Source: Armatimonadota bacterium (GTDB taxonomy: Bacteria; Armatimonadota; Fimbriimonadia; Fimbriimonadales; Fimbriimonadaceae). Taken from it: DNA of 64,000 nucleotides. The notes under the pieces were generated by a model. The model ran no database searches. It was given only the letters and a program-made list of their open reading frames with translations, and was not told where the DNA came from. Position numbers and translations under genes: made by a program. Location: contig JAFDWX010000003.1 in NCBI GenBank assembly GCA_018268255.1, forward strand, positions 1 through 64,000, in the 5' to 3' direction. This document shows positions 1 through 64,000 of this stretch, piece after piece; positions within the stretch are counted from its first letter, which is position 1, and each line of letters opens with the position of its first letter.

Positions 1-1119
1 GCGCACTTTTGCCGAGTCCTGTTCGGGAACGTTTGCCGATACCCATACTGACCTCAGGTTCTCGACTTCCATGAGCACCTGGGTTCGATCTACTGCTTGA
101 CCTTTGGTGACATCGAGGTGAGTGACTGTTCCAGCAATGGGAGCTACCAGAGCAACCCTACCGACCGATGCTCCACCCGAACCAGAGTTGGATCGGTACA
201 CCGCCTGGGCATTTGCGACGCCGCGATTGGCACTCGACCAGGCCGACTCTGCCGCTCGCACTCTGATTCGCGCCCGGTTAAGTTCGAGTTCACTTGACTT
301 CACGTCCGCCTCAGCAATCTGAAGCTCTTTGGCGTTCAAAAGTCCCCGCGAAGCAATGTTCCTCTCGCGGTCGTAGGTGGCTTTGGCATTCTCGATCTTG
401 GCTTTGGCGCGATCTAGTCGAATCTGGTCTTGCTGGAATTCTAGTCGGGCCGCCTCAAGTTCAGACTTGGAGACGATGCCGTCTCGGTACAAGTTCTCAA
501 GTCGGCGGAGTTGTTCCGCGTGGCTTGCCTGTTCTTTCTGAACGCTTAGAAGTTCACTCTGAGCTTCGTTCAAGTCATTTTGCGCCTGCTGAACCGGAGC
601 TTGGCTGAACGCACCCGCTTTCGCGAGATCCCGCTGCCTGGTGAGATTGGTTCTTGCGGCGTTCAGCTTCGCGATGGCTAGTTCAACCTCAGAACGCGAC
701 TGTTGAACATCCGATTTGGCTGCATCACGCACACGGGTGGCCTCCGCGATTGTTGACCAGGCTTGCGAGAGTTCCGGAGATTCGATGATCGCTAGGGTTT
801 GGCCCTGGCGAACTGCGTCGCCGAGCCGGACCGAAATCGAGAGGACCCTTCCTGCTACTGGCGGAGTAACCACTGCCTTGCCACGATCCGTACTTGTGAC
901 CGTGCCCGGAACTTGGAGGGACTCCTGAATTTCTTCTCTGCGAACGACGGTTGTCTCAATGCCCGCGATCTTCTGGGCTTCATCCGTGAGCTTGACCTGG
1001 CCCTCAACATGGCCCGACTCCTCTTCCTTGCCGTGTTCGTCCGCATGAGGGGCTTCGGGGGATTTGCCGCACCCAGCCATGAGCATCAGTACAACAATGA
1101 ATAATCCGAGTTTTCTCAC
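1..1119 (-). CDS. HlyD/CzcB-type periplasmic adaptor of an RND efflux system (3' end cut by window)
   Basis: I translated this directly from the complement; it stays open from GTG at 1119 to the window edge (373 codons), so the C-terminus is missing. The N-terminus is a lipoprotein signal (LMLMAGC lipobox) followed by a His/Glu-rich stretch. Next come a biotinyl-lipoyl-like half (VAGRVLSISVRLGDAVRQGQ), a long Ala/Gln/Glu-rich alpha-helical hairpin, and the second half (LVAPIAGTVTHLDVTKGQAV). That order is typical of membrane-fusion proteins linking an inner-membrane RND pump to an outer-membrane channel. The GTG overlaps the TGA of the upstream TolC-like gene, so the two are translationally coupled. 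The His-rich N-terminus favours a heavy-metal (CzcB/CusB) pump, but the substrate is inferred. The RND pump gene probably lies to the left of the window. Confidence 0.85.
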   Translation of the reverse strand, partial: MRKLGLFIVVLMLMAGCGKSPEAPHADEHGKEEESGHVEGQVKLTDEAQKIAGIETTVVRREEIQESLQVPGTVTSTDRGKAVVTPPVAGRVLSISVRLGDAVRQGQTLAIIESPELSQAWSTIAEATRVRDAAKSDVQQSRSEVELAIAKLNAARTNLTRQRDLAKAGAFSQAPVQQAQNDLNEAQSELLSVQKEQASHAEQLRRLENLYRDGIVSKSELEAARLEFQQDQIRLDRAKAKIENAKATYDRERNIASRGLLNAKELQIAEADVKSSELELNRARIRVRAAESAWSSANRGVANAQAVYRSNSGSGGASVGRVALVAPIAGTVTHLDVTKGQAVDRTQVLMEVENLRSVWVSANVPEQDSAKVR

Positions 1120-2312
1120 TTCAGCACCTCCGCAAGGAATCCAGAAGCTTTATACTGGTCAATTACAGCAAGCGAGAGTTGTTGTCTCGCCTCAACGAGT
1201 TCTTGTTCGACCTCTCTCAATGCGCGGGTCGCTTCAAGCACATCAATCTGCGTTCCAAAGCCTTCAGAAAAACCCTTCTGAGACTTAGCAACGAGTTCGC
1301 GGGCTGACCCGAGAATCGCTTCATAGCGTTGAATCCGGGCTTGCCGAGCATCAATCTCGATCTTCGTAGCTTCGAGTTCGAGTTTCGCTTTCGTAGTTGA
1401 ATCGAGGAGTTGCTTGCGAGCCGCTTCTGCCTTAAGGCTTGCGGCGCGACTCTCATTTCGTGCCCTGCCGTGATCAAAAATCGCCCATGTAATCTGGGCA
1501 CGTCCGACAAAGTATCCGCGATCATTTCCCCAGGGAGACCTTACAAGCTGCAAGCTGAATTCAGGGCGGTTGGAGACACTGGCAACTTTGGCTTCCGCCT
1601 CCGCAATTAGGACCTCAGCTTTGAGTTCTAGCAGGTCGGGCCGCTGATCCACGGTCGGACTGGTGAGCACCTCAATGGAAGCATCCGGCTCAACGTTTAG
1701 GGTGTCCGCTCTTGCCCCAAGCAACCCCGAGAGCCGCTTGATCGCTGCGGCGAAGTCGGCTCGGCGAAGCTCAGACGCCTGCTTTGCGCGTTCAAGTTCG
1801 ATGCTGGCCCTTGTGACCTGAAGCTCCGCGACCTTGCCTTCGTCAAACCTTCGTTTGGTCGCGTTGAACAGGCCCTCAGCGACAGTCAGAAGTTCATTCG
1901 AGACTTCGCTTTGGTGTCTTGCCGATACAGCCTCGGCAAACGCCGTCAGTACCTCGGCCTGGAGTTCGCTTGCCTCTGCGCGGTAAGCCGCGAGTGCACG
2001 CTCGACACCTGCCGCACCCAAGGCTTTGGCAGAGCGTTGACGACCAAATAGGTCGATTCCTTGGGTGAGTGCTAGGTCTTGGTCGGTTGCGCCAACATCA
2101 TTGCGGCTCGACGCGCCAACGGCAAGTTCGAGTGGTGAGAGAGCACCAAGGGACTTGGCGGTCGCTCTTGCCTCTTCTACTCGAAGTCTCGCGGCAGCGA
2201 GGGCAGGACGGTTTTGAGACGCTAACTTGAGTGCGTCTTGGGCGGATATTTGGGATTGGGCTTGGCATACTGTGGTTGCCAAGAGGAAAAGAATTGTGAG
2301 TTGTTTGTTCAA
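1116..2312 (-). CDS. TolC/CzcC-type outer-membrane efflux protein
   Basis: A 398-residue protein with a cleavable signal peptide (MNKQLTILFLLATTVCQA) and two rounds of Ala/Glu/Leu/Arg-rich helical sequence (roughly residues 22-200 and 215-395). This is the internal duplication expected of outer-membrane efflux (OEP) family channels. Family knowledge: three protomers form a barrel plus periplasmic tunnel that docks the adaptor encoded next. It is translationally coupled to the adaptor gene by a 4-bp overlap, and a Cys-rich exported protein is encoded 44 bp upstream in the same direction. Together they look like a czcC-czcB type operon. Substrate specificity cannot be read from this subunit. 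Confidence 0.85.
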   Translation of the reverse strand: MNKQLTILFLLATTVCQAQSQISAQDALKLASQNRPALAAARLRVEEARATAKSLGALSPLELAVGASSRNDVGATDQDLALTQGIDLFGRQRSAKALGAAGVERALAAYRAEASELQAEVLTAFAEAVSARHQSEVSNELLTVAEGLFNATKRRFDEGKVAELQVTRASIELERAKQASELRRADFAAAIKRLSGLLGARADTLNVEPDASIEVLTSPTVDQRPDLLELKAEVLIAEAEAKVASVSNRPEFSLQLVRSPWGNDRGYFVGRAQITWAIFDHGRARNESRAASLKAEAARKQLLDSTTKAKLELEATKIEIDARQARIQRYEAILGSARELVAKSQKGFSEGFGTQIDVLEATRALREVEQELVEARQQLSLAVIDQYKASGFLAEVLK

Positions 2313-2356
2313 GGGTTGCTCCAGGGCTTGTTAAGGCTGGAGCAAAGATCGAGCGG

Positions 2357-2812
2357 CTACGCCAAACTCATGACCTCGCACCCAGCGGATAGCTGAACAC
2401 GATGCAGAGCGGGAGGACCTCGTGACGTATGAATCGAGGGCGGGCCTGTCGGCGGAGCACCTTCTCTAAAGACAAACTGGTTCCGTACCACTGCAACGAA
2501 GCCGAGCTCAGGGAGAGCCGTCGGCGGTGGCAAGATCGCAAATTCTAGGGTTACCTGGGGAGCGGGTGACAGCGAATCGAAACTCTTGGGAGTCTCGCAC
2601 TCACGGATTTCGCAGCAGTCGTGGCAATCGCCATGCGAGTCCGACAGTGATCCCACTGGCTCGGGATGATCGGTGATGATCGCGCATTCGAGGCAAGTTT
2701 CACCTGACGGACGGACGTAGTCCGACACGCAGAAGTGCATTTGGGTCAGCACGAGAACCGAGGCTAGCAAAGCTCGCCCGGCAAATCCTCTCAACGCGTC
2801 CCAAAATTTCAC
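2357..2812 (-). CDS. Small Cys/His-rich exported protein ahead of the efflux genes
   Basis: 151 residues, no family recognised. An N-terminal hydrophobic segment (residues about 12-27) looks like a signal peptide. The mature part has a cluster of potential metal ligands between residues 40 and 73 (CLEC, then HGDCHDCCEIREC) and a Pro-rich tail. Its position as first gene of the efflux operon, plus the ligand density, suggests a periplasmic metal-binding or metal-sensing accessory. That role is inference. The start at 2812 leaves about 85 bp to the tRNA-like repeat on the right. Confidence 0.55.
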   Translation of the reverse strand: MKFWDALRGFAGRALLASVLVLTQMHFCVSDYVRPSGETCLECAIITDHPEPVGSLSDSHGDCHDCCEIRECETPKSFDSLSPAPQVTLEFAILPPPTALPELGFVAVVRNQFVFREGAPPTGPPSIHTSRGPPALHRVQLSAGCEVMSLA

Positions 2813-2898
2813 GACTGATACAGTATGACGTTGGAATGGGATCGGAGGGTGCCCACATGAGACTACGATCTGGTTGCAACGTTAAAAGCGTGAGTTTT

Positions 2899-3050
2899 GG
2901 TCTCTCCAAGGTCTCTCCAACGCGGTGGAAAACGGCGGTCGATTAGGTTCAACGGCGGACGAACACTCAGCCTCGTTGAACCTAGAAAATGTCAGTCCTA
3001 AGGAGGGCGTCGGGGGTTCGAGTCCCTCCGGGGCCGCCAAGATTTGAACC
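2899..3050 (+). repeat. 152-bp direct repeat, left copy, ending in tRNA-like T-arm and CCA
   Basis: This matches 29675-29826 without gaps; by eye 133 of 152 positions agree and 56 consecutive bases (2992-3047) are identical. It opens with a tandem GGTCTCTCC, contains a perfect 10-bp hairpin (AGGTTCAACG at 2945-2954 with CGTTGAACCT at 2974-2983), and ends with a canonical tRNA T-arm (GGGGG, loop TTCGAGT, CCCTC), a 7-base acceptor strand CGGGGCC, G and CCA. No matching 5' acceptor (GGCCCCG) lies within about 100 nt upstream, so it is not an intact tRNA gene. Together with the right copy it exactly brackets the nitrate genes, as attachment-site duplications do for islands inserted at tRNA 3' ends. 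Confidence 0.8.
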
Positions 3051-3282
3051 TAAGCGACGCCTGAATTGGGCGACTCTCGCGGGCTGTTATCACCGCAATT
3101 CTCACCGAGGCATTTCGGCCCGACTCACTTCAATCCTTACTTCCATCGCCAAGCAGAACGACCCCTCGCACCAATTCTTGCCGCTAAGAGCGTAACGTTG
3201 GGCCGTCAACGTTGGCACCCGGCCGATGCTGCTCTCCACGATGTCCGCAGAGCGTGGGCCGCCACCCAAAAGTGTTGTCCAC

Positions 3283-3326
3283 TATGATTGCAGTCATACT
3301 GCGCGGGCCGAATCTGACTGAATAAT
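3283..3326 (+). promoter_or_regulatory. Crp/Fnr-type box and -10 of the nar operon
   Basis: The palindrome TATGAT-TGCA-GTCATA occupies 3283-3298. After 22 bp comes AATAAT at 3321-3326 (5 of 6 to TATAAT). Predicted transcription start is about 3333, leaving a roughly 20-nt leader that contains AGAAGG (3338-3343) before ATG 3353. This is one of only two boxes in the island whose operon appears to keep a leader; the other is at 13331. Confidence 0.75.
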
Positions 3327-3352
3327 ATCGGTGCGCGAGAAGGATGGCGCGC

Positions 3353-5803
3353 ATGAAACTCATGGCAACCAGACATTCCGTACCGGGTCGAGCCCCGACA
3401 GTTTCTCCCAGCGAGAAAACGCGCGTCGTGAGAACCACGGACAGCCCAAACTGTACTGGAGCGTGTGGCTGGCTTGCCACCGTTGTCGATGACGTCATCG
3501 TCGATCTCAAGCCTGCAGCAGACTATCCATGTCAAGAATACAATCCGCGAGGATGTCTTCGTGGCATGTCGATGACGCACATTATCTATGGTCCGGACCG
3601 TGTGCATAAGCCGCGAATTCGGACGGGTGAGCGCGGAGAAAACAAGTGGCGCGAGGTGGAATGGGACGAGGCTTTGGATTACATCGCGAGCCACATGTGC
3701 CGTATTCGGGATAGTCATGGGCCGGAGTCGATGCTCCTTTTCAACCAAGTTGTGGGGACAGGTTACGTTCAAAAGGGGGCGCAGGTGCGGATGGCTGCTC
3801 TGTTGGGGATGTCTTTTGCGACCGCATACGATTTCAATGGCGACATCTCCATGGGTTTCACTCAAACCGTTGGGATTGACTGCGTTGAGTGCGAGACCAA
3901 GAGTTGGGCACACTGTAGAACCGCAATTCTGTGGTCGAGTAACGTTTTTCAGACACGCATTCCCGACGCAAAATTCCTCACTACCTACGCCAAACAGAGA
4001 AACAATTGCCAGATCATCTCAATTGATCCGCGTTGCAGCCAGACTGCCAAAGGATCTGACCAGTGGTTACCCATCAACCCAGGAACGGATGGTGCCCTTG
4101 CCCTCTCGATGTGTCAGGTTATCATCGAAGCGGGGCACGTTGATTGGGAATTTCTGCAAAAGAACACAGATGTCTGCACCCTGATTCGCCAGGACAACGG
4201 TATGCGGTTGCGAGCTTCGGACGTTGGTCAGGGGACTGATGCTGAGTTCATGGTGTGGGATGAAGGCCTAGGTGGGCTCTTCAAGCTTCCAATGGAGTCG
4301 CTCAAGCTGCCCGAATCGGCCCGTTTTGCATTCAAGGGTCTTCGCGAGATCCAGGTTGCTGATGGATCGGTGATTAGTGTGGTCCCTGCTTACCAGTTGA
4401 TCGAAGAAGAGATCATGAAGCAGGATTACGTTCCAGAGCATGTCACTACGGTCTGCGACATCCCAGCAAAGGCTATTCGAGATATTGCGATCCGATTCGC
4501 CACCGAGCGGCCCAGTTCAATCATTATCGGGATGGGCATCAATCATCGCCTCCACGGGGATTTAACCATTCGATCCGTAATACTGCTGGCTACTTTGGTA
4601 GGTGCGCACGGCAAGCCCGGTGAGTCAGTTTCAATTTATTCTGGTCAACACCACTTTCGACTTGACGTATCGCCGTGGTGGTTCCCAGGCGGAAAACGGC
4701 CCAACGGCGTACCTATGCATTATTTCGTCCTTGGTCAACCTACAGGAACGATCAATCCCAAGATCAAATTTCCCAAAGCCGGGTTCAAGGCGCTCTTTGT
4801 GAGCCACGCCAATCCGCTTGTTACCGAGTTTAGCGAGCCCCTAAAAGAAGCAATCGATAATTTGGACCTGTTCGTTGTTACCGAGTTTTCAATGACGCCT
4901 ACATGTGAATATGCTGACGTCGTTCTCCCGGCTCCGACTTTTTGGGAAAAATTGGACTTGGTCGGCACGAGCTGCCATCCCTACCTCCAGATCCAGCAAC
5001 AAGTGATTCCGCCTCAATACAGCAGCCAAACAGAACTGTGGATTTGTCAGGAGTTGATAAGGCGCGTCGATCCCGAGAAGGCCAAAGAAATGGACTTTAC
5101 CGAGGAGCAAGCAATCGAAATGATGCTTGCTGGCGGTGGAAAAGAAGTCGAAGGAATCACTCTAGAGCAACTCAAAAAGGGACCGGTACGGCTCAAGGTT
5201 CATGATCCTGAATGCGGACTCGACGAACAACTCCACGAGGACAAACTCTTTCCTCCTCGAGCTTATCCGTTCGCAGAAGGCGCCCAACGCGAGTTTCTAA
5301 AGACAGGAAGAATGGAATTCTACAAGGAGGAGGACATCTACCAAAAGATGGGCGAAACCATCCCGACCTATCATTGGGCGTTTGAGCATCTTCCCAATTC
5401 ATCTCAAGAGTTTCCCCTTGCAATTGTTACGCCTCACTCAAAGTGGCGAGTGCACTCAACTCATTGCAACAATCCCCTATTACGAAATGTTAACCGTAAG
5501 CCGCTCGTGGAGATTAACCCAAAGGATGCTGCACGTCGCGGCATAAGGGATGGCGATCCGGTCGAAATTTTCAACGATTATGGGCAGTACCAGTTGTGGG
5601 CTCTCGTAACGGAGACCATCAAGCCCGGTGTTGTCTGCGTGGATCACGGTTGGTGGGATCGCTATCTAGCTTCGGGCAAGTACCACAGTGTCCACACCTA
5701 TCAAAAGATCAAGGCGACACACGAAGCTTATTACCTGCCTGCTGTCTATGCTCCTGGACAGCATTGGAAAGACACAAGGGTCGATGTCAGGAGGGTGAAC
5801 TAA
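3353..5803 (+). CDS. NarG-clade molybdopterin oxidoreductase, putative respiratory nitrate reductase catalytic subunit
   Basis: Predicted bis-MGD molybdoenzyme of 816 residues (E. coli NarG is about 1247). I chose ATG 3353 because AGAAGG sits 9 bases upstream. Collinear with NarG: VRTTDSPNCTGACGW (residues 26-40) matches the NarG FS0 region, NPRGC supplies C68, and YDFNGDIS (159-166) matches NarG YDWYCDLP, making D164 the probable Mo ligand. The C-terminal MGD-binding domain begins near TPHSKWRVHST. Oddity: the FS0 His of NarG is Asp here (D30), giving D-x3-C-x3-C-x29-C. There is no Tat or other signal peptide, so a cytoplasmic active site is likely, matching the NarK transporters. First gene of a five-gene operon with no narJ-type chaperone. 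Nitrate as substrate is inferred from clade and context; chlorate or another oxyanion is possible. Confidence 0.8.
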   Translation: MKLMATRHSVPGRAPTVSPSEKTRVVRTTDSPNCTGACGWLATVVDDVIVDLKPAADYPCQEYNPRGCLRGMSMTHIIYGPDRVHKPRIRTGERGENKWREVEWDEALDYIASHMCRIRDSHGPESMLLFNQVVGTGYVQKGAQVRMAALLGMSFATAYDFNGDISMGFTQTVGIDCVECETKSWAHCRTAILWSSNVFQTRIPDAKFLTTYAKQRNNCQIISIDPRCSQTAKGSDQWLPINPGTDGALALSMCQVIIEAGHVDWEFLQKNTDVCTLIRQDNGMRLRASDVGQGTDAEFMVWDEGLGGLFKLPMESLKLPESARFAFKGLREIQVADGSVISVVPAYQLIEEEIMKQDYVPEHVTTVCDIPAKAIRDIAIRFATERPSSIIIGMGINHRLHGDLTIRSVILLATLVGAHGKPGESVSIYSGQHHFRLDVSPWWFPGGKRPNGVPMHYFVLGQPTGTINPKIKFPKAGFKALFVSHANPLVTEFSEPLKEAIDNLDLFVVTEFSMTPTCEYADVVLPAPTFWEKLDLVGTSCHPYLQIQQQVIPPQYSSQTELWICQELIRRVDPEKAKEMDFTEEQAIEMMLAGGGKEVEGITLEQLKKGPVRLKVHDPECGLDEQLHEDKLFPPRAYPFAEGAQREFLKTGRMEFYKEEDIYQKMGETIPTYHWAFEHLPNSSQEFPLAIVTPHSKWRVHSTHCNNPLLRNVNRKPLVEINPKDAARRGIRDGDPVEIFNDYGQYQLWALVTETIKPGVVCVDHGWWDRYLASGKYHSVHTYQKIKATHEAYYLPAVYAPGQHWKDTRVDVRRVN

Positions 5804-5804
5804 G

Positions 5805-6524
5805 ATGGCTCGCTATTCGATGCTGATCGATCTCACGCGGTGCATTGGATGCGATGCTTGTACACTTGCGTGTAAGCAAGAGAATGGAACGCCTTACGAC
5901 ACGTTTTTTGCCCGGGTTCTGAATGTGGAAAGCGGGAAGTATCCAAATGTAAAGCGGATATACGTGCCAGTCCTCTGTAACCATTGTGATGATCCTGCTT
6001 GTCTCAAATCGTGCCCCAATAAGGCGATAGTGCGCCGACAAGATGGGATCGTCTTAGTGGATCAAGAGCGCTGCAAGGGCACAGGTGCCTGCGTCTCCGC
6101 TTGCCCATACGGAAACATTATTCTCCATCGTAACGAGGAAGAGTGGTACCTCGATGAGACAGAACGTTACGAAAAGGAATTTGTCAAGAAGCGCCTCAAA
6201 CAAAATGTTGCCCGCAAGTGTACTTACTGTGCCCACCGAGTCGACCAGGGATTGAACCCGGCATGCGTTGTGGCATGCCCCACTACTGCGCGTATCTTTG
6301 GCGATCTAGATGATCCAAATAGTGAAGTGTCTATCTACATTCAGGAACAAGCAGAGCAGACGGGACGCAAACCATTCCATTTACTTGAGGAGGCTGGTAC
6401 TCAACCCGCTGGATGTTACTTGGCGACAATGGCCGAGCAGGTACCTCACACGATGGGACAAACAGATGGAATTGGCGAAGCCAAAGACTATGAATCGCGG
6501 CGGACCGCAAGAGGAAGAAAATGA
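5805..6524 (+). CDS. NarH/DmsB-like four-cluster ferredoxin subunit
   Basis: 239 residues, starting 1 bp after the catalytic gene ends. Four Cys groups: CIGCDACTLAC (C13-C23), CNHCDDPACLKSC (C58-C70), CKGTGACVSAC (C90-C100) and CTYCAHRVDQGLNPACVVAC. The third has Thr93 where the second Cys should be. In NarH the equivalent position is Trp and that site binds a [3Fe-4S] cluster, so one 3Fe and three 4Fe clusters are predicted. It should wire electrons from the membrane subunits to the molybdenum subunit. It is far shorter than NarH (about 510 residues), closer to DmsB/NrfC size. Its stop overlaps the next start (ATGA). Confidence 0.85.
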   Translation: MARYSMLIDLTRCIGCDACTLACKQENGTPYDTFFARVLNVESGKYPNVKRIYVPVLCNHCDDPACLKSCPNKAIVRRQDGIVLVDQERCKGTGACVSACPYGNIILHRNEEEWYLDETERYEKEFVKKRLKQNVARKCTYCAHRVDQGLNPACVVACPTTARIFGDLDDPNSEVSIYIQEQAEQTGRKPFHLLEEAGTQPAGCYLATMAEQVPHTMGQTDGIGEAKDYESRRTARGRK

Positions 6525-7642
6525 ATTTTAAGACATTGCTTATTTTCTTGATTGTGGGAATCGCTGCAATTGGGAACTCTCAGGGACCTACCAGGAAGGA
6601 CATATTTGGTACGACTTCGTGTATCGGGTGCCACGGACAAAGTGCTATGGGAGGCTTGGGCCCGCCTCTAGCGCAAGCCAAGCTCAAACTCAAAGATTTT
6701 TCAAGCATCGTGCGTACAGGCAAAGGCATGATGCCTGCTATCAAAGAAGGCGAATTGAACGATGCTGATTTGGCAAGCATTTATACAGAAGTTCAAGCAA
6801 AACCCTGGGTTCCAGACGAAATCCCCATTGCATACAAAGTGGGGCAATTCTTGTCGCCGAAAAGTGTTTCACACATCTTTCTTGCCGCATTCTTGTTTGC
6901 TGCAATCTTCGCAATACGGGGACTTTCATATTGGTTAAAATGCGCCGCAGTGAAGGATCTATTGCCAGCCGTCGGTCAAATGGGATGGTTCAAAGCAGTA
7001 GGTACAATTCTAAAATCCTTAGTCGTAGATGGAATTTGTGTAGCATCGCTCTACCAGGCAGATAAAAAGCGATGGCTCTTACACGGGTTGTTGCTTTACG
7101 GAATGTGCGGGCTAATTCTTTCTGATGTTCTTATAGCCATTTTCAATCCTCAGCGTGGTCAACTGCCAATGACTAATCCACTTAAGCTGTTACCTGTTCT
7201 CAGTGGCTTAGCAATTGCATTAGGCGTGGTGTATGTAATGTATCGCTATAAAAAGGATGATTACATCGATAACGGAGTGACACTTGGCAAGGACTTTCTT
7301 TTCCTTAACCTACTGGTCCATGTTGTCGTGAGCGGATTCTTGGTTGTTACCCTAAAGAGATTCGGAGTTAACGATTGGGTAATGACCATTTACATGTATC
7401 ACCTGGCAGCGGTGTTCTTTCTCATAGTCACTGGACCATTTACACGTTTTCAACACATGTATGTTGTGCCCGCGCTTGCGGCTGTCACTCGGCTAACGGA
7501 AGCTGTAGTTGCTAGCGGGGTGGATCTTGGTTTCGAACGGGAGCCCTCGCCCGGCCGCCACCACAAGTCCACAAAAATTGCGGCAGATGTGTTGAAGCAT
7601 CTCGGCGAAGAAGGGCCTATCGTCATGCGCTACTACCCATAA
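6521..7642 (+). CDS. Cytochrome c / NarI-like cytochrome b fusion, membrane subunit
   Basis: 373 residues. A signal peptide or anchor (1-20) precedes a mono-heme cytochrome c domain with CIGCH at residues 34-38 and a likely Met ligand in the GMMPAI stretch. After about residue 110 there are several transmembrane helices with conserved His residues (RWLLHGLLLYG; MYHLAAVFFL). The helical pattern resembles the NarI/DsrM gamma-subunit family, which binds two b hemes. The fused cytochrome c may stand in for the missing cytochrome c1 next to the Rieske and cytochrome b genes downstream. That role is inference. The ATGA overlap with the ferredoxin gene argues for stoichiometric assembly. Confidence 0.75.
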   Translation: MNFKTLLIFLIVGIAAIGNSQGPTRKDIFGTTSCIGCHGQSAMGGLGPPLAQAKLKLKDFSSIVRTGKGMMPAIKEGELNDADLASIYTEVQAKPWVPDEIPIAYKVGQFLSPKSVSHIFLAAFLFAAIFAIRGLSYWLKCAAVKDLLPAVGQMGWFKAVGTILKSLVVDGICVASLYQADKKRWLLHGLLLYGMCGLILSDVLIAIFNPQRGQLPMTNPLKLLPVLSGLAIALGVVYVMYRYKKDDYIDNGVTLGKDFLFLNLLVHVVVSGFLVVTLKRFGVNDWVMTIYMYHLAAVFFLIVTGPFTRFQHMYVVPALAAVTRLTEAVVASGVDLGFEREPSPGRHHKSTKIAADVLKHLGEEGPIVMRYYP

Positions 7643-7653
7643 GGAATTCCATA

Positions 7654-8148
7654 ATGACTAACGACCTTAGTACCAATGACAGTATCGAAATCTCCCGTCG
7701 AAAAATGATGGGACTCGTCGTCGGCGTTATCAATCTGGGACTCATCGGCTCAATCGTTGGCCCAATGGTAGGATTTGCCACTGCACCATTGACAGTCAAA
7801 CGGAAGCAGAGATGGGTAGAGCTTATGGATGAATCCATGATCCAGCCAGGTGAAGTGAAAGAAGTCAATTACAGTATGCGGGTCGTGGATGGCTACCACG
7901 AGATCGAGCAAAAATACACTGTTTACCTGCGACGCGGAGAGGAAGATGTGATCTGCATAGATCCTGCATGTACGCACCTCGGCTGCCGAGTCAAATTCCA
8001 GTCAGAGCAACATAGGTTTGTTTGCCCGTGCCACGGAGGCGTATTTGATGACCAAGGAAACAACAAATCGGGTCCTCCTCCAAAGCCACTGGAGCGCCAT
8101 CCTGTCAAAATCGAGGCAGGGAAAATCTGGATTTCTAGAGAGGTCTAA
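7654..8148 (+). CDS. Rieske [2Fe-2S] protein of the nar operon
   Basis: 164 residues. An N-terminal Tat-like anchor (SRRKMMGLVVGVINLGL) would place the domain outside the cytoplasmic membrane. The Rieske site is complete: C106-T-H108 and C124-P-C126-H127, with C111 and C126 as the disulfide pair. It resembles QcrA-type subunits of bc/b6f complexes. It lies between the cytochrome c/b fusion and a cytochrome b gene, suggesting a quinol-oxidising bc-like module attached to the nitrate reductase. Haloarchaeal nar operons also carry a Rieske protein (NarB) and cytochrome b (NarC), which is the closest known precedent I can name. Confidence 0.9.
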   Translation: MTNDLSTNDSIEISRRKMMGLVVGVINLGLIGSIVGPMVGFATAPLTVKRKQRWVELMDESMIQPGEVKEVNYSMRVVDGYHEIEQKYTVYLRRGEEDVICIDPACTHLGCRVKFQSEQHRFVCPCHGGVFDDQGNNKSGPPPKPLERHPVKIEAGKIWISREV

Positions 8149-8151
8149 TCT

Positions 8152-9372
8152 ATGCGTCAGCAAAAGTTCCGCCCAGAAGACGCTCCGACACTTAGTCCAG
8201 AAGTAAAAGTCGATACTCCTCGTGAAGCAACAGCAGAGGAACGACTTCACATTGATAGACCTTCGCTGACTGACTGGCTCGATTTGCGACTTGGCTGGTA
8301 TGGTTTCGTCCGCAAGAATCTGGATGAGCCGATGCCCGCTGGTGTAGGTTGGTGGCAAACCTTGGGGAATCTGCTCATGACGTTGCTGATCTTCCAGTTT
8401 GTAACAGGATTCGCATTGGCAATGTACTATTCGCCGAGCCCGGAAGCAGCTCATGCTAGTGTAAAACACATTACCTACGCAGTGACTTTGGGCTCATTCA
8501 TTCGCGGATTGCATGCTTGGGGATCGAGCATCATCGTCATTACGGTTGTACTCCACACGTTACGCGTCTTCTTTTGGGGTTCTTATAAGAAGCCCCGTGA
8601 AGTTACGTGGATTATTGGTGTGATCATCTTCCAAGTGGTCTTGGGCTTCTCCTTCACCGGGTACTTGCTGCCGTGGGATCAGCGTGCATATTGGGCGACA
8701 GTTGTTGGAACTCGAATTGCTGCCACAGTTCCACTGATCGGACATGGGCTTTTGGTGTTCATTCGAGGAGGTGAAGAAGTCGGTGCGCTTACTCTCACCA
8801 GGTTCTTCTCTTTTCACGTGATGCTGCTTCCGGCGACGTTACTTGTCTTTAAGTTTCTTCACCTTTATTTAGTGCGTCGGCACCATATCGCTGGGCCGGT
8901 CGAACCTGCGAAAGGTGCGCCAGTACCGTTTTATCCCAACCAGCTCTTCAAGGATGCTATCGTTCTCTTGTTCGGAGTCGGCTTATTGATCTTCCTGGCG
9001 ATTGGATTTCCACCTGCCCTTGAGGCAATCGCAAATCCCACAGGCACAGATTTCAGCCCAAGACCTGAATGGTATTTCCTGGGACTTTACGAACTCTTGA
9101 AGATCATGCCCAGCGGATGGGAAGTGGTGGCAACAGTCATCATCCCCACTGGTATCACTATCGGAATGTTTGCGTTGCCATGGCTTGATCGGTCCAAGTC
9201 ACGGCATCCTGGCAAGCGCCAGTGGGTGATGATGATGGGAATGTTCATCATCCTGCTCATTGGCCTCATGACTCTCAAAGGGATTTTGGAGACACCGCCA
9301 GAGCACAAGGCAACGCAAGTCGCCGAAAATACGCAGTTTCATCCGGTTGAGACAGCTGCGCTGACTGAGTGA
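8152..9372 (+). CDS. bc-complex-type cytochrome b
   Basis: 406 residues and polytopic, starting 3 bp after the Rieske gene. The paired heme histidines are visible (HAWG and VLHTLRVF in one helix; FSFHVMLLP and FKFLHLYLVRRHH in another), as is the quinol-site PEWYF motif with a long C-terminal helical part, so both the b6-like and subunit-IV-like halves are present. There is no separate cytochrome c1 gene; the c-type heme of this operon is in the upstream fusion. Predicted role: oxidise menaquinol/quinol with the Rieske protein and pass electrons into the nitrate-reducing complex or onto a periplasmic acceptor. Confidence 0.9.
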   Translation: MRQQKFRPEDAPTLSPEVKVDTPREATAEERLHIDRPSLTDWLDLRLGWYGFVRKNLDEPMPAGVGWWQTLGNLLMTLLIFQFVTGFALAMYYSPSPEAAHASVKHITYAVTLGSFIRGLHAWGSSIIVITVVLHTLRVFFWGSYKKPREVTWIIGVIIFQVVLGFSFTGYLLPWDQRAYWATVVGTRIAATVPLIGHGLLVFIRGGEEVGALTLTRFFSFHVMLLPATLLVFKFLHLYLVRRHHIAGPVEPAKGAPVPFYPNQLFKDAIVLLFGVGLLIFLAIGFPPALEAIANPTGTDFSPRPEWYFLGLYELLKIMPSGWEVVATVIIPTGITIGMFALPWLDRSKSRHPGKRQWVMMMGMFIILLIGLMTLKGILETPPEHKATQVAENTQFHPVETAALTE

Positions 9373-9440
9373 TAGCTTCTTCGGTCATCTGCAGTTCAGC
9401 AACAATCTTCTTGCTGGCGGATGAGGCGCATTGGATTCCT

Positions 9441-9473
9441 TTGGCCCACGATAACGAGGTTGCCGTGGGCCAA
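9441..9473. terminator. Hairpin between convergent cytochrome b and narK genes
   Basis: A perfect 10-bp inverted repeat, TTGGCCCACG (9441-9450) and CGTGGGCCAA (9464-9473), with a 13-nt loop, in the 106-bp gap between two converging genes. Neither side has a strong U-tract, so it is a probable but not classical bidirectional terminator. Confidence 0.5.
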
Positions 9474-9478
9474 GAATG

Positions 9479-10972
9479 CTAGTCGTCTGTTCGATGACGG
9501 ACCATTCGTAGAATCACCATATGCATCCACACGAGACAGAATGCGCTCATGGCTGCCAAGAACAGCCAGCAAGAGGTCCAAAGACCAGTTAGTTTTAGCA
9601 AGTACCCAAACAAAATGGGACAGAAAAATCCGCCCAAGCCGCCAATCACTCCCACCAGGCCACCCACCACACCCACGTCATGTGGAAAGTAATCCGGAAT
9701 GTGACGATAAACCGCAGCTTTGCCAACTCCCATCATGATTCCAGCGAGAAAGACGATGCCTGTGAAGACCCAAACATTTGCCTGGAAATAAACGTGAGTG
9801 ATTCCGCGTGCCAAGAGCTCCTTCTTCTTAACCTTCTGACCCACCTTAACGATAGGCTCTTGCCAGTTGCTGCGCTGAGGCCAAATGATCGAGCCCTCCG
9901 ATAGCGACGAACCGCTGGAACTGAGTCGATCTGCAAGGTCGCCCTTCGCTGTGGATGCCTTGACTGGATAAGTCTTATCATCAATTTGGATGGCAGAGGC
10001 GCCGACGCTAACCACGGTGCCCGCTCGATCTGCCATCACACCTTCTCCTGGGCTAGAAATATCCATCCGTGGCGCGATGACCAGGGCGAACAGCAAGGCA
10101 CAGCTGCTAAGCACCCAGTACATCGTGGCTCTAGCACCGAACCGGTCGCTTGCCCAGCCTCCGAGTGCTCGGATCAGCCCGCTCGGCAAGCTAAAGATGC
10201 TGGCCATGAGTCCGGCTGTAGCCAGCGACATTCCATAGACACTGAGGTAGTAGGGCACGAGCCACTGGCTTAGCGCGACGAAGGCACCGAAAACCAAGAA
10301 ATAATACACCCCAAACCGCCAGACACGCACATCCTTGAGCGGACGTAGGCGATCAGACATGCTCTTCTGGTTTGTTCCCTCAGGTTTTTTGTTGGTCGTG
10401 GTGAGTGCGAACACGATCGTCATCAGCACTAGAGCCGCGCTGTAGAGCAGTGGAAGCGTGCGCCACCCGTTGAGGTTGCGACCACCATCCGTCAAATGCT
10501 TGAGTACCAGAGGAGAGGCAAGAGTCGTGATGGCTGATCCAGCATTCCCGATGCCGAATATCCCCAACGCTGTCCCTTGCTTTTCGGCAGACCAGAACAC
10601 AGACGTATACGCGATTCCAACCGCAAATCCGGTGCCCGCTATGCCAAAAATCAAGCCGCAAACTACAAACTGCCAGAAGGTCGAGGCGAAGGAGGTCAGT
10701 GCTGCACCGGCAGCCGCGGACAGCATCACCCCAATGAAAACCGGTTTGCCTCCATAGCGATCGGAAAGAAGTCCAACCGGGAGGCGAAGAATTGAGCCGC
10801 TAAACACCGGCATACCAATGAGCCATCCCAATGCTGCCTTGTCGATGGTGAGGATGCGGTTGTCTACCAAAAATGTTGCAAGGACCCCATACATGGTCCA
10901 CACCGCAAAGCAGACTGTGAATGCAAGGGTGTTCAACGTGAGCACTTTCTTGCCCACAGAGTTGGTTACCAT
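9479..10972 (-). CDS. narK: NarK-family nitrate/nitrite transporter with an inserted soluble domain
   Basis: MFS transporter with NarK signatures: GLLSDRYGGKPVF after the second helix and a Gly-rich stretch ending KQGTALGIFGIGNAG. I place the start at ATG 10972 (497 residues), because that codon sits at the predicted transcription start set by the box at 11006-11021; a longer reading from 11062 would run through the box. Residues about 303-396 form a non-membrane insert between helices. It is beta-rich, with segments AGTVVSVG and VKVGQKVKKKELLARG that resemble a barrel-sandwich half-motif. NarK proteins normally have only short loops here. Predicted role: nitrate uptake and/or nitrite export for the cytoplasmic reductase. 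Confidence 0.85.
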   Translation of the reverse strand: MVTNSVGKKVLTLNTLAFTVCFAVWTMYGVLATFLVDNRILTIDKAALGWLIGMPVFSGSILRLPVGLLSDRYGGKPVFIGVMLSAAAGAALTSFASTFWQFVVCGLIFGIAGTGFAVGIAYTSVFWSAEKQGTALGIFGIGNAGSAITTLASPLVLKHLTDGGRNLNGWRTLPLLYSAALVLMTIVFALTTTNKKPEGTNQKSMSDRLRPLKDVRVWRFGVYYFLVFGAFVALSQWLVPYYLSVYGMSLATAGLMASIFSLPSGLIRALGGWASDRFGARATMYWVLSSCALLFALVIAPRMDISSPGEGVMADRAGTVVSVGASAIQIDDKTYPVKASTAKGDLADRLSSSGSSLSEGSIIWPQRSNWQEPIVKVGQKVKKKELLARGITHVYFQANVWVFTGIVFLAGIMMGVGKAAVYRHIPDYFPHDVGVVGGLVGVIGGLGGFFCPILFGYLLKLTGLWTSCWLFLAAMSAFCLVWMHMVILRMVRHRTDD

Positions 10973-10977
10973 ACCAA

Positions 10978-11021
10978 ATAGTCTCACCCTCCGGGCTTTT
11001 TGCTCTATGACAGAGGTCATA
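10978..11021 (-). promoter_or_regulatory. Crp/Fnr-type box and -10 of the first narK
   Basis: Perfect inverted repeat TATGAC-N4-GTCATA at 11006-11021. Reading leftward, 22 bp separate it from GACTAT (10983-10978; A2, A5 and T6 of a -10). The predicted start of transcription coincides with the narK ATG at 10972, so the mRNA should be leaderless. Confidence 0.75.
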
Positions 11022-11145
11022 CCTTCACAAAAGAAGTCGATGGTGGGCAAATTTGACGACAAAAAAGCACTAAGGACCTATTCTGGGAATATCCTTCGCC
11101 CCGGAGAATTGCGCAAGCCGAAGGACTTATTTTGGCCTTGGCAAT

Positions 11146-11865
11146 CTAGGCGAGAATTCCTCGAATGGCTTCCATATCCAGAATGGAAATCGTTCGATAA
11201 CCCGCACGTATCCACCCCTTGTTTTGCCACTTTGTGGTGGTTCGAATCACTGTCTCAACACTTGTGGACGCTATCTCGGCGAGACTCTGCCTACTAATTG
11301 GCAGGGCCTCATCGGTTTCCACGAATGGCGACCGAAACACCTCATGAACTGAGAGAAGCGCAGCCGCAAGACGAGGTTCGACTGCGCAGGTAGCCATTCC
11401 GCCCAAAAAGTCATAGCTCTGAAGAAGGCGGTGCCGTAGTTCTTCCATCGCTGACTTGTAGAGGTTCGGTTCTTTGCGCATTGCCCTTCGCCATACCGAT
11501 GTCGGTAGCTTGAGATACCATGTGGGAGTTACAGCCGAAGCCGTAAGTGCATATGGCCCTTCCGAAACTGCTGCCAAGATTCCCGCACAGGAACCAGGCC
11601 CGACAAGTTCCACTACGACTTCATGAGCATGGGGTGCTCGTCGAGCAAGGCGAATCATTCCATCCGCAACGATTGCTACGAACCGTGCCACCGTGCCGGC
11701 TGTCCACAGGATTTCCCCCCGGTCTGCATGGGCGAGATGGCAACCTTCTTCCAAAAGCAAGATTGTTTCATCGGACGCCTGCCGACAAAGCCCGCATGCC
11801 CGAATCACCACCTGAAGATCGGGCATGTGAGATCCTAACTCGTCATCTTCGAACCGGTCGTCCAT
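11146..11865 (-). CDS. Crp/Fnr-family regulator 1
   Basis: 239 residues (or 226 from ATG 11826). A cyclic-nucleotide-binding-like beta-roll is followed by the dimer helix and a C-terminal HTH with recognition helix VETVIRTTTKW, giving E-x3-R as in the family but lacking the Ser of the Fnr E-x2-S-R motif. N-terminal Cys residues occur as CGLC plus one further Cys (EEGC), and another lies in GPGSCAG. Spacing differs from Fnr, so an Fe-S sensor is possible but unproven. It lies 21 bp downstream of the second narK in the same direction and is probably co-transcribed from the box at 13331. Likely signal: nitrate, nitrite, NO or oxygen status (inference). Confidence 0.8.
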   Translation of the reverse strand: MDDRFEDDELGSHMPDLQVVIRACGLCRQASDETILLLEEGCHLAHADRGEILWTAGTVARFVAIVADGMIRLARRAPHAHEVVVELVGPGSCAGILAAVSEGPYALTASAVTPTWYLKLPTSVWRRAMRKEPNLYKSAMEELRHRLLQSYDFLGGMATCAVEPRLAAALLSVHEVFRSPFVETDEALPISRQSLAEIASTSVETVIRTTTKWQNKGWIRAGYRTISILDMEAIRGILA

Positions 11866-11886
11866 GGACTTTACACCGCTCGCGGC

Positions 11887-13206
11887 TCAGCAGGGTTTTT
11901 CAGCGCTCTTGCGAGCGTAGAACCACCAGTTGATCGCCAGATTGAGGACATAGAAAGCCGTTAGGCCGACAAAGAATGTGCTTGCGTTTGTCCCCTTGCC
12001 CATAGCTTTTCCAACCAAGACGCTAAAGAGGAATGGTCCGTAAGCCGCGATTGCTGAAGTCCAGCCGATGACGCCCCCAGCTTGTCGAGGCGGGAAAATC
12101 ATCGGCATCTGCTTGAATGTGGAGGCGTTGCCAATTCCGGAGAATAGGAATAGCACCAGCATTAGGCCTAAGAATCCTGGGAATTGTTCGATGGACGGCG
12201 AAGATACATAAGGCACAATCAGCACGCCCCCAACGATAAGTCCTGCTGCACTCAGCATGGTGACTTTGGCCCCACCGACCTTATCGGCAATTGGTCCAAA
12301 CAGGGCGCGCACTGCGGCTCCTATCAGTGGGCCCATAAACGCATATTTAAGCGGATCTGGTGCACCTGTAAAACCCCCGAACAACTGCTTGATCAAAAGG
12401 GGAAAGACTGCCGAAAGACCACTGAACGACCCAAAAGTCATTACGTATAGTGAGGTCATCAACCATGTGTGCTTTTCCTTGAAGATATCAAGTTGGTCCT
12501 TAAGAGTGGCTGTGACAGGAACATCTTTGAGTTTCGCCCAAGCGAGAATTGCCCCGATGAGTATGAATGGAACCCAGATGAACGACGCATTTTGAAGGAA
12601 AATCTGGGTTGTTTTCCCTTTGTTCGAAAAGTTCTGGGACGCTCCAACAAGGCTGATTCCGATGATGGCGGGGATGAGAAATTGGGCCACACTCACTCCA
12701 AAATTGCCAATGCCGGCTTGTATCCCCAGCGCAGTGCCCTGAAGTCGTTTTGGGAAAAAGTGCGAGGTGCTGGGCATAAATGAACTAAAGTTTCCGCCTC
12801 CCAACCCAGCTAAGAACGCCAGAATCATCAAGGTGCCGAAAGTGGTGCTGGATTTCATTACTGCCATGCCCCAGCCAATCGAGGGAATAACTAGAAGCAG
12901 CGTGGAGATAGCGACAACTTTCCTAGTTCCAAATATGGGGATCAAGAAGGTGTGGAGAATGCGTAGCGTTCCTGCGGCCAAGCCGGGCATTGCTGTCAGC
13001 CAAAAAAGTTGTTCTGGAGGCAGTTTGAACCCGATGCCGCCCAGCTTGACCACTATCGCGCTGACCATGAACCAGGTGGAAAAACTAAGCAGAAGACAAA
13101 AGGTGGTGATCCACAGTGTTTGCCAGGCGATTGGCTTGGCAACAGAGTTCCAAAAATCCTCGTCATTAGGACGCCAATCAGTTGTCATGCTATCGTGTTG
13201 GATCAT
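11887..13206 (-). CDS. narK: NarK-family nitrate/nitrite transporter, second copy
   Basis: 439-residue MFS protein with the NarK-type Gly-rich motif (AFLAGLGGGNFSSFMPSTS and LQGTALGIQAGIGNFG). ATG 13206 is preferred because GGGAGA lies just upstream; the longer reading to 13320 has an atypical N-terminus. This copy lacks the soluble insert of the other narK and diverges strongly from it. Two different NarK types in one cluster are common in nitrate respirers, often one nitrate/proton symporter and one nitrate/nitrite antiporter; which is which cannot be decided here. The regulatory box at 13331 lies 125 bp upstream, implying a leader of about 90 nt. Confidence 0.85.
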   Translation of the reverse strand: MIQHDSMTTDWRPNDEDFWNSVAKPIAWQTLWITTFCLLLSFSTWFMVSAIVVKLGGIGFKLPPEQLFWLTAMPGLAAGTLRILHTFLIPIFGTRKVVAISTLLLVIPSIGWGMAVMKSSTTFGTLMILAFLAGLGGGNFSSFMPSTSHFFPKRLQGTALGIQAGIGNFGVSVAQFLIPAIIGISLVGASQNFSNKGKTTQIFLQNASFIWVPFILIGAILAWAKLKDVPVTATLKDQLDIFKEKHTWLMTSLYVMTFGSFSGLSAVFPLLIKQLFGGFTGAPDPLKYAFMGPLIGAAVRALFGPIADKVGGAKVTMLSAAGLIVGGVLIVPYVSSPSIEQFPGFLGLMLVLFLFSGIGNASTFKQMPMIFPPRQAGGVIGWTSAIAAYGPFLFSVLVGKAMGKGTNASTFFVGLTAFYVLNLAINWWFYARKSAEKPC

Positions 13207-13302
13207 CGTTCTCCCAGATATTGCACAGCATTCCGACGGATTAACACAGTCATTTTTGGGACTGGCGTAGCGAAAAAACGCCTGAGTGATGCCGCATATG
13301 AG

Positions 13303-13346
13303 AGTTTTCTCCGCCGACACATGCTGGGAATATGATGAAAGTCATA
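13303..13346 (-). promoter_or_regulatory. Crp/Fnr-type box upstream of the second narK
   Basis: TATGAT-GAAA-GTCATA at 13331-13346. Leftward, after 22 bp, is AAAACT (13308-13303; A2, A4 and T6 of a -10). Predicted transcription start is about 13296, some 90 nt before the narK ATG. That position coincides with an ATG opening a 15-codon frame (13297-13250). Confidence 0.65.
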
Positions 13347-13452
13347 TTGCCGCAAAAAAGGGTCAAGCCTGCCATTAGACTTGCATGTTAGCTTCGTTTG
13401 TAGCGCTGGTGAGCATGCACTCTGATCAAGTATGGAAATTGCCCGGCTGAAA

Positions 13453-13496
13453 CATGATTGTCGTCATAGTTCTAGTCGTGCGGTAAATGTCACAAC
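13453..13496 (+). promoter_or_regulatory. Crp/Fnr-type box and weak -10 of the porin operon
   Basis: cATGAT-TGTC-GTCATa at 13453-13468. After 22 bp comes CACAAC (13491-13496), the weakest hexamer of the set (3 of 6). The predicted transcription start is the porin ATG at 13503. Leaderless by geometry; no Shine-Dalgarno is visible. Confidence 0.65.
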
Positions 13497-13502
13497 TACT
13501 CT

Positions 13503-14678
13503 ATGCCATTTATGATGCCTGTCGCAATTGCAAATCAAATCAAGGACGCCGAGTGGAAGATCTCTGGTGATTACCGGTCCCGCTATGAACGCAGAATCGA
13601 AAGAGATTTCACCGGAGCGCATCGGGATAGTGAAGCTAATCTCTTGCAGAGAGCACGTGTGACCTTCGACTGGAAGTCAAAATCCGGAGTATCGGCCACG
13701 GCGCAGTATCAGTACGCCCACTCACTGATGTGGCGCCCCACCCTTAACAAGTCCGATGAAAATAGTCAGCTGACTTTGCTGAACGCCAAATCCACCAATT
13801 CAGAAGGAGTGTGGACGGTAGGAAGGCAACGAATCAACTTGAATGATGAACGACTGGTTGGATCGTCTGACTGGACCAATGTAGGGCGAAGCTTCGACGC
13901 TGTCCGATTTCAATCCAAAAGGTTCTCAGCATTCGCGGCAAAGCTTGGAACTGCCGATGCCCATTCACGCAACGCTCGGTTGATAGGGCTTTCTGCTGAT
14001 TCCAATCTAGGTTCTACCAATTTCCTGTACAAAGCCGACAATGACGGTTCTGGGGACGTCCGCATCTATACATTGGATCAGGTTGCTCGAGTCAACCTGG
14101 GGAAAGGAGTCTTACAGGCAGAAGCTGCTGTGCAGACTGGTCGAAACAAAGGAAAGAACCACAGTGCGTGGGCTTACCACGTCGGCTATGATCTGCCCGT
14201 GACTCCAAAATTGAATGTCCTACTTGAGATGAATAGCGCCAGCGGAGGAACATCGGGATCAACAGTGAGGACATTCGATAACCTCTATCCAACAAACCAC
14301 AAGTTCTTCGGCGTCATGGACCTTATGTCTTGGAAGAACATCAACCATACCATGGTTACTGTGAATTACAAAGCTACAAAGAACATGGATATGAAGGTTC
14401 GACTCGCTACCGCTACTCTGCGAGACCCTAAGGACTATTGGTATGCAGCTAATGGAAAGCCCAATACTTCCAACGGCAGTGGGCTAAGAGATCTAACGGG
14501 TGTTGCTGGAAGGAACTTGGGAAATGAAGCTGATTTTGAATTGGTGTATCGAAGAACGTCGACCGACACAATTTCGGCCGGTGTTGCCATGTTTCTTCCT
14601 GGACACTTTGTAAAGTCTCTTGCGGGCGATGGCAAAACACAAAAATTCTTATACGTTCAGTATGCGGTCCGCTTTTAG
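13503..14678 (+). CDS. AlgE-like (alginate-export family) outer-membrane beta-barrel, putative nitrate porin
   Basis: 391 residues of alternating polar/hydrophobic strands with SGDYRSRYERR near the N-terminus, LLQRARVTFDW, a GRQR motif, and a C-terminal YVQYAVRF ending in Phe, the Bam assembly signal. This is the pattern of 18-stranded alginate-export-type porins. A paralogue at 38788-39966 is collinear over the whole length. The N-terminus is very short (MPFMMPVAIA), lacks basic residues, and is shared with the paralogue, so the signal peptide is atypical. An in-frame TAG just upstream (13473) excludes a longer form. It is controlled by the nitrate-regulon box, so nitrate/nitrite passage through the outer membrane is the likely job (inference). 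The regulator genes follow. Confidence 0.75.
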   Translation: MPFMMPVAIANQIKDAEWKISGDYRSRYERRIERDFTGAHRDSEANLLQRARVTFDWKSKSGVSATAQYQYAHSLMWRPTLNKSDENSQLTLLNAKSTNSEGVWTVGRQRINLNDERLVGSSDWTNVGRSFDAVRFQSKRFSAFAAKLGTADAHSRNARLIGLSADSNLGSTNFLYKADNDGSGDVRIYTLDQVARVNLGKGVLQAEAAVQTGRNKGKNHSAWAYHVGYDLPVTPKLNVLLEMNSASGGTSGSTVRTFDNLYPTNHKFFGVMDLMSWKNINHTMVTVNYKATKNMDMKVRLATATLRDPKDYWYAANGKPNTSNGSGLRDLTGVAGRNLGNEADFELVYRRTSTDTISAGVAMFLPGHFVKSLAGDGKTQKFLYVQYAVRF

Positions 14679-14696
14679 CGAGGATTACTTCGATTA

Positions 14697-15410
14697 ATGA
14701 AAACTGGAGAAGCTATATCAGCTCGGAGGATTCTTGAGTCAAGCACCGTATTTAACTCTCTTACCGAGGACCAAATTCAGCACCTTGCATCAAGTAGTAA
14801 GATAACCCGTGCTGCGAAAGGCGAAACGATTTGGCTTACCCACCAAGATGTTGGATTCTTCGGTCTGGTCGGAGATGGCTTCGTAAAGATGGTTCGCCTG
14901 AATTGCTCTGGCCAAGATGTGATACTTGAGATAATGGGTCCCGGACAGCCCTTTGGGCTTTTAGGGGTGATCGACGGTTTAGGTTGTCCCTTAATGGCTT
15001 GTGCGCTAACCGATCTCATCTATCTAAGAATCGGCAAAAGTTCTATCTTGGAGGTCTACACGGCAAATCACGTTCTCAAAGATCGGCTGCTAAAGAAAAC
15101 CGCATTGAGAATGCATCAGAAACTGGACTATATATCCAAGTTGTCGTCGGGTCGAACTGAAGAACGCATTGCTGCTGTGCTCTTCATTCTTGCGGATAGT
15201 TATGGTAGGAAGACGGGCAAATCTGTAACGATTGGTGTTCCACTCACACGGCAACAAATTGGTGAAATGGCGGGTACTACTACTGAAACGACCATAAGAA
15301 TATTCTCCAGGTGGACCAACGATGCTATATTAGAAACGGAGCAGCAGTTTCTTACAATCTTGGACCCAGTCCGGCTGGAAGCAAGGCTAAATGGAAGTGC
15401 CTTGGTGTAG
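14697..15410 (+). CDS. Crp/Fnr-family regulator 2
   Basis: 237 residues, 18 bp after the porin. Sensor beta-roll (GFFGLVGDGFVKM, IMGPGQPFGLLGVIDGLGCPL), dimer helix, then winged HTH (PLTRQQIGEMAGTTTETTIRIFSRW). The recognition helix keeps Glu and Arg (E-T-T-I-R) but has Ile where Fnr has Ser. It has no N-terminal Cys cluster, so not a classical Fnr; DNR/NnrR-like nitrogen-oxide sensing is possible. Closely similar to regulator 3 next door, indicating a tandem duplication. Co-transcription with the porin would place it under the box at 13453. Confidence 0.85.
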   Translation: MKTGEAISARRILESSTVFNSLTEDQIQHLASSSKITRAAKGETIWLTHQDVGFFGLVGDGFVKMVRLNCSGQDVILEIMGPGQPFGLLGVIDGLGCPLMACALTDLIYLRIGKSSILEVYTANHVLKDRLLKKTALRMHQKLDYISKLSSGRTEERIAAVLFILADSYGRKTGKSVTIGVPLTRQQIGEMAGTTTETTIRIFSRWTNDAILETEQQFLTILDPVRLEARLNGSALV

Positions 15411-15524
15411 CGAGAATGGGAAGTACAACGATATTGTTGCGGAATTAGTGTCAATGTGCAATTTGGAGCACACTCGGATGGTTAGAATACTGCTCAGCTT
15501 TACGGTAGGCGGTAGAAATAGGAT

Positions 15525-16232
15525 GTGCGAGAATCCTCCGAAAGTCTGTCCCGCAAAGAGATTCTGAAAAGTTCTACGCTGCTGAATGGGCTCACTGAGG
15601 ATCAACTTTCTCAGTTGGCAATGAACTCAGTGATTGCATACGCTGAAAAGTCAGAGGTGCTCTGGTTCTCGGGCCAAAAGGTTGATTTCTTTGGAGTGGT
15701 AGGTACTGGCTTTGTAAAGATGACCTCGGTTGGACCGAACCACCAAGAAATTACTACGGAAATAATGGGACCTGGCCAAGTGTTTGGATTGTTGGGAGCA
15801 CTGAACGGTATGGGATGCCCGCAGAGCGCAAAAGCCGTTACGGGATCTTGGTATCTCAAAGTAAACAAGTCTGAATTTCTGCCGCACTATCATAGCAACA
15901 CTGTTCTAAGAGAACATATTTTTAGAAGAACATCTTATCGTCTTCACCAGGCGTTTGACCTAATTGCCCACCTTTCTGTAGGAACAGTTGAACAGCGCGT
16001 CGCTGCTGTTTTGCTAGTCCTCACCAAGTCCTTTGGGCAGGAGAAGGATGGCGGGATTTTGTTGGACGTTCCGCTCACACGTCAGGAAATTTCGGAGTTG
16101 GCTGGCACTACGGTCGAATCCACAATTCGAGTCATCAGTAAGTGGCAAAAGCGGGGCTGGGTTGAAACCAACGCTCGCCATATCCTTCTTCGCAGTATCG
16201 ACAGCATTGTGAACGGGTCCAAGAAGTTATGA
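15525..16232 (+). CDS. Crp/Fnr-family regulator 3
   Basis: 235 residues with a GTG start. Same architecture as regulator 2, with matching segments (FFGVVGTGFVKM, IMGPGQVFGLLGALNGMGC, PLTRQEISELAGTTVESTIRVISKW). The recognition helix is E-S-T-I-R. Conserved GC in the sensor roll of both proteins may be functional. A 114-bp gap to regulator 2 shows no box, so it is probably read from the porin promoter or a weak one of its own. The last codons overlap the next regulatory box at 16228. Confidence 0.85.
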   Translation: MRESSESLSRKEILKSSTLLNGLTEDQLSQLAMNSVIAYAEKSEVLWFSGQKVDFFGVVGTGFVKMTSVGPNHQEITTEIMGPGQVFGLLGALNGMGCPQSAKAVTGSWYLKVNKSEFLPHYHSNTVLREHIFRRTSYRLHQAFDLIAHLSVGTVEQRVAAVLLVLTKSFGQEKDGGILLDVPLTRQEISELAGTTVESTIRVISKWQKRGWVETNARHILLRSIDSIVNGSKKL

Positions 16233-16271
16233 GCGATATCATAGAATGCTGAATAGGTGTTTGGGGACAAT
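16228..16271 (+). promoter_or_regulatory. Crp/Fnr-type box and -10 of the second ferredoxin/Rieske set
   Basis: TATGAG-CGAT-ATCATA at 16228-16243, overlapping the stop codon of regulator 3. After 22 bp comes GACAAT (16266-16271, 4 of 6). The predicted transcription start is exactly GTG 16278, which fixes the start of the ferredoxin gene in preference to GTG 16257. Confidence 0.7.
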
Positions 16272-16277
16272 ACTCTC

Positions 16278-16892
16278 GTGAGCGAGCGACAATTCTATAT
16301 TGATCCGAGTCGATGTATAGGTTGCAATGCTTGTGTTACTGCATGTGCCGAATGCGACACTCACCCTGGGGTATCGATGATCCACCTAGAGCAGATCGAG
16401 CGAGCGGATACGGTACAGACAACTCCCGTGATATGCATGCATTGCGAGGATCCCGCTTGCGCGTTGGTCTGTCCGGCTGATGCTATCAAGAAGACGCCTG
16501 ATGGCGTAGTGCAGAGCTCGCTTAAGCCACGTTGCATCGGATGCACCAACTGTGTGTTTGCTTGTCCGTTTGGAGTGCCCAAGTATGATACAGCGGTCGA
16601 CCAAATGATGAAGTGTGATATGTGTTACGATCGCACCTCAATCGGCCTTAAGCCTATGTGCGCCACAGTGTGCCCTTCTGGTGCTTTGTTCTTTGGGACA
16701 CCGGAGGAACTTGCTGAACAGCGCGCCGGTACTCCCATTAACGAGTTTGTCTTTGGGAAAAAGACTGTGAAGACGAAAGTTCATCTCATGATGCCCTCTG
16801 GTACTCAAAGACTCTCCGTGCGAAGCGATGCCGTCGTAAGAAAGTCAGATCTTCTCTCCAGTTCTCGTACTCAGTCGGAGGCGCATCCTTGA
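16278..16892 (+). CDS. Four-[4Fe-4S] ferredoxin of the NrfC/DmsB type
   Basis: 204 residues from GTG 16278. Four complete Cys groups are visible: [35 protein letters not shown] and [20 protein letters not shown]. Unlike the nar-operon ferredoxin, no ligand is missing, so four [4Fe-4S] clusters are expected. There is no Tat signal. It is followed by a Rieske protein (TTGA overlap) and a small membrane protein, forming a three-gene electron-transfer set. The likely client is the NasA-type nitrate reductase encoded opposite at 18059-20242, though no physical link is shown. Confidence 0.85.
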
Positions 16893-17386
16893 GCGATAGA
16901 TTAAGAGAGGACTTTCCCATTGACTGGGAGGAGGACCATTTCGTAACTCGACGTGAGTTCTTCAAGTTTCTCACGCTCGCCAGCGGCGGAGTTGCTGTAG
17001 GGACCGCTGCACTGGCCGCATACGCACAACTTCCTAAGAACCGCCGGCAATTTCAGCCCGCATTTGTGTGCAATGTGGATAAATTGACACCTGGAAGCTC
17101 GTTGGCATTCAGCTATCCAAGAGCGCACGACCTGTGTCTTTTGGTTCGGAAAAGTAGCGGAGAATTCGTGGCGTACAGCCGTAGATGTACCCATCTCTCC
17201 TGTCCAGTTGAATACGAGAGGCAAAATGGTGAAGAGATACTATATTGCCCTTGTCACCATGGGTCATTTTCTATTGAAGATGGTCGCGTTCTTCAAGGAC
17301 CTCCACCAAGGCCAATCCCGAGGATAGAGCTCGAAAGGCGAGAGGACGAAATTTGGGCGGTAGGCGCCTACTCGGAGGTGGAATGA
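16889..17386 (+). CDS. Tat-anchored Rieske [2Fe-2S] protein, second copy
   Basis: 165 residues, TTG start overlapping the previous stop, with GGAGG (16878-16882) at good spacing. N-terminal TRREFFKFL followed by a hydrophobic stretch is a Tat-type anchor. The cluster site is intact: C100-T-H102 and C120-P-C122-H123, with C105 and C122 as the disulfide pair. Distinct from the Rieske protein at 7654, so the island has two separate Rieske modules. No cytochrome b lies next to this one; the NarI-like protein at 28278 is a candidate partner in the same regulon. Confidence 0.9.
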
Positions 17387-17616
17387 GAACTGCAGAACTC
17401 CGCAGGAGACACCAAAAGTCTACCGTGGTTGCGGCTTTGGTTCTTTTCCAGCTGTTTCTCTTCCTTATCCAGTTATGGCTATTTGTGGTTGTGCTAGAAA
17501 ATGCCTTGGAGGGCAAAACGCAAATGCTCAACGCGGCAACATTGTCCAGCATAGTCATATTTGCGATCAACACTTGGATGCTTGCCGGAATCAAACGATT
17601 GTTAAAGATGAAATAG
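17383..17616 (+). CDS. Small two-helix membrane protein
   Basis: 77 residues from ATG 17383, which overlaps the Rieske stop (ATGA). A basic N-terminus ([12 protein letters not shown]) is followed by two hydrophobic helices (about residues 15-37 and 50-68) and a basic tail. No family recognised. The tight coupling suggests a membrane anchor or small subunit of the ferredoxin/Rieske assembly. It converges on the hemerythrin-like gene with a 2-bp gap. Confidence 0.65.
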   Translation: MRTAELRRRHQKSTVVAALVLFQLFLFLIQLWLFVVVLENALEGKTQMLNAATLSSIVIFAINTWMLAGIKRLLKMK

Positions 17617-17618
17617 AG

Positions 17619-18062
17619 CTAGTCGATATTCATTCTGCGTTTGACCAAGAGTTCTCTTGCTGGGCTGTGTTCCCACCGGCGCATCTCCAGTACCATGCTT
17701 TGTTTCGCAATGGTCTGCGCATCGTTTGCTCCCATTCGCGCTTCAATAGCAGGGAATAGCACACGTTCCTCCCAGCGTATATGGTCTTCCAGAGCAACGC
17801 CTAATTCAATAGCGGAACTTGGTAGCCGATGCGAGAGATTTTCGATCTGTTTGTGTTCATTCCGCATCCGCTGTGCCCATTCAGGCTCGCAAAAAGGAAA
17901 CAGGATACGCTCTTCTTCCTGGAAGTGATCTGAGAGGTCTTGTTTCCACGCTTTGCGAAAGTCGTCTGGCGCGGTGCCTCGATTTTCACGGAGAGCGCGC
18001 GCCAAGTGGAGCCCATCGTTATGGTCTCTTGAGAAGGGCTCCAAGGCGGGGTGGCGCTTCAT
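17619..18062 (-). CDS. Hemerythrin-like di-iron protein
   Basis: 147 residues, four-helix hemerythrin (HHE) pattern: His in [28 protein letters not shown] and [12 protein letters not shown]. These provide the repeated H...HxxxE ligand sets for two irons. Family members bind O2 or NO or serve as di-iron sensors or stores. Its start overlaps the stop of the NasA-type gene (ATGA at 18059-18062), so it is made together with that reductase. A role in NO/nitrite stress protection of the reductase is plausible but inferred. Confidence 0.8.
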
Positions 18063-20242
18063 TCTGGAGATTCTGCTTTAGTAATCCGAACGCAAGCTCG
18101 CTTGTATTCAGGGATTCCGCTGATCGGGTCAAATGACCGAATCGTAAGGTTGTTTGCCGACCTTCTTCCGGGCCAGTGATAGGGGATAAAAACGGTATCC
18201 GGTCGAATGGTGCTCACAACCTTGGTCCTGAGGGTCACCTCGCCCCTGCGGCTAATGACCTTGACCCACTCCTGGTTTTCAACACCAAGTTGAGCTGCCA
18301 ATTGTGGATGGATTTCGACATAAGGCTCCGGACATAGGTCGAGAAGTCCGCCGATTCTTCGCGTTTGGGTACCGCTCAGATACTGCGAAACGACTCGTCC
18401 CGTGGTCAAGACAATTGGATAGTCCACGTCAGGCTCTTCCATCGGCGGGCGATAGGTCACGGCGTTGAATCGGGCTTTTTCATCTGGAGTTTTGAACTTC
18501 AGGTCCTCCCACAATCGAGGTGTTCCGGGATGGTCTAGGCTTGGGCAGGGCCAAAATACACCCAATTCGTTTTCAATTCGCTCGTAGGTAATCCCGAAAT
18601 AGTCCGCAGTACCACCTTTACTGGCCAGTCGAAGTTCGTTGAATATGTCCTCAGAACACTTGAAATGGCTGAAGAACTTATCCCGTCCAAGGCGACGGGC
18701 TAACTCCAGGATTATGTCCGTATCCGCCTTGGCTTCTCCCGGAGGATCGACCGCTTTGTTGATCTTGATGACCCGCCCCTCGGCACTGGTACTCGTTCCC
18801 TCTTCCTCTTCGTGCAGCGATCCAGCCATCACAATGTCGGCATGGTGAGCCGTTTCGTTCAAAAAGAAGTCGATGGCGGTGTAATGCTCCAATTTCTCCA
18901 ACGCCTCTCGAGTGAAGTTGGAATCGGGTAGCGACACTAACGGGTTAAAGCAGATGGAAATCAGAGCTTTGATTTGTCCGCTGTGAATCAGTTGGACTAT
19001 TTCTGGAGCAGTGTGTCCTTTACCCGGAAGTTCTTCGTCGGTGCAACCCCACACTGAGCAGATGTAGGCACGATGGTCAGGATTGGAAATGTCTCGGTTT
19101 CCAGGTAGCTGATCGCACTTATGGCCATGTTCTCGCCCGCCCTGTCCATTTCCCTGGCCCGTGATCGTGCCATATCCACACCCTTTTCGCCCGATCCTGC
19201 CTGTTGCAAGCACCAAATTAATGCATGACACGACGTTATCCACGCCCTTGGAACTATGTTCGATGCCTCTGGCATGCATCAAAAAGCTGGTCTTCGCCTC
19301 GCCCCACATCTGGCCTGCGCGCACGATATCTGCAACTTGGACACCGCTGATCCGGCTGGCGTCTTCAAGAGAGAGCGCAAGAGCGGCCGCCTTGGTTTCT
19401 TCCCAGCCGCAAGTGTGCTCATGGATAAATGGCTCGTTCGCATAGCCCTGCTCGATCACGACTCGCAGGATCCCGAGCAACAGCGCTGAATCGGTACCGG
19501 GCAGAACCGGTAGGTGCAGGTCACAGGTCCGAGCAATCGGAGTTACTCGCGGATCGATGACGATGAGCTTGGCACCTCGGTCCCTCGCGCGCCAGATGTA
19601 ATCCGTTGTGATGGGTGAGCACTCGGCAACATTAGTACCGACCAACATGATGACCTCTGCATGAACGATATCATCCCAAGAGTTCGATGCACGGTCTAAT
19701 CCAAACGCCTTCTTGTTTCCGGCACCCGCGCTGACCATGCACAGGCGTCCGTTGTAGTCCAAATTTGCTGTTTGCAGCCCTAGCCTGGCGAATTTGCCCA
19801 TGAGGTAGCTCTTCTCGTTAGTGAGAGAAACTCCAGACAAGAGCGCTACGGAGTCCTTGCCAAAACGACTCTGGATGTCCTGCACTGCACGCACAGTGGT
19901 GGCAAATGCCTCTTCCCAAGTAATTTGAACAAACCCCTTGCCAGGCACGCTTCGGAGGGGGTGAAGAAGCCTATCCGGATGGCCGCCTTGCAGATACCGT
20001 TTGACCCCCTTTGGACACAGCTTGCCCTTGTTGAACGGGAATTCCTCCCATGGTTCAAAGCCTATGACCGCGTTTTTTTTGACCTTGAGTTGAATTCCAC
20101 ATTGCATCCCGCAAAAGCAGCAGTGGGTTTTTACGAGCCTGTCGGGTGCGTCGCGGTCGAGCCAACCTCCTGGAGGCACATATGCAGGGTGCGGCCCAAA
20201 TTCCTCGACGATCTGCTCAATAGGAACTGGTAGCTTCGCCAT
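18059..20242 (-). CDS. nasA: NasA/NarB-type cytoplasmic nitrate reductase (bis-MGD, Cys-ligated Mo)
   Basis: 727 residues. The N-terminal [4Fe-4S] motif is C41-x2-C44-x3-C48-x27-C76 (LCPKG). The Mo ligand is C168 in NGRLCMVSA, matching the R-x-C-M-x-S-A context of Nas/Nap enzymes and lacking the His that follows the ligand in formate dehydrogenases. The C-terminal MGD domain begins near [21 protein letters not shown]. No Tat signal, so cytoplasmic. It lacks the C-terminal extra Fe-S domain of some NasA proteins. The box at 20277 puts it in the same regulon as the NarG-type enzyme, so it is probably not purely assimilatory; no nitrite reductase accompanies it. Transcribed with the hemerythrin-like gene. 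Confidence 0.8.
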
Positions 20243-20248
20243 ACCTCG

Positions 20249-20292
20249 ATCTTGGCTGAAGCTATCGTCAGCAAACGATGATAAGCGTCATA
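20249..20292 (-). promoter_or_regulatory. Crp/Fnr-type box and -10 of the NasA-type gene
   Basis: gATGAT-AAGC-GTCATa at 20277-20292, sharing the same core as the moaA box. Leftward, 22 bp away, is CAAGAT (20254-20249; A2, A5 and T6). The predicted transcription start is the ATG at 20242. The box overlaps the last codon of the upstream TauE-like gene. Confidence 0.7.
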
Positions 20293-21028
20293 ACATGAGG
20301 GCCTTGGTAACGAGCTTCCAAACGGCGAGCAGCAGAACCATGGCCAGTGCCACCCGCATGGTGCGAGATGATGTTCGAACAGCTCCAAAATAACTGCCGA
20401 TCACTGCACCGAACACAGCCACGATGACCAAGGGCCAGAGCTGGATGCTCCTTCCAATCAACTCCATTGGTCGGGAAAGCAGCCCGGCAACCGAGTTGAC
20501 GAAGATGAAACAAGCCGACACTGCTGCAACTTTATGGGGCCGAGCCCAATTGAGCAGGATCATCAATGGCGAAAGGAATATCCCGCCACCAACACCCACA
20601 ATTCCACTCACCAGTCCGATGCTGACACCCGCGAGCGTCGCCAAGTGCAACTTCGGCCGCATTGGCTCCAGCTCATCTTGCTTGGGCTGAACAACGAGAG
20701 CAAACGCTGCATACATGAGTGTTCCCGCAAGTATCGTGCTCTGAGTGCGACTCTCCATTTGCAGCCTCCCCCCCAGAAAAGCGAAGGGTATGGACCCGAG
20801 CATAAACGGCCATGCCAAATTCCAATCGAAGTGGCGCGCCCTCCGAAAAGCGAAGAATGTTATGGCGGATACCACCACATTGAGTTCGAGGGCAGTCGTG
20901 GAAGCAAGCTTAGTCGGAATCGAGGTAAATGCCAAAAGGGCTAGGTAGCCGGATGCGCCACCGTGGCCAACCATGCTGTAAGCCGTGGCCACAACGGCTG
21001 TTCCAATCCAGAGTACAACATCACCCAT
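20288..21028 (-). CDS. TauE/SafE-family membrane permease
   Basis: 246 residues from ATG 21028, which overlaps the upstream stop by 8 bp (the longer 293-residue reading runs deep into the previous gene). Eight or so hydrophobic helices with the family's Gly-rich repeats (SMVGHGGASGYLALLAF and GIVGVGGGIFLSPLMILL). Family members move sulfur- or carbon-based organic and inorganic anions, often sulfite. It is the last gene of the molybdenum-cofactor operon, so export of a sulfur compound from the MoeB/rhodanese sulfur-transfer step, or of an oxyanion, is possible. That is speculation. Confidence 0.8.
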   Translation of the reverse strand: MGDVVLWIGTAVVATAYSMVGHGGASGYLALLAFTSIPTKLASTTALELNVVVSAITFFAFRRARHFDWNLAWPFMLGSIPFAFLGGRLQMESRTQSTILAGTLMYAAFALVVQPKQDELEPMRPKLHLATLAGVSIGLVSGIVGVGGGIFLSPLMILLNWARPHKVAAVSACFIFVNSVAGLLSRPMELIGRSIQLWPLVIVAVFGAVIGSYFGAVRTSSRTMRVALAMVLLLAVWKLVTKALML

Positions 21029-22451
21029 GACGGCTGATGAGGGATTGCATTCCCCCTCGGAGAGAATAGACCTCCGAAAAACCAGAGGATCTGAGGTCTG
21101 CCACCAGGCGGTAACTGCGGACGCCAGATGCACATATGAAAATCGTCGGTTGATCCCATTTGCGGTCATAACAACCGCTCATCGGGATTCGTTTGTGGGG
21201 CAGCGCAAGGCAAGGGGTTTCTGATAGGTCGCGAATATCAACAAGAGCCGCGTGCGGCATTTCATCCGGCGATGACACCTCCCATTGCTCTGGCTGAGCC
21301 TCGTCGATTTGATTGCACAGCCGACATAGGCGAGAACGGGTGCGTTGAATGCGATCGATTTGGAGGGACCGAAGGTCCACAAGCGCGAGCGACTCCGTCA
21401 AGGTGGCGCTACCCAGGATGCCCTGAATGACCTCAACTGCCTGGCAGGAACCGAGAAAATAGGGCACAACTCCCAGAACACCCAGGTCAGCGCAGGTGCC
21501 TACACAGTGGTTGGGTGGGGGATCAGGGAACATGCATTCCAGACACGGCCCGTCGGGAGTAATGGTCAGTATTTGACCTTCGAAGCGATGCACACTTGCG
21601 GTAACCAAATTCTTTCTGAGGCTACGACACACGCGGTTCAACAGGAACTTGGTATCGAGGCTATCGGTGCCGTCGACGACCCAATCAAAATTCTCAACAA
21701 TTTGAAAGGCGTTCGTCTCTGTCAGGACTTCGGGGAAAGGATGACACTGAATGGAGTGTCGCAGGCGTTTTGCCAAGGCCGACGCCCGTTCGACTTTGAG
21801 CCTCCCAATATCCGATTGAGCAAAAAGTGTTTGACGGTGGAGATTGGATCCCTCGACCGTGTCTGGGTCCACCAACCCGATCGTGCCAATGCCAGATCCG
21901 ACAAGGGCGGGCAGCGATCCCGCTGCGAGGCCGCCCACACCCACAAGGAGCACTCGCGCATTCTGGAGCTTGAGTTGTCCCTCTTTGCCGATTTCTGGAA
22001 GCCTAATGTGCCTGTCGTAAAGTTCTTCGAATTCCGCAGGTCTTGAGGACTCACCCCCGGAAACCCACTCCGAGGGACGGCCTGCGTAGTTTTCCTTTTT
22101 CCAGATGGGAACTCGCCACTTAATCTGGTCCATGATCCATTCGCAGGCCTCAAAAGCTTCCCTCCGGTGAGCTGCAGCCGTCTGGACAATAACCGCAGAC
22201 TCTCCGATACAGACTCGTCCGACTCGGTGTGTAGCCCGGGCATCTTCAAGTTCAAACTTGGAGATTGCCTCATTGAGGATTGCCTCACCTTGTACGAGAG
22301 CCATTTCAGCAAAGACCTCATACTCAAGCGCTTCCACCGCTTGGCCGTCTGCGTGATTTCGCACCTTTCCTTCGAAAGTTGCAAAACCTCCAGCCGCCGG
22401 AGAATCGAGTAATTGAGGCGACAGAATCTCGTGGGTAAGAAAAAATCTCAT
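21021..22451 (-). CDS. MoaE-MoeB-rhodanese triple-domain fusion
   Basis: 476 residues in three domains. Residues 1-135 resemble MoaE, the large subunit of molybdopterin synthase (VRNHADGQAVEALEYEVF, HRVGRVCIGESAVIV, VPIWKKENYAGR). Residues about 140-375 are MoeB/ThiF-like adenylyltransferase (RHIRLPEIGKEGQ, VLLVGVGGLAAGSLPALVGSG, catalytic R in GSNLHRQTLF, Zn pairs CLEC and CRLC). Residues about 385-476 are a rhodanese with C440 in CASGVRS. MoeB activates MoaD, the rhodanese can supply sulfur to it, and MoaE uses the thiocarboxylate. MoeB-rhodanese fusions (MOCS3-like) are known; joining MoaE as well is unusual. Coupled to moaD by ATGA. Confidence 0.9.
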   Translation of the reverse strand: MRFFLTHEILSPQLLDSPAAGGFATFEGKVRNHADGQAVEALEYEVFAEMALVQGEAILNEAISKFELEDARATHRVGRVCIGESAVIVQTAAAHRREAFEACEWIMDQIKWRVPIWKKENYAGRPSEWVSGGESSRPAEFEELYDRHIRLPEIGKEGQLKLQNARVLLVGVGGLAAGSLPALVGSGIGTIGLVDPDTVEGSNLHRQTLFAQSDIGRLKVERASALAKRLRHSIQCHPFPEVLTETNAFQIVENFDWVVDGTDSLDTKFLLNRVCRSLRKNLVTASVHRFEGQILTITPDGPCLECMFPDPPPNHCVGTCADLGVLGVVPYFLGSCQAVEVIQGILGSATLTESLALVDLRSLQIDRIQRTRSRLCRLCNQIDEAQPEQWEVSSPDEMPHAALVDIRDLSETPCLALPHKRIPMSGCYDRKWDQPTIFICASGVRSYRLVADLRSSGFSEVYSLRGGMQSLISRHG

Positions 22452-22690
22452 CCACCTGCCACGGGCGGAATAAGCACAATTTCCATACCGTCCTCCAACT
22501 GTACGTTTGGCTCCACGAATTCGCTGTTGATCGCTACTCGAATCAGTGCCGACGGCAGCCCCAAACGGTATTTTGCAATGAGCTCATTCACCAACTGCTC
22601 AACGGTGGAGCACTGCGTGTGATAGTGCTCTTCTTGCAAGCCACGGCGATCTCGGAGAACCGCAAAGTAACGAATACGTATGGTGATCAT
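22448..22690 (-). CDS. moaD: MoaD, small subunit of molybdopterin synthase
   Basis: 80 residues, ubiquitin-like beta-grasp pattern (MITIRIRYFAVLRDRRG, AINSEFV, DGMEIVLIPPVAGG). It ends in the obligatory Gly-Gly that is adenylated by MoeB and thiocarboxylated. Both ends overlap neighbours by ATGA (moeA upstream, the MoaE-MoeB-rhodanese fusion downstream), so it should be made in step with its activating enzyme. Confidence 0.93.
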   Translation of the reverse strand: MITIRIRYFAVLRDRRGLQEEHYHTQCSTVEQLVNELIAKYRLGLPSALIRVAINSEFVEPNVQLEDGMEIVLIPPVAGG

Positions 22691-23847
22691 AGAGTTCTCT
22701 GCCAGGGGAAAGCGAGGAATTCGACTTTTGAACCCTTGGACAAAAAGGGTGCCTCGGATGGAATGATGGCAAGGCCATCAGCTCCGACAAGGCTGAAGTT
22801 CGAGTGGGACCCAACAGTTTGCTGAAGTTCTATTTCGCAGTGTTCCGCTACCTTGGCTGGTAAGTACTCCTCGCGACCTGGTTTGCGGCGATGGTCAGAG
22901 GCTAGGACCCTCAGACTTTTGTGGAGCGGATGGCCCAGATACTCGGAGATGAAGATTAGGAGCCCGATCCAAGCAGACATTGGATTTCCGGGTAATCCGA
23001 ACCACGCCTTTCCGTCGCGGCGAGTGCCGAAGACCAGGGGTTTTCCGGGCTTGATCGCCACACCTTGGAATGCAACTTCATAATGAAGATCCCGCATCAC
23101 TTTCGGTACGAAATCATATGCCCCGGCTGAAACACCTCCGCACGTCACCACGAGATCGTGTTCGTTTGTGGCTGACTGGAGGACCGTTGTGAGTTCCTCG
23201 ATACTATCGTTGGCGTGATAGCTCGCGGCCGATATTCCCCACTGGCGTAGCGTGGACTGAATGGTGATGGTATTTGAGTTGAAGATTTGGCCGTTCGTTC
23301 TCTCGCTCCCAGGTTCGGCAAGCTCGTTTCCTGTGGAAACCACTCCAACTAACGGGGCCCGCTCAACCTGAACCAGAGGAATACCGAGCGCTGCCAAAGC
23401 CCCAACGATCGGAGGAGTGATCAAAACCCCCCGGCGCAGAATCGTAGTTCCCTCGGCGACCTCTTCTCCAGATCGGCGAATGTGTGCCCCGCTCGAAACT
23501 TCGCCCCTGAGTCGTTGCCCTTCAGCGTTCGCCTGTTCGACTGGGATCACTCCAAACGCGCCATCCGGTACTGGCGCGCCAGTGTAGATTCGTACAGCAT
23601 CTTTGCACCCAAGACTCCCGACTTCGGAAGTCCCTGCAGGGATCTCTCCGACAATGGTCCAGGGACCCACGGCACCTCCCACGACGAACCCGTCCATTGC
23701 CGAGTTGTCGAACGATGGTATCGGCCAATCCGTTGAGTAGTCCTTGCCGAGTATCCGCCCATTGCATTCGGAAAGGGGTAGTTCTATGGTCTCAAGACGG
23801 GGGCGTTTGAGACGAATAATGCTCAGAGCTTCGCAACTCCGTATCAC
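22687..23847 (-). CDS. moeA: MoeA, molybdenum insertase
   Basis: 386 residues. Contains the MoeA hallmarks DNSAMDGFVV, the TGAPVPDGAFGVIPVEQ block, GVVSTGNEL, and the MoCF-type TCGGVSAGAYDF followed by GLPGNPMSAW. It catalyses insertion of molybdate into adenylylated molybdopterin made by the MogA domain encoded immediately upstream (stop/start overlap at 23844-23847). ATGA coupling also links it to moaD. Normal length for the family. Confidence 0.93.
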   Translation of the reverse strand: MIRSCEALSIIRLKRPRLETIELPLSECNGRILGKDYSTDWPIPSFDNSAMDGFVVGGAVGPWTIVGEIPAGTSEVGSLGCKDAVRIYTGAPVPDGAFGVIPVEQANAEGQRLRGEVSSGAHIRRSGEEVAEGTTILRRGVLITPPIVGALAALGIPLVQVERAPLVGVVSTGNELAEPGSERTNGQIFNSNTITIQSTLRQWGISAASYHANDSIEELTTVLQSATNEHDLVVTCGGVSAGAYDFVPKVMRDLHYEVAFQGVAIKPGKPLVFGTRRDGKAWFGLPGNPMSAWIGLLIFISEYLGHPLHKSLRVLASDHRRKPGREEYLPAKVAEHCEIELQQTVGSHSNFSLVGADGLAIIPSEAPFLSKGSKVEFLAFPWQRTL

Positions 23848-24746
23848 GGATGGGGAGTCCCTTTGAGCATATCGATAAAGTGAAGTAGGTTAGGCATGAG
23901 TGCGTTCACTGCATCGACACATGCCCTAGGACTCCCAGGGATCGCAACAACAAGCGTATTTCCGATGAGGCCCGCCACTGGACGAGCGAGCATTGCGGTT
24001 GGAACCCGATCTTGGCTGTAAGATTGAAACGCTGAGACGACCCCTGGCAACGACCGTTCAAGCAACGGTGTAACGGCCTCAAATGTGATATCTCGAGGAC
24101 CAATTCCCGTGCCCCCCGTGACGAAAACCATGTCAATTCCTGCCGTGACCCTGCTTGTGATCGCGTCGCGGAGCTTCTCCACGTCATCTGCAACAATGGC
24201 GACTTCAACTTCTAACGCCCCGTTTGCTTGCAGAACTTCTTGGAGGATGGGGCCGCTTTGGTCAGCATAGGTCCCAGTGCTGGCGCGGTCGGATACTACG
24301 ATAACCTTGGCAAGCCAACCGGATCGGTGGGGAAGATCAGACTTGCCGCCACGCTTTTCCAGCAGATGAATCGAGCCAATTTCCATTGACTCATCGATCA
24401 TCTTCAGCATGTCGTATAGGGTGATCACAGATGCAGCTGCCGCAGTAATCGCTTCCATTTCCACTCCGGTCTTGGCAACTGAAGTAATCGACACTTCAAC
24501 GATGATACGGTCGGGTTCAAAACTAAAGTCCACTCCCACGAATTCAATCGGGATGTTGTGGCAATACGGAATCCACTCTGTCGTTTTCTTCGCCGCTTGT
24601 ACCGCTGCGACTCGAGCTACTGGAACAGGGTCGCCTTTGGGTGTGTCTCCAGCCTGCACCCGTGCCACAGTTTCGGCCGATGCGATCAGCACTGCTTGAG
24701 CCCGCGCAGTTCTCAAGGTTGAAAACTTGTGTGAAATGTCTCTCAT
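23844..24746 (-). CDS. MoaC-MogA/MoaB fusion
   Basis: 300 residues from ATG 24746, which overlaps the moaA stop (ATGA); a longer reading to 24815 lies inside moaA and is unlikely. Residues 1-135 are MoaC (cyclic pyranopterin monophosphate synthase): GDTPKGDPVPVARVAAV, the PYCHN active-site region and KTGVEMEAITAAAASVITLYD. Residues about 142-300 are a MogA/MoaB-type molybdopterin adenylyltransferase: VSDRASTGTYADQSGP, FVTGGTGIGPRDIT and AIPGSPRA. It joins an early step (after MoaA) and a late step (before MoeA). MoaC-MogA/MoaB fusions occur elsewhere but are uncommon. Confidence 0.9.
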   Translation of the reverse strand: MRDISHKFSTLRTARAQAVLIASAETVARVQAGDTPKGDPVPVARVAAVQAAKKTTEWIPYCHNIPIEFVGVDFSFEPDRIIVEVSITSVAKTGVEMEAITAAAASVITLYDMLKMIDESMEIGSIHLLEKRGGKSDLPHRSGWLAKVIVVSDRASTGTYADQSGPILQEVLQANGALEVEVAIVADDVEKLRDAITSRVTAGIDMVFVTGGTGIGPRDITFEAVTPLLERSLPGVVSAFQSYSQDRVPTAMLARPVAGLIGNTLVVAIPGSPRACVDAVNALMPNLLHFIDMLKGTPHP

Positions 24747-25789
24747 CCGCCGATTTGCACCATCGTTAAGTGATCGCGCTGTGCCCAATCTCGCATCGGT
24801 GGATGGCCCGCCCACTTACCTGCGAGGCAGGTTGCAACCGCCTGTTCAAGTTCGTCATCAGTACCGTTGTATCGTAGAATATCGCGCAGGGATACCGCTG
24901 GAGGCAGAAAGAGACAGGATTTTAGCTCGCCATCGGCAGTAAGTCTCAGTCGGCTGCATCCTCCGCAGAAGCTCTCGGTGACACTTGAAACAAATGCAAT
25001 TCTCCCTGCTGATCCAGGTATTGAATACTCACGAGCGACATCCGATGGATATCCATCGAGGGCTTGTAATTGAAATTCCTTCCCGATAATCTCTCGAATC
25101 TTGGACGAACTTAGTACGCTGCAACTCGACCAATTATTGTTCAAGAAAGGCATAAATTCAATAAATCGAACGGTAATGCACTTTGATGACGCAAAGTGAA
25201 CAAAATCGATAATTTCATCATCGTTAACCCCTGGCATCATCACGACATTGACCTTGGTCGGTATATCATGTGCTTGCGAAAATTCAATACCTTTCAACAC
25301 AAGTTCTAATTCCGATCTTCTTGTAATAGCTTCAAATCGGTCTGCTCTTAAAGTATCTAAGCTAACGTTGATTGAGCTCAGACCAGCCTCCTTTAGGAAA
25401 GGGGCGTCTTTCGAAAGTCGACTGCCATTTGTGGTTAGTGCAAGTTCCTCAATAGCTGGGTTGGTCCTTAACTCTCTAATGAGATCGATGTACCCATGCC
25501 GTATTGTGGGCTCACCGCCAGTGATGCGCAACTTCCGAACTCCCTTCTTCGCAAAGAAGGTCACTAGTTGAACGATTTCTTCAAAAGTAAGGATCTCGTC
25601 TCTCGGTTTCCACTTGACTCCCTTCTCCGGCATACAATAGGTACACCTAAAGTTGCAGCGATCAGTGATCGAGATCCTGAGATAGTCGTGAAACCGTCCG
25701 AAGCGATCCACAAGGCAGGTCTTCGACGCACCAGATTGCGGGTCTGTCGCCTGAGTTGGAGGACATTCTGCTGTGGAACCGACTCGCAC
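24743..25789 (-). CDS. moaA: MoaA, GTP 3',8-cyclase (radical SAM)
   Basis: 348 residues from GTG 25789. The longer reading to 25945 would translate the regulatory box itself (25823-25838), so I prefer the GTG that sits at the predicted transcription start. The radical-SAM motif is C45-x3-C49-x2-C52 (DRCNFRCTYCMP), followed by KLRITGGEPTIR. The second cluster is C-x2-C-x13-C (SFCGGCSRLRLTADGELKSC), and the protein ends in Gly-Gly as MoaA does. It performs the first step of molybdopterin synthesis with the MoaC domain encoded next. First gene of the six-gene cofactor operon. Confidence 0.92.
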   Translation of the reverse strand: MRVGSTAECPPTQATDPQSGASKTCLVDRFGRFHDYLRISITDRCNFRCTYCMPEKGVKWKPRDEILTFEEIVQLVTFFAKKGVRKLRITGGEPTIRHGYIDLIRELRTNPAIEELALTTNGSRLSKDAPFLKEAGLSSINVSLDTLRADRFEAITRRSELELVLKGIEFSQAHDIPTKVNVVMMPGVNDDEIIDFVHFASSKCITVRFIEFMPFLNNNWSSCSVLSSSKIREIIGKEFQLQALDGYPSDVAREYSIPGSAGRIAFVSSVTESFCGGCSRLRLTADGELKSCLFLPPAVSLRDILRYNGTDDELEQAVATCLAGKWAGHPPMRDWAQRDHLTMVQIGG

Positions 25790-25794
25790 ATCGT

Positions 25795-25838
25795 ATTTTG
25801 GACTGCGCGCGGAATTCAGCAACATGATAAGCGTCATA
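25795..25838 (-). promoter_or_regulatory. Crp/Fnr-type box and -10 of the cofactor operon
   Basis: cATGAT-AAGC-GTCATa at 25823-25838. Leftward, after 22 bp, is CAAAAT (25800-25795, 4 of 6). The predicted transcription start is at GTG 25789. This places molybdenum-cofactor synthesis under the same control as the reductases. Confidence 0.75.
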
Positions 25839-25905
25839 TTGTCGTCGGAAGTTATTGCGGGTATTTTGCCAACTCCGGGCAATCCTGGTTCCAAGCCCAA
25901 CACCT

Positions 25906-25949
25906 TATGATTAGGATCATAGTTTGTTAACCTGGTGGTGTTCAATATT
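25906..25949 (+). promoter_or_regulatory. Crp/Fnr-type box and -10 of the NnrS-like gene
   Basis: TATGAT-TAGG-ATCATA at 25906-25921, a perfect 6+6 palindrome. After 22 bp comes AATATT (25944-25949, 4 of 6). The predicted start is 25956, 2 nt before the ATG at 25958. It is back-to-back with the moaA promoter, 67 bp separating the two boxes. Confidence 0.75.
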
Positions 25950-25957
25950 CAAGGTAG

Positions 25958-27331
25958 ATGCAATATCGACAAAGGGACCTTGTTCCAATCCCTGTGCGAC
26001 CTTCCGTGACATCGAGCTCTCTTCCAAAATCCCGAGCTGAGACACGAGTTTACAAACCATTTTTTGTTGCCGGTATTGTTACTGTTTTGACTGTGGGTTG
26101 CCTGTTGGGTGCATTTGCACTCTTTGGGATATCAGTCAAAGCAAACTACCTTGAATCAAGTTGGAGCCCATACGTGCTGGCCCATGCTAATTCGCAACTG
26201 TTCGGGTGGGTCGGGTTCTTTATCATGGGATTTGCGTTGCAGCAACACGGCACGACGCGAGAACGATCCAACCAATTCCACCGTTTGGCCCATTGGACTT
26301 TGGGATTGATGGGCGCTGGGATCGTTTTGAGGTTTTTTGCTGAGCCGGCTGCTCAGGTTGACTCAGGAAGGTGGGTGTGGCTTGGAGTTGTTGCCGGTGT
26401 GCTGCAGGCTATCTCCGCTGGACTCTTCCTCTATAATTCTGGTGCGAATCGGTTTCCGAAAGGCGAGCCATTGACTTGGCCAACTGCATTTGTTCTAAGT
26501 TCTTGTGCGCTGCTCATGCTTGTGGCTCTGGCGGAACCCTATGTTTTCCTGATGAGCCATCAGCGATCTCCGGAATCCTCCATCATGTTTGTGGCTGAGT
26601 GGTTCTCTCCCCTCCGCGATATCCAATTTCTGGGCTTCGTGGCAATGATGATCTTCGGGGTCGCTGCGAGCAAGTTTCCCGGATGTCTGGGATTTCGTGC
26701 TGCGCACAAAGGCTGGGGGCTGGCAGCATTCGGCCTCTGGATCACTGGCTTGATTACGCGTGTTTTGGGTTGGGTTCTGTTTTTCAGGGGACGATTGGAA
26801 CCTGGAACCGATTTCCCTTACCGGTTGGGAGGCTTCATGCTTCTCTGCGGGGCAGCCTGTATGATCCAGAGCCTAGGAGTATTCGAGCCGCCCCGTGCTG
26901 CAAACCCTAGCCAGAAGTTCATAAAGTCAGCGTTTGGATGGCTACTGATCGCAGGACTCCTGCTGGCATTCGAGACTGTCCATCTCAACAAGATCGCCGC
27001 GCCCTTCTCTCACGCCTACACAGGCGCGATCCGACATGCGGTAACAGTCGGCTTTATTTCGCAGATGATTATCGGCGTGAGCTACCATCTCGTCACCCGG
27101 ATGCTCATGCTCAACGAAAATCGCATCCCACAGCTATGGAGCGTGTTTTGGCTGCTGAATATCGGCAATTGCTGCCGGGTTGCACTTGAAGTATGGACTG
27201 ATTACACCAGGACTGCTTTTGCACCGATGGGCTTCACTGGCTTCGTGGAACTCATCGGTTTAGGGATTTGGGCGTGGGTAATGATCGGCTACATCAGAAC
27301 TCGTAGCATCAGCCTTGCTGCATCTTGCTAA
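25958..27331 (+). CDS. NnrS-like heme/copper membrane protein
   Basis: 457 residues, about 12 transmembrane helices. The first helices (FFVAGIVTVLTVGCLLGAFALFG, then YVLAHANSQLFGWVGFFIMGFALQQH) and the His residues near helix ends (for instance HAYTGAIRHAVTVGF and SYHLVTRM) fit the NnrS family. NnrS proteins are regulated with nitrate/nitrite respiration and lessen nitrosative stress when NO forms. The box upstream agrees with that. Converges with mobA, leaving 3 bp. Confidence 0.75.
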   Translation: MQYRQRDLVPIPVRPSVTSSSLPKSRAETRVYKPFFVAGIVTVLTVGCLLGAFALFGISVKANYLESSWSPYVLAHANSQLFGWVGFFIMGFALQQHGTTRERSNQFHRLAHWTLGLMGAGIVLRFFAEPAAQVDSGRWVWLGVVAGVLQAISAGLFLYNSGANRFPKGEPLTWPTAFVLSSCALLMLVALAEPYVFLMSHQRSPESSIMFVAEWFSPLRDIQFLGFVAMMIFGVAASKFPGCLGFRAAHKGWGLAAFGLWITGLITRVLGWVLFFRGRLEPGTDFPYRLGGFMLLCGAACMIQSLGVFEPPRAANPSQKFIKSAFGWLLIAGLLLAFETVHLNKIAAPFSHAYTGAIRHAVTVGFISQMIIGVSYHLVTRMLMLNENRIPQLWSVFWLLNIGNCCRVALEVWTDYTRTAFAPMGFTGFVELIGLGIWAWVMIGYIRTRSISLAASC

Positions 27332-27334
27332 TAT

Positions 27335-27910
27335 TCATAGTTCTTCCAGAAGCAGGATCCTTAGGTCTTCGCGCGTGTTGACACCCATCACCGATCTCGG
27401 ATCAATTCCGCGTTCCACAAGTGTTGTTTCGGTCGCGATCCTGGCTTGCAAGCAGTCGATCCACTCCATCACACGGCTAAGGCCCGAGTTACGAAGGTGG
27501 CTCCAAGCTGAACTCCGATAGAGTGCGCATAGGGGTTGGAGCTTTCCCGAAATGGACGGAATAACGGCCTCGCCTTCGCCGAGAATCGACAAGAACTTGT
27601 CAGGAGTTTTAGGATCGAACAGCGGCACATCGCAGGAAAGCACGAAAACGAGATCTCGTGCGGGTTGAAACTTCTTGAGGGCTACTATCGGTCCTTGGAA
27701 ATCGCCCTCGTCTTGCAAGAAATCAAACCCAGAAATAGGATCACGGCCCAGTACTGTCACGGGCCAGTTCGCTTCTGAGAGTCCTCTTGCTAGCACGGGA
27801 CCCAGGGGCCCGTTCCCGGCGTCGAGAGAAGCTTTGTCGGTTCCCATTCTGCGACTTGCTCCTCCGGTAAGAAGCACAGCCTCGCGTCCATTCTTGGGCG
27901 ATTCACTCAT
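27335..27910 (-). CDS. mobA: MobA-type molybdenum cofactor guanylyltransferase
   Basis: 191 residues from ATG 27910 (an alternative ATG at 27937 would put the box at 27910-27925 inside the gene). The nucleotide-binding motif LLTGGASRRMGTDKASL is clear, as are GPIVAL and VFVLSCDVPLF of the NTP-transferase fold. It attaches GMP to molybdopterin to make the MGD required by both molybdoenzymes here, completing the cofactor pathway. The start codon overlaps the last base of the Crp/Fnr-type box that serves the opposite gene, so mobA expression may be affected by occupancy of that site. Confidence 0.85.
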   Translation of the reverse strand: MSESPKNGREAVLLTGGASRRMGTDKASLDAGNGPLGPVLARGLSEANWPVTVLGRDPISGFDFLQDEGDFQGPIVALKKFQPARDLVFVLSCDVPLFDPKTPDKFLSILGEGEAVIPSISGKLQPLCALYRSSAWSHLRNSGLSRVMEWIDCLQARIATETTLVERGIDPRSVMGVNTREDLRILLLEEL

Positions 27911-27953
27911 ATGATCGGTGTCATAGCGGCTGTCCATGCGCAACATCCATACT
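27910..27953 (+). promoter_or_regulatory. Crp/Fnr-type box and -10 of the AhpD-like/NarI-like operon
   Basis: TATGAT-CGGT-GTCATA at 27910-27925. After 22 bp comes CATACT (27948-27953, 4 of 6). The predicted start is 27960, 1 nt before ATG 27961. The sequence before the ATG (CTAAAAT) has no Shine-Dalgarno, in keeping with a leaderless mRNA. Confidence 0.75.
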
Positions 27954-27960
27954 CTAAAAT

Positions 27961-28281
27961 ATGGCACGACTCCCCAAGCGGTATGTGCGATTTTTTGAGC
28001 GATTCCCCACGGTAGGTACGGCTTATGAAGCGTATGGCGAAGCCGTGGCTGCTGCTGGGCCGCTTGATGAAAAGACCCGTTGCTTGGTCAAGCTTGCCAT
28101 GTCGATTTCCGCTAGGATGGAGGGAGGCGCAAAAAGCCACGCTCACAAGGCTCTTGAAGCTGGCGCTTCTCCAGAAGAAATTCGTCACGTGGCGCTCCTC
28201 GCAGCTCCCACCATCGGTTTTCCGAATATGATGGCTGGCCTCAGTTGGGTGGATGAGATTTTGGACGGAATTGAGTCGTGA
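27961..28281 (+). CDS. Carboxymuconolactone-decarboxylase/AhpD-like small protein lacking the CxxC
   Basis: 106 residues. The all-helical CMD/AhpD pattern is clear (LDEKTRCLVKLAMSISARMEGGAKSHAHKALEAGASPEEIRHVALL). Redox-active AhpD proteins have C-x2-C in the helix before the His; here that stretch is MEGGAKSHAHK with no Cys, so a disulfide reductase role is unlikely. The function in a nitrate regulon is unknown. It is translationally coupled (ATGA-type overlap at 28278) to the NarI-like gene. Confidence 0.7.
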   Translation: MARLPKRYVRFFERFPTVGTAYEAYGEAVAAAGPLDEKTRCLVKLAMSISARMEGGAKSHAHKALEAGASPEEIRHVALLAAPTIGFPNMMAGLSWVDEILDGIES

Positions 28282-29318
28282 AAGCGGTTTACCCTGCGCA
28301 CCCTGTCCGAAACGCACTGACCGGTGGCCTTGTTGCGTCTTTCGGGTTGGCTGCAGCCATCTATTTCGGATCAGGCGGGCTCACCCGCTTTGATTCACCT
28401 CTTGCAGCGTATGCCGCGGCAACGGTTTTTGCCGCATTCGCTTTCTCCTATCGATACCTGATGTGGATTCAGCGTCCGGCGACCTGGCTCTATTTTCGAG
28501 CTTCGTGGGCTTTGTTCTTCCGCCCAAGATGTCTGGTTCGCAATCTACTCAAGCTCGTCGTCTTGCTTTGGAACAACATTGTCATCCAGAAGTTCATTGG
28601 TAAGCGGAGCCATACTCGCTGGATTGCGCATATGGGTATGGCTTGGGGATGCCTGTTGGCTTTCGCAATTACATTTCCGTTGAGTTGGGGATGGGTTCAG
28701 TTTGGCGTAGCTCCCGACGGATACCGCTATCAAGTGGAATTTATGAGCATGCCGCAGTTCTCGTTCGACCCAAATGGACCCATCGGGTGGCTGTTCTTTA
28801 ACGGATTGAATATCAGTGCAACCTTAGTCTTGGTTGGAATCGGCTTCGCGATGCATCGCCGCGTTTTCAGCCATGGGGCACACGCCGTGCAGTCCATCGA
28901 AAACGACTTGGTTCCGCTCTTGCTTCTCTTTTCAGTCTCGATCACTGGGCTGATGATCACGGCCAGCTATCGAGTGATGGGCGGAGCGAACTTTAGCTTT
29001 GTTTCTCTTTTGCACGCTTTCTTTGTCATTCTGTTGCTGTTGTGGATGCCGTTTGGCAAGCTGTTTCACGTAATCCAACGGCCGGCCCAATTAGGAGTCG
29101 CGTACTACAAGGAAGCCGGAAGCCAGGGACCCATGGCGGTTTGCGTACGGAGTGGAAGGGAATACCAGTCGCAAATGCACCACGACGATCTAGTAGAGAT
29201 CATGAAGCAGGTGGATATCGATTTCGGTGGGCACCAGAATCTCTCGCCGGAAGAAAAGCGAAAGTTGGTCGCCCTCAATCAACTTGAGAGCATGGTGGGT
29301 AGGTCATTCATAGGATAA
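28278..29318 (+). CDS. NarI/DsrM-like membrane cytochrome b with cytoplasmic tail
   Basis: 346 residues. About five or six hydrophobic helices carry His residues in the expected places (KRSHTRWIAHMGMAWGCLLAF, MHRRVFSHGAHA, SLLHAFFVILLLLWMPFGKLFHVIQRP). The pattern matches NarI/DsrM/HdrE-type quinol-oxidising cytochromes. The last 75 residues are soluble (HHDDLVEIMKQVDIDFGGHQNLSPEEKRK...). It shares helix-end motifs with the membrane part of the 6521 fusion. Because it is in the regulon but not next to a catalytic subunit, it could serve the NasA-type enzyme through the ferredoxin/Rieske set. That pairing is inference. Confidence 0.7.
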   Translation: MKAVYPAHPVRNALTGGLVASFGLAAAIYFGSGGLTRFDSPLAAYAAATVFAAFAFSYRYLMWIQRPATWLYFRASWALFFRPRCLVRNLLKLVVLLWNNIVIQKFIGKRSHTRWIAHMGMAWGCLLAFAITFPLSWGWVQFGVAPDGYRYQVEFMSMPQFSFDPNGPIGWLFFNGLNISATLVLVGIGFAMHRRVFSHGAHAVQSIENDLVPLLLLFSVSITGLMITASYRVMGGANFSFVSLLHAFFVILLLLWMPFGKLFHVIQRPAQLGVAYYKEAGSQGPMAVCVRSGREYQSQMHHDDLVEIMKQVDIDFGGHQNLSPEEKRKLVALNQLESMVGRSFIG

Positions 29319-29674
29319 GAAGTGATACTCACGGTCTGCTCATCGTTGTGAGTCTACGGTCCGAGTTCGTTAAGGCAGCCGCACGTTGAACACAAAACCC
29401 GTGCGGTTGCTGAAGGCATTTCAAATTTCTAACGGTAGGTCTGACACACTGGTCACGGAGAGCTCGGTAACCCAATGACTGGGTAGTGGCTGTCGAATTC
29501 GAAGGTGAGTAAATGGCCAGAGTCCTCACAGAATCCAAGAAGCCGCACGTATCTTTGGTAGAAAGATGCTCAGGCAAGATCTAGTTAGAGTTGGCCTTGT
29601 CGAACTTGAGTGTGTAAGCCAGTACTACCGTGGGGATCGGCCACGAAGAATGTAGTGGCGGTTCTTTGGGTGCT
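29319..29674. other. Non-coding stretch between the last island gene and the right repeat
   Basis: No convincing gene. A 6-bp inverted repeat ACTCAC/GTGAGT (29327-29332 and 29348-29353) just after the NarI-like stop could be a weak terminator. A longer imperfect hairpin (29375-29385 with 29400-29410, 10 of 11 pairs, 14-nt loop) has no U-tract. No integrase or transposase remnant was recognised. Confidence 0.5.
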
Positions 29675-29826
29675 GGTCTCTCCAAGGTCTCTCCGACGCG
29701 GTGGAAAGTGGCGGAGCACTAGGTTCAATGGTGGACCGGTACCCAGCGTCGTTGAACCTGAAAAATTTCAGTCCTAAGGAGGGCGTCGGGGGTTCGAGTC
29801 CCTCCGGGGCCGCCAAGATTTGAGCC
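29675..29826 (+). repeat. 152-bp direct repeat, right copy, ending in tRNA-like T-arm and CCA
   Basis: Partner of 2899-3050, same orientation and same length. The 56 bases at 29768-29823 are identical to the left copy; differences concentrate in the first 93 bases. The internal hairpin is kept, with one C-to-T change that leaves a G-U pair (AGGTTCAATG with CGTTGAACCT). The T-arm, acceptor strand and CCA are unchanged. No 5' tRNA half is visible. It marks the right boundary of the nitrate gene block. Confidence 0.8.
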
Positions 29827-29995
29827 AGTCCCCGTTGGAGACACGGGCTCCACAACCTCGAATTCCAATCCGAGCTTGATACAAACTCCGTTGGTTCGAT
29901 CATTGGTTCTCCACGCAGTGAGCCCACCGTCATTTGTGGCAATCCTCCGTTGCAAAGCTGGTCACTATTACTGCGCCTAGACACCGATAAGAGGT

Positions 29996-30961
29996 GTGAA
30001 GCACTTATATTCCACATTCCCTCGACTGCGACTTGTCGCCGTAGGAGTTCTCTTCATGGCAGCTGGGTCTACACTGGCAAGCGACCGATACATCCTGATC
30101 AATGGCGTTGCTTCAAACTCAATTGGCCGTTATGATCTCCAGACAGGGCACTTGGAGCGGTTCATTAATGTTGCGACACAAGGTGGTCACAACAATGCCC
30201 TAGCAATTACTAAGAGTGGCAATATCCTGGTAGGAGCAGATGTTCAAGGTGGCAAAGTATTTGAGTACAGTGGCCTGACCGGAGCACTTATCAGGACTGT
30301 TTGCAGTACAGATACTGTTCCCCACGGCATAGCTCAAGGCTCGGATGGAAATATTTACGTTGGTGCACACTCCACAAATTCTATAAAGAAATACAACTTT
30401 GCGACCGGAGCGCTGATGCAGACAATTGTGACTTCGGGACAATTGGGCCTTAATGGCTGTCGAGACCTGAGATTTAATTCCGCTGGCGATCTCTTTTATG
30501 TCGGCGCACAAAGCGAGAAGATCTACAAAATTCCAAATGGCGGGAGTCCAACCGTCTTTGCCAGCTTCACAGGTGATCCGAGCACGATCGATTTTGGCTT
30601 TGATGGCAATATCTACGCAGCGGGTCTCTGGAACTCTGTCATTAAGCGTTACAGCTCTTCGGGAACTCCACTGAGCGATTTCGGATCTGGCTTTTCAGCA
30701 CCACGCGGCTTGGCCTTCAACGAGTGGAATGGAGTTCAGAGCCTATTTATTAGCGAAAATGCCACCAACATGGTCAAGCGATATTCGACTACAGGAACTC
30801 TCTTGGGGTCATTTAATACGGCCTCGGTTGGTGTCAGCGATTTGTCGTTCTTGCGGAGCTATACACCCGTTCCTGAGCCCACCAGTATTGCCATCGTGGG
30901 ATTGGGAAGCCTGCTTCTTGCTCGGCGTCGAAGCTTTGAGTCCAAGAATTCAAGGAAATAA
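29996..30961 (+). CDS. PEP-CTERM-anchored beta-propeller-like protein
   Basis: 321 residues with a GTG start; AAGAGG lies close upstream. Signal peptide (residues 1-29), then repeated blocks of the NHL/SMP-30 type with Asp-Gly-Asn-Ile-Tyr cores (GSDGNIYVGAH, FDGNIYAAGLW, GDLFYVGA). The C-terminus is a PEP-CTERM sorting tail: VPEPTSIAIVGLGSLLLARRR. Such proteins are exported and processed by an exosortase, often ending up in the cell envelope or extracellular matrix. It lies just outside the right repeat and has no regulon box. Confidence 0.75.
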   Translation: MKHLYSTFPRLRLVAVGVLFMAAGSTLASDRYILINGVASNSIGRYDLQTGHLERFINVATQGGHNNALAITKSGNILVGADVQGGKVFEYSGLTGALIRTVCSTDTVPHGIAQGSDGNIYVGAHSTNSIKKYNFATGALMQTIVTSGQLGLNGCRDLRFNSAGDLFYVGAQSEKIYKIPNGGSPTVFASFTGDPSTIDFGFDGNIYAAGLWNSVIKRYSSSGTPLSDFGSGFSAPRGLAFNEWNGVQSLFISENATNMVKRYSTTGTLLGSFNTASVGVSDLSFLRSYTPVPEPTSIAIVGLGSLLLARRRSFESKNSRK

Positions 30962-31090
30962 ATGTCGTGTCTCGGGGCTGTTCGGTTAAGCTGCGGTTCA
31001 GGGGTTGATCACGGGGACCAGCTTTAGAATCTCAGTCGATTGGATGCTGAATGGGATTCACAAAAACGTTGACGCATTTGTGCGACAGTA

Positions 31091-31711
31091 ATGAACGACT
31101 TGTCACTTGAGATCATTGAAAGGTTTTCCCAACCTCCAGCAATAGCGCAGGAGGTTATTGACCTTTATAATCGGGGTTATATCGATGACGAACTAGGCCT
31201 TGGTGAAAGGATTGCGATCCCTTTTGATATCAGAACCTATGACTTCTTTGTCCATCCGGTTTGGAGTCGGCCAGAGATTGCTTTCCGCAGCATTTCGGCC
31301 AGTCTATACAGTATTGCTACGGGACTCGAAGTCGGACAATACGAAGCAAATCTAAGTAATCCTAGTTTAGAAGCCGCGTTGGCATATCTAGGTAATCACG
31401 TGAAGGATCCGCCATATCCAGCGCTTTTTGCAGGGGAATCTGCTGAATATCGTGAAGCATATGAGTACTTACTCTCGCCAAGTTATCTCGGTAAGTTGTA
31501 TTCGTTTATGTGCGATGAGCAAGTCGAGATCTGCAGTAAGGTTCTGTTCGAGTGCTTGCATTCCGGCAGTGAACAGTTTCGGTTAAGCGCAAAGCTGTTC
31601 TACGACTCATTTTGGACCAAGTTTGAGGCAGGAGAAGTAAGGGACTTTTCGCCATGGGAGCTCAGTGACGAGGATATTTGGCCCGGGCCGAAAAACAGGC
31701 AGAGTAGGTAG
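31091..31711 (+). CDS. Hypothetical acidic protein
   Basis: 206 residues, no family recognised. Acidic and aromatic-rich, with no signal peptide or membrane helix. Segments such as DELGLGERIAIPFDIRTYDFFVHPVW and AALAYLGNHVKDPPYPALF suggest a compact cytoplasmic alpha/beta protein. Flanked by PEP-CTERM genes with 129 bp and 349 bp gaps, so probably monocistronic. Codon usage looks slightly more AT-rich than its neighbours, which might indicate recent acquisition. Confidence 0.55.
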   Translation: MNDLSLEIIERFSQPPAIAQEVIDLYNRGYIDDELGLGERIAIPFDIRTYDFFVHPVWSRPEIAFRSISASLYSIATGLEVGQYEANLSNPSLEAALAYLGNHVKDPPYPALFAGESAEYREAYEYLLSPSYLGKLYSFMCDEQVEICSKVLFECLHSGSEQFRLSAKLFYDSFWTKFEAGEVRDFSPWELSDEDIWPGPKNRQSR

Positions 31712-32060
31712 TGGGACTAAAGGGCGAGTGTGATCTTGTCGACTGCGCCGGAATTTAGCGGCAAGCGCACCAAGTTCTGTCAGTGATTCCAGCAAGTCGA
31801 CAAGGGAGTCGTCCTTGGTTACCGCATTCGCAATAGGCGCAACGAGGCCTTGGCACCCAGGTACTCAAAAACCTTTTCCAAGGATCATCCGCTGCATGAT
31901 GCTTGGCTTGTCCCTTCACTTCACATCATTCCAGTACCGCACTCTCTGAGGCCAGCAATTACACCTGAAAAGGAATGGTCCAATGGGCCTATTTGTGTAA
32001 GTCAAAGCAAGATCTATGTTATAATGCCCAGTCAATATCCACTGCTTGGAGAAAATTGAA
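31712..32060. other. Intergenic region before the second PEP-CTERM gene
   Basis: No gene I can support. Short frames on the minus strand at 31607-31795 and 31916-32158 look fortuitous. The right end carries the promoter described at 32017-32025. Confidence 0.45.
32017..32025 (+). promoter_or_regulatory. Extended -10 promoter of the PEP-CTERM gene
   Basis: TGT-TATAAT at 32017-32025 is a perfect -10 with an extended TG element. No good -35 lies at 16-18 bp. Predicted start about 32032, giving a roughly 29-nt leader with GGAGA (32048-32052) before ATG 32061. Confidence 0.6.
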
Positions 32061-32813
32061 ATGAAAGGCTTGAAAACAAATTTGTGTGCCTTAGCACTGC
32101 TTTCTGGGTTGACGCTTGCGCAAGCACAGACGATCACAGCGAGATCATCGACGCTCAACTACTTTGCGACTTACGGACATGGTGGCGACGTGGTGAAGAA
32201 TCCATCCGATTCTCTCACTGCTACGGACCTTCTTCAGTCAGATTCGAAGGGCCTCGCACTCTCCGACGTACAGAATGGAACCTACCTCTCTGGTCAATAC
32301 TTCACCTCGGTAGATGTCTCGTTGAATCATAGCTATCAGGTCTCCGGCCCCGTCAGCAACTTTTCAAGGATCGATGCTCAACTGCATTCATCCTTCGTGA
32401 CTTCTGCCTCCGGTGCTGCAGGCGCGGGATCGGGGGGTCAAAGTGTACAGCCGGGTAACGAGTTGCTCCTGGACTTCACGACCGCCGGCTTCCGCTACGA
32501 ATTCCTCGGATCATCGACTTATCAATCAACGGGCGCGAATGTTCCCCATTCCAAAGCCGAGTTGCTTAAGTGGAACGGAAGTAACTGGAGTTTCTTGGAG
32601 TCGACCATTTTTAGTAATGGTCTCGTGCGCACGGGCACTTTGGGTGCGGGCACCTACAGGTTGCTGGTCTGGGGCGAAACCAAGTCTTTGAACTCAACAG
32701 CGTTTGCCAATACGACCCTTGTTTTCAAGAATTTGGATGCTGTGCCCGAACCAGCCACCTTGGCCATTCTGGGTGCGTCGCTCAGCTTCGTTCTTCGCAA
32801 AAAACGACGATGA
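32061..32813 (+). CDS. PEP-CTERM exported protein
   Basis: 250 residues from ATG 32061 (GGAGA at 8-nt spacing; an upstream in-frame TTG at 32046 is less likely). Signal peptide MKGLKTNLCALALLSGLTLAQA, then a Ser/Thr/Gly-rich beta-type body without a recognised domain, ending in VPEPATLAILGASLSFVLRKKRR, a classic PEP-CTERM tail with transmembrane helix and basic end. It is followed by a hairpin at 32826-32864. Surface or matrix protein of unknown role. Confidence 0.75.
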   Translation: MKGLKTNLCALALLSGLTLAQAQTITARSSTLNYFATYGHGGDVVKNPSDSLTATDLLQSDSKGLALSDVQNGTYLSGQYFTSVDVSLNHSYQVSGPVSNFSRIDAQLHSSFVTSASGAAGAGSGGQSVQPGNELLLDFTTAGFRYEFLGSSTYQSTGANVPHSKAELLKWNGSNWSFLESTIFSNGLVRTGTLGAGTYRLLVWGETKSLNSTAFANTTLVFKNLDAVPEPATLAILGASLSFVLRKKRR

Positions 32814-32825
32814 TTCGATTTCTGC

Positions 32826-32864
32826 CGGAATCGGTGGGGCGGAATGTGAGCCCTGCCGATTCCG
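32826..32864. terminator. Hairpin between convergent PEP-CTERM and DinB-like genes
   Basis: Perfect 9-bp stem CGGAATCGG (32826-32834) with CCGATTCCG (32856-32864) and a 21-nt loop, in the 67-bp gap between converging genes. No U-tract on either strand; a likely but non-classical terminator. Confidence 0.4.
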
Positions 32865-32880
32865 AGCAGTCGTTCCATGT

Positions 32881-33366
32881 CTAGAACCCGGTGTGCCAAT
32901 CGTGGTCGCCGTACAGAGTTTGGATGTACTCGATTTGAGCGATGTGGCCGAGCGTATGGTTGGCTCCGGCTCGGATGTAGAACCGCAGAGGCGCCTCCCC
33001 TAAGCCAAACGGTAACGGAGCGAGGCGGTCGAGGTCAGAGTCGCTTAAGCTATCCAAAAAGGCGACATAAGAGGCTGAATTCCTTTCCCATTCGGCACGA
33101 ACTTGCTCCTTGGACTCTAACTTCTCATCACGCGCACGAAAGCTTGCGTCAGCCTCACGGCTTGTCGGCACGGCAAAAGGCATACCTTGCATTTGCGAAA
33201 CAATGTGCGATAAGGCATCCGCCGCATGAGCTGCAATTTCCAGAATGGATCGCGCATGGTCACTGGGGCGCCAACGCAGTTTTTCATCGGGAGTCGCATC
33301 TAGCAGAGCCAGAATCCTGTCTCTGGCCTGAAGCAAATCAGCGCGGGCAGAATCGATGGGTGTCAT
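32881..33366 (-). CDS. DinB-superfamily protein
   Basis: 161 residues, four-helix DinB/YfiT pattern: ILALLDATPDEKLRWRPSDHARSILEIAAHAADALSHI at the N-terminal half and NHTLGHIAQIEYIQTLYGD at the end. The His residues (in AAHAADAL and NHTLGHIAQ) correspond to the family's three-His metal site. Some family members are metal-dependent thiol S-transferases, but the substrate is unknown here. Monocistronic. Confidence 0.75.
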   Translation of the reverse strand: MTPIDSARADLLQARDRILALLDATPDEKLRWRPSDHARSILEIAAHAADALSHIVSQMQGMPFAVPTSREADASFRARDEKLESKEQVRAEWERNSASYVAFLDSLSDSDLDRLAPLPFGLGEAPLRFYIRAGANHTLGHIAQIEYIQTLYGDHDWHTGF

Positions 33367-33550
33367 GTCTCTCGATTATCTCCTTCTTGGCCGAGGCAGT
33401 GCTCACGGTGCCGATTGCCATAGAGCAACCTTGCTGAAAGAACCGCTCTAATCGGCTAAAACGGTGGAGTTGCTCCCACAATCTGCTACGGGACGGTTTC
33501 GGGTAGATTCTCGATTTCAGAAATCTACGATTTCATTCCGAAGGAGCAAC

Positions 33551-33907
33551 ATGAGTCAGCACGATGAGCGGATCGCAAAGATGGTTTTTCGAACGGTTTA
33601 TCCTCATTACGTTACAAAAGTGGTGAGCAAAGGACGAACCAAAGATGAACTCCACGAGGTGATCCGATGGCTCACCGGTTTCTCTGAATCCGAACTGGAG
33701 CACTATGTGCAATCGGACGCCACATTCGAGCAGTTTTTTGACGCAGCAACACTCAACCCAAATGCGAATTTGATCACAGGCACCATTTGCGGCTATCGGA
33801 TCGAAGAAATCGAGAATCCGCTTACCAAAAAAACGCGATACTTGGATAAACTTGTGGACGAGTTAGCAAAAGGCAGAAAGATGGAGAAAATCCTCCGCAC
33901 TCCTTAA
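33551..33907 (+). CDS. DUF2200-family protein
   Basis: 118 residues from ATG 33551, which has GAAGGAG immediately upstream at suitable spacing; the longer reading from 33464 lacks a ribosome site. The sequence RIAKMVFRTVYPHYVTKVVSKGRTKDELHEVIRWLTGF is the recognisable DUF2200 core. Function unknown. Small, cytoplasmic, no obvious catalytic motif. Confidence 0.75.
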   Translation: MSQHDERIAKMVFRTVYPHYVTKVVSKGRTKDELHEVIRWLTGFSESELEHYVQSDATFEQFFDAATLNPNANLITGTICGYRIEEIENPLTKKTRYLDKLVDELAKGRKMEKILRTP

Positions 33908-33943
33908 AAATCGGCAACAGTGCCATCAGCACCCAACCAATTA

Positions 33944-34696
33944 TCACTTAACTGCTTGGTAGATTCGCACATAGTCTATTTCATAACGTTGTGGAAAGGC
34001 TTCCGCATCAATTCCTTTCTCGCCGCCCCAGGTACCCCCAATCGCTAGATTCAGAAGCAAATACATCTTGCGATCAAAGCTCCATTTCGACGGTCCCTCG
34101 TAAGGAAATGTGAAGTACGCCTTATCATCGACAAAGAACACGAGCTTCTCTTTCGACCACTCCATCGCGTAGGTGTGAAACTCATCGCCATAGGTTGGCA
34201 ACTTCATCGTTCCCCCTTTGCTCCAGAATCCGCCGCCATCTTTGGCTTGGTGTACTGTCGCGTGGATCTGCGTCGGATTGTGGGCGACATGCTCCATGAT
34301 GTCGATTTCGCCGCATCGGGGCCAACTGACTTCGGGCCGATCCTCTCCCATCATCCAAATCGCGGGCCAAGTGCCAAGTGCCTTAGGCAATTTCGCGGAA
34401 ACTTCCACGCGGCCATATTGAAAGGTAAATTTGCCGAGAGTGTTGATACTTCCGCTTGTGTATTCGGCCCCTTCGAACGGCTCTTTTCGAGCTTCGATGA
34501 TCAAACGGCTGTTCTCACATCGAACATTTTCTTTGCGAGCCTTGGTGTAGTACTGGGATTCCTTGTTGCGGATCAAGCCGACTTCGTAGCCCCATTTCTT
34601 CGGGTCTGGCAACCCTCTGCCGTTGAATTCATCCGACCAGACCAACTTCCATCCTGCGGGAGCAGCCAGAACCGATACGAGCGCCAGGGTAAGCAT
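33944..34696 (-). CDS. Glycoside hydrolase family 16 beta-glucanase, secreted
   Basis: 250 residues with a short signal peptide (MLTLALVSVLAAPAG). The GH16 catalytic motif E-x-D-x2-E is present as GEIDIMEHV, preceded by GTWPAIWMMGE and followed by the FHTYAMEWSKEKLVFFVDD and LLLNLAIGGTWGG segments typical of laminarinase/lichenase-type enzymes. Predicted to cleave beta-1,3 or mixed-linkage glucans outside the cell. Complete at usual length, without an added binding module. Confidence 0.88.
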   Translation of the reverse strand: MLTLALVSVLAAPAGWKLVWSDEFNGRGLPDPKKWGYEVGLIRNKESQYYTKARKENVRCENSRLIIEARKEPFEGAEYTSGSINTLGKFTFQYGRVEVSAKLPKALGTWPAIWMMGEDRPEVSWPRCGEIDIMEHVAHNPTQIHATVHQAKDGGGFWSKGGTMKLPTYGDEFHTYAMEWSKEKLVFFVDDKAYFTFPYEGPSKWSFDRKMYLLLNLAIGGTWGGEKGIDAEAFPQRYEIDYVRIYQAVK

Positions 34697-34721
34697 AAAC
34701 TAAACATACCGCAGGGGCCGA

Positions 34722-35960
34722 TTAGGCCGACGGTTCGAGGGAGGCTGGACGTTCCCAGCGATTCCAGCCAATGAGCATCAGGGCTGCCGCAAGACTGGTC
34801 GCTGCACCCAAGTAAAACGGTGCGGCGGGTGCAACCTTTGCGTAAAGAAATCCTGCCAACAGGCTCGCTGGCAGGGCGGCCAAACCGACCAGCATGTGGA
34901 ATGCGCCGAGTTCGGCTCCTCGCCGATCCGGATGCGCCAGATCAGCAGCAAAGGCTCTTTGGACCCCCTGGGTACATGTGTAGTAAAGGCCATAGACCAC
35001 GAACAATGGCCACACGGCGATCGGGCTCGGCATCCAAGCAAAGCCCAAATAGACGATCGCAAAGGTTGCATACCCAAAGGCGATCATGGGGCGACGTCCT
35101 ACTCGATCCGACAGCGACCCCACTGCATAGCCCAAACAAGCCTCAACCACGTTGAAAAAGGCGTATAGCAGCAGCAAGGATTCCGCAGCAAAACCATTGC
35201 CCTGGGCTCTCAAGAGAAGGAACGCATCTGACGAATTGCCGATGGAAAAGATGGTCAGAACCAGTAGGAATCGCTTGTAGGAAGGATCCAATCCCGCCCA
35301 AGTGAATGCCTTCTTGGGTTCCGCAGGTGGGTTCTCCCCAGGCTTCTTCGCGCGCTCGCGCACGAAGAGTACAAGCAGCAGCACGCCGATGAGCGCGGGG
35401 ATGAATGCCAAGAAGTACAGGGATCGGAAGGCATCTGGATAGGCTCTCAGGAACGCGTAGCCGCACAGCGGTCCCAAAACCGCACCGGCTGTATCGAGCG
35501 ATCGATGTAATCCGAACGCCCGACCGCGCTGATCGGGTGTCGAGGCTTCTGCGATGAGAGCGTCGCGTGGCGCAGATCGAATGCCCTTTCCCGCGCGATC
35601 TAGGAGCCTCGCCGCAAACATTGCTCCCCATGGCCCAGCCAGACCAATGATCGGTTTGGAGACTGCCGCCATGGAGTAGCCCAGCACCGTCAATGGCTTC
35701 CTCGCGCCAAGACGATCCGATTTCGCCCCGGAATACAACTTTAGAAGGCTAGCAGTAGCCTCAGCGGCACCCTCCACCAAGCCCAAAACCCAGGCAGGTG
35801 CACCCAAAACTCGAGTGAGAAAGACCGGGTTGACCGGATACACCATCTCGCTGGAGACATCGGTGAAGAGGCTCACCAGACCCAAAGTCCGCACCGTCGT
35901 GCTCAGCGGGGCTGGAGGTTCAGTACTGCCATGCTCGGCGGGTTCCGCCATCAACGCCAT
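34722..35960 (-). CDS. MFS transporter
   Basis: 412 residues, 12 predicted helices. It has the MFS loop-2 motif (GAKSDRLGARKPLTVLGY) and, in the loop after helix 4, DRAGKGIRSAPRDALIAEAS, a signature of a drug/metabolite-type MFS group. No substrate can be assigned. Its ORF ends 25 bp upstream of the GH16 gene start in the same direction; co-transcription is possible. There is no relation to the NarK proteins beyond the superfamily. Confidence 0.8.
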   Translation of the reverse strand: MALMAEPAEHGSTEPPAPLSTTVRTLGLVSLFTDVSSEMVYPVNPVFLTRVLGAPAWVLGLVEGAAEATASLLKLYSGAKSDRLGARKPLTVLGYSMAAVSKPIIGLAGPWGAMFAARLLDRAGKGIRSAPRDALIAEASTPDQRGRAFGLHRSLDTAGAVLGPLCGYAFLRAYPDAFRSLYFLAFIPALIGVLLLVLFVRERAKKPGENPPAEPKKAFTWAGLDPSYKRFLLVLTIFSIGNSSDAFLLLRAQGNGFAAESLLLLYAFFNVVEACLGYAVGSLSDRVGRRPMIAFGYATFAIVYLGFAWMPSPIAVWPLFVVYGLYYTCTQGVQRAFAADLAHPDRRGAELGAFHMLVGLAALPASLLAGFLYAKVAPAAPFYLGAATSLAAALMLIGWNRWERPASLEPSA

Positions 35961-35987
35961 TATGCCCGGATCGCCTCAAAATGCGTT

Positions 35988-36488
35988 CTACCGCCGGTCT
36001 AGCAGGAAACGATCCAGTTTGTCGAATGTTCCTGCAAGGCCCTGCTCCAGGCTTCCCGTCTCGCAAAGCTCCTTAAAGAACTCAATTTCCGCTTCCGTTG
36101 CCCCAAATGGTTCCGCCCTGAGAACAAGTTTTGTTCGATCGCCCAGGTCAGTGAAGGTTGCCAAGTTATGAATTTCCAGCGGGCACAAATCGCTGAAAGG
36201 AGCTCGACTGATTCCACAGCTCTCATTTGAAAAAGAGTTCAGCCACGCAATCTGGTTGGGTTCGACGATGGACAGGTAGTTGAATCTGCCCCATACCGGG
36301 GGCTCCTCGCCAAATGACATTGCGTAATGGAAAAAGCCCCCAGCGCGAAACTCCAAGCTCTTGCCGAAAACCGTGCAGCCGCTTGGCCCCCACCATTGCG
36401 CAAGATCGCTTAGAGTGCTCCACGCCCGCCATATCCTCTCCCGCGATGCAGAAAATTCTCGTTCGAAAGTGTATTGATCAGTATTCAC
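35988..36488 (-). CDS. SRPBCC/AHSA1-family protein paired with ArsR
   Basis: 166 residues, START-like fold: FEREFSASRERIWRAWSTLSDLAQWWGPSGC at the N-terminus, then FEFRAGGFFHYAM-type and DLGDRTKLVLRAEPFGA strands, and a C-terminal helix (SLEQGLAGTFDKLDRFL). Typical of activator-of-Hsp90-like proteins encoded with ArsR regulators. It overlaps the ArsR gene (ATGA, 36485-36488), the standard two-gene arrangement. The ligand is unknown. Confidence 0.82.
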   Translation of the reverse strand: MNTDQYTFEREFSASRERIWRAWSTLSDLAQWWGPSGCTVFGKSLEFRAGGFFHYAMSFGEEPPVWGRFNYLSIVEPNQIAWLNSFSNESCGISRAPFSDLCPLEIHNLATFTDLGDRTKLVLRAEPFGATEAEIEFFKELCETGSLEQGLAGTFDKLDRFLLDRR

Positions 36489-36835
36489 AGTTGCTCCTCG
36501 ATTGGTGAGTTCTGGCGTTCATCCTGGAGCAGGTGATCCAGCCGGTCAAAGCTATCGGTGTACAGCGACGCGTAGCGCTTTATCCACAATTCCGCCTCTT
36601 GGAGGGGAACCGGGTTAAGTTGAACCATTCGGTACTGTGCTTTCGGCGTACGCATCACCAGTCCAGCCCGCTCCAGGACCTTAAGATGTTTCGAAACGGT
36701 CGGCTGCTTGTGCCGAGTCAAGGCGACAAGCGCATTGACTGTGGTCTCGCCTTCTCCCAATCGGGCGAGCATAGCCCGACGAGTTCCATCGGCCAAGGCC
36801 CCAAAGACCAGATCCAGATTTGACATCGAACTCAT
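36485..36835 (-). CDS. ArsR-family transcriptional repressor
   Basis: 116 residues. Winged-helix ArsR pattern: LVFGALADGTRRAMLARLGEGETTVNAL, recognition region KQPTVSKHLKVLERAGLV, wing RTPKAQYRMVQL. It lacks the Cys metal sites of true ArsR/SmtB sensors, as usual for the subset paired with AHSA1 proteins. Probably autoregulated through the perfect palindrome at 36845-36858. Confidence 0.85.
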   Translation of the reverse strand: MSSMSNLDLVFGALADGTRRAMLARLGEGETTVNALVALTRHKQPTVSKHLKVLERAGLVMRTPKAQYRMVQLNPVPLQEAELWIKRYASLYTDSFDRLDHLLQDERQNSPIEEQL

Positions 36836-36844
36836 ATTCCATTA

Positions 36845-36858
36845 TGGCTATATAGCCA
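36845..36858. promoter_or_regulatory. Perfect palindrome, probable ArsR operator
   Basis: TGGCTATATAGCCA is a 14-bp perfect dyad 9 bp upstream of the ArsR start codon. Size and position fit autorepression of ArsR-AHSA1 operons. Confidence 0.6.
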
Positions 36859-36971
36859 AATAGGAGTATAAAGCACTGATTTCCGAGAAGCAAGTTGAAA
36901 ATGAGCTTTGTGCCTAAATTCGCAAAGATAAGGCCAAAGCGTCGATTGAGTCCCCGAAGTACTATGAAAAT

Positions 36972-38759
36972 GTGATTGCCAGCATCATTTTGATGGGGAT
37001 TTCTTTTGCTTCTGTCGTCAACATCGCCGATTACGGCGCAACACCAAACTCCCGTATGGATGCAACTGCGGCGGTTGCGAGTGCAATCCAGGCACTTAAG
37101 CCAGGCGGAGTTCTGCGGTTCCCGGCAGGCGAGTTTCATTTCTTTCGGAACAACGCTCAAGAACGCGAGCTATACCTATCGAATACGGATGTCTCCAATC
37201 CGAGACGAGTGGCCATCGCATTGGAGAATCTCCGAGACATTCAGGTCCAAGGCACATCCGATACTCGGCTTGTGTTTCACGGCCGCGTCATGCCGTTTCT
37301 CATCGATCACTGCCGGAACATTTCGCTCAAGAATTTGCAGATCGACTGGGAGCGGCCCCTCATGTCGCAATTTGACGTGATTGCGAGCGACCCGCAGGGC
37401 GTAACACTCCGAACGGACACCAAGGAGTTTCCCTACGCAGTCCGCAACGGCAAGCTGGTGTTTCTGGTCGAGGACGAAGAACGTCGCAACGCATCGTGGA
37501 TGGAATTCGACCCTGTAACCCGAGGAGTCGCGTACAACACGGGCGACCGGGGGTGTATGGGAGGTGATGCGGGGTCGGCGAAGGGCTCCGAAATCGCTCC
37601 GGGCACCATTCGCCTGGATTATCCAGCGAACAACAACCGCCCCAAGATCGGCCATAAATTGATCGCGCGCCACGGAATCAGGGATCATGCAGGAACATTC
37701 ATCCAAGAGTCCCAGGGTATCCGCATCGAAAACGTGGCCTATCGGCACACTTCCGGCTTGGGTGTTCTTGCCCAAAGAAGCGAAGACCTTACCTTTCGGC
37801 AGGTCGAATTCAAGCCAGATCGGAGTAGCAAGAGACTCTTTTCGGGGCACGATGATGGGTTCCACATTTCCAATTGCAAGGGGCAGGTGACCATCGAAAA
37901 CTGCACATTTGAAGGGCTCATGGATGACCCAATCAATGTGCATGGAACCTCTGTGCGGGCGATTCGCCAAGAGAATTCTCGCACCTGGCTCATTCGGTTC
38001 ATGCACCACCAGTCGCAGGGATTTCCATTTGGCGATGTCGGGGACACCGTTTCATTTGTGTCCGGCCCGACGATGGAGTCGTTCGGACGAGCCAAAATCG
38101 CCAAAATCGACCGACTGACCACAGCAGAAGCTCGAATCACGTTTGACCGCGAAACTCCTAAGGAATTCCGGGAAGGCGATGCGGTGGAGAACCTCACGTG
38201 GACACCGGAAGCCACGATACGTAACAACACGTTTGGCACCGTGCGCGCCCGCGGTTTGCTGATTTCCACTCCGCGCAAAGTGAAGATCGAGGGCAATTTG
38301 TTCAAATCCAGCGGATCGGCGATCCTGATCGCGGGCGACGCCAACGGCTGGTACGAATCGGGCGCGGTAACCGACGTACTCATCCAGAAGAATCTATTTG
38401 AGAATTGCCTTACCAGCGACTACCAGTTCTGCGAGGGGATCATCTCGATCGATCCGGAAATCCCCAAGGAGGGCGGCCCAGCATTCCACCGTAACATTCG
38501 AATTCTCGACAACACCTTCCTCACGTTCCAAAACTCTGTCCTGTGGGCAAAGTCTGTGGACGGGTTGGAGTTTTCTCGGAATCGAATCAAGGGATCCAGA
38601 TCTTACGTGCCGTGGCATCCAACCAAGGAGGGATTCACATTCATTGATTGCCAAAATGTGCGAGTTACCGGAAACCAAATTGAGTCAGGCTTTGGTGGTC
38701 GGGCAGTTTCAGTAATCCGAGGCAAGCCCAAGACGATCAAGGTCCAGGATTGGAACTGA
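36972..38759 (+). CDS. Secreted right-handed beta-helix enzyme, probable GH110 alpha-1,3-galactosidase
   Basis: 595 residues, GTG start, signal peptide MIASIILMGISFA. The body is a parallel beta-helix with many NCTFEG- and NNTF-type turns (IENCTFEGLMDDPINVHG, IRNNTFGTVRARGLLIS, IQKNLFENC). The block FSGHDDGFHISNCKGQVTIENCTF followed by DDPINVHGT closely recalls GH110 enzymes, which remove alpha-1,3-linked galactose from polysaccharides and glycoconjugates. Family assignment is from memory of that motif; a generic pectate-lyase-like beta-helix is the alternative. Neighbouring GH16 and porin genes suggest a polysaccharide-use locus. Confidence 0.68.
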   Translation: MIASIILMGISFASVVNIADYGATPNSRMDATAAVASAIQALKPGGVLRFPAGEFHFFRNNAQERELYLSNTDVSNPRRVAIALENLRDIQVQGTSDTRLVFHGRVMPFLIDHCRNISLKNLQIDWERPLMSQFDVIASDPQGVTLRTDTKEFPYAVRNGKLVFLVEDEERRNASWMEFDPVTRGVAYNTGDRGCMGGDAGSAKGSEIAPGTIRLDYPANNNRPKIGHKLIARHGIRDHAGTFIQESQGIRIENVAYRHTSGLGVLAQRSEDLTFRQVEFKPDRSSKRLFSGHDDGFHISNCKGQVTIENCTFEGLMDDPINVHGTSVRAIRQENSRTWLIRFMHHQSQGFPFGDVGDTVSFVSGPTMESFGRAKIAKIDRLTTAEARITFDRETPKEFREGDAVENLTWTPEATIRNNTFGTVRARGLLISTPRKVKIEGNLFKSSGSAILIAGDANGWYESGAVTDVLIQKNLFENCLTSDYQFCEGIISIDPEIPKEGGPAFHRNIRILDNTFLTFQNSVLWAKSVDGLEFSRNRIKGSRSYVPWHPTKEGFTFIDCQNVRVTGNQIESGFGGRAVSVIRGKPKTIKVQDWN

Positions 38760-38787
38760 TTGCTGGGCAACGTGCAAAAATGGACCT

Positions 38788-39966
38788 ATGCCTGTGCTTC
38801 TGCCAGTCGCCTTCCTAAACTCTCCGCCGCGTTCTGATTTGCACGTTTCGGGCGAATATCGCGTCCGGTTTGAACGCAGGACGGATAAGGATTTCAAACG
38901 CTCATCGCGAGACAATGGCTCCAACTTATTGCAGCGAGCACGGGTGACGCTTGATTGGAGAGCAAGCGAGAGCATCACGGGCACCGTTCAATATCAATAC
39001 GCACACAACACCTTTTGGAAGAACGCGGGAAATGGCTCCGATGAAAACAGCCAGATCAGCCAACTCTATCTGAGATCCAATGAGCAGGGCACCCAATGGA
39101 CCATAGGGAGACAAAAGGTCAGCTTTGGCACAGAAAGACTGCTCGTGTCATCGGACTGGGGCAATGTTGGGCGAACCTACGACGCAATTCGATTCCAGAG
39201 AGGAAACTGGGATGCTATCGCGCTCAAAGTGGGTGCTGCGGACCCTGTTCCGGCCAACGCAAGACTCGTTGCCGTCGCCCACACCCATCATCAAGGCGTA
39301 ACGAGCCTCTATTACAAAGGCGACCGCGATAGCTCCGGCGAAACGCGCATATACACGCTCGATCATGCTGTGAAAACTCGCCTCGGCGCGGGCGAATTCG
39401 AGGCCGAGGCCGCAGGACAGATGGGTCGCAATCGAGGGATGGACCATACCGCATGGGCGTATCATTTGGCCTACAACCAGCCCATCGGGAAGCGCTTGAA
39501 GACGACGATTGAACTCAATGGGGCGAGCGGTGGTCCAGCTTCGGCGAGCAAGAGCCACACGTTCGATACTCTCTACACAAGCAGCCACAAGTTTTTTGGA
39601 ATGACGGAGATGTTCAGCTGGAGGAACTTGACCGAGACCATGCTGACGCTCAGCTACAACGCGAGCGATGCCGTCGATCTCAAAACCCGCTACATTGCAG
39701 CTTGGCTGCAACACCCCAAGGATGCTTGGTACGGTGGAAACGGTCGGCCGAACACTTCCGGTGGAACCGCGCTCGTCGATGCGACCGGGATGTCGGGCCG
39801 CTCGCTGGGAAATGTCATCGACTTCGAAGCCTCTTGGAAGCGCAACACGAAGGAAGTGCTATCCGCCGGGATGGCCCTCTTTCAACCCGGCACATTTGTG
39901 CGGAACCGAACAGGCGATAACCGTGCACAGCTTTACGGGTACATGCAGTACTTTGTGAGATTCTAG
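38788..39966 (+). CDS. AlgE-like outer-membrane porin, paralogue of the nitrate-regulon porin
   Basis: 392 residues, collinear with the 13503-14678 product throughout: SGEYRVRFERR, LLQRARVTLDW, SDENSQISQL, GRQKVSFG, SSDWGNVGRTYDAIRFQ, YTLDHAVKTRLGAGEFEAEAA and final YMQYFVRF. It has the same short N-terminus (MPVLLPVAFLNS), so whatever targets these proteins is shared. No Crp/Fnr box lies upstream. Its place 28 bp after a GH110-like gene suggests sugar or oligosaccharide passage instead of nitrate. One copy probably arose from the other by duplication. Confidence 0.78.
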   Translation: MPVLLPVAFLNSPPRSDLHVSGEYRVRFERRTDKDFKRSSRDNGSNLLQRARVTLDWRASESITGTVQYQYAHNTFWKNAGNGSDENSQISQLYLRSNEQGTQWTIGRQKVSFGTERLLVSSDWGNVGRTYDAIRFQRGNWDAIALKVGAADPVPANARLVAVAHTHHQGVTSLYYKGDRDSSGETRIYTLDHAVKTRLGAGEFEAEAAGQMGRNRGMDHTAWAYHLAYNQPIGKRLKTTIELNGASGGPASASKSHTFDTLYTSSHKFFGMTEMFSWRNLTETMLTLSYNASDAVDLKTRYIAAWLQHPKDAWYGGNGRPNTSGGTALVDATGMSGRSLGNVIDFEASWKRNTKEVLSAGMALFQPGTFVRNRTGDNRAQLYGYMQYFVRF

Positions 39967-40177
39967 TTGTTAGCGGACAATGTATTTAATCTCCGAGCAA
40001 ATCCGCAGCGTTTCACATGGATCGCTACCTGAATACATAGTTGACGTTGCAACTTATATTCTCGCTCAGGATTTTGACTAATCCAAATCCACGTAAATCT
40101 AAACCGAATCAAATCAAGGTTTTGCGAGAGCTCCAAGCTCCCTAGCGAACCCGGTTGAACCTGCCAACGCTTTGAAT

Positions 40178-42460
40178 ATGGCTCGCAGTTCGCTCGCTGG
40201 TAAGTTCGCCGGCATCGTTGCCACGATTGGCACCATTATTTTGATTTCCGTCTGCACAATCAGCTACCAGCAGTCGGCAAAGATGGTGACCCAACAGATA
40301 CAAAAACAGGCAGAGGTGCAAACGCGATCCAATACCCAGGTCGTCGATGCTCTATTTGCCAACAGCCAATCTCTCGCAAACTCGATCGCAGCACGACAAA
40401 AAACTCGCGGAGAAAAGCACCTGCCCGACGACACGGGCTATTTCGGCGATTTACTCATGGCCTCCAGCAAAGATGTGTTCGGCGTCTATTTTGTGCCGGA
40501 GCATGTTTTCTGGAAGGATCCCCTGTGCGGAACGTACGTTACGCGAGGAAGCTACCCCAACGCTGCGCCAGCCACCTATAACCATCAGGACCCTGAGCAA
40601 GATTGGTATTGGGCCCCCAAAACGACCTTGAAGCCGCACGTGACTGGAGCCTATTACGATAGCGACGCCCAGATCACTATGGTGTCCTACACGACTCCCG
40701 TGAAAAACCCAGAAGGGAAGCTCATGGGCGTCGCAGGAGTCGATCTTTCGCTTAACACGGTCCAGGATGTCACAACCAAACTCAAGATTCCGCTTCAAAA
40801 CGTGGATCTGTCCAAGCAGACCGCGATGTTGGTGGATGCTCAGAAGAAACTGATCGTCCACCCGAACAAAGGTTTTTTGGTGACGGAAAAGAACGAGGCG
40901 GCGAGCTTTTCCACGTTGCCATTGGCTAAGTATGTAGATTTCAGTAAAGACCAGGGAGTCGCTTGGTCACCCAATTCAATGGTCGTATGGGCCAAATCGG
41001 GTGTTTCCCAGTGGACGACGGTTATCGAAATTCCCAGATCGCAGATTACAGCACAACTGGTAGGGTTGAGAGATCTCTGCGTCGGGATTTCCGTGGCGGG
41101 TGTAGCAGTCCTGTGTTTCGTGACTTGGCTCGTGTCCAGACGAATCGTCAAGCCGCTGGTGCGCTTCACACAAGCCGCAGGGCAACTGGCTAAAGGCGAC
41201 TGCACCATCCAGTTCGAGGCAACCACCAAAGACGAGGTCGGTGCGCTCGCCAAAGCTCTCAATCAAGCTGCTGAACACCATCGGACGATTGCTCAGGCTG
41301 CGACCTCACTTGCCGAAGGCGATCTCACGGTTCGGGTTGAGTCCTGTGATGCAAGCGACCTCGTGGGACTTGCGATTTCAGACATTGTGGAGTCTTGGTC
41401 GAAGGATATGCAAAGTATCCAGAGCAGTTCAGGGTGCCTTTCGTCCTCAGGTGACAATTTGACGGGGGTTGCGCATTCGTGTGACTCTGTTATTCGCCGT
41501 GTTGACCAAGATGTCGAACTGGCCAGCGAGGGAATGAAATACCTCCTAGCCGGGAGCGCGGAAATCGTCAACGCAAACAGAAACTTGGAAAGCAGAGTGG
41601 ATGAACTGCGGGCAACGTTCGAGGCCATTCGTTCGGCGATGGCATCGGCAACGGAGCAGACTTCTCAAGGCACGAATGCACAGCTCGAATTTCTGTCTAA
41701 CGCTGTGGAAAAGATTCGTGGTGCTGCTGAAGACATTTCGGGCCTTCGGGATCGAATGGCGGCCACGGTTGAGCAGGCTTACCACGCCTACGCTGAGGTG
41801 GAAAAGCTTTCCGACAGTGAGAGTTCGATCCGAACGATTACGGAAGAGTTGGCCCGAATCAGTGGAAAGGTTCGCATGTTGGCACTCAATGCCACGATCG
41901 AGGCTGCTCGCGCGGGAGAAGCCGGCCGTGGATTCGCTGTGGTGGCGACCGAAATCAATATCCTCGCTAGTCAGTCTTCGGAGTCGACCAAGCGCGTAGA
42001 CGAAATTCTTGAGGCTGTCCGCAGTCATATCGAATCGGTGACAGAGCATGTCACCAAAACGCGGGACGCAATCAGCGAAGGTGAACGCGCATCCGAACAA
42101 AGCGTGCTATGGATTAACGAATCGTGCCAAGCGCTGACCCAGGTTCGAAGTGCGGCTACAGACAACCAAAGCGCCGTCCAAGCCCTCCAAAGTCTGGTTG
42201 CTCGCGGTGAAGATGCGGTCGAAGAAGTCAGCTCGTCTTGCCAAGAAACTCTGCATTCGACTCAGGTGATCGAGGCTCAGGTGAACGAAGTCTCCGTTAA
42301 GCTGGCGTCGATCCAACAGGAGTGTTCTCAACTGAGCGGTTCTTCTGACACCCTCTTGGCGGTTGCCCAATCGGTTTCCGAGGCTATTCACTCGCTTCAG
42401 GCTGTAACGACGAAATTCAAGATTACCGATGATCGGCCTGACCTAAAAATCGTCGCGTGA
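40178..42460 (+). CDS. Methyl-accepting chemotaxis protein with dCache sensor
   Basis: About 760 residues from ATG 40178 (TTG 40172 is an in-frame alternative). First membrane helix near residues 10-32 ([15 protein letters not shown]). A periplasmic dCache-type domain follows ([43 protein letters not shown]). A second helix lies near 300-322, then HAMP ([23 protein letters not shown]) and a long helical signalling hairpin with the conserved tip region [19 protein letters not shown]. The ligand is unknown; dCache domains bind amino acids, organic acids or other small molecules. No other che genes are in the window. Confidence 0.88.
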
Positions 42461-42462
42461 GA

Positions 42463-42927
42463 TCACTTAGCCCAGACCGTGCTGGTCGAGTCAACATCTT
42501 TGAGGATCTTCTCGATCACTCGCTTGGCATCGGTGGATTTGATGGCTCGGTTCTCCATCGCGATACCTAATTTAAGCTTGTTGGACGAGGTGATGTAGAA
42601 GAAGCATGGCTGGATGGAAGCGTTCTGCTTCAGCAATTCGGTGTGCTTGGATACTTCTGCCGGAGCATCTCCGAGGAGCACGGTAAACCACACATAGGAT
42701 CCCGATGGACTTAGCTCAGTTGCAATGGGAATATTGAACTTCTCAGTCTTGCCGCTGAATTCATAGACAGCCGGTTTCTTAGGGTCGGTTGTTAGGTTTT
42801 TGGTGGTGTATCCAAGACCCTCGATCATCGCTTTGAGTGTTGCGTCGGTGAGCGGTCCATCTTGCAGGCTGTAAGCAGGAAGAACCAGGGATGTGAAAAG
42901 ACCTATAGCAGCGAATTTGCCCCGCAT
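42463..42927 (-). CDS. Small exported protein, possibly YbjN/T3S-chaperone-like fold
   Basis: 154 residues with a signal peptide (MRGKFAAIGLFTSLVLPAYS). The sequence LTDATLKAMIEGLGYTTKN, then alternating strands and a C-terminal helix (AKRVIEKILKDVD), resembles YbjN/type-III-secretion-chaperone-like domains. That is a weak, pattern-level call. It converges on the chemoreceptor gene with a 2-bp gap and is divergent from the metallophosphoesterase, sharing a short promoter region. Confidence 0.5.
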   Translation of the reverse strand: MRGKFAAIGLFTSLVLPAYSLQDGPLTDATLKAMIEGLGYTTKNLTTDPKKPAVYEFSGKTEKFNIPIATELSPSGSYVWFTVLLGDAPAEVSKHTELLKQNASIQPCFFYITSSNKLKLGIAMENRAIKSTDAKRVIEKILKDVDSTSTVWAK

Positions 42928-43009
42928 ATTGATTGCTAACTATACTCCCTCCAGCTGGACTCATCGCTACACCAACTGGGGTTCAGGTAATTTCAATTTC
43001 GACAACGCC

Positions 43010-43954
43010 ATGGGTTCTATTTCTCGCCGAGAGCTGCTCGCTGCATCAAGTTGCGGCATACTTCTACCCAACCTTTTGACTAGCGCTCCACCGAACCCCA
43101 ATCGTAAGCGAGTTTTGCGAATCGCGCACCTCACCGATATCCATGTCCAGCCCGAGCGTGGCGCAGCGAAGGGCATGGAAGCTGCATTGGAGCATGCGCA
43201 GGGCCAGAGGGACAAGCCCGACATTATTTTCACAGGTGGTGATCTCATCATGGATTCGCTCGGGGCTGACGCCGATCGGACCAAGTTGCAGTGGGAGGTA
43301 TTCACCTCTGTTCTCAAGGCCAATCTGGAGCTTCCGATCGAGCACACGATTGGCAACCACGATGTATGGGGTTGGAGCAATCGCGATAAGTTCGCCAAGG
43401 AGCCCTTATTCGGCAAGAATTGGGCTTGTGAGGTCCTGCAACTTTCGAAACCTTATCGGAGTTTTGATAAGGCAGGGTGGCACTTCATTGTTTTGGACAG
43501 CACGCACTCTGTGGAGGGAAACGGATACACGGCCAAGCTGGATGAAGAGCAGTTTGAATGGCTGAAAGGTGATTTGGCCAAGGTTCCCAAATCCAAGCCT
43601 GTAATGGTAGTGAGCCATATCCCTATCATCGCCGTGTGCGCCATGTTTGATGGCGAGAACGAGAAATCCGGGGACTGGCAGATCCCGGGTGCATGGATGC
43701 ACATCGATGCTCGCAGGATCAAAGATCTATTTAGGCAGTATCCGAACGTGAAGTTCTGCATCAGCGGGCACGAGCATCTGCTTGATCAGGCTGTATACAA
43801 CGGGGTGCACTATTTCTGCAACGGTGCTGTGTGTGCTGGCTGGTGGGGAGGCGATTACCAGGAATGCAGTTACGGCTACACACTGATCGACTTGTATGGT
43901 GATGGGTCGTTCGAGAATCGCTACGTGCACTACGGCTGGAAAACTCAAAAGTAG
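43010..43954 (+). CDS. Exported calcineurin-like metallophosphoesterase
   Basis: 314 residues from ATG 43010, which opens a Tat-type signal (MGSISRRELLAASSCGILLP); the longer reading from 42893 overlaps the divergent gene. All five metallophosphoesterase motifs are present in order: LTDIHVQ, GGDLIMD, GNHDVWG, VVSHIPI and GHEHLLDQ. Two metals are therefore expected. The substrate is unknown; twin-Arg export of a folded metalloenzyme is consistent. Confidence 0.85.
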   Translation: MGSISRRELLAASSCGILLPNLLTSAPPNPNRKRVLRIAHLTDIHVQPERGAAKGMEAALEHAQGQRDKPDIIFTGGDLIMDSLGADADRTKLQWEVFTSVLKANLELPIEHTIGNHDVWGWSNRDKFAKEPLFGKNWACEVLQLSKPYRSFDKAGWHFIVLDSTHSVEGNGYTAKLDEEQFEWLKGDLAKVPKSKPVMVVSHIPIIAVCAMFDGENEKSGDWQIPGAWMHIDARRIKDLFRQYPNVKFCISGHEHLLDQAVYNGVHYFCNGAVCAGWWGGDYQECSYGYTLIDLYGDGSFENRYVHYGWKTQK

Positions 43955-43965
43955 AGCCACTCACC

Positions 43966-44973
43966 TTGGGGCGGAAGCCCGTAACCACTTCGCATGTGAG
44001 TAACCTCGCACAGATGTTCATCCGAGGCGGTGAGTTGGTGACCCGAGGGTGGCTGGAGAGAGTTTTGGGCGAGGCGGTCGACTCGTTCACCATAGCAGAA
44101 TCAGCCAGCACCTGGTCCAGTCAAATTCAGATCGTCGCAAGAATGTCCACGGGACGAACGCAGAAGCTTCGACTCAAGGTGTGCCACGGTGAAACGTGGT
44201 CGAGTTCCGAGGTGGATTACTATCTTCGCGACTACGTGGACATGGAAAATCCGCCCCTCGTCCGATGCTTTGATGCCTGTTTTGAAGTGGGCAAAGGCTA
44301 CCATCTGTTGCTTGAGGATCTTTCCGAGACGTTTGAAAACCGCCGCGAACGACAGTGTTCAATGGAATATGTCCTTGCTGTTGCGGAGGCTCTCGGCAGG
44401 ATGCACCGCCATCAAGCGAATTCCCGTCCGGTCATCTCTCCACAAGAATGGGAGCGGTACCTGGGCCACATTGAACCTGGGCTCCCACGATTTGAGAGGG
44501 CGAGTGGCGCCTCATTTCAGCCCGAATTTGCGGACTTGCGAAGGGAGCTGATGGAACGATGGAGCAATCCGGTGGGCCAATCCTTGCTTCACGGTGACCT
44601 AAACGCCACGAATGTTCTCACTCCGAAAGATGCAGAAGTTCCGGTTTACTTCTTGGATCGGCAGCCGTTTGATTGGTCACTGACATACGGACCGGCGGTG
44701 TACGATCTTGCTTACTTCTCCGTTATCTGGCTTCAACCACAACTTTCTGCTGCGAACATCCGAGCCATGTTGCGAACCTGGTTCGAGGCCGCCAGACTCC
44801 CTGATTACCAATGGGACCGCGCGATAGAAGACTGGCGCCTGTCCGTACGACATTGCCAACTGGTCCCGGTCGAGTGGAGTTCTAATGCTGATGACGTAGA
44901 GCGTATGCGGTGGCTGTGGGAATGGCAATGGTCGCAAATTCAAGCTATGTTGCGAATTTCGTCCGAAGTCTGA
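43966..44973 (+). CDS. APH-type phosphotransferase
   Basis: About 335 residues from TTG 43966, or 319 from ATG 44014; no clear ribosome site separates them. Aminoglycoside-phosphotransferase-fold motifs: LLLEDLSE (hinge), catalytic loop LLHGDLNATNVL and metal-binding YFLDRQPFDW. Family members phosphorylate small molecules such as choline, homoserine or antibiotics; the substrate is not inferable. It starts 11 bp after the metallophosphoesterase stop and is followed closely by a small unknown gene. Confidence 0.75.
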   Translation: MGRKPVTTSHVSNLAQMFIRGGELVTRGWLERVLGEAVDSFTIAESASTWSSQIQIVARMSTGRTQKLRLKVCHGETWSSSEVDYYLRDYVDMENPPLVRCFDACFEVGKGYHLLLEDLSETFENRRERQCSMEYVLAVAEALGRMHRHQANSRPVISPQEWERYLGHIEPGLPRFERASGASFQPEFADLRRELMERWSNPVGQSLLHGDLNATNVLTPKDAEVPVYFLDRQPFDWSLTYGPAVYDLAYFSVIWLQPQLSAANIRAMLRTWFEAARLPDYQWDRAIEDWRLSVRHCQLVPVEWSSNADDVERMRWLWEWQWSQIQAMLRISSEV

Positions 44974-44986
44974 CTAAACTGGCCCA

Positions 44987-45289
44987 ATGGCACGGGTCAA
45001 TAGAATCCACTTCGTCTGTCGGAACAACCTGAATGTAACAGAACTCCAGAATGGAGAGTTTGAATCGGGGTTTTGGAAGGTGAGCTACGATGTCGCAAAT
45101 TCCGTGAAGGAGATCTACCTCCACAATTCAAGGTCCGATATTTCGTACCGCCAAGGTGAGATTCTGGGATTCCGGCTTTTCGAACACGACGGCAGTCAGC
45201 GATACATTTTTAGATTGCGACCGTTGGCAGAGCCCAGGAAGTGGTTCGGCGGCGGAGCACAAGAAAAGAGCTACGATCCGGGACCGTAG
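44987..45289 (+). CDS. Small hypothetical protein
   Basis: 100 residues, 13 bp after the phosphotransferase. No family recognised; a beta-rich sequence with several aromatic residues (FESGFWKVSYDVANSVKEIYLHN). No signal peptide. Its last codons fall inside the hairpin that terminates the opposing nifJ transcript, so either the gene has grown into the terminator or the real end of function is earlier. Could be a chance ORF. Confidence 0.45.
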   Translation: MARVNRIHFVCRNNLNVTELQNGEFESGFWKVSYDVANSVKEIYLHNSRSDISYRQGEILGFRLFEHDGSQRYIFRLRPLAEPRKWFGGGAQEKSYDPGP

Positions 45290-45293
45290 CTCT
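45258..45293 (-). terminator. Rho-independent terminator of the nifJ transcript
   Basis: Read leftward: AGAGCTACG (45293-45285), a 9-nt loop, CGTAGCTCT (45275-45267), then TTTTCTT. A 9-bp perfect stem with a U-rich tail, 20 bp beyond the nifJ stop. Confidence 0.8.
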
Positions 45294-45312
45294 CTTCACT
45301 TGCCCGAGCCGT

Positions 45313-48300
45313 CTACGACATCTTGGCCATCTGTTCGTACATAGCCCAGCGCATTTTTATTGCGCTTTCAGCCATGCTCATCAGTTCTTCAGCCTGATCC
45401 GGGTTCGTTTGGCGCACCAAGCGATACCGAAGTTCATTCTCCGAATACTCTCGGAACGCGCGGGTCGGGGCGTTGGAATCCAGCATAAATGGATTGCCAC
45501 CGCGTTCTCGCAGAATCGGGTTGTACCGCATCAGCGGCCAATAGCCCGTGTGCACAGCCAGCGATTGCTGTTCCATGCCGCGCTCCATATCGATGCCGTG
45601 AGCGATGCAGTGGCAGTACGCGATGATCAGTGAGGTGCCCGGATAGGCATCGGCCTCGCGGAAAGCATGAAGGGTCTGCTGCGGATTCGCGCCCATCGCT
45701 ACCCGAGCAACGTACACATTGCCATATGAGATGGCCTGCATCGCGAGGTCCTTCTTGCCGACGTTCTTTCCCGCGTTGGCGAACTTGGCAACCGCCGCAA
45801 GCGGTGTGGACTTAGAGGCTTGGCCACCCGTATTCGAGTAAACCTCGGTATCCAGAACAAGAATGTTCACGTCGCGGCCAGAAGCCAAAACGTGGTCAAC
45901 GCCGGATGATCCGATGTCATAGGCCCATCCGTCGCCGCCGACGATCCACACGCTTCGGCGAGTGAGGTGATCGGCAATGGTCAGGAGCCTTCTGGCGACG
46001 GGATTACCTTGCATCGATTCGAGCTTGCCGATGAGCTCTGCCACACGGTACCTTTGGCGCCGAATCTCGCTTTCCTGGAATTGGGGCTCCTCGATGAGCT
46101 CGTGAACCAGGTCATCGCCAAGATGACCTTTCAGCTCGACGAGCAGGGACCGAGCCTCCGCCAAGTGTCTGTCAGCGGCGAGTCGCATTCCGAGGCCGAA
46201 TTCGGCATTGTCTTCAAACAAGGAGTTGGACCATGCTGGCCCTCTGCCTTCGGAGTTGACCGCCCACGGAGTTGTGGGAAGGTTTCCGCCGTAGATGGAA
46301 CTGCATCCCGTGGCGTTTGCCACGATCATGCGATCACCGAACAACTGCGAGATCAGCTTGAGATACGGTGTTTCGCCGCAACCGGCACACGCTCCAGAGA
46401 ACTCAAAAGTCGGCTCGAGGAACTGGGTGCCACGCACGCTGGAAAAGTCCACCGAGCCTCGGTTGTTCACAGGCAGGGTTTCGAAGAAAGGAATGAACGG
46501 GCGGCTGGCATCGAGTCCCTTTTCCTTGGTGTCCATGTTGATGGCGCGCCGATCGCCTTCGCCTTCCACCCGCACAGGGCACGCCTGCACGCACAAGCCG
46601 CACCCAGTGCAGTCCTCTGCGTACAGCTGCAGGGTGTAACGAGTCTCCGGGAATCCGCGAGCGTCGATGGGTGCGGAAGGGAAACCAGCAGGAGCGTCGT
46701 CCAGCTGAGATTCGTGGAAAAGTTTTGCTCTTATGACCGAGTGCGGGCAGACAAAGCTGCAGTTTCCGCATTGTACGCAGGCCTCTGGATCCCAAACCGG
46801 GATGGTTTCGGCGATGTTCCGTTTCTCCCACCGGGAGGTCGCGCTTGGATATCGTCCGTCTACGGGAATCATGCTGACCGGAATCAAATCGCCTTTGCCT
46901 TCCAGCATCCGCGCGATAAAGTTTCGCACTACAGCTGGAGCGTCTGGTGAAACGATCGGCGGCACCTCGGCAGTAGCAGTCACTTCAGTCGGGATAACGA
47001 CCTCAGAGAGGTTTTCTAGGGTTTGATCAACTGCCTTCCAGTTCTGGTCGACCACTTCCTGACCCTTGCGAAGATAGGTCTTCTTGATCGACTGCTTGAT
47101 CTTGGCGATGGCTTCGTCGCGGGGCAAAACTCCCGAGATTCCGAAGAAACACGTCTGCATGATCGTGTTGGTTCGGTTGCCCATGCCGGTGTCGCGGGCA
47201 ACCTTGTTCGCATCGATCACATACACCCGCAACTGCTTCTCAATAATGTCCGCTTGGACCTTGCGAGGCAAGAAGTTCCACACGTCGTTTGGCCCGTAGG
47301 GCGAGTTGATGAGGAGCGTCGCGCCGTGAGCAGCGACTTCCAAAACATCGATTTTGTTGAGGAACCCGAATTGGTGGCACCCGACAAAATGAGCCGCTTG
47401 AATGAGATATGGCGCACGGATCGGGGACTTTCCGAATCGTACGTGCGAAATCGTCGTGGATCCTGACTTCTTAGAGTCATACACAAAGTAGCCCTGTGCA
47501 TAGTAATCAGGATCATCCGCGATGATTTTGATGGTGTTCTTGTTCGCACCAACCGTTCCATCTGCGCCCAATCCGTAGAACACAGCGCGGAAGACGTCGT
47601 CGCTCTCGTGGGAGGTCGATTCGTCGTAGGAAAGGCTCAGACCAGTGACATCGTCTTGGATACCCACGGTGAACTGCGCCCGAGGCTCGGACTTCGCGAG
47701 CTCGGCATAGACAGCCTTGACCATTCCGCGCGTAAATTCCTTGGATGCGAGCCCATAGCGCCCGCCGATAACGGTCGAAACTCGTCGGCCCGCAAGAGCC
47801 AATGCGACCTGCACGTCTTTGAACAGCGGCTCGCCCAGTCCTCCTGGTTCCTTGGTTCGGTCCATCACCGCGATCGACTTCACACTCTGGGGCAGTGCTG
47901 CGCTGAATCTCATCGCGTCGAATGGTTGGAACAGGCGAACCATGATCATGCCGACTTTCTCGCCCTGTTTCACCAGTTCTTCCACAGCAAGTTCGACGGT
48001 CTCGGCACCTGAACCCATGATCACAACTACGCGTTCGGCTTCTGGATGTCCGTGGTATTCGAATAGGTGATACGCGCGGCCAGTGAGTTTTTCGAACTCC
48101 CGCATCTTCTGATCGACGATATCAGGGCACTTGAGATAGTAGGAATTGCTGATTTCCCGAGCCTGGAAGTAGGTGTCCGGATTGGCTGCGGTACCGCTTA
48201 CCGATGGCTTGTCAGGATTCATGGCTCGTTGGCGGTGAGCCAGGATATGGTCCTCACTGACCATCGCTCGAAGTTGATCGTCAGTTAGCAGCGAGATTTT

Positions 48301-48888
48301 GCTGACTTCGTGCGAGGTCCTGAAACCATCAAAGAAGTGAACGAACGGCACACGGGACTCCAAAGTTGCAGCCTGAGCGATGAGGGCCATATCATGCGCC
48401 TCTTGCACAGAGCCTGATCCAAGGAGAGCGAAACCTGTCTGGCGAACTGCCATCACGTCCTGGTGATCGCCGAAGATCGACAGAGATTGGGTTGCGATCG
48501 CTCGCGCTGCGACATGGAACACGGTCGGGGTCAATTCGCCCGCGATCTTGTACATGTTGGGAATCATGAGCAGGAGGCCCTGCGACGCCGTGAACGTGGT
48601 AGTCAAGGCACCAGCTTGGAGCGATCCGTGGACTGCACCCGCGGCACCGCCTTCGCTCTGCATTTCCACGACATCTGGAATCAGTCCCCAGATGTTCTGG
48701 ACCTTTTCGCTCGACCATTGGTCGGCCAGTTCCGCCATGGTGGAGGAAGGGGTGATGGGGTAGATCGCGCAGACTTCGTTCAGGCGATAGGCTACATGCG
48801 CAACGGCCTCGTTTCCGTCAACGGTTACAGTCGTGACTTCGTGTTCGAGGTCTAGATCAGCAGATTGTGTAGGAGTGGTAGTAGCCAT
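45313..48888 (-). CDS. nifJ: Pyruvate:ferredoxin (flavodoxin) oxidoreductase, single-chain
   Basis: 1191 residues, the standard length. Domains in order: N-terminal pyrimidine-binding part (VCAIYPITPSSTMAELADQW), transketolase C-like domain II, gamma domain (YDSKKSGSTTISHVRFG), linker, two [4Fe-4S] ferredoxin sites (CVQCGNCSFVCPHSV and CTGCGLCVQACPV), and the thiamine-pyrophosphate domain (IVGGDGWAYDIGSSGVDH). It oxidatively decarboxylates pyruvate to acetyl-CoA, reducing ferredoxin, and is typical of anaerobic or microaerobic metabolism. It directly abuts the upstream GltD-like oxidoreductase gene, so the pair likely exchanges electrons between NAD(P)H and ferredoxin. A strong terminator follows. 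Confidence 0.95.
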   Translation of the reverse strand: MATTTPTQSADLDLEHEVTTVTVDGNEAVAHVAYRLNEVCAIYPITPSSTMAELADQWSSEKVQNIWGLIPDVVEMQSEGGAAGAVHGSLQAGALTTTFTASQGLLLMIPNMYKIAGELTPTVFHVAARAIATQSLSIFGDHQDVMAVRQTGFALLGSGSVQEAHDMALIAQAATLESRVPFVHFFDGFRTSHEVSKISLLTDDQLRAMVSEDHILAHRQRAMNPDKPSVSGTAANPDTYFQAREISNSYYLKCPDIVDQKMREFEKLTGRAYHLFEYHGHPEAERVVVIMGSGAETVELAVEELVKQGEKVGMIMVRLFQPFDAMRFSAALPQSVKSIAVMDRTKEPGGLGEPLFKDVQVALALAGRRVSTVIGGRYGLASKEFTRGMVKAVYAELAKSEPRAQFTVGIQDDVTGLSLSYDESTSHESDDVFRAVFYGLGADGTVGANKNTIKIIADDPDYYAQGYFVYDSKKSGSTTISHVRFGKSPIRAPYLIQAAHFVGCHQFGFLNKIDVLEVAAHGATLLINSPYGPNDVWNFLPRKVQADIIEKQLRVYVIDANKVARDTGMGNRTNTIMQTCFFGISGVLPRDEAIAKIKQSIKKTYLRKGQEVVDQNWKAVDQTLENLSEVVIPTEVTATAEVPPIVSPDAPAVVRNFIARMLEGKGDLIPVSMIPVDGRYPSATSRWEKRNIAETIPVWDPEACVQCGNCSFVCPHSVIRAKLFHESQLDDAPAGFPSAPIDARGFPETRYTLQLYAEDCTGCGLCVQACPVRVEGEGDRRAINMDTKEKGLDASRPFIPFFETLPVNNRGSVDFSSVRGTQFLEPTFEFSGACAGCGETPYLKLISQLFGDRMIVANATGCSSIYGGNLPTTPWAVNSEGRGPAWSNSLFEDNAEFGLGMRLAADRHLAEARSLLVELKGHLGDDLVHELIEEPQFQESEIRRQRYRVAELIGKLESMQGNPVARRLLTIADHLTRRSVWIVGGDGWAYDIGSSGVDHVLASGRDVNILVLDTEVYSNTGGQASKSTPLAAVAKFANAGKNVGKKDLAMQAISYGNVYVARVAMGANPQQTLHAFREADAYPGTSLIIAYCHCIAHGIDMERGMEQQSLAVHTGYWPLMRYNPILRERGGNPFMLDSNAPTRAFREYSENELRYRLVRQTNPDQAEELMSMAESAIKMRWAMYEQMAKMS

Positions 48889-50520
48889 TTATTCAACTCC
48901 AGAAGGTTCGGGCGTAAGGGAAATCGCATGGACAGGGCACTGGTCGAAGCACGTGCCGCATCCCGTGCAAAGGGAGAAATCAACCTTGTATCGGTTGCCA
49001 TGGCCGAGCTTGATGATCGCGTTTTCGGGGCACGCTCCGTAGCAGCCATCGCACTCGAAGCAGTTGCCGCAGGAGAAGCAACGACGAGCTTCGAACCGAG
49101 CTTCATCATGCGAGAGACCGTGCACCACTTCTCCGAAGGAGGCCGTGCGCTCGACGACGGGGACGTGTCTCTGGATTCGTGCCGCAGCATCGGTGAAGAA
49201 CCACAAGCGAAGCTGATCCATGGTGGCGATCGTCTTATCGGGCTTCGGTTCGTAGGCTTCGCCTCGCAGATACTTGTCCACATTGCGAGCAGCTTTCTTG
49301 CCGTGGCCCACAGCCATCGTAACCGTGCGCTCGGAAGGAGCCATGTCGCCGCCGGCGAAGATGCCCGGACAACCCGTCATCATGTGCTCATCCACCACGA
49401 TAACGCCGTCGCTGTGGAAGAGGATGCCTTCGTAGTTGCGGAGGAACGAGGTGTCGGTATCTTGGCCGATTGCGAGAATCAGGTCGTCAGCATCCAGCGT
49501 TTCGGTTTCGCCGGTTGGATGCACTCGTCCGTCTTCGCCGATCGCCATCACTTCGATCACCAGCGATCCAGCCTCCATGGACTTGATGGTGCGGAGCCAG
49601 TGGATCTTTACACCCTCGTCCAAGGCGTCGTCGGCCTCGAAGGCGTGGGCTGGCATGTGGTCGCGGTCCCGTCGGTAAATGATGAGCGGCTCAACTCCCA
49701 ATCGCTTGGCGACACGGGCTGCGTCCATGGCGGTGTTACCGCCACCGTAGATCGCGACCTTGCGGCCGAGCTTGGGCTGTTCACCCATCGCAACGCTCTT
49801 GAGGAAGCTGACAGCGTCAAGGATCTTTTCTGCGTCGCAGGAGGGGATATCGGTGCGTTTTCCGAGGTGCGCGCCAACAGCCAGGAATGCAGCGTCGAAC
49901 TTGCCGTTGCGCATCTCTTCCTTGAGATCGTTCACCTTGCGGTTGAGGTTGATCTTCACCCCAAGTGCTTCGATGCGGTCGACTTCTGCCGCGAGAATTT
50001 CTCTGGGTAGTCGATAGGCTGGAATGCCGAAGTGCATCATTCCACCGGCAACTGGGCCCGCCTCAAAAATCTCGACCTCATGTCCCATTCGCGCGAGTTG
50101 ATAGGCACAGGAAAGACCTGCGGATCCTGCTCCTACCACAAGTACCCTTTTGCCAGTGCTAGGTTCGGTCGGAGGCAACGGCCACTTTTCCTCGATCGCT
50201 AGGTCACCCAGATATCGCTCGACAGCATGGATGCTGACGGGGCTGTCCATCTTGCCGCGGTTGCAACTGGACTCGCACGTGTGATAGCACACGCGACCAT
50301 GGACCGCGGGCATCGGGTTATCGTGAACCAAGATTTCCCACGCAGCTCGATCGTCCCCTTCAACTACTTTGGCGAGCCAGCCTTGGATGTTTTCTCCAGC
50401 TGGGCACGCGTTGTTGCAAGGCGGTAAGAGGTCCAAATAGACCGGTCGTCGCATGCGAACTGGACCTGTCGCACGATCGCTGGTTAAATCCGGCGGAAGA
50501 GTTAGATCTTTCTCAATCAC
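48889..50520 (-). CDS. GltD/NfnB-like NAD(P)-dependent oxidoreductase with C-terminal ferredoxin domain
   Basis: 543 residues from GTG 50520, chosen because GAGGTG sits 5 bases upstream; the longer frame to 50709 has no ribosome site. N-terminal Cys-rich segment (CNNACPAGENIQGWL, CYHTCESSCNRG), FAD site VGAGSAGLSCAYQLARMG, NAD(P) site YGGGNTAMDAARVAKRLG, FAD-closing GGDMAPSERTVTMAVGHGK, then two [4Fe-4S] sites (CFSCGNCFECDGCYGACP, CTGCGTCFDQCP). Resembles the small subunit of glutamate synthase extended by a ferredoxin module. Directly abuts nifJ, so the role is probably linking pyruvate-derived reduced ferredoxin with NAD(P)H. Confidence 0.85.
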   Translation of the reverse strand: MIEKDLTLPPDLTSDRATGPVRMRRPVYLDLLPPCNNACPAGENIQGWLAKVVEGDDRAAWEILVHDNPMPAVHGRVCYHTCESSCNRGKMDSPVSIHAVERYLGDLAIEEKWPLPPTEPSTGKRVLVVGAGSAGLSCAYQLARMGHEVEIFEAGPVAGGMMHFGIPAYRLPREILAAEVDRIEALGVKINLNRKVNDLKEEMRNGKFDAAFLAVGAHLGKRTDIPSCDAEKILDAVSFLKSVAMGEQPKLGRKVAIYGGGNTAMDAARVAKRLGVEPLIIYRRDRDHMPAHAFEADDALDEGVKIHWLRTIKSMEAGSLVIEVMAIGEDGRVHPTGETETLDADDLILAIGQDTDTSFLRNYEGILFHSDGVIVVDEHMMTGCPGIFAGGDMAPSERTVTMAVGHGKKAARNVDKYLRGEAYEPKPDKTIATMDQLRLWFFTDAAARIQRHVPVVERTASFGEVVHGLSHDEARFEARRCFSCGNCFECDGCYGACPENAIIKLGHGNRYKVDFSLCTGCGTCFDQCPVHAISLTPEPSGVE

Positions 50521-50955
50521 TGCACACCTCAAGCGAGTCGGCTGGCTGCCACAGCCTCGGCCACTCGTAGGATGCCTGTTCCGGCATCCTGGGAATAGAT
50601 TGGGTCGAACCGCAACGGTCGCTGACCCTCGACAAAGCACTTGTGTATAACGGAAATAGCAAATTGAATTCGGCGGATCGGATTGGTGGAGCAAGATCCC
50701 GCAGACCAAAGGGTGACCAACGGTTGGTGCTTCTGCTTGTTGGCAGGGCCAGCCGGTGTAACTGATTGCGCCTGAGAGGCTCGGTTCACCATTTCAAGAA
50801 CCACTCGGGGCCAAGTGGACCCCGATTTACACCCAATTCGATGAAATCAACGGGGAATCCTTGTTATATTGGTTTTGAACCGCCGGTATGGGAAAAAGAA
50901 AGCCCACGTAGCATCGGTGCGAAGCTACGCGGGCTTTGGTGGTCAGCGAAAATAC
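50521..50955. other. Intergenic region upstream of the GltD-like/nifJ operon
   Basis: Holds the promoter region of the GltD-like gene and the terminator of the nitronate-monooxygenase-like gene at its right end (50890-50937). No gene or RNA recognised in the rest. Confidence 0.5.
50890..50937 (-). terminator. Rho-independent terminator of the nitronate-monooxygenase-like gene
   Basis: Read leftward: AAAGCCCGCGTAGC (50937-50924), an 11-nt loop, GCTACGTGGGCTTT (50912-50899) with one mismatch, then CTTTTTCCC. A 13-of-14-bp stem with U-tract, 18 bp after the stop. Confidence 0.85.
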
Positions 50956-52356
50956 CTACTTCTTCCCGAGCAGATAATCGATCACATCTGAAGCGGAGTA
51001 GCTTGTTTCGCCCGGGCGCAAGAATCTGGTGAGATTTGCCACTTGGTCACCAGCGGTGACAATCTCCACTTCGCGAACTCCATCACGCACCTGGCCGAGG
51101 CCGATCGTTGCCATGAGTCCGTTACAAATGCACTTCCGTCCGGCCAATTCGGCAGGGTCGCCGCCCTTTCGCAGAAAATCGTCTTCCGGTTCGGACGGGC
51201 AGCGGAATCCGATCTTGCCATTTTCCATGCGGTACGACTCGCGCAGGTAGCCCAGATCACAGATTCGCTTGCGCTTTTCGTAAACTTCAGCTTGGGCCAT
51301 CGTGCCTTCCAACTGAACAACCTTGAATGGAAACCCAGTTGGAGACGCTTTGGCATCGGTGTGCACGCGAGCCTCGCCTCGAAGGGCTTGTTGGATCACG
51401 CGCGCCTTAATCTCGGGATCCATTCCGGATTCATTGCAAAAAGCAAACCCGGTTCCAACCTGGATGCCCTTGGCTCCAGCCTCTCGTGCCTTTTGGAGTC
51501 CCTCAGCGGTGCCATATGACCCGGCCAGCCAAAACGGAAGTCCTAAATCAACAAACTTGCTGAATTCAGGCTCGTCGCGCTCGCCGTAGATGGGTTCCAA
51601 GTTCTCGTTCAACTGCATCGCGCCGCGAGGAGGAGCATTATGCCCACCTGCTGTGTGGTGCTCGACGACAAATCCATCTACCGGCGGAGAGCATTTCTTG
51701 GCAAGCATCGTCGCAAGAGATGCAGAGGAGACAATCGCCAAAAAGGTAGGCCGCTTGACTTCTCCAAATCCGTGAGCGGCAGGATCAAACGTCATGATCT
51801 CGGAATCGCCTCCCGCAAGGTCGACCCGCATCTCTGTCTTGAGACCCTTCGAGAGGGAATCGAGAATGCCCGGAATTTGGCGAGGAATGCCAGCACCCAT
51901 CAAGACATAATCCACTCCCGCTAACATCGCACCGTAAAGGCTGGGTACGGTCGGAAGCTGGATCTTTTCAAGCAAGTTGATGCCGACGGGGCCGTTGTGG
52001 CCATGCTTTGCCAACCAAACTTCAACAAAATTTCCGAGAATCGTGAGCTCTTCAAGTGCCTTGCCAGGCTGAAGCGAAAACACGGGCTTCGATTTGAACG
52101 CTGCACCAATCGCCTTGCCGCCGGGGATGAAATATCGTTCCAGAATTCGCTCGGCCATTTCCTTTATTGGAAAGTGGTCGAGCGCTTGGCGGATGTGGCC
52201 GCCAATGTCGCCAAGTTGAAGTCGGTAAGCCAAGACGGTGTCGAGCGCAGTGCCGCTCACCACCCCAAGCTGACCTCGCGACGCCACGGCGCGGGCGAGT
52301 CGCCAATCAGAGACGGCAACGCCCATGCCACCCTGGATAATTTGGGGATACGTCAT
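50956..52356 (-). CDS. Nitronate monooxygenase/FabK-like FMN enzyme
   Basis: 466 residues from ATG 52356 (or 472 from 52374). TIM-barrel FMN enzyme with IIQGGMGVAVSDWRLA at the N-terminus, GPVGINLLEK, and the catalytic EHHTAGGHNAPPRG. A C-terminal Cys-containing region (KRKRICDLGYLRE, FRCPSEPE, AGRKCICNGL) is longer than in classical 2-nitropropane dioxygenase, and the His-Ala-Gly-Gly-His motif is intact. Family members oxidise nitronates or act as enoyl reductases; the substrate here is undefined. The proximity to nitrate genes is not informative, as it lies 20 kb away with no regulon box. Confidence 0.75.
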   Translation of the reverse strand: MTYPQIIQGGMGVAVSDWRLARAVASRGQLGVVSGTALDTVLAYRLQLGDIGGHIRQALDHFPIKEMAERILERYFIPGGKAIGAAFKSKPVFSLQPGKALEELTILGNFVEVWLAKHGHNGPVGINLLEKIQLPTVPSLYGAMLAGVDYVLMGAGIPRQIPGILDSLSKGLKTEMRVDLAGGDSEIMTFDPAAHGFGEVKRPTFLAIVSSASLATMLAKKCSPPVDGFVVEHHTAGGHNAPPRGAMQLNENLEPIYGERDEPEFSKFVDLGLPFWLAGSYGTAEGLQKAREAGAKGIQVGTGFAFCNESGMDPEIKARVIQQALRGEARVHTDAKASPTGFPFKVVQLEGTMAQAEVYEKRKRICDLGYLRESYRMENGKIGFRCPSEPEDDFLRKGGDPAELAGRKCICNGLMATIGLGQVRDGVREVEIVTAGDQVANLTRFLRPGETSYSASDVIDYLLGKK

Positions 52357-52411
52357 TTTGTGCGAGTCTATCACTCAGGAATTTTTCTCGCACAAGCTCT
52401 TGGGTGATGGT

Positions 52412-54088
52412 TTAGGGAGATGACCCGATTTCTCCGTTCGGTTTGATCGCCACATCGACAAACTCGACCGAGTGTGACGGCCTCGCTTCGAAGCGAAACT
52501 GGCGGACATCGGCTATTGGCACTTTGCATTTGAGAAGATACTCATAACCGCCTTTGATCGCCTCGGTGCTGGCAAAATCGGCTTCATGCTCCTTTCCGGC
52601 GGAATCCACAAAAATGCCCCGTGTTTGGTAGGTAGCACTGACGTAGCTCTTCACGCGAGCTTCCGAGCCTTGACTGGTCTTGGATCCTTGGAGTGAGACC
52701 AAAATCGCGGTTGTAGTGCTCCCGGTTGGAAGCGTCGCTCGGTGATTTGCCAGCACCAGGCTTGACCATGGCTCATCGGCAAAAGTGAGGCTGAATGTGG
52801 ATTTCTCACCAGCACCTTTCCAAGACATCAAACTGACGACGGTGGTCTCATCTCCGCGACTGATGGTTGCCCCGCCTGCAAAGGTAGTCGTACCACTGAA
52901 GAAGTTTCTATTGCGTGTCGGAGATCCCGTGGCTCCCAGAACCTCTCCGTTTCGGGAGTTGGCCCGAAGCTTGAAAATGAGGAGGACATTGGGAAAGGGA
53001 TCGATGTTCCACTTGAGGTGGCGGTAAGGTGCTTGCGGTTCGTCCTTGAGGGGCGTACCGTCTGGAGACCAGTTGGTCGCAATTCCTCCCTTGTCAACGA
53101 AAACCAGTCGCTCCAACTGCACGAGTCGAGTGTTGTCAGCAATCGCCTTGAAACCAGTCTCCTTCCGTCCATCTTTCGGTGCGAGTCCGGTCCAGAACTT
53201 GTCTTCCGATTCTGGAGCTTGGATAAGGCGTGCGTTCGCAGCGAGCGCGATTCCCAAGCCCACCAAGATCATCGTCCCAACGAACCCGGAAGAAGCAGCG
53301 TTGCGTTTCCGGCGAGCATCTAGGATCGAGGCCACTCGACCTTTCAGCGCGGATCTGCTGACAAAGGGCATTCCTACCGCGGGTGCGGTCCGGCGCGCCG
53401 ACTTTGCCATGTCTAGCATTGTCTGGGCATAGTCTTGCCCATTCGCACCATGCTGCAAAACAGCGTCGTCTGCCGCAGACTCTGCAAGTTTTCGTTGGAG
53501 CGACACCAGATACCACAGCAACGGCTGAACCCAAAACAGCGCCAAAACAACCTGCGAAGCAATTTGTGTGATGGGATCGAGACGGGTTTGGTGCGCTCTC
53601 TCATGAATGAGCACTTCATGGGAAGCTCCGCAGGAGGGAACGACAATTCCCCATGGTAGGGTCACGGCAACGTTGACTCGGTCCGAGTACCGGATGGGTG
53701 TCTCAGAATCTGGATTGGCGCGGCGCCAGATGAGGTAGGTCAGGAACAGACCCAAGCAAAGCCGGAGAAAGAGCAACCCGGTGCCTAAATCGACCACCGA
53801 TGGAACGTACAGGTTGGCCACTTGGCTGGTCTTTTCTAACTGAGACAAGCCCAGGGGAACATGGCGCGAATCCCAGAAGGCGACTTTGGCCGCGGACTGA
53901 TCCGCTGGTTGGTTCGGTACTGGCACGGCCAGACTCGGCACGAAGAGTGTGGCCAAAAGCGCGAAGATTCCCGCTGTTACGATCACGTGCCGAACGGAGG
54001 CGGATTGTTTCCTCGCCAGAAAGACTGCTGCAAGCGTCGCCGCACAAATAGGCGTCGTCGTAACGATCATCTGCCAAAGAGCGTTCAC
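52412..54088 (-). CDS. BlaR1/MecR1-type M56 membrane zinc peptidase
   Basis: 558 residues. Four N-terminal membrane helices, zinc-binding HERAH (in VLIHERAHQTRLDP) and a downstream Glu in AESAADDAVL, the M56 peptidase pattern. The last 280 residues after the final helix (about 275-290) are an extracellular beta-rich domain. It lacks the SxxK/SxN motifs of a penicillin-binding sensor, so the signal is not a beta-lactam by sequence. It is coupled (ATGA) to the BlaI-type repressor, the usual sensor-protease/repressor pair. Confidence 0.82.
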   Translation of the reverse strand: MNALWQMIVTTTPICAATLAAVFLARKQSASVRHVIVTAGIFALLATLFVPSLAVPVPNQPADQSAAKVAFWDSRHVPLGLSQLEKTSQVANLYVPSVVDLGTGLLFLRLCLGLFLTYLIWRRANPDSETPIRYSDRVNVAVTLPWGIVVPSCGASHEVLIHERAHQTRLDPITQIASQVVLALFWVQPLLWYLVSLQRKLAESAADDAVLQHGANGQDYAQTMLDMAKSARRTAPAVGMPFVSRSALKGRVASILDARRKRNAASSGFVGTMILVGLGIALAANARLIQAPESEDKFWTGLAPKDGRKETGFKAIADNTRLVQLERLVFVDKGGIATNWSPDGTPLKDEPQAPYRHLKWNIDPFPNVLLIFKLRANSRNGEVLGATGSPTRNRNFFSGTTTFAGGATISRGDETTVVSLMSWKGAGEKSTFSLTFADEPWSSLVLANHRATLPTGSTTTAILVSLQGSKTSQGSEARVKSYVSATYQTRGIFVDSAGKEHEADFASTEAIKGGYEYLLKCKVPIADVRQFRFEARPSHSVEFVDVAIKPNGEIGSSP

Positions 54089-54474
54089 GAGCGACCTCCC
54101 TTCCTAGCGGCGTCGATCATCGCCTGAATCTCGTCGAGTTCTTGGTCGCTCAGAGCTGCATCTCGCTCGTCGATCATCGCAGACACGGTTGCCGAGATAC
54201 TCCCCTCGAAATACACTGACACGAGCCGCTTGAGTTCGTCTTTTGCCGCCAAGAAAGGTGCCTGGATCGGGCGGTAGATGTATTGGGATTCGGCCTCGAT
54301 ATGCGTAATTCTCCCCTTTGCCTCCAATGAACGTAGAAAGGTTCTAATTGAGGAGTTCGACAGCTTATCTGGCAGCAGGTCCACGATCTGCTTGGCCGAA
54401 AGTTCTTTGTGCTGTTGCAACAAGTCCAAAATCTGTTGCTCCCGAGGAGGTAGGTACCGCTGTTTGGCGAGCAT
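54085..54474 (-). CDS. BlaI/MecI-type winged-helix repressor
   Basis: 129 residues: LPPREQQILDLLQQHKELSAKQIVDLLPDKLSNSSIRTFLRSLEAKGRITHIE is the BlaI-type winged helix, followed by the C-terminal dimerisation helices. It is expected to be cleaved or released by the M56 peptidase encoded next and to repress both genes through the dyad at 54484-54512, 9 bp upstream of its start. Confidence 0.88.
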   Translation of the reverse strand: MLAKQRYLPPREQQILDLLQQHKELSAKQIVDLLPDKLSNSSIRTFLRSLEAKGRITHIEAESQYIYRPIQAPFLAAKDELKRLVSVYFEGSISATVSAMIDERDAALSDQELDEIQAMIDAARKGGRS

Positions 54475-54483
54475 GTTAGAATT

Positions 54484-54512
54484 TTAACACAGATTCTGAA
54501 AATTGGTGTTAA
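54484..54512. promoter_or_regulatory. Inverted repeat upstream of BlaI-type gene, probable operator
   Basis: TTAACAC (54484-54490) and GTGTTAA (54506-54512), 15 bp apart, in an AT-rich promoter region directly before the BlaI start. Dyad size and place fit a BlaI dimer site. Confidence 0.55.
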
Positions 54513-54556
54513 TTTTTTCACATTGACGATTGTGGAAGTTCTGAGGCAATAGAAAA

Positions 54557-55078
54557 ATGAGCAAATATGTCCTGCTATTACGCGGAATCAACGTTGGAGG
54601 CAATACAGTGGCGATGTCCGACCTGAAGGAATGTTTGGAATCGATGGGATGCACCGACGTGAAAACCTTCTTGAGAACAGGAAACGTTGTTTGTACATCG
54701 GCCTTGCCGCTCGATCGACTAAAGGCTGAGGCCGAGGAGGCTATTTCGGCTCGATTTGAATATGTCGCGAAGATCGTGGTTCTGACACAGCAGGAATTGA
54801 AGCGGAGTGCAGAAAGTTATCCTTGGGCCGACACGCCAACGGATACCCACCGGTATCTGATTTTTGCGCAGGACGATGCGCTTCTGCGGAGTCTGGCGAC
54901 TGAAGGTTCTGACTTGATCGGACCAACTGAGCGGCTCAAATTGGGTGATCATTGTTTGTACTGGGAGGTACCCCGTGGTCTCACTTTGGATTCCGGCTTT
55001 GGAAAGCTCGCCGCCAAATCGAAGTATCGCGAGACCACGACCCGTAACCTCAACACGATCGAGAAGATGATCGGCTAA
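54557..55078 (+). CDS. DUF1697-family protein
   Basis: 173 residues. The N-terminal YVLLLRGINVGGNTVAMSDLKECLESMGC, followed by VKTFLRTGNVVC, is the DUF1697 signature; the C-terminal LTLDSGFGKLAAKSKYRETTTRNLNTIEKM is also typical. Function unknown. Divergent from the BlaI gene and overlapping the convergent aminotransferase gene by 4 bp. Confidence 0.85.
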   Translation: MSKYVLLLRGINVGGNTVAMSDLKECLESMGCTDVKTFLRTGNVVCTSALPLDRLKAEAEEAISARFEYVAKIVVLTQQELKRSAESYPWADTPTDTHRYLIFAQDDALLRSLATEGSDLIGPTERLKLGDHCLYWEVPRGLTLDSGFGKLAAKSKYRETTTRNLNTIEKMIG

Positions 55079-56175
55079 CCGACCGTTGAGCAAGCTCGAT
55101 CCCATGCAGCGAGGATCGTGTCCTGATCCTCGGGCTTCTTGACTGCAATGCGCACGAAGTGCTCGCCCAAACTGGCAGCGGATTTGCCCGCGTTCCGAAT
55201 AAATACGCCTTGCCGAGCCATCGATTGGCAGATCCTTTCTGCCTCAGGGCCTGGCAAGCGTATCATCACCCAATTCGCGCACGATGCCGTGATTTCGGCA
55301 CAGCGAGATTTCAGCTCATGGACGAATCGCTGTCTTAATCCTGCCGTGTCTTCCCACCTTTCGCGGTAATAATCAAGGTGTGCCCAGAGTCTTGAGCCGA
55401 CAACTTGAGCCGGGAGACTCACCCACCAAGGCGGCACGAATCGCCTGACTTGCGCGTTCAAACTCGGATTTGAGACAAGGTAAGCGGCTCGCATGCCAGA
55501 TAGGGCGAATGCCTTCGAGAGGCTCTTGAGAACCACCACATTGGGATGGGCGTGCACGAGATTTTCAGCGGAATTGGCTTGTGTGTAATCGATGTAAGCC
55601 TCATCAACCCAGAGCCAGGTCGAGCGAGGAATTCGATCGACAATGGAATGGATATCGGATGAAGTTCCGGTGGGGTTGTTTGGTCGCACCAAAACCGCAA
55701 TGTTCGGCCTTTCAGCACAAATCCAATCGACCCACCCCCTTTCGTCTACCTGAAATCGATCCTCGGGTCGTAGGATCCACCGAACCACCTCGGCATCCAG
55801 TACTTGCGAAGAAAGATGGTCGTACTCTCCGTAGGTAGGTTCCATCAGTGCCACTTTCGGACGCCGATTCGTCAAGAGATGTGGCCAAGCTAGATACATC
55901 AGCGCCGAAGACCCAGGGCCTGCGAGCACGGACTCGGCAGGCAACCCTTGCCGGGCGGCGATGGTCTGCTCCAATCCCTCGGAATACGTTGGGGGAGATG
56001 TTTTCGCAAGGAACGACAATTCTTGCTGAATTTCGCCCAGCAACTGGCTCGGTGGATCGAACCATGCATCCAGCACATCGGCATTGATAATGCTTGTGTC
56101 GCGGGCGCCACGGCTAAGGTCTGAGCCGAGCGCATCCCAAAACTGACCGCCGTGATACGCTGGTTTCAATAGCAA
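55075..56175 (-). CDS. Class I/II aminotransferase (HisC/CobD-like)
   Basis: 366 residues. PLP-fold motifs: LVRPNNPTGTSSDIHSIV, LWVDEAYIDYTQ, and the lysine site VLKSLSKAFALSGMRAAYLVS, with a C-terminal Arg region (EHFVRIAVKKPEDQD). The overall pattern is histidinol-phosphate aminotransferase or threonine-phosphate decarboxylase (CobD)-like. No his or cob genes adjoin, so the substrate is unresolved. Confidence 0.78.
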   Translation of the reverse strand: MLLKPAYHGGQFWDALGSDLSRGARDTSIINADVLDAWFDPPSQLLGEIQQELSFLAKTSPPTYSEGLEQTIAARQGLPAESVLAGPGSSALMYLAWPHLLTNRRPKVALMEPTYGEYDHLSSQVLDAEVVRWILRPEDRFQVDERGWVDWICAERPNIAVLVRPNNPTGTSSDIHSIVDRIPRSTWLWVDEAYIDYTQANSAENLVHAHPNVVVLKSLSKAFALSGMRAAYLVSNPSLNAQVRRFVPPWWVSLPAQVVGSRLWAHLDYYRERWEDTAGLRQRFVHELKSRCAEITASCANWVMIRLPGPEAERICQSMARQGVFIRNAGKSAASLGEHFVRIAVKKPEDQDTILAAWDRACSTVG

Positions 56176-56317
56176 TCCTCAACCATCGTAACGGTTTTCT
56201 GCCAAGTTAGGTTTCAACTGAGATTCACCATTGGCACCGTTATTGCTTTCCTCAAAGCAGTGCTCACTCAGAGCTTTCCGCGCAGAACTGAGCCCTCAAC
56301 CAACAGAACGATGTAAT

Positions 56318-56944
56318 ATGGCTACCAGTGTCCATTTTGTTCACTCGCGAACTTCGGCAAATAGAACCTCAACGGTGCGCACCGTGACACATCGGTTGTT
56401 CGCTGCACTTCCCGTTCCCTTGCCGGATGCCGAGCAGCTCTGCAGTTGGGCTCGATCTGTACTAGACCCCGATGAGGTTCGAGTGCTTGAACCCACGTAC
56501 CTCCATGCGACCATTGCATTTTATGCTGAAGCAACCGACGAGCAGCGTGATCGACTCATTGACGCGGTTCGAAAGGCCAGGTTCGATCCGTTCAATTTGG
56601 TCGGAAGAGATGCACGCGTGTTTGGGGCCAACGCATTCGCCGTTGAGCTTGTTCCAGATCAGGAGACGGTACGAGAATTTTCGAGTTTCACAGATCGGTT
56701 AAGAGGAAACCCTGGCACTGTTGATCCGCTGAGATTTCTTCTCAGCGAGGCAGCGCTGATGGGGAAACCGACGCGAATGCCGATCCAGTTCCACGTAACA
56801 ATCGGACGCTTCAAGAGTGACTCGACCCAAGCTGGCGAACGCTATTCCGCTCCAAAACACGTGGTTCGGTTCAACAAACTCTGTCTCTATGAATCGCACC
56901 GCGAACCACATGGTAGCCGCTATGAAGTACTGACGAGCAACTAG
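56318..56944 (+). CDS. 2H phosphoesterase (ThpR, RNA 2',3'-cyclic phosphodiesterase-like)
   Basis: About 208 residues from ATG 56318; later GTG codons near THRLFAALPVP are alternatives because no ribosome site stands out. The two H-x-T motifs of the 2H superfamily are HATIAF and HVTIGRF. The opening RLFAALPVPLPDAEQL is typical of ThpR-type proteins. Predicted to act on 2',3'-cyclic phosphates of RNA ends. Converges on trmO with a 5-bp gap. Confidence 0.8.
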   Translation: MATSVHFVHSRTSANRTSTVRTVTHRLFAALPVPLPDAEQLCSWARSVLDPDEVRVLEPTYLHATIAFYAEATDEQRDRLIDAVRKARFDPFNLVGRDARVFGANAFAVELVPDQETVREFSSFTDRLRGNPGTVDPLRFLLSEAALMGKPTRMPIQFHVTIGRFKSDSTQAGERYSAPKHVVRFNKLCLYESHREPHGSRYEVLTSN

Positions 56945-56949
56945 CTCTG

Positions 56950-57738
56950 TCAAGAGTATCGGGACAGAAAGGCGAGAAGGGCTTCTCGATTGGAGATCTT
57001 GTCGAAGCCTGGAGCAACCAAGGCATCCAGGGCGTAGCCCGAATACACAGTGGTAATAAGCACCTGTTGGCCTTCGATCCGGTACCTCATTCGCCAGGGA
57101 CCGCAAGCGATCCGGTAATCCCCTTCGGGCATTTGAATGATTCGTCGTGTGCGGTGGGGATAGGGATTCTTGGAAAGCAGACTCGATGCCCTGCACTCGA
57201 AGTCGACTCCGAACTCCAGTCGCAGCCAATCCAGTTGCTCTCTCGCGGTCGGCTCAAACTCCACGATAAACTGTGGTGCCTCATCAGCAAGAGCCTCCAC
57301 CCAACCTGCCGAACTGGCCGGAAATGCATCGATGGTCGGAATGTACGGTTTGATATCCAAGATGGGCGTCCCATCCACCAAGTCCAGCGGACCAACCGTG
57401 AGCGTCAGGGATTCCACTGAAAAAAGCTGAACACAAGTTAGGCCTATCGGATTGGGGCGATGTGGGGATCGAGTGGCAAAAACACCACGTCGAACTGCTG
57501 GACCTCTTGGCGGAAGAACTCGCGGGCGCCAGCTTTCGTTTCGATGGAACCACCAGACAAGCCAGATCCGGTCGAATCCTTCCAAATCTTGCAGCGCAAG
57601 CTCGAATCTCGAATTGGGCAGAAGCTCGATACGGTTGACCTCTTGTGTTGTGGCGTCCGGCTGGTGCGGCGCACCAAATTTTGCCTGCGGGCCAGTTCTG
57701 GCAAAGCCGATAGGACGCATTTCCAGCTTAAGGTCCAT
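56950..57738 (-). CDS. trmO: TrmO, tRNA (t6A37) N6-methyltransferase
   Basis: 262 residues. The family signature FATRSPHRPNPIGLTCVQL is present, with PIGFARTG at the start, ILDIKPYIPTIDAF, and the C-terminal accessory domain ending GYALDALVAPGF. It methylates N6-threonylcarbamoyladenosine at position 37 of tRNA using S-adenosylmethionine. The gene starts inside the last codons of padR (11-bp overlap), so both are probably one transcript. Confidence 0.88.
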   Translation of the reverse strand: MDLKLEMRPIGFARTGPQAKFGAPHQPDATTQEVNRIELLPNSRFELALQDLEGFDRIWLVWWFHRNESWRPRVLPPRGPAVRRGVFATRSPHRPNPIGLTCVQLFSVESLTLTVGPLDLVDGTPILDIKPYIPTIDAFPASSAGWVEALADEAPQFIVEFEPTAREQLDWLRLEFGVDFECRASSLLSKNPYPHRTRRIIQMPEGDYRIACGPWRMRYRIEGQQVLITTVYSGYALDALVAPGFDKISNREALLAFLSRYS

Positions 57739-58330
57739 CTTCGATGGATCTTACTCGGGCAAGAACTGTGTCGCTCCATTGGGCAGTCGGAATTGGCTCT
57801 ACAACGAACTCTCGCACCAGCTCAAGCCATCGAATCCGTGCCCGAGTCTCAAACAAAGTGGATGCAGTGGCGAGGACGCCAAAGTAATCGCCAATCGCCT
57901 CGTTTGCCGGAAGAAGCTTCTCACACCGATCCAAAAATTCCCGTAGACCTTTAATGGCAGCATCGATAAATTCGATCCGAGAGCGCTCATCCAATGCCTC
58001 CAGAAAAAAGAACCTCAATCGGATCAAGTCTGCCGAGTGGGCGATATCTGCTAATGGGATCGGAGGCGACACCCACTCCCGCAGAGCTCCCAGTCCTTTG
58101 TTCGACAACTCAATGAGCGCATCGTCGTCGCGACCTTCGGACTCGGTCCTTTTGAGGTGACCGGTGGCAACCAGTCGCTTGGCTACGCTATAGGCAGTTC
58201 CAGCGCGAGACCTGTGAAAGGAAGATTCAGAGAGGGAGAGCTCCTTCATGATCGCGTAGGTGGTGCACGGACCTCGCAGGTATGCGAGACCCAGCACTGT
58301 GAGCTCAATGGACGATAGTTTTCGCTTCAT
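57728..58330 (-). CDS. PadR-family transcriptional regulator
   Basis: 200 residues. N-terminal winged helix (SSIELTVLGLAYLRGPCTTYAIMKELSLSESSFHRSRAGTAYSVAKRLVATGHLKR) and a long helical C-terminal dimerisation domain, the PadR s1/s2 pattern. Divergent from the PDZ-hydrolase gene; a perfect palindrome at 58367-58385 lies between them and is the likely operator. Confidence 0.8.
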   Translation of the reverse strand: MKRKLSSIELTVLGLAYLRGPCTTYAIMKELSLSESSFHRSRAGTAYSVAKRLVATGHLKRTESEGRDDDALIELSNKGLGALREWVSPPIPLADIAHSADLIRLRFFFLEALDERSRIEFIDAAIKGLREFLDRCEKLLPANEAIGDYFGVLATASTLFETRARIRWLELVREFVVEPIPTAQWSDTVLARVRSIEDGP

Positions 58331-58366
58331 AAAAATATCGGGGAACCCATAGCCACCCCATGAAAA

Positions 58367-58385
58367 GTATTACAATTTGTAATAC
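58367..58385. promoter_or_regulatory. Perfect palindrome overlapping a -10, probable PadR operator
   Basis: GTATTAC-AATTT-GTAATAC at 58367-58385. It contains TACAAT (58371-58376, 5 of 6 to a -10), which would start RNA near 58383, about 4 nt before ATG 58387. Bound PadR would block that promoter directly. Confidence 0.7.
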
Positions 58386-58386
58386 C

Positions 58387-59778
58387 ATGTTCTTAACATC
58401 ACAAGCACTCACGGTTCTTCTCGCTTTTCAATCTGCTCCTGCGCTTTCGGCGCCCACAGCAGAGCCACTACCTCGACGAGGAACGCTTGGCACGCCATTC
58501 ACTCCGTTGCCTGCCGATCAAGCTGCCAAGTATCAGCTCAAGTCGGGTGAGGGACTCGTTGCTGGGCAACCCATGGCTGGTCTGACCGGAGACAAGGCAG
58601 GGCTAAAACCGGGGGACGTTGTTGTTTCGGTTAATGGCAAGCCCGTCAAGGCTCAGGGCTTCAGCGCGTCGGTCCGTGAATTCAAGGTAGGCGCGCCAGT
58701 CGAATTCGGCGTTGTCCGCAACGGGCAGACGATGAAGCTCTCGGCGAACCTCGTCGAAAAGCCGCGAGACCCTGGCAACGAAAACTATGCCGTAACGTAC
58801 AGCCAAATCCTGAGCCATGGTAAGCGGATGAGGACCATCATCACCTCTCCCAAGAAACCAGGCAAATTTCCTGCGCTCATGTTCATCCAGGGATTTTCTC
58901 CGGTCTCCTATGACTTCACCTTGGCGACGTCAACTGGTGACGTGACCTCACTCGACGGCCCAATTCTCCATGAATTCGCAAACAGCAACTTCGTCACGAT
59001 GCGCGTCGAAAAGCCCGGTGTTGGCGATAGCGAAGGTGGACCCTTCGCGGAGATGGACTACACAACCGAGTTGGATATCTACCGCCAGGCGCTCGTCCAG
59101 CTGAAAGCCCAAGGCGGGGTGGACAAGGACAATGTATTCATCTTTGGCCACAGCATGGGAGGGGCGTTCGGCCCGATGGTTGCCGCCGAGAATCCAGTCA
59201 AGGGTATCTGCGTGTACGGCGTTGCTGCGCGGACCTGGTTCGAGTATCTCATCGATATCATTCGGTATCAGGGAATCGTGGCAGGCGATAACCTGGTCCA
59301 TACCGATGAATCCGTTCGGCAAGGCACGCGCCTCATGGCCTTAGCTTTTCTGGACAACCTCTCCGCTGACCAGATCAAAAAAGATCACCCGGAGCTTGCC
59401 GCGGTGTGCGACCAGTATTTCCCCAACGGTAGGTTCAATGACAAGGCATTGGAGTTTTGGCGACAGCTCGGCCAAATCAACTTTCCCGAGTACTGGCAGA
59501 AGACGAATGCCTACGTCTTGGCCGTGCACGGAAAAAGTGACTTTGTTACCTACGATGTCGATCACAAGCTCATTGCCGACGCTGTGAACGAGGCCCACCC
59601 CGGCAAGGGCTCATGGATGGTTCTGCCCAAATCGGATCACTTGTTCCACGGCTACGAAACGGAAGCCGAGAGCTTGCGCGGCTTCCAGCGAGGCAAATTC
59701 AATCCGGACTTCACCCAGGCCCTGATGAAGTGGATTCGCGAAGTGATGGATAAGGTCGAAGATAAGTCCGGAGGTTAG
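58387..59778 (+). CDS. Exported PDZ-alpha/beta hydrolase
   Basis: 463 residues from ATG 58387. The longer reading from 58360 would translate the operator palindrome, so it is rejected. Signal peptide (MFLTSQALTVLLAFQSAPALSA), then a PDZ domain (GLTGDKAGLKPGDVVVSVNGKPV, about residues 45-125), then an alpha/beta hydrolase with nucleophile elbow GHSMGGAF and a late His in KSDHLFHGYE. PDZ domains bind peptide termini, so the substrate may be a peptide or envelope component. Controlled by the adjacent divergent PadR regulator. Its stop overlaps that of the convergent gene. Confidence 0.8.
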   Translation: MFLTSQALTVLLAFQSAPALSAPTAEPLPRRGTLGTPFTPLPADQAAKYQLKSGEGLVAGQPMAGLTGDKAGLKPGDVVVSVNGKPVKAQGFSASVREFKVGAPVEFGVVRNGQTMKLSANLVEKPRDPGNENYAVTYSQILSHGKRMRTIITSPKKPGKFPALMFIQGFSPVSYDFTLATSTGDVTSLDGPILHEFANSNFVTMRVEKPGVGDSEGGPFAEMDYTTELDIYRQALVQLKAQGGVDKDNVFIFGHSMGGAFGPMVAAENPVKGICVYGVAARTWFEYLIDIIRYQGIVAGDNLVHTDESVRQGTRLMALAFLDNLSADQIKKDHPELAAVCDQYFPNGRFNDKALEFWRQLGQINFPEYWQKTNAYVLAVHGKSDFVTYDVDHKLIADAVNEAHPGKGSWMVLPKSDHLFHGYETEAESLRGFQRGKFNPDFTQALMKWIREVMDKVEDKSGG

Positions 59779-62477
59779 TCTCCGGACTTATCGAAGTTGC
59801 CGCTGAGGATGACGTAGTCGAAAATGCTCACTGTGCCATCCCCATCCAGGTCGGCATTGGCGTCGAAGAGAGCGTCCCCTGCTGAAGTGTCAAATGCGGT
59901 GGACAATGCGAGATAGTCGAAGATCGTCACTACGTTATCACCATCGACGTCTCCATTCAGCAAGCTGAAATTCACGTTGACGATAACGCCGGTTCCGATA
60001 GTAAGGCTCGCACGCTTTTTGGCAAGCCAGTGCGAGCCTTTCACGTACATGTCGTAAGTGCCAGTGGGAACATCAGGATCGAGCGAGTAAGCCCCAGCTG
60101 CTCCAAGCGTCATGGTTTTCGATGCCGTCACCGAGTTTGAGCCAACCGGACGAAACTCAACGGTCACCACTTGACCCGCGAGGGCAGGCTGGAAATCCCC
60201 AAGCGTCACCGTTCCTCTGACCAAGCCGGCGGGGTTGGGGACCTCTGCAGTCCAGAGCCCTCTGCCGTGGGTGGCGAGAATGAGTTTGTTGGAGTTGTTG
60301 AGGAAGTTGACCTCATAGATGGCGACCGCAGCTGGTCCCGAATCGCTTGTTGACCACGTTTGGCCACCGTCAGCAGTTGTGAACAGACCCACTTCGGTTC
60401 CGGCGTATAGTCGATTCGGGTTTTGGGGATGGCGCGCGAATCCTCGCACGGGTGCCGCCGGAAGCCCGCTGCCGATGTTGGTCCAACTGGCTCCACCATC
60501 GGTCGTTCTCCACACGTCGTCATTGGCCCAGCCCCCTAGCGTAACATAGACTCTGTTCGCGGTCTGGGGATCGATAACGATCCGAGTGACATATCGATTG
60601 GGTAACGGGTTCTTCGCCCCATTGTTGTCGATGTCTGTCCACGTGGGCGTTGCCGCGAGTCCGTTCGTGGTCATTTGGATCTTGCCGTCGTTTTGCGCAA
60701 CCCACATCACGTTGGAGTTGGTTTTTGCGACCGCGATGGCACTGATCACTTCCGACCCTCGCGGTCTAATCGATGCCCACGTCGGAGTCCAAGACTTAAT
60801 GTTGGAAGACACCCAAAGCTGTCCTCCTCCCGCCAGCATTCGGCTCTGGTTGTTGGGGTCAAGGATGAACGGTGAGATGAAGTTGGCGTCGCTCCCCGCG
60901 TCGGTGAGACCGCCATAGATGTTTCCCGCCGAGAGTCCCCCATCATGGGAGGCGAACATGGTGAGACCCACGTACTCGCCATAGATGTAGTTCGGATCGG
61001 TCGAGTCGATTGCGCAGAACCCGCCGTCGCCACCATAGGTCAGATAGGCAGTGGTGTTGGCGCCGTTGATCGTGTGGGTTCCGTTGTCCTGGGTGCCACC
61101 GACCAGTCGGTCGGTTGGCCCGTCGCCGACTGCGCCGTAGTACTGGGTGGTCTGGTAACCGAAATCGCATCGAACCCAGCCAGAACTTGTATTGGCCGTG
61201 TAGAAGTTATCCGTCCGATAGATGGAGCCGTCGGTGCACACATAAACTCTTCGGTTAGTTGTTCCATTGAATCCGGGGTCGGAAACGATCCAGTGCATGT
61301 CGGGATGGGGCGTGGTGGTCATGATGTACCCATCCGTCTTCTGGGTCATCGTGATCCCACCGTTGCTGCTCCAATAGCCCACGTAGCCGCCTGTTGCCAA
61401 AACGCTGGGATTGGTCGGGTCCACCCAGATAGGCGCGCAGTACCAGTTCGTTCCCGTTGTTCCCGATGTGGTTTGGACGGTGTAATTCTGGCCGCCATCC
61501 AGCGACTTCCAAACCTTGCCTCCATCGGCGCCGCACACCCCATAAACCACGTTGGGGCTGCTCTTGGAGTAGGCGAGTTCAACCCTAGATCCAAAACCGA
61601 ACTTCTGACCCAACCCACCAGCGCGGGTCCAAGTTTGGCCCCCATCGGTGCTGTACATCGCACTGCCGAACCAGTCGCCAACGCCCCAGTCGTAATCGAG
61701 CAACGCTGCGATTGCAAGGTTGGGATTAGTCGGATGGAACTGGACGTCGTAGCACGCCTGCGCCCAGTAAGGATTCGTCCACGTCTGGCCACCGTCAGTG
61801 GATCTCTGGATGCCGCTGTAACGAGTGCCCGCCAAGATTACGTTGGAGTTCCCCGGCTGAACTGCGATCCGGCATGTGTTACCGAAGCCCTTGGTGCTGG
61901 GCAGTATCGCCCAGGTTTGTCCATTGTCTTTGCTCCGAAGGATTCCGCTTCCTTCGACGGCGTCGCCGTTGAAATAACCTTCACCAAGACCCGCATAAAC
62001 GACATTGGAGTTGTTTCGGTCGTAGGTCATGCATCCGATCGCGAGCGAGGGAAGAAAGTCGTTGACTTTTTGCCAGGAGGCCCCTGCATCATAGCTGTTC
62101 CAGATTCCACCGCCGACCGCGCCGGCGATGAGGTGGTTTCGGTTGGTGGGATCGATTACAAGGCTGCGAGTTCGGCCGCCAACGTTGCCCGGCCCGCGGA
62201 AAACCCAGGGGATGCCAGTGTTCAGATCGCGAGCGCTGTTGCCGACGATTTCGGCACGCTGGTCCATCGCATTCCAATAGGCGTTATGCGGGATGGTGCC
62301 GTCTTCGCTCAGCCAGGCCAAGCGCCGCCAAGCGTATGCCTTATCGGGGCTATCGGGTTCGGCTTCCTCGCTCTCATGCTTTTCGGCACTTACCCCGCTA
62401 ATAGAAGTTTCAGCCTTGTACACCACAGCACCGCCGACAATTGCGACGGCAAGAAGAAAGCCCCAGAATGACCGCAT
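59775..62477 (-). CDS. Secreted BNR/sortilin-like propeller protein with C-terminal dockerin-like repeats
   Basis: 900 residues. N-terminal anchor or signal (FWGFLLAVAIVGGAVVY), then many Asp-box turns across residues about 130-760 (STDGGQTWTN, SKDNGQTWAI, SLDGGQNYTV, TTDGGASWTN, TADGGQTWST), forming one or two beta-propellers. Then a carboxypeptidase-regulatory-like beta domain, and at the end two EF-hand-type repeats (GDVDGDNVVTIFDYLAL and ADLDGDGTVSIFDYVIL) resembling dockerin type I. No cohesin is in the window. Probably a surface or secreted protein binding glycans or proteins; catalytic residues were not identified. Confidence 0.75.
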   Translation of the reverse strand: MRSFWGFLLAVAIVGGAVVYKAETSISGVSAEKHESEEAEPDSPDKAYAWRRLAWLSEDGTIPHNAYWNAMDQRAEIVGNSARDLNTGIPWVFRGPGNVGGRTRSLVIDPTNRNHLIAGAVGGGIWNSYDAGASWQKVNDFLPSLAIGCMTYDRNNSNVVYAGLGEGYFNGDAVEGSGILRSKDNGQTWAILPSTKGFGNTCRIAVQPGNSNVILAGTRYSGIQRSTDGGQTWTNPYWAQACYDVQFHPTNPNLAIAALLDYDWGVGDWFGSAMYSTDGGQTWTRAGGLGQKFGFGSRVELAYSKSSPNVVYGVCGADGGKVWKSLDGGQNYTVQTTSGTTGTNWYCAPIWVDPTNPSVLATGGYVGYWSSNGGITMTQKTDGYIMTTTPHPDMHWIVSDPGFNGTTNRRVYVCTDGSIYRTDNFYTANTSSGWVRCDFGYQTTQYYGAVGDGPTDRLVGGTQDNGTHTINGANTTAYLTYGGDGGFCAIDSTDPNYIYGEYVGLTMFASHDGGLSAGNIYGGLTDAGSDANFISPFILDPNNQSRMLAGGGQLWVSSNIKSWTPTWASIRPRGSEVISAIAVAKTNSNVMWVAQNDGKIQMTTNGLAATPTWTDIDNNGAKNPLPNRYVTRIVIDPQTANRVYVTLGGWANDDVWRTTDGGASWTNIGSGLPAAPVRGFARHPQNPNRLYAGTEVGLFTTADGGQTWSTSDSGPAAVAIYEVNFLNNSNKLILATHGRGLWTAEVPNPAGLVRGTVTLGDFQPALAGQVVTVEFRPVGSNSVTASKTMTLGAAGAYSLDPDVPTGTYDMYVKGSHWLAKKRASLTIGTGVIVNVNFSLLNGDVDGDNVVTIFDYLALSTAFDTSAGDALFDANADLDGDGTVSIFDYVILSGNFDKSGD

Positions 62478-62530
62478 CCCATTCAGTGTACGACAGACTC
62501 AAGCTGTTGCTAGGGGAATTGTTCAGCAAA

Positions 62531-64000
62531 TCAGTGCCAATTCTTGACGGGCCACTGCTCGTTCCTGACCGCGTTGAGCGAGTCTCGCAGCCCATGCTCT
62601 GCGATGAAGGTCACCTCATCAAAATCGGTGATGATTCCATCCTCGATACCGCTTGCGTTGGGGGTGATCCAAACGCTGTTATCTTCTGGACCGCCGAACC
62701 ACCGGTAAGCATATGCAATGGCTCCCTGGAACTCCACCGCCGAGCCGACGCTTCTGGAATTGGCCCATTCGTTGCCGAGCATCTTGATCCACCATCCGTT
62801 TCCGGTTCCGATCTGGCGACAAAGGAAGTTCAAGCCAGGCTGATTGGGGTCGGGATAGAGGCCTTTGACGATAGCTTTGTAGGCTCCTTTGGGTCCACCT
62901 GCCCGGGTGGTGTCCACCATCAAAATTGGTCGACCGCTGGTCAGCGCGGGAGTCTGTTCATCGCCGATGGGAATCGGGGATTCCGTGGCTATGGCATTTT
63001 TGCCCACGCTGCAGGGGACGATGAGAATTCGCCCCTTTTGAGCCTCTTTGTCTTGAGTGATGGCTATCGCGAGACGTTGGGTTTTCGGGTTCCAAACTGC
63101 GCCAACAGGGTGGGTGGTCTTGAGCCCTGTCGTCAGAGTTTTGGACCCAACTTTCAGCGTGACTTCTCCTGTTATTCGATTCGAAAGGAGCACCATCAGT
63201 CCCAACGGCGTGCGGACCAACGTTGGATCGCACGGACCCTCGTGCTGAGTTTCGGAAACCAGGGCGCACTTGCCGTTGCCCAATGAGAATTTGAGTTGCG
63301 TCCATCCGGTGGCTGTCGCGTATGCCAGAGACAACGTGTTGCGCTCCAATATCGCCGACAGATCTCCCGTGGCAGGAGTTCCTGGCAGTGCTCCCATCTC
63401 CACGCACTTGCCATCCCTGATGGCGTAAAGCATGTTGACTGCCGGACTCTCTTTGTTAGGTGAACAGAGGTCGAGTTTTGCCGAAGATGGCCCCACAAGG
63501 TACAAACCCGAACCACTTGAGACAAGCACAGGAGCGCCACTGAGCTTTCCGCCTTTGATGCTCGAGGTCAGCTCGGCTGCGTAGCCGTCGTTGATGTTCG
63601 CTTGAACGTGGTGCTCCCCGAAAATGCCGTTGCGATTCCAGTCGACCGAAGCGGTGCCTTTGTCGATGGCCTTAACTCCAAAGAAATGTGGCTGTTTGGT
63701 CAAGAACTCGAGCTGGTCAGCGGGAAAGGGCAACACCTCGTCGAGATCGCTTTCACGCATCTGCAGGCTTGCGAATTGACCCACGCTGTAATGGACTTTT
63801 TCAGGGTCACCATTGAGCTGGTACGAGTAGTCGTAGTTCATCAGGCTGGTATGGAGAGGAGATCCCAGGTTTGAGTTCAGCGGAGTGTGGGGTAGCCCGA
63901 GTTGGTGCCCCAATTCGTGGGTCATTGTCCAGAAGTTGTAGCCTGTTCCAGCCCAGTCTGGACGATTTGCCTGGCCGCCACCGCCGGGATTATCTTCCAC
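62531..64000 (-). CDS. Zinc metalloprotease-like secreted protein (5' end cut by window)
   Basis: At least 489 residues; the start lies beyond the right edge. The zinc motif HELGHQLGLPH (H-E-x2-H-x2-G-x2-H) and a Met-turn SLMNYDY mark a metzincin-type peptidase, perhaps M6 or pappalysin-like. The remaining 400 residues are beta-rich and Gly/Ser/Thr-rich without a recognised domain. It is transcribed towards the BNR/dockerin-like gene with a 53-bp gap, so both may be secreted from one transcript. Confidence 0.75.
   Translation of the reverse strand: MEDNPGGGGQANRPDWAGTGYNFWTMTHELGHQLGLPHTPLNSNLGSPLHTSLMNYDYSYQLNGDPEKVHYSVGQFASLQMRESDLDEVLPFPADQLEFLTKQPHFFGVKAIDKGTASVDWNRNGIFGEHHVQANINDGYAAELTSSIKGGKLSGAPVLVSSGSGLYLVGPSSAKLDLCSPNKESPAVNMLYAIRDGKCVEMGALPGTPATGDLSAILERNTLSLAYATATGWTQLKFSLGNGKCALVSETQHEGPCDPTLVRTPLGLMVLLSNRITGEVTLKVGSKTLTTGLKTTHPVGAVWNPKTQRLAIAITQDKEAQKGRILIVPCSVGKNAIATESPIPIGDEQTPALTSGRPILMVDTTRAGGPKGAYKAIVKGLYPDPNQPGLNFLCRQIGTGNGWWIKMLGNEWANSRSVGSAVEFQGAIAYAYRWFGGPEDNSVWITPNASGIEDGIITDFDEVTFIAEHGLRDSLNAVRNEQWPVKNWH

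Follow-up and report, generated by a model that had tools for sequence, protein, structure and literature searches.

The window analyzed here, a 64,000-nucleotide stretch of DNA, contains a nitrate island with the following genes and operons:

3344–9372, plus strand: narG-like operon, starting 45 nt after box 1, leadered
3344–5803, plus strand: molybdopterin oxidoreductase (narG-like), first gene of this operon, which further encodes an Fe-S protein, a cytochrome c/membrane subunit, a Rieske protein and cytochrome b
9479–10972, minus strand: NarK-type transporter, ATG 33 nt after box 2, leaderless type
11146–11865, minus strand: Crp/Fnr regulator R1, directly downstream of the box-3 gene, with cysteines 24, 27, 42 and 93
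11887–13206, minus strand: second NarK-type transporter, in-frame ATG candidates at 13206 and 13188 and hence leadered
13503–14678, plus strand: Alginate_exp-type outer-membrane protein, ATG 34 nt after box 4
14697–15410, plus strand: Crp/Fnr regulator R2
15525–16232, plus strand: Crp/Fnr regulator R3
16278–17386, plus strand: 4Fe-4S dicluster protein and Rieske protein, GTG start 34 nt after box 5
18059–20242, minus strand: NasC/FdhF-like molybdopterin oxidoreductase, ATG 34 nt after box 6
24743–25789, minus strand: moaA (MoCo synthesis), GTG 33 nt after box 7, heading a MoCo gene run down to ~20288
25958–27331, plus strand: NnrS-like membrane protein (weak Pfam match), ATG 36 nt after box 8
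27961–29318, plus strand: CMD-family protein (ATG 35 nt after box 9) and NarI/QmoC-like membrane cytochrome

Nitrate reduction by the narG-like enzyme is predicted from the neighboring genes. A plasmid-borne, mobile origin of the narG-like gene was considered and set aside, as the matches are of only 32% identity.

Nine palindromes of the form TATGAY-N4-RTCATA, five of them exact and four with one mismatch, lie at the positions listed in a preliminary description of this DNA, each with a −10-like hexamer 22 bp away:

Box 1, 3283–3298, plus strand: exact; narG-like operon (a box is also found upstream of the orthologous gene in relatives); AATAAT at 3321–3326, plus strand
Box 2, 11006–11021, minus strand: exact; NarK-like transporter; GACTAT at 10978–10983, minus strand
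Box 3, 13331–13346, minus strand: exact; second NarK operon and R1; AAAACT at 13303–13308, minus strand
Box 4, 13453–13468, plus strand: one mismatch (CATGAT); porin-R2-R3 unit; CACAAC at 13491–13496, plus strand, the weakest hexamer
Box 5, 16228–16243, plus strand: one mismatch (TATGAG), overlapping the end of the R3 gene; GACAAT at 16266–16271, plus strand
Box 6, 20277–20292, minus strand: one mismatch (GATGAT); NasC/FdhF-like oxidoreductase gene; CAAGAT at 20249–20254, minus strand
Box 7, 25823–25838, minus strand: one mismatch (CATGAT); moaA; CAAAAT at 25795–25800, minus strand
Box 8, 25906–25921, plus strand: exact; NnrS-like gene; AATATT at 25944–25949, plus strand
Box 9, 27910–27925, plus strand: exact; CMD-family protein gene; CATACT at 27948–27953, plus strand

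The hexamers of the boxes at 11006, 13331, 20277 and 25823 lie on the minus strand and point towards minus-strand genes, a strand assignment absent from the preliminary description. As −10 elements the hexamers are weak, with good agreement only at positions 2 and 6. When offsets are counted in the direction of the gene, xAxxxT is present at offset 22 for eight of the nine boxes (the sole exception being 13453, with CACAAC), at any other offset for at most three of nine, and on the opposite side for none; in 5000 sets of nine random points, a count of eight was never reached at any offset. The divergent gene pairs served by 13331/13453 and 25823/25906 have one box per direction, and no RNA element or tRNA was found at the box sites in the window.

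The boxes are strongly concentrated in the island. Allowing up to two mismatches, the window holds 13 matches where 3.9 are expected, and none of 100 shuffles got to 13. A genome-wide search for the palindrome returns 12 sites with at most one mismatch in 3.19 Mb, nine of them inside these 24.6 kb of the window (binomial P ~2e-17); the box is thus not equally frequent at random genome sites. The tenth meaningful site, an exact match at C4:89645 on another contig, lies upstream of a multihaem cytochrome c gene.

Both the box and its spacing recur in related genomes. Genes resembling narG are found in 32 of the 113 genomes of the class Fimbriimonadia, and the narG islands of 23 relatives contain 73 boxes (at most one mismatch), compared with a single site for a reversed control. 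Among 145 oriented flanks, with both directions taken blindly, xAxxAT peaks at offsets 21 (36 flanks) and 22 (15 flanks) against ~2 elsewhere, and an ATG peak follows 32–34 nt after the box. The position of the xAxxAT peak makes the spacing a family trait of 21–22 bp instead of a strict 22 bp: the gap previously described as invariant does measure exactly 22 bp for all nine hexamers here, but across the family it is 21–22 bp, 21 being the commoner value. A logo of 75 divergent sites displays the dyad, a preferred G after it, no likeness to a −35, a −10 of the form cAaaAT and then the start codon; as the sites were selected for xAxxxT and for a nearby start, it is free of selection bias only in the empty −35 region and in the flanks of the box. 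Except for the G directly after the box, no position of this logo between box and −10 exceeds 0.25 bit, which bears out the earlier claim that there is no −35. Grouped by product, the genes that come first behind boxes with a −10 encode molybdopterin oxidoreductases (44), NarK (33), an outer-membrane channel (21), NnrS-like proteins (21), Fe-S proteins (20), MoaA (19) and CMD proteins (16), the names of these larger groups being taken from the window's own orthologues; smaller groups comprise NapC/NrfH-like cytochromes (6), truncated globins (6), MobA-like proteins (3) and Crp/Fnr regulators (4). The content of this predicted regulon points to nitrate, nitrite and NO.

The distance from box to start codon is conserved as well. 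For seven of the nine boxes (11006, 13453, 16228, 20277, 25823, 25906 and 27910), the start codon of a long open reading frame lies 33–36 nt downstream, and orthologues conserve both the start and its distance from the box, including one GTG at 34 nt in many genomes. The preliminary description made no mention of this distance. The exceptions are the narG-like gene, with its start at 45 nt, and the second narK, with its in-frame ATGs well downstream; these two promoters have leaders, and leaderlessness is therefore not universal in the regulon. Shine-Dalgarno (SD)-like tetramers are present in 9 of 82 divergent box genes starting at 32–36 nt (11%, the inside-gene control giving 11.8%) versus 36 of 63 box genes starting at least 42 nt after the box (P = 2.4e-9), where the leaderless set, here as in the logo, was chosen partly by xAxxxT at 21/22, the start codons are predicted ones and related promoters are not fully independent of one another. 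A spacing of 33 nt puts the box center 41.5 bp upstream of the start codon's first base, which, with transcription starting at the start codon, is the textbook class II position. The lack of an SD together with starts at 33–36 nt thus makes these promoters look like class II promoters (center ~−41.5) that drive leaderless mRNAs; relative to the predicted transcription start, the sequence hallmarks of a class II promoter (a site near −41.5, a −10 and no −35) are found. Most mRNAs of the regulon are probably leaderless, a view that the start spacing and the absence of SDs fit and in which the RNA ends are those we infer from the −10s. As a genome-wide rule, leaderless starts are not evident: sampled genes of the same genome show a small −10 excess ~12 nt before the ATG together with a modest SD peak, so that such starts may occur elsewhere in the genome but do not dominate there.

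Three regulators are encoded within the island. R1, R2 and R3 all match Pfam PF00027 (cNMP_binding) and PF13545 (HTH_Crp), which makes them members of the Crp/Fnr superfamily, and the best solved-structure relatives of R3 are Crp/Fnr proteins; no named Crp/Fnr subfamily can be assigned, as all NCBIfam scores are far below cutoff. In an alignment of the clade, the recognition helix reads T-T-V-E-[ST]-x-I-R, with Glu198 and Arg202, the pair that contacts the TGA core in Crp/Fnr proteins, present in 72 of 72 sequences and Ile201 in 71 of 72. FNR has Ser and CRP has Gly at the position of Ile201, which we regard as a candidate determinant of the A at the third base of the box; Val197 sits at the "180" position. 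The cysteines at 24, 27, 42 and 93 are common to three of the four members of the R1 subclade and differ from FNR's set, possibly forming a separate sensor. R3 has a single cysteine, and no cysteine column is conserved above 49% in the clade. When R3 is aligned to the Crp-type structure 3r6s, Leu89 stands at what we take to be the position of the cAMP-contacting Glu, and Cys98/Pro99 at that of the Arg.

The clade is found in 58–60 of the 113 class genomes (R3 and R1 searches) and in only 1 of 178 genomes elsewhere in the phylum Armatimonadota. Of the 60 genomes with the clade, 54 have two or more exact boxes, versus 3 of 53 without it (P = 1.6e-21), the exceptions being six clade genomes with fewer than two exact boxes and three clade-free genomes with two or three; clade genomes that lack narG still have 3.2 boxes on average. 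One genome of the same genus was found by the R1 search alone, and in another the sole regulator type is R3; boxes occur in both, so that the R1 and R3 types probably read one and the same box.

On this sequence evidence, namely the clustering in the genome, the conservation, the co-occurrence with the regulators and the recognition helix, the class II Crp/Fnr-type reading without a −35 put forward in the preliminary description is the best one. The boxes are very probably operators of a Fimbriimonadia Crp/Fnr subfamily at class II promoters of mostly leaderless mRNAs, with binding, activation, transcription start and signal as predicted features. Members of this subfamily, which is almost confined to the class Fimbriimonadia and is represented in the island by R1, R2 and R3, would bind the nine boxes, with a dimer on TATGAY-N4-RTCATA centered at ~−41.5. 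The bound dimer would recruit RNA polymerase to the weak −10 located 21–22 bp further on, substituting for the −35 contact, and at most promoters transcription would begin at the start codon or no more than a few bases from it, yielding an mRNA with neither leader nor SD. The regulon would cover nitrate uptake, molybdopterin oxidoreductases with their electron carriers and MoCo synthesis, and in relatives also a globin and Nrf-like cytochromes; nitrate, nitrite, NO or low oxygen is the likely inducing signal. The genes for R1, R2 and R3 come immediately after box-driven genes, an arrangement suggestive of positive feedback, and R1 is predicted to regulate itself via box 3.

An alternative is that the boxes are real Crp/Fnr-type sites acting as repressor operators, the bound dimer blocking the polymerase until a signal frees it. 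The palindrome and the regulator clade alone do not tell an activator from a repressor, some family members repress, and there is a precedent for a dual role in DnrT of Thermus, described as both activator and repressor (PMC5748679). However, the box centers lie ~41.5 bp upstream of the predicted start, no −35 intervenes and the spacing is kept to 1 bp, whereas repressor sites usually lie at varying positions that overlap the −10 or the start, and we therefore regard repression as improbable. Even less probable is that another DNA-binding protein reads the box while R1–R3 merely travel with the island: binding by R1–R3 is a prediction, and this alternative would accommodate the six genomes with the regulator and fewer than two exact boxes, but box number follows the regulator also in genomes lacking narG, a TGA...TCA dyad with N4 spacing is what Crp/Fnr sites typically look like and the base-contacting Glu and Arg are invariant.

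The start-codon spacing could also reflect short 5' leaders of a few bases in place of truly leaderless transcripts, since the transcription start is deduced from a weak −10 and the distances at 25906 (36 nt) and 27910 (35 nt) allow 1–3 extra bases. The difference is one of degree: there is no room for an SD either way and SD-like tetramers are no more frequent than in the control, and we consider such leaders rather unlikely. The hexamers are degenerate and their strands were chosen box by box, as would be expected had they been picked by eye next to chance palindromes, but the genome-wide and cross-genome counts, the shuffles and the offset test refute this explanation and leave it next to no probability. 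With activation from class II sites retained as the preferred reading, it is possible, and we propose it only tentatively, that an operator of its own kind (A at the third base, probably read by Ile) is shared by three paralogues with different sensors, one perhaps of a new four-cysteine type, that drive a leaderless nitrate regulon in which the activator site is locked to the start codon. The regulon as predicted here supplies a regulatory code for nitrate respiration that is specific enough to be tested, in a phylum of which few members are in culture, and it adds a class of operators to the Crp/Fnr recognition code. With most of its mRNAs probably leaderless, it is also a natural case of class II geometry tied to the start codon, in which activator position and translation start may be co-constrained.

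The class-wide consensus TATGAY-N4-RTCATA differs, as had been noted, from the half-sites of FNR (TTGAT) and CRP (TGTGA). With E. coli FNR and Pseudomonas DNR (TTGAT-N4-ATCAA) the system shares the Crp/Fnr fold, the N4-spaced dyad and, by prediction, activation of nitrate/denitrification genes; their half-site is TTGAT, whereas here it is TATGAY and the clade has no conserved FNR cysteine signature. The regulators are thus not FNR proper (4Fe-4S, an N-terminal Cys cluster plus one further Cys, TTGAT): signature and half-site both disagree, and they score below the NCBIfam cutoff. E. coli CRP and Desulfovibrio HcpR (TGTGA-N6-TCACA) have the same dyad spacing (TATGA-N6-TCATA here) and a class II position near −41.5, but a G at the third base in place of the A found here, where Arg180 is missing. 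Nor are they CRP proper, given the replaced cAMP contacts, the Val at the 180 position and the TATGA half-site. Lineage-specific Crp/Fnr branches with operators of their own for nitrogen-oxide genes are likewise known in HcpR1 (TTGAC-N4-GTCAA), HcpR2 (GTAAC-N4-GTTAC) and NnrR (TTGcg-N4-cgCAA) (Rodionov et al., 2005; PMC1274295), none of which, unlike the present box, keeps the TGA intact while carrying A as its third base, and TATGAY-N4-RTCATA is absent from the Crp/Fnr motifs catalogued there. In that work (Rodionov et al., 2005; PMC1274295), Arg180 goes with G at the third base and other residues with T; in the present clade Val is paired with A. Membership in the DNR, NnrR or HcpR groups (TTGAT, TTGcg, TTGAC, TGTGA or GTAAC) does not agree with the class-wide operator.

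A literature search on leaderless and class II Crp-type promoters and on Armatimonadota regulons found nothing relevant. In Thermus, several Crp/Fnr-type or other factors (DnrS/DnrT and NsrR-Th) are also encoded in a nitrate/nitrite respiration island (PMC5748679). There, activated promoters carry the NsrR-Th site, CTTGACCNNGGTCATGG, at no fixed distance from the start codon (−50 to −73), and ribosome binding sites are indicated for them (PMC5748679), unlike the SD-less box genes of the present island.

The first gene of the operon at 3344-9372 (+) encodes an 819-residue narG-like enzyme that scores far under both the NarG and the DMSO-II cutoffs, and Rieske and cytochrome b genes share this one operon with it, which is an unusual layout. 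The operon product may be a distinct molybdoenzyme-bc complex. In relatives whose islands lack the narG-like gene, a NasC/FdhF-like oxidoreductase (in the window at 18059-20242, -), the Fe-S protein (in the window encoded within 16278-17386, +, together with a Rieske protein) and NarK are kept under the same box, the predicted Crp/Fnr-clade operator TATGAY-N4-RTCATA; given this retention, the oxidoreductase and the Fe-S protein may constitute a second nitrate-reducing complex. Where genes diverge, at 13331-13468 and 25823-25921, each pair has two separate boxes, one per direction (- then +), and none is shared.

Among the three Crp/Fnr regulators, cysteines 24, 27, 42 and 93 are common to R1 (11146-11865, -) and its closest relatives (three of four members), a pattern that differs from that of FNR. 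A role as Fe-S or redox sensor is possible for R1. R2 (14697-15410, +) and R3 (15525-16232, +) have no N-terminal cysteine cluster and may respond to a signal other than that of R1.

Loci L014 and L015 (genomes G049 and G050, of one genus) carry one in-frame TGA within the narG-like match. This TGA could stem from a sequencing error, could mark a broken gene or could simply be the stop that closes the match. In locus L230, titled Methanoregulaceae archaeon, the narG island is of the Fimbriimonadia type, at 83% identity, and has boxes; the record is probably mislabelled or a mixed bin. Genomes G015, G069 and G109 have two to three exact boxes each and no detected regulator of the R1-R3 clade; in G069, matches to the control equal its exact boxes in number.

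Follow-up and report, generated by a model that had tools for sequence, protein, structure and literature searches.

In the membrane-bound nitrate reductase NarGHI, energy is conserved by a simple redox loop, and the membrane subunit NarI provides four histidine haem ligands, H56, H66, H187 and H205. Involvement of bc-type complexes has been described for other nitrate reductases. For the haloarchaeal nar system a coupling to the Q-cycle was proposed (PMC2483277). In Streptomyces coelicolor, electrons for Nar1 are proposed to pass from the bcc cytochrome c to the haem of NarI and on to the cytoplasmic NarG, a yield of 4 H+ per 2 electrons being judged feasible (PMC7931247), and in Campylobacter jejuni respiration with Nap and Tor depends on Qcr (PMC6195509). 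The coupling of cytoplasmic nitrate reduction to a Q-cycle is already known as a proposal for one actinobacterium, on separate genes. The product of the operon described here is probably a respiratory nitrate reductase into which a quinol:cytochrome c oxidoreductase has been built.

The window (the whole stretch of 64,000 nucleotides that was analysed) contains five co-directional open reading frames on the plus strand, here called A to E. Gene A (3344..5803) encodes the catalytic subunit of a molybdopterin reductase (819 aa), as indicated by the ORF call, Pfam/NCBIfam matches and motifs. Its likely start is at 3362 (MATR...), which is common to nearly all relatives, rather than at 3344 or 3353. 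Gene B (5805..6524) encodes an Fe-S subunit with four clusters, identified by its Pfam/NCBIfam 4Fe-4S match. The product of C (6521..7642) is composed of a signal or transmembrane segment, a monohaem cytochrome c with the haem-binding motif CIGCH (6620..6634, plus strand) and a NarI-like membrane domain of five helices, as judged from Pfam/NCBIfam matches and a fold comparison. D (7654..8148) is a Rieske 2Fe-2S protein with an N-terminal signal anchor (Pfam/NCBIfam), and E (8152..9372) is a full-length cytochrome b, with b6 and subunit IV fused and a PEWY motif, that matched the Pfam/NCBIfam models of both the N- and the C-terminal part. The genes are separated by 1, -4, 11 and 3 bases. Thus an operon with gaps or overlaps of a few bases, a fusion of cytochrome c to a NarI-like domain and a Rieske protein next to a complete cytochrome b, all proposed in a sequence-only reading, were recovered. 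The same reading had noted the absence of NarJ: PF02613 was not found in 21 of the 26 carrier genomes tested, namely that of the window and 20 of the other 25. Scans for promoters and terminators gave no more matches than shuffled sequences, no FNR box was detected in the window with a strict or a relaxed pattern, and a search of Rfam over positions 2300-9600 gave no match.

A synteny survey asked of the same reading whether the homologous genes lie scattered in other genomes, and they do not. Complete and co-oriented A-B-C-D-E arrangements were present in 32 further loci, and A and C occurred in an identical set of 37 of 291 Armatimonadota genomes, neither ever alone; this confirms that the five-gene operon is real and not a product of chance. 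The unit was found almost only in Armatimonadota. No relative of C was detected in viral contigs, nor any plasmid match for C at E 1e-3. A cytochrome b of the E type (at least 62% identity) accompanied A and C in 36 of the 37 carriers and occurred also in one decayed operon; at a threshold of at least 58% identity it was absent from every sampled genome that had neither A nor an operon remnant. The distance matrices of A, C, D and E were correlated pairwise at 0.73-0.86 (30 taxa). B and C formed a single polypeptide in 14 loci, and in one (L066) A, B and C made up one open frame, which suggests that the three proteins belong to one unit at the cytoplasmic face. A further candidate B-C fusion (L048) was rejected as merely an open upstream frame. 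An empty site was sought in a genome of the same genus (G143), whose contig ends inside the flanking gene. Two arrangements count against the model set out below: one genome (G104) has about 9 kb between A and B-E, and another (G184) has kept D and E but lost A and B, so that D-E may be useful alone.

In the model that we favour, D and E would oxidise menaquinol at the outer face of the membrane by a Q-cycle. The Rieske centre would reduce the cytochrome c domain that C exposes at the outer face, and this domain would stand in for cytochrome c1 or for a cytochrome c attached to cytochrome b. The NarI-like domain would then carry electrons inward via haem b to B, from which they would reach the molybdenum site of A; there, in the cytoplasm, nitrate imported by the adjoining NarK transporters would be reduced to nitrite. 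About 4 charges would be expected per 2 electrons, as against 2 for NarGHI. The Q-cycle-coupled nitrate reductase, suggested already in the sequence-only reading, is retained as our best hypothesis; we infer the substrate, the direction of electron flow and the association of D-E with A-B-C from sequence. Its most specific form is put forward tentatively: a single supercomplex of five subunits, in which a Q-cycle bc module feeds a cytoplasmic nitrate reductase via the cytochrome c-NarI fusion with about twice the charge of NarGHI per nitrate, and in which A is basal to the sampled type II enzymes.

On Pfam/NCBIfam models C matched a CBB3-type cytochrome and a QmoC-like membrane part, the latter falling below the cut-off of the QmoC model (NF038018). 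Fold comparison gave VIA Z values of 10.6-11.8 to NarI and 11.9 to EtfD. The NarI haem ligands H187 and H205 align with the invariant H294 and H312 of C, including the PF[ST]R..H motif. In TM2 only one histidine (H188) is invariant; ten positions on lies an invariant leucine (Leu198), which by spacing, with the TM2 register inferred by hand, stands at the equivalent of H66, a ligand of the distal haem. A replacement ligand might be H267, which 8 of the 34 sequences lack. We infer the haem content of C from these residues: with the NarI pair in TM2 reduced to H188 and an H267 that is not universal, a wire of two haems is hypothetical, a point against the model. K222, also invariant, lies near the position of NarI K86/K88, so that C may possess a quinol site of the NarI type. 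It could be argued that C itself oxidises quinol in the manner of NarI and hands the electrons straight to B and A, that its cytochrome c is an accessory point of entry or exit and that D-E works in parallel and is merely co-regulated. The NarI fold, K222 and the invariant TM5 ligands speak for this, but we regard it as unlikely, since the H66 equivalent is leucine on the hand-set register, the cytochrome c is always on C and never on E, and A and C without D-E were seen only at contig edges or in one rearrangement.

Supporting the passage of electrons from D-E to C, no CxxCH motif was detected in D or E and the only cytochrome c of the operon is the one fused in C, whereas in homologous bc modules of other families it is carried on the cytochrome b. 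The Rieske boxes and PEWY were conserved in all sequences compared (31/31 each), and E of the window has the histidine pairs 121/135 and 222/237.

The nature of A has consequences for the substrate. A had been assigned to the NarG clade, which did not hold: it lies outside that clade as a deep sister to all sampled type II DMSO reductases, and its scores against TIGR01580 (223.6 bits, cut-off 1084), TIGR03479 (467 bits, cut-off 985) and TIGR03478 (133 bits, cut-off 481) are all below the cut-off. On this placement its lineage appears to branch before all type II enzymes sampled. The alpha subunits of type II enzymes carry the Fe-S motif HxxxCxxxC(x)nC (PMC8301774); in A the corresponding site is D-x3-C-x3-C..C, with Asp33 in place of the histidine in 32 of 32 sequences. 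The motif YDFNGD of A (YD[FY]NGD in relatives) aligns with the aspartate of NarG and PcrA in all sequences compared, making this residue a putative molybdenum ligand as in type II DMSO reductases. B, which had been taken as NarH-like with four clusters, has the clusters but is ArrB/PsrB-like rather than NarH: three sites are of the 4Fe-4S type and one lacks a cysteine (third-cluster motif C-x2-T-x2-C), so that this cluster is probably 3Fe-4S. None of the 32 A sequences has a TAT signal, and with NarK transporters nearby A should be cytoplasmic.

Because A stands outside all characterised type II reductases, nitrate as its substrate rests on genomic context. Downstream, all on the minus strand, lie a NarK2-like transporter of the NarK family (9479..11062), a CRP/FNR-type regulator (11146..11865), a second NarK-family nitrate/nitrite transporter (11887..13320) and molybdenum cofactor genes (MoaE-ThiF, MoeA, MoaC/MogA-type and MoaA; 21021..25945). 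The neighbourhood also includes an NnrS-like gene and another nitrate reductase, of the NasC type. The same wiring might serve another acceptor such as chlorate, selenate or another oxyanion, as the best plasmid match of A (L124) adjoins a chlorite dismutase gene and A, with its Fe-S ligand Asp instead of the type II His, is not of the NarG clade; narK in 22 of 37 stretches and the nitrate-metabolism neighbourhood (within a non-exhaustive search for chlorite dismutase) leave this only a small chance. A slimmer chance still attaches to the reverse direction, in which A would be a cytoplasmic nitrite oxidoreductase and C would pass electrons to cytochrome c and caa3 as in Nitrobacter. A NarI-like subunit with cytochrome c would also suit outward transfer from a cytoplasmic Nxr, and a marker-gene survey that included a carrier of the operon (H1_ARM1, L085) rated one genome of the Armatimonadota as a potential nitrite oxidiser (PMC7648391); yet the pair D-E, which is always present, would be left without a role except in reverse electron flow, and the CRP/FNR-type regulators, the NnrS-like gene and the NasC-type reductase suggest nitrate reduction. 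NirK was not found above the cut-off in the 26 carriers, and a second, NorB-like match to PF00115 was weak, in three of the 26 and not in the window genome, so that, on a search covering NirK and PF00115, the route probably stops at nitrite.

Whether D and E serve only the general respiratory chain was a further question of the sequence-only reading. The pair does not look like that chain, given that aerobic respiration has an operon of its own, with alternative complex III (ACIII) and caa3, in the window genome (G000) and in G138, the two genomes in which the oxidase locus was annotated (E being the only cytochrome b in G138), and that nine of 26 carrier genomes gave no PF00033 match other than E. 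That the pair is the general bc complex and adjoins the reductase by chance is hardly credible, for although its sole PF00033 status in the nine genomes and its persistence in G184 can be cited for it, the ACIII operon, the restriction of the E type to genomes with A or an operon remnant and the lack of any cytochrome c partner other than C oppose it.

If the Q-cycle model is true, these organisms would gain more energy per nitrate than with the textbook enzyme. Evolution has seemingly fixed the pairing in a single operon and fused the cytochrome c, so that the idea of Q-cycle coupling can be put to a direct test. It would also change how nitrate respiration is scored in genomes of Armatimonadota from nitrogen-rich settings, anammox reactors among them, where the A-type subunit may be taken for nar or nxr in marker-gene surveys.

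The operon shares with E. coli NarGHI a cytoplasmic molybdenum subunit, an Fe-S subunit, a membrane subunit of the NarI fold, an adjoining NarK and aspartate at the position of the molybdenum ligand. It differs in that A (819 aa) falls outside the NarG clade, B is a short, ArrB/PsrB-like protein, C is fused with a cytochrome c and has a single TM2 histidine, NarJ is missing and a Rieske/cytochrome b pair is dedicated to the operon. The membrane carriers QmoC, EtfD and NarI-like proteins share the membrane domain of C but neither its N-terminal cytochrome c nor its partner subunits. Rieske and cytochrome b genes within the operon are a feature shared with haloarchaeal nar (NarB Rieske, NarC cytochrome b, NarGH, Orf7 and NarJ) and with the bacterial loci L070 and L117-L120. 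The haloarchaeal system, put forward as the nearest precedent, stands as a functional parallel but not as the same arrangement, since its Nar faces outward without a NarI-like subunit: NarG of that type is TAT-exported, with an EB_dh-type gamma subunit and TorD and no NarI-like wire, whereas in the window A is inside and C spans the membrane. TAT-exported NarG with such a gamma subunit occurs in the contrasting loci L070 and L127 and is absent from the window operon. As in the Qcr-Nap/Tor chain of C. jejuni, a bc complex would drive nitrate reduction electrogenically, but there the reductase is periplasmic, the genes are separate and the H+/2e- ratio is 2. For Nar1 of S. coelicolor the proposed partner is the bcc-aa3 supercomplex, whose bcc complex is the general one and has its own operon; the window instead has a dedicated module encoded within the reductase operon, with the cytochrome c joined to the NarI-like subunit in one protein.

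Five genes, all transcribed in the same direction and separated by gaps of 1, -4, 11 and 3 bases, occupy positions 3344-9372 in the window, which belongs to an Armatimonadota genome of 3.19 Mb (G000). They encode in order a molybdopterin oxidoreductase (A), a four-cluster Fe-S protein (B), a protein that combines a cytochrome c with a membrane domain (C), a Rieske protein (D) and a full-length cytochrome b (E). A probably starts at 3362, since the A proteins of its relatives begin with MATR... The reading at issue is that a Q-cycle module (D-E) is wired via C to a cytoplasmic nitrate reductase (A-B).

Relatives that could be identified by name came nearly all from Fimbriimonadaceae or other Armatimonadota. 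A search of 291 Armatimonadota genomes found A in 37 (65-100% identity) and C in the same 37; neither gene ever occurred alone. E, at an identity of at least 62%, was present in 36 of these 37 carriers and in one further genome, G184. The G184 locus (L141) has lost A and B, retains D-E intact and keeps only 52 residues of C, and it therefore looks like a decayed operon. The complete order A-B-C-D-E on a single strand was seen in 32 fetched loci besides the window; the others were interrupted by contig ends, except that in G104 A lies about 9 kb away from B-E. Outside the phylum, where the scan of genome contigs used two short peptide patterns only, the whole operon occurred in one bin labelled Acidobacteria (L094; A 68% identical). 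The other sampled genomes of that phylum did not contain it, so both transfer and misbinning are possible. A relative of A with 83% identity is found in L077 (JADZEW010000030.1), a record whose title, Methanoregulaceae archaeon, is probably wrong. When pairwise distances were compared among A, C, D and E, they were correlated (0.73-0.86, 30 taxa), as expected from shared inheritance, although the species phylogeny alone would produce a correlation of this kind too.

Among solved structures, perchlorate reductase PcrA and ethylbenzene dehydrogenase are the closest to A. In a tree in which PcrA and EbdA were entered as partial sequences, the A clade was sister to NarG, PcrA, EbdA, haloarchaeal NarG and an enzyme linked to chlorite dismutase, with supports of 100, 99 and 91. 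A retains the region of the Mo-ligand Asp (YD[FY]NGD) in the alignment, and none of the A sequences carries a TAT signal. Whereas type II enzymes of the DMSO reductase family have His as the first Fe-S ligand (PMC8301774), A has Asp in 32 of 32 sequences. B has the size of ArrB/PsrB. In its third cluster motif one Cys is replaced by Thr (29 sequences) or Ala (4), and a 3Fe-4S cluster is therefore likely at this site. On a plasmid of Alisedimentitalea scapharcae (L124, 6672-12201), a chlorite dismutase gene adjoins genes for a MopB protein with Asn at the Mo-ligand Asp position (FYNWYGD), an Fe-S protein, TorD and a cytochrome c, possibly an unusual (per)chlorate cluster.

C consists of a signal or transmembrane segment, a CxxCH domain (two such domains in four relatives) and about five helices. 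B and C form a single open reading frame in 14 loci, and one open frame in L066 takes in B, C and the final portion of A. By topology, such a B-C fusion would have to hold B on the inner side, with the cytochrome c outside once the first helix has crossed the membrane. In an AlphaFold model of a natural B-C fusion (L060; mean pLDDT 76, pTM 0.73) the B part matched PsrB/ArrB and the middle part small cytochromes c. The membrane part matched NarI (Z 10.6-11.8, rmsd 5.2-5.7) and EtfD (Z 11.9, rmsd 4.0), scores in a range (Z below 13) where helical bundles can match by chance. Support from sequence came from a comparison of C with NarI by hhalign, which gave an E-value of 6e-4 at a probability of 28%, with a common PF[ST]R..H motif and with the invariant H294 and H312 of C aligned with the NarI haem ligands H187 and H205. 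In helix 2 of C the sole invariant His is H188, followed ten residues on by an invariant Leu; H267, missing in 8 of 34 sequences, could be a replacement haem ligand.

The Rieske boxes of D were intact and PEWY was present in E in 31 of 31 cases each. E of the window has His pairs spaced 14 and 15; it contains no Cys and therefore lacks an anchor for a haem c as well as for a haem cn of the b6f type. In homologous bc modules from further families of the Armatimonadota (L143-L146), the C-terminus of cytochrome b bears cytochrome c domains, whereas in the operon it is C that, in effect, accommodates the cytochrome c.

We infer substrate, direction of flow, haem content and complex formation from this gene anatomy. 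E would probably oxidise menaquinol at its Qo site, with one electron per quinol passing to the Rieske centre and on to the cytochrome c of C, and the other recycled via the b haems. From C electrons would cross to the inner side, reaching B and A, and nitrate would be reduced there with protons from the cytoplasm. The net yield would be 4 charges per 2 electrons, 2 from the Q-cycle and 2 from the inward electrons.

As for other respiratory genes, alternative complex III (ActD, NrfD, ActB-like, cytochrome c) and a caa3 oxidase form one operon in G000 and in a second genome, G138. A single strong cox1-type gene is present in all of 26 carriers, three of which show additional, weaker PF00115 matches. 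E was the only PF00033 match in 9 of the 26, a count that rests on draft assemblies and one Pfam model. NarJ-type chaperones were not found in 21 of the 26 carriers, G000 included, and no NirK exceeded the cut-off in any. A second bc module of G000 (L105, G000:C4:353000-370000; 7652-10596) comprises a Rieske protein, a cytochrome b and a CydA-like protein of 459 aa with a C-terminal cytochrome c, an odd bc/bd-like hybrid.

The window also encodes two NarK proteins, CRP-type regulators, NnrS-like and MobA-like proteins and a Moco gene set; narK lay inside 22 of 37 fetched stretches. A second nitrate system (15525-20242 and 28278-29318) includes a four-cluster Fe-S protein (16257), another Rieske protein (16889), a NasC-type MopB (18059-20242) together with a hemerythrin, and a NarI-like membrane protein (28278-29318; PF02665 slightly under cut-off). 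Its Fe-S, Rieske and MopB genes recur jointly in several relatives (L042, L064, L094). Direct repeats at 2897-3049 and 29673-29825 (153 bp, 88% identical, with a 61 bp core at 98%), each with a T-arm like that of a tRNA and a CCA at its end, flank the nitrate/Moco cluster. A genome of the same genus (G143) has one repeat copy adjoining the same flanking TolC gene, with related narK, NnrS and NarI-like genes and without A-E. Neither an integrase nor an intact matching tRNA was found for the repeats; the bracketed cluster is possibly a genomic island or a recombination site.

Precedents exist for the parts of the operon and for the principle of its bioenergetics. The same electron route and charge yield were proposed by Falke et al. 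for Streptomyces Nar1 fed by the bcc complex, a span of 505 mV being judged sufficient (PMC7931247). Coupling of a bc complex to outward nitrate reduction has been shown in Campylobacter (PMC6195509) and proposed in Methanoperedens (PMC4683180), and in haloarchaea Rieske and cytochrome b genes are paired with an outward Nar (PMC2483277). Outward-type operons like the haloarchaeal nar cluster, with Rieske, cytochrome b, NarG-like and NarH-like genes, also occur in the bacterial phyla Armatimonadota and Acidobacteriota (L070, L117-L120); L070 adds a multihaem c, EB_dh and NarJ-like protein, and its NarG-like protein has a TAT signal. On the basis of marker genes, a survey whose genomes included carrier H1_ARM1 rated one Armatimonadota genome as a potential nitrite oxidiser (PMC7648391). 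We did not find the present arrangement described in the open-access literature; as far as could be searched, there is no precedent for dedicated wiring within one operon that includes a cytochrome c-NarI fusion. The comparison with the outward type is informative, since the NarI-like wire is absent where the reductase is exported but present where it stays inside.
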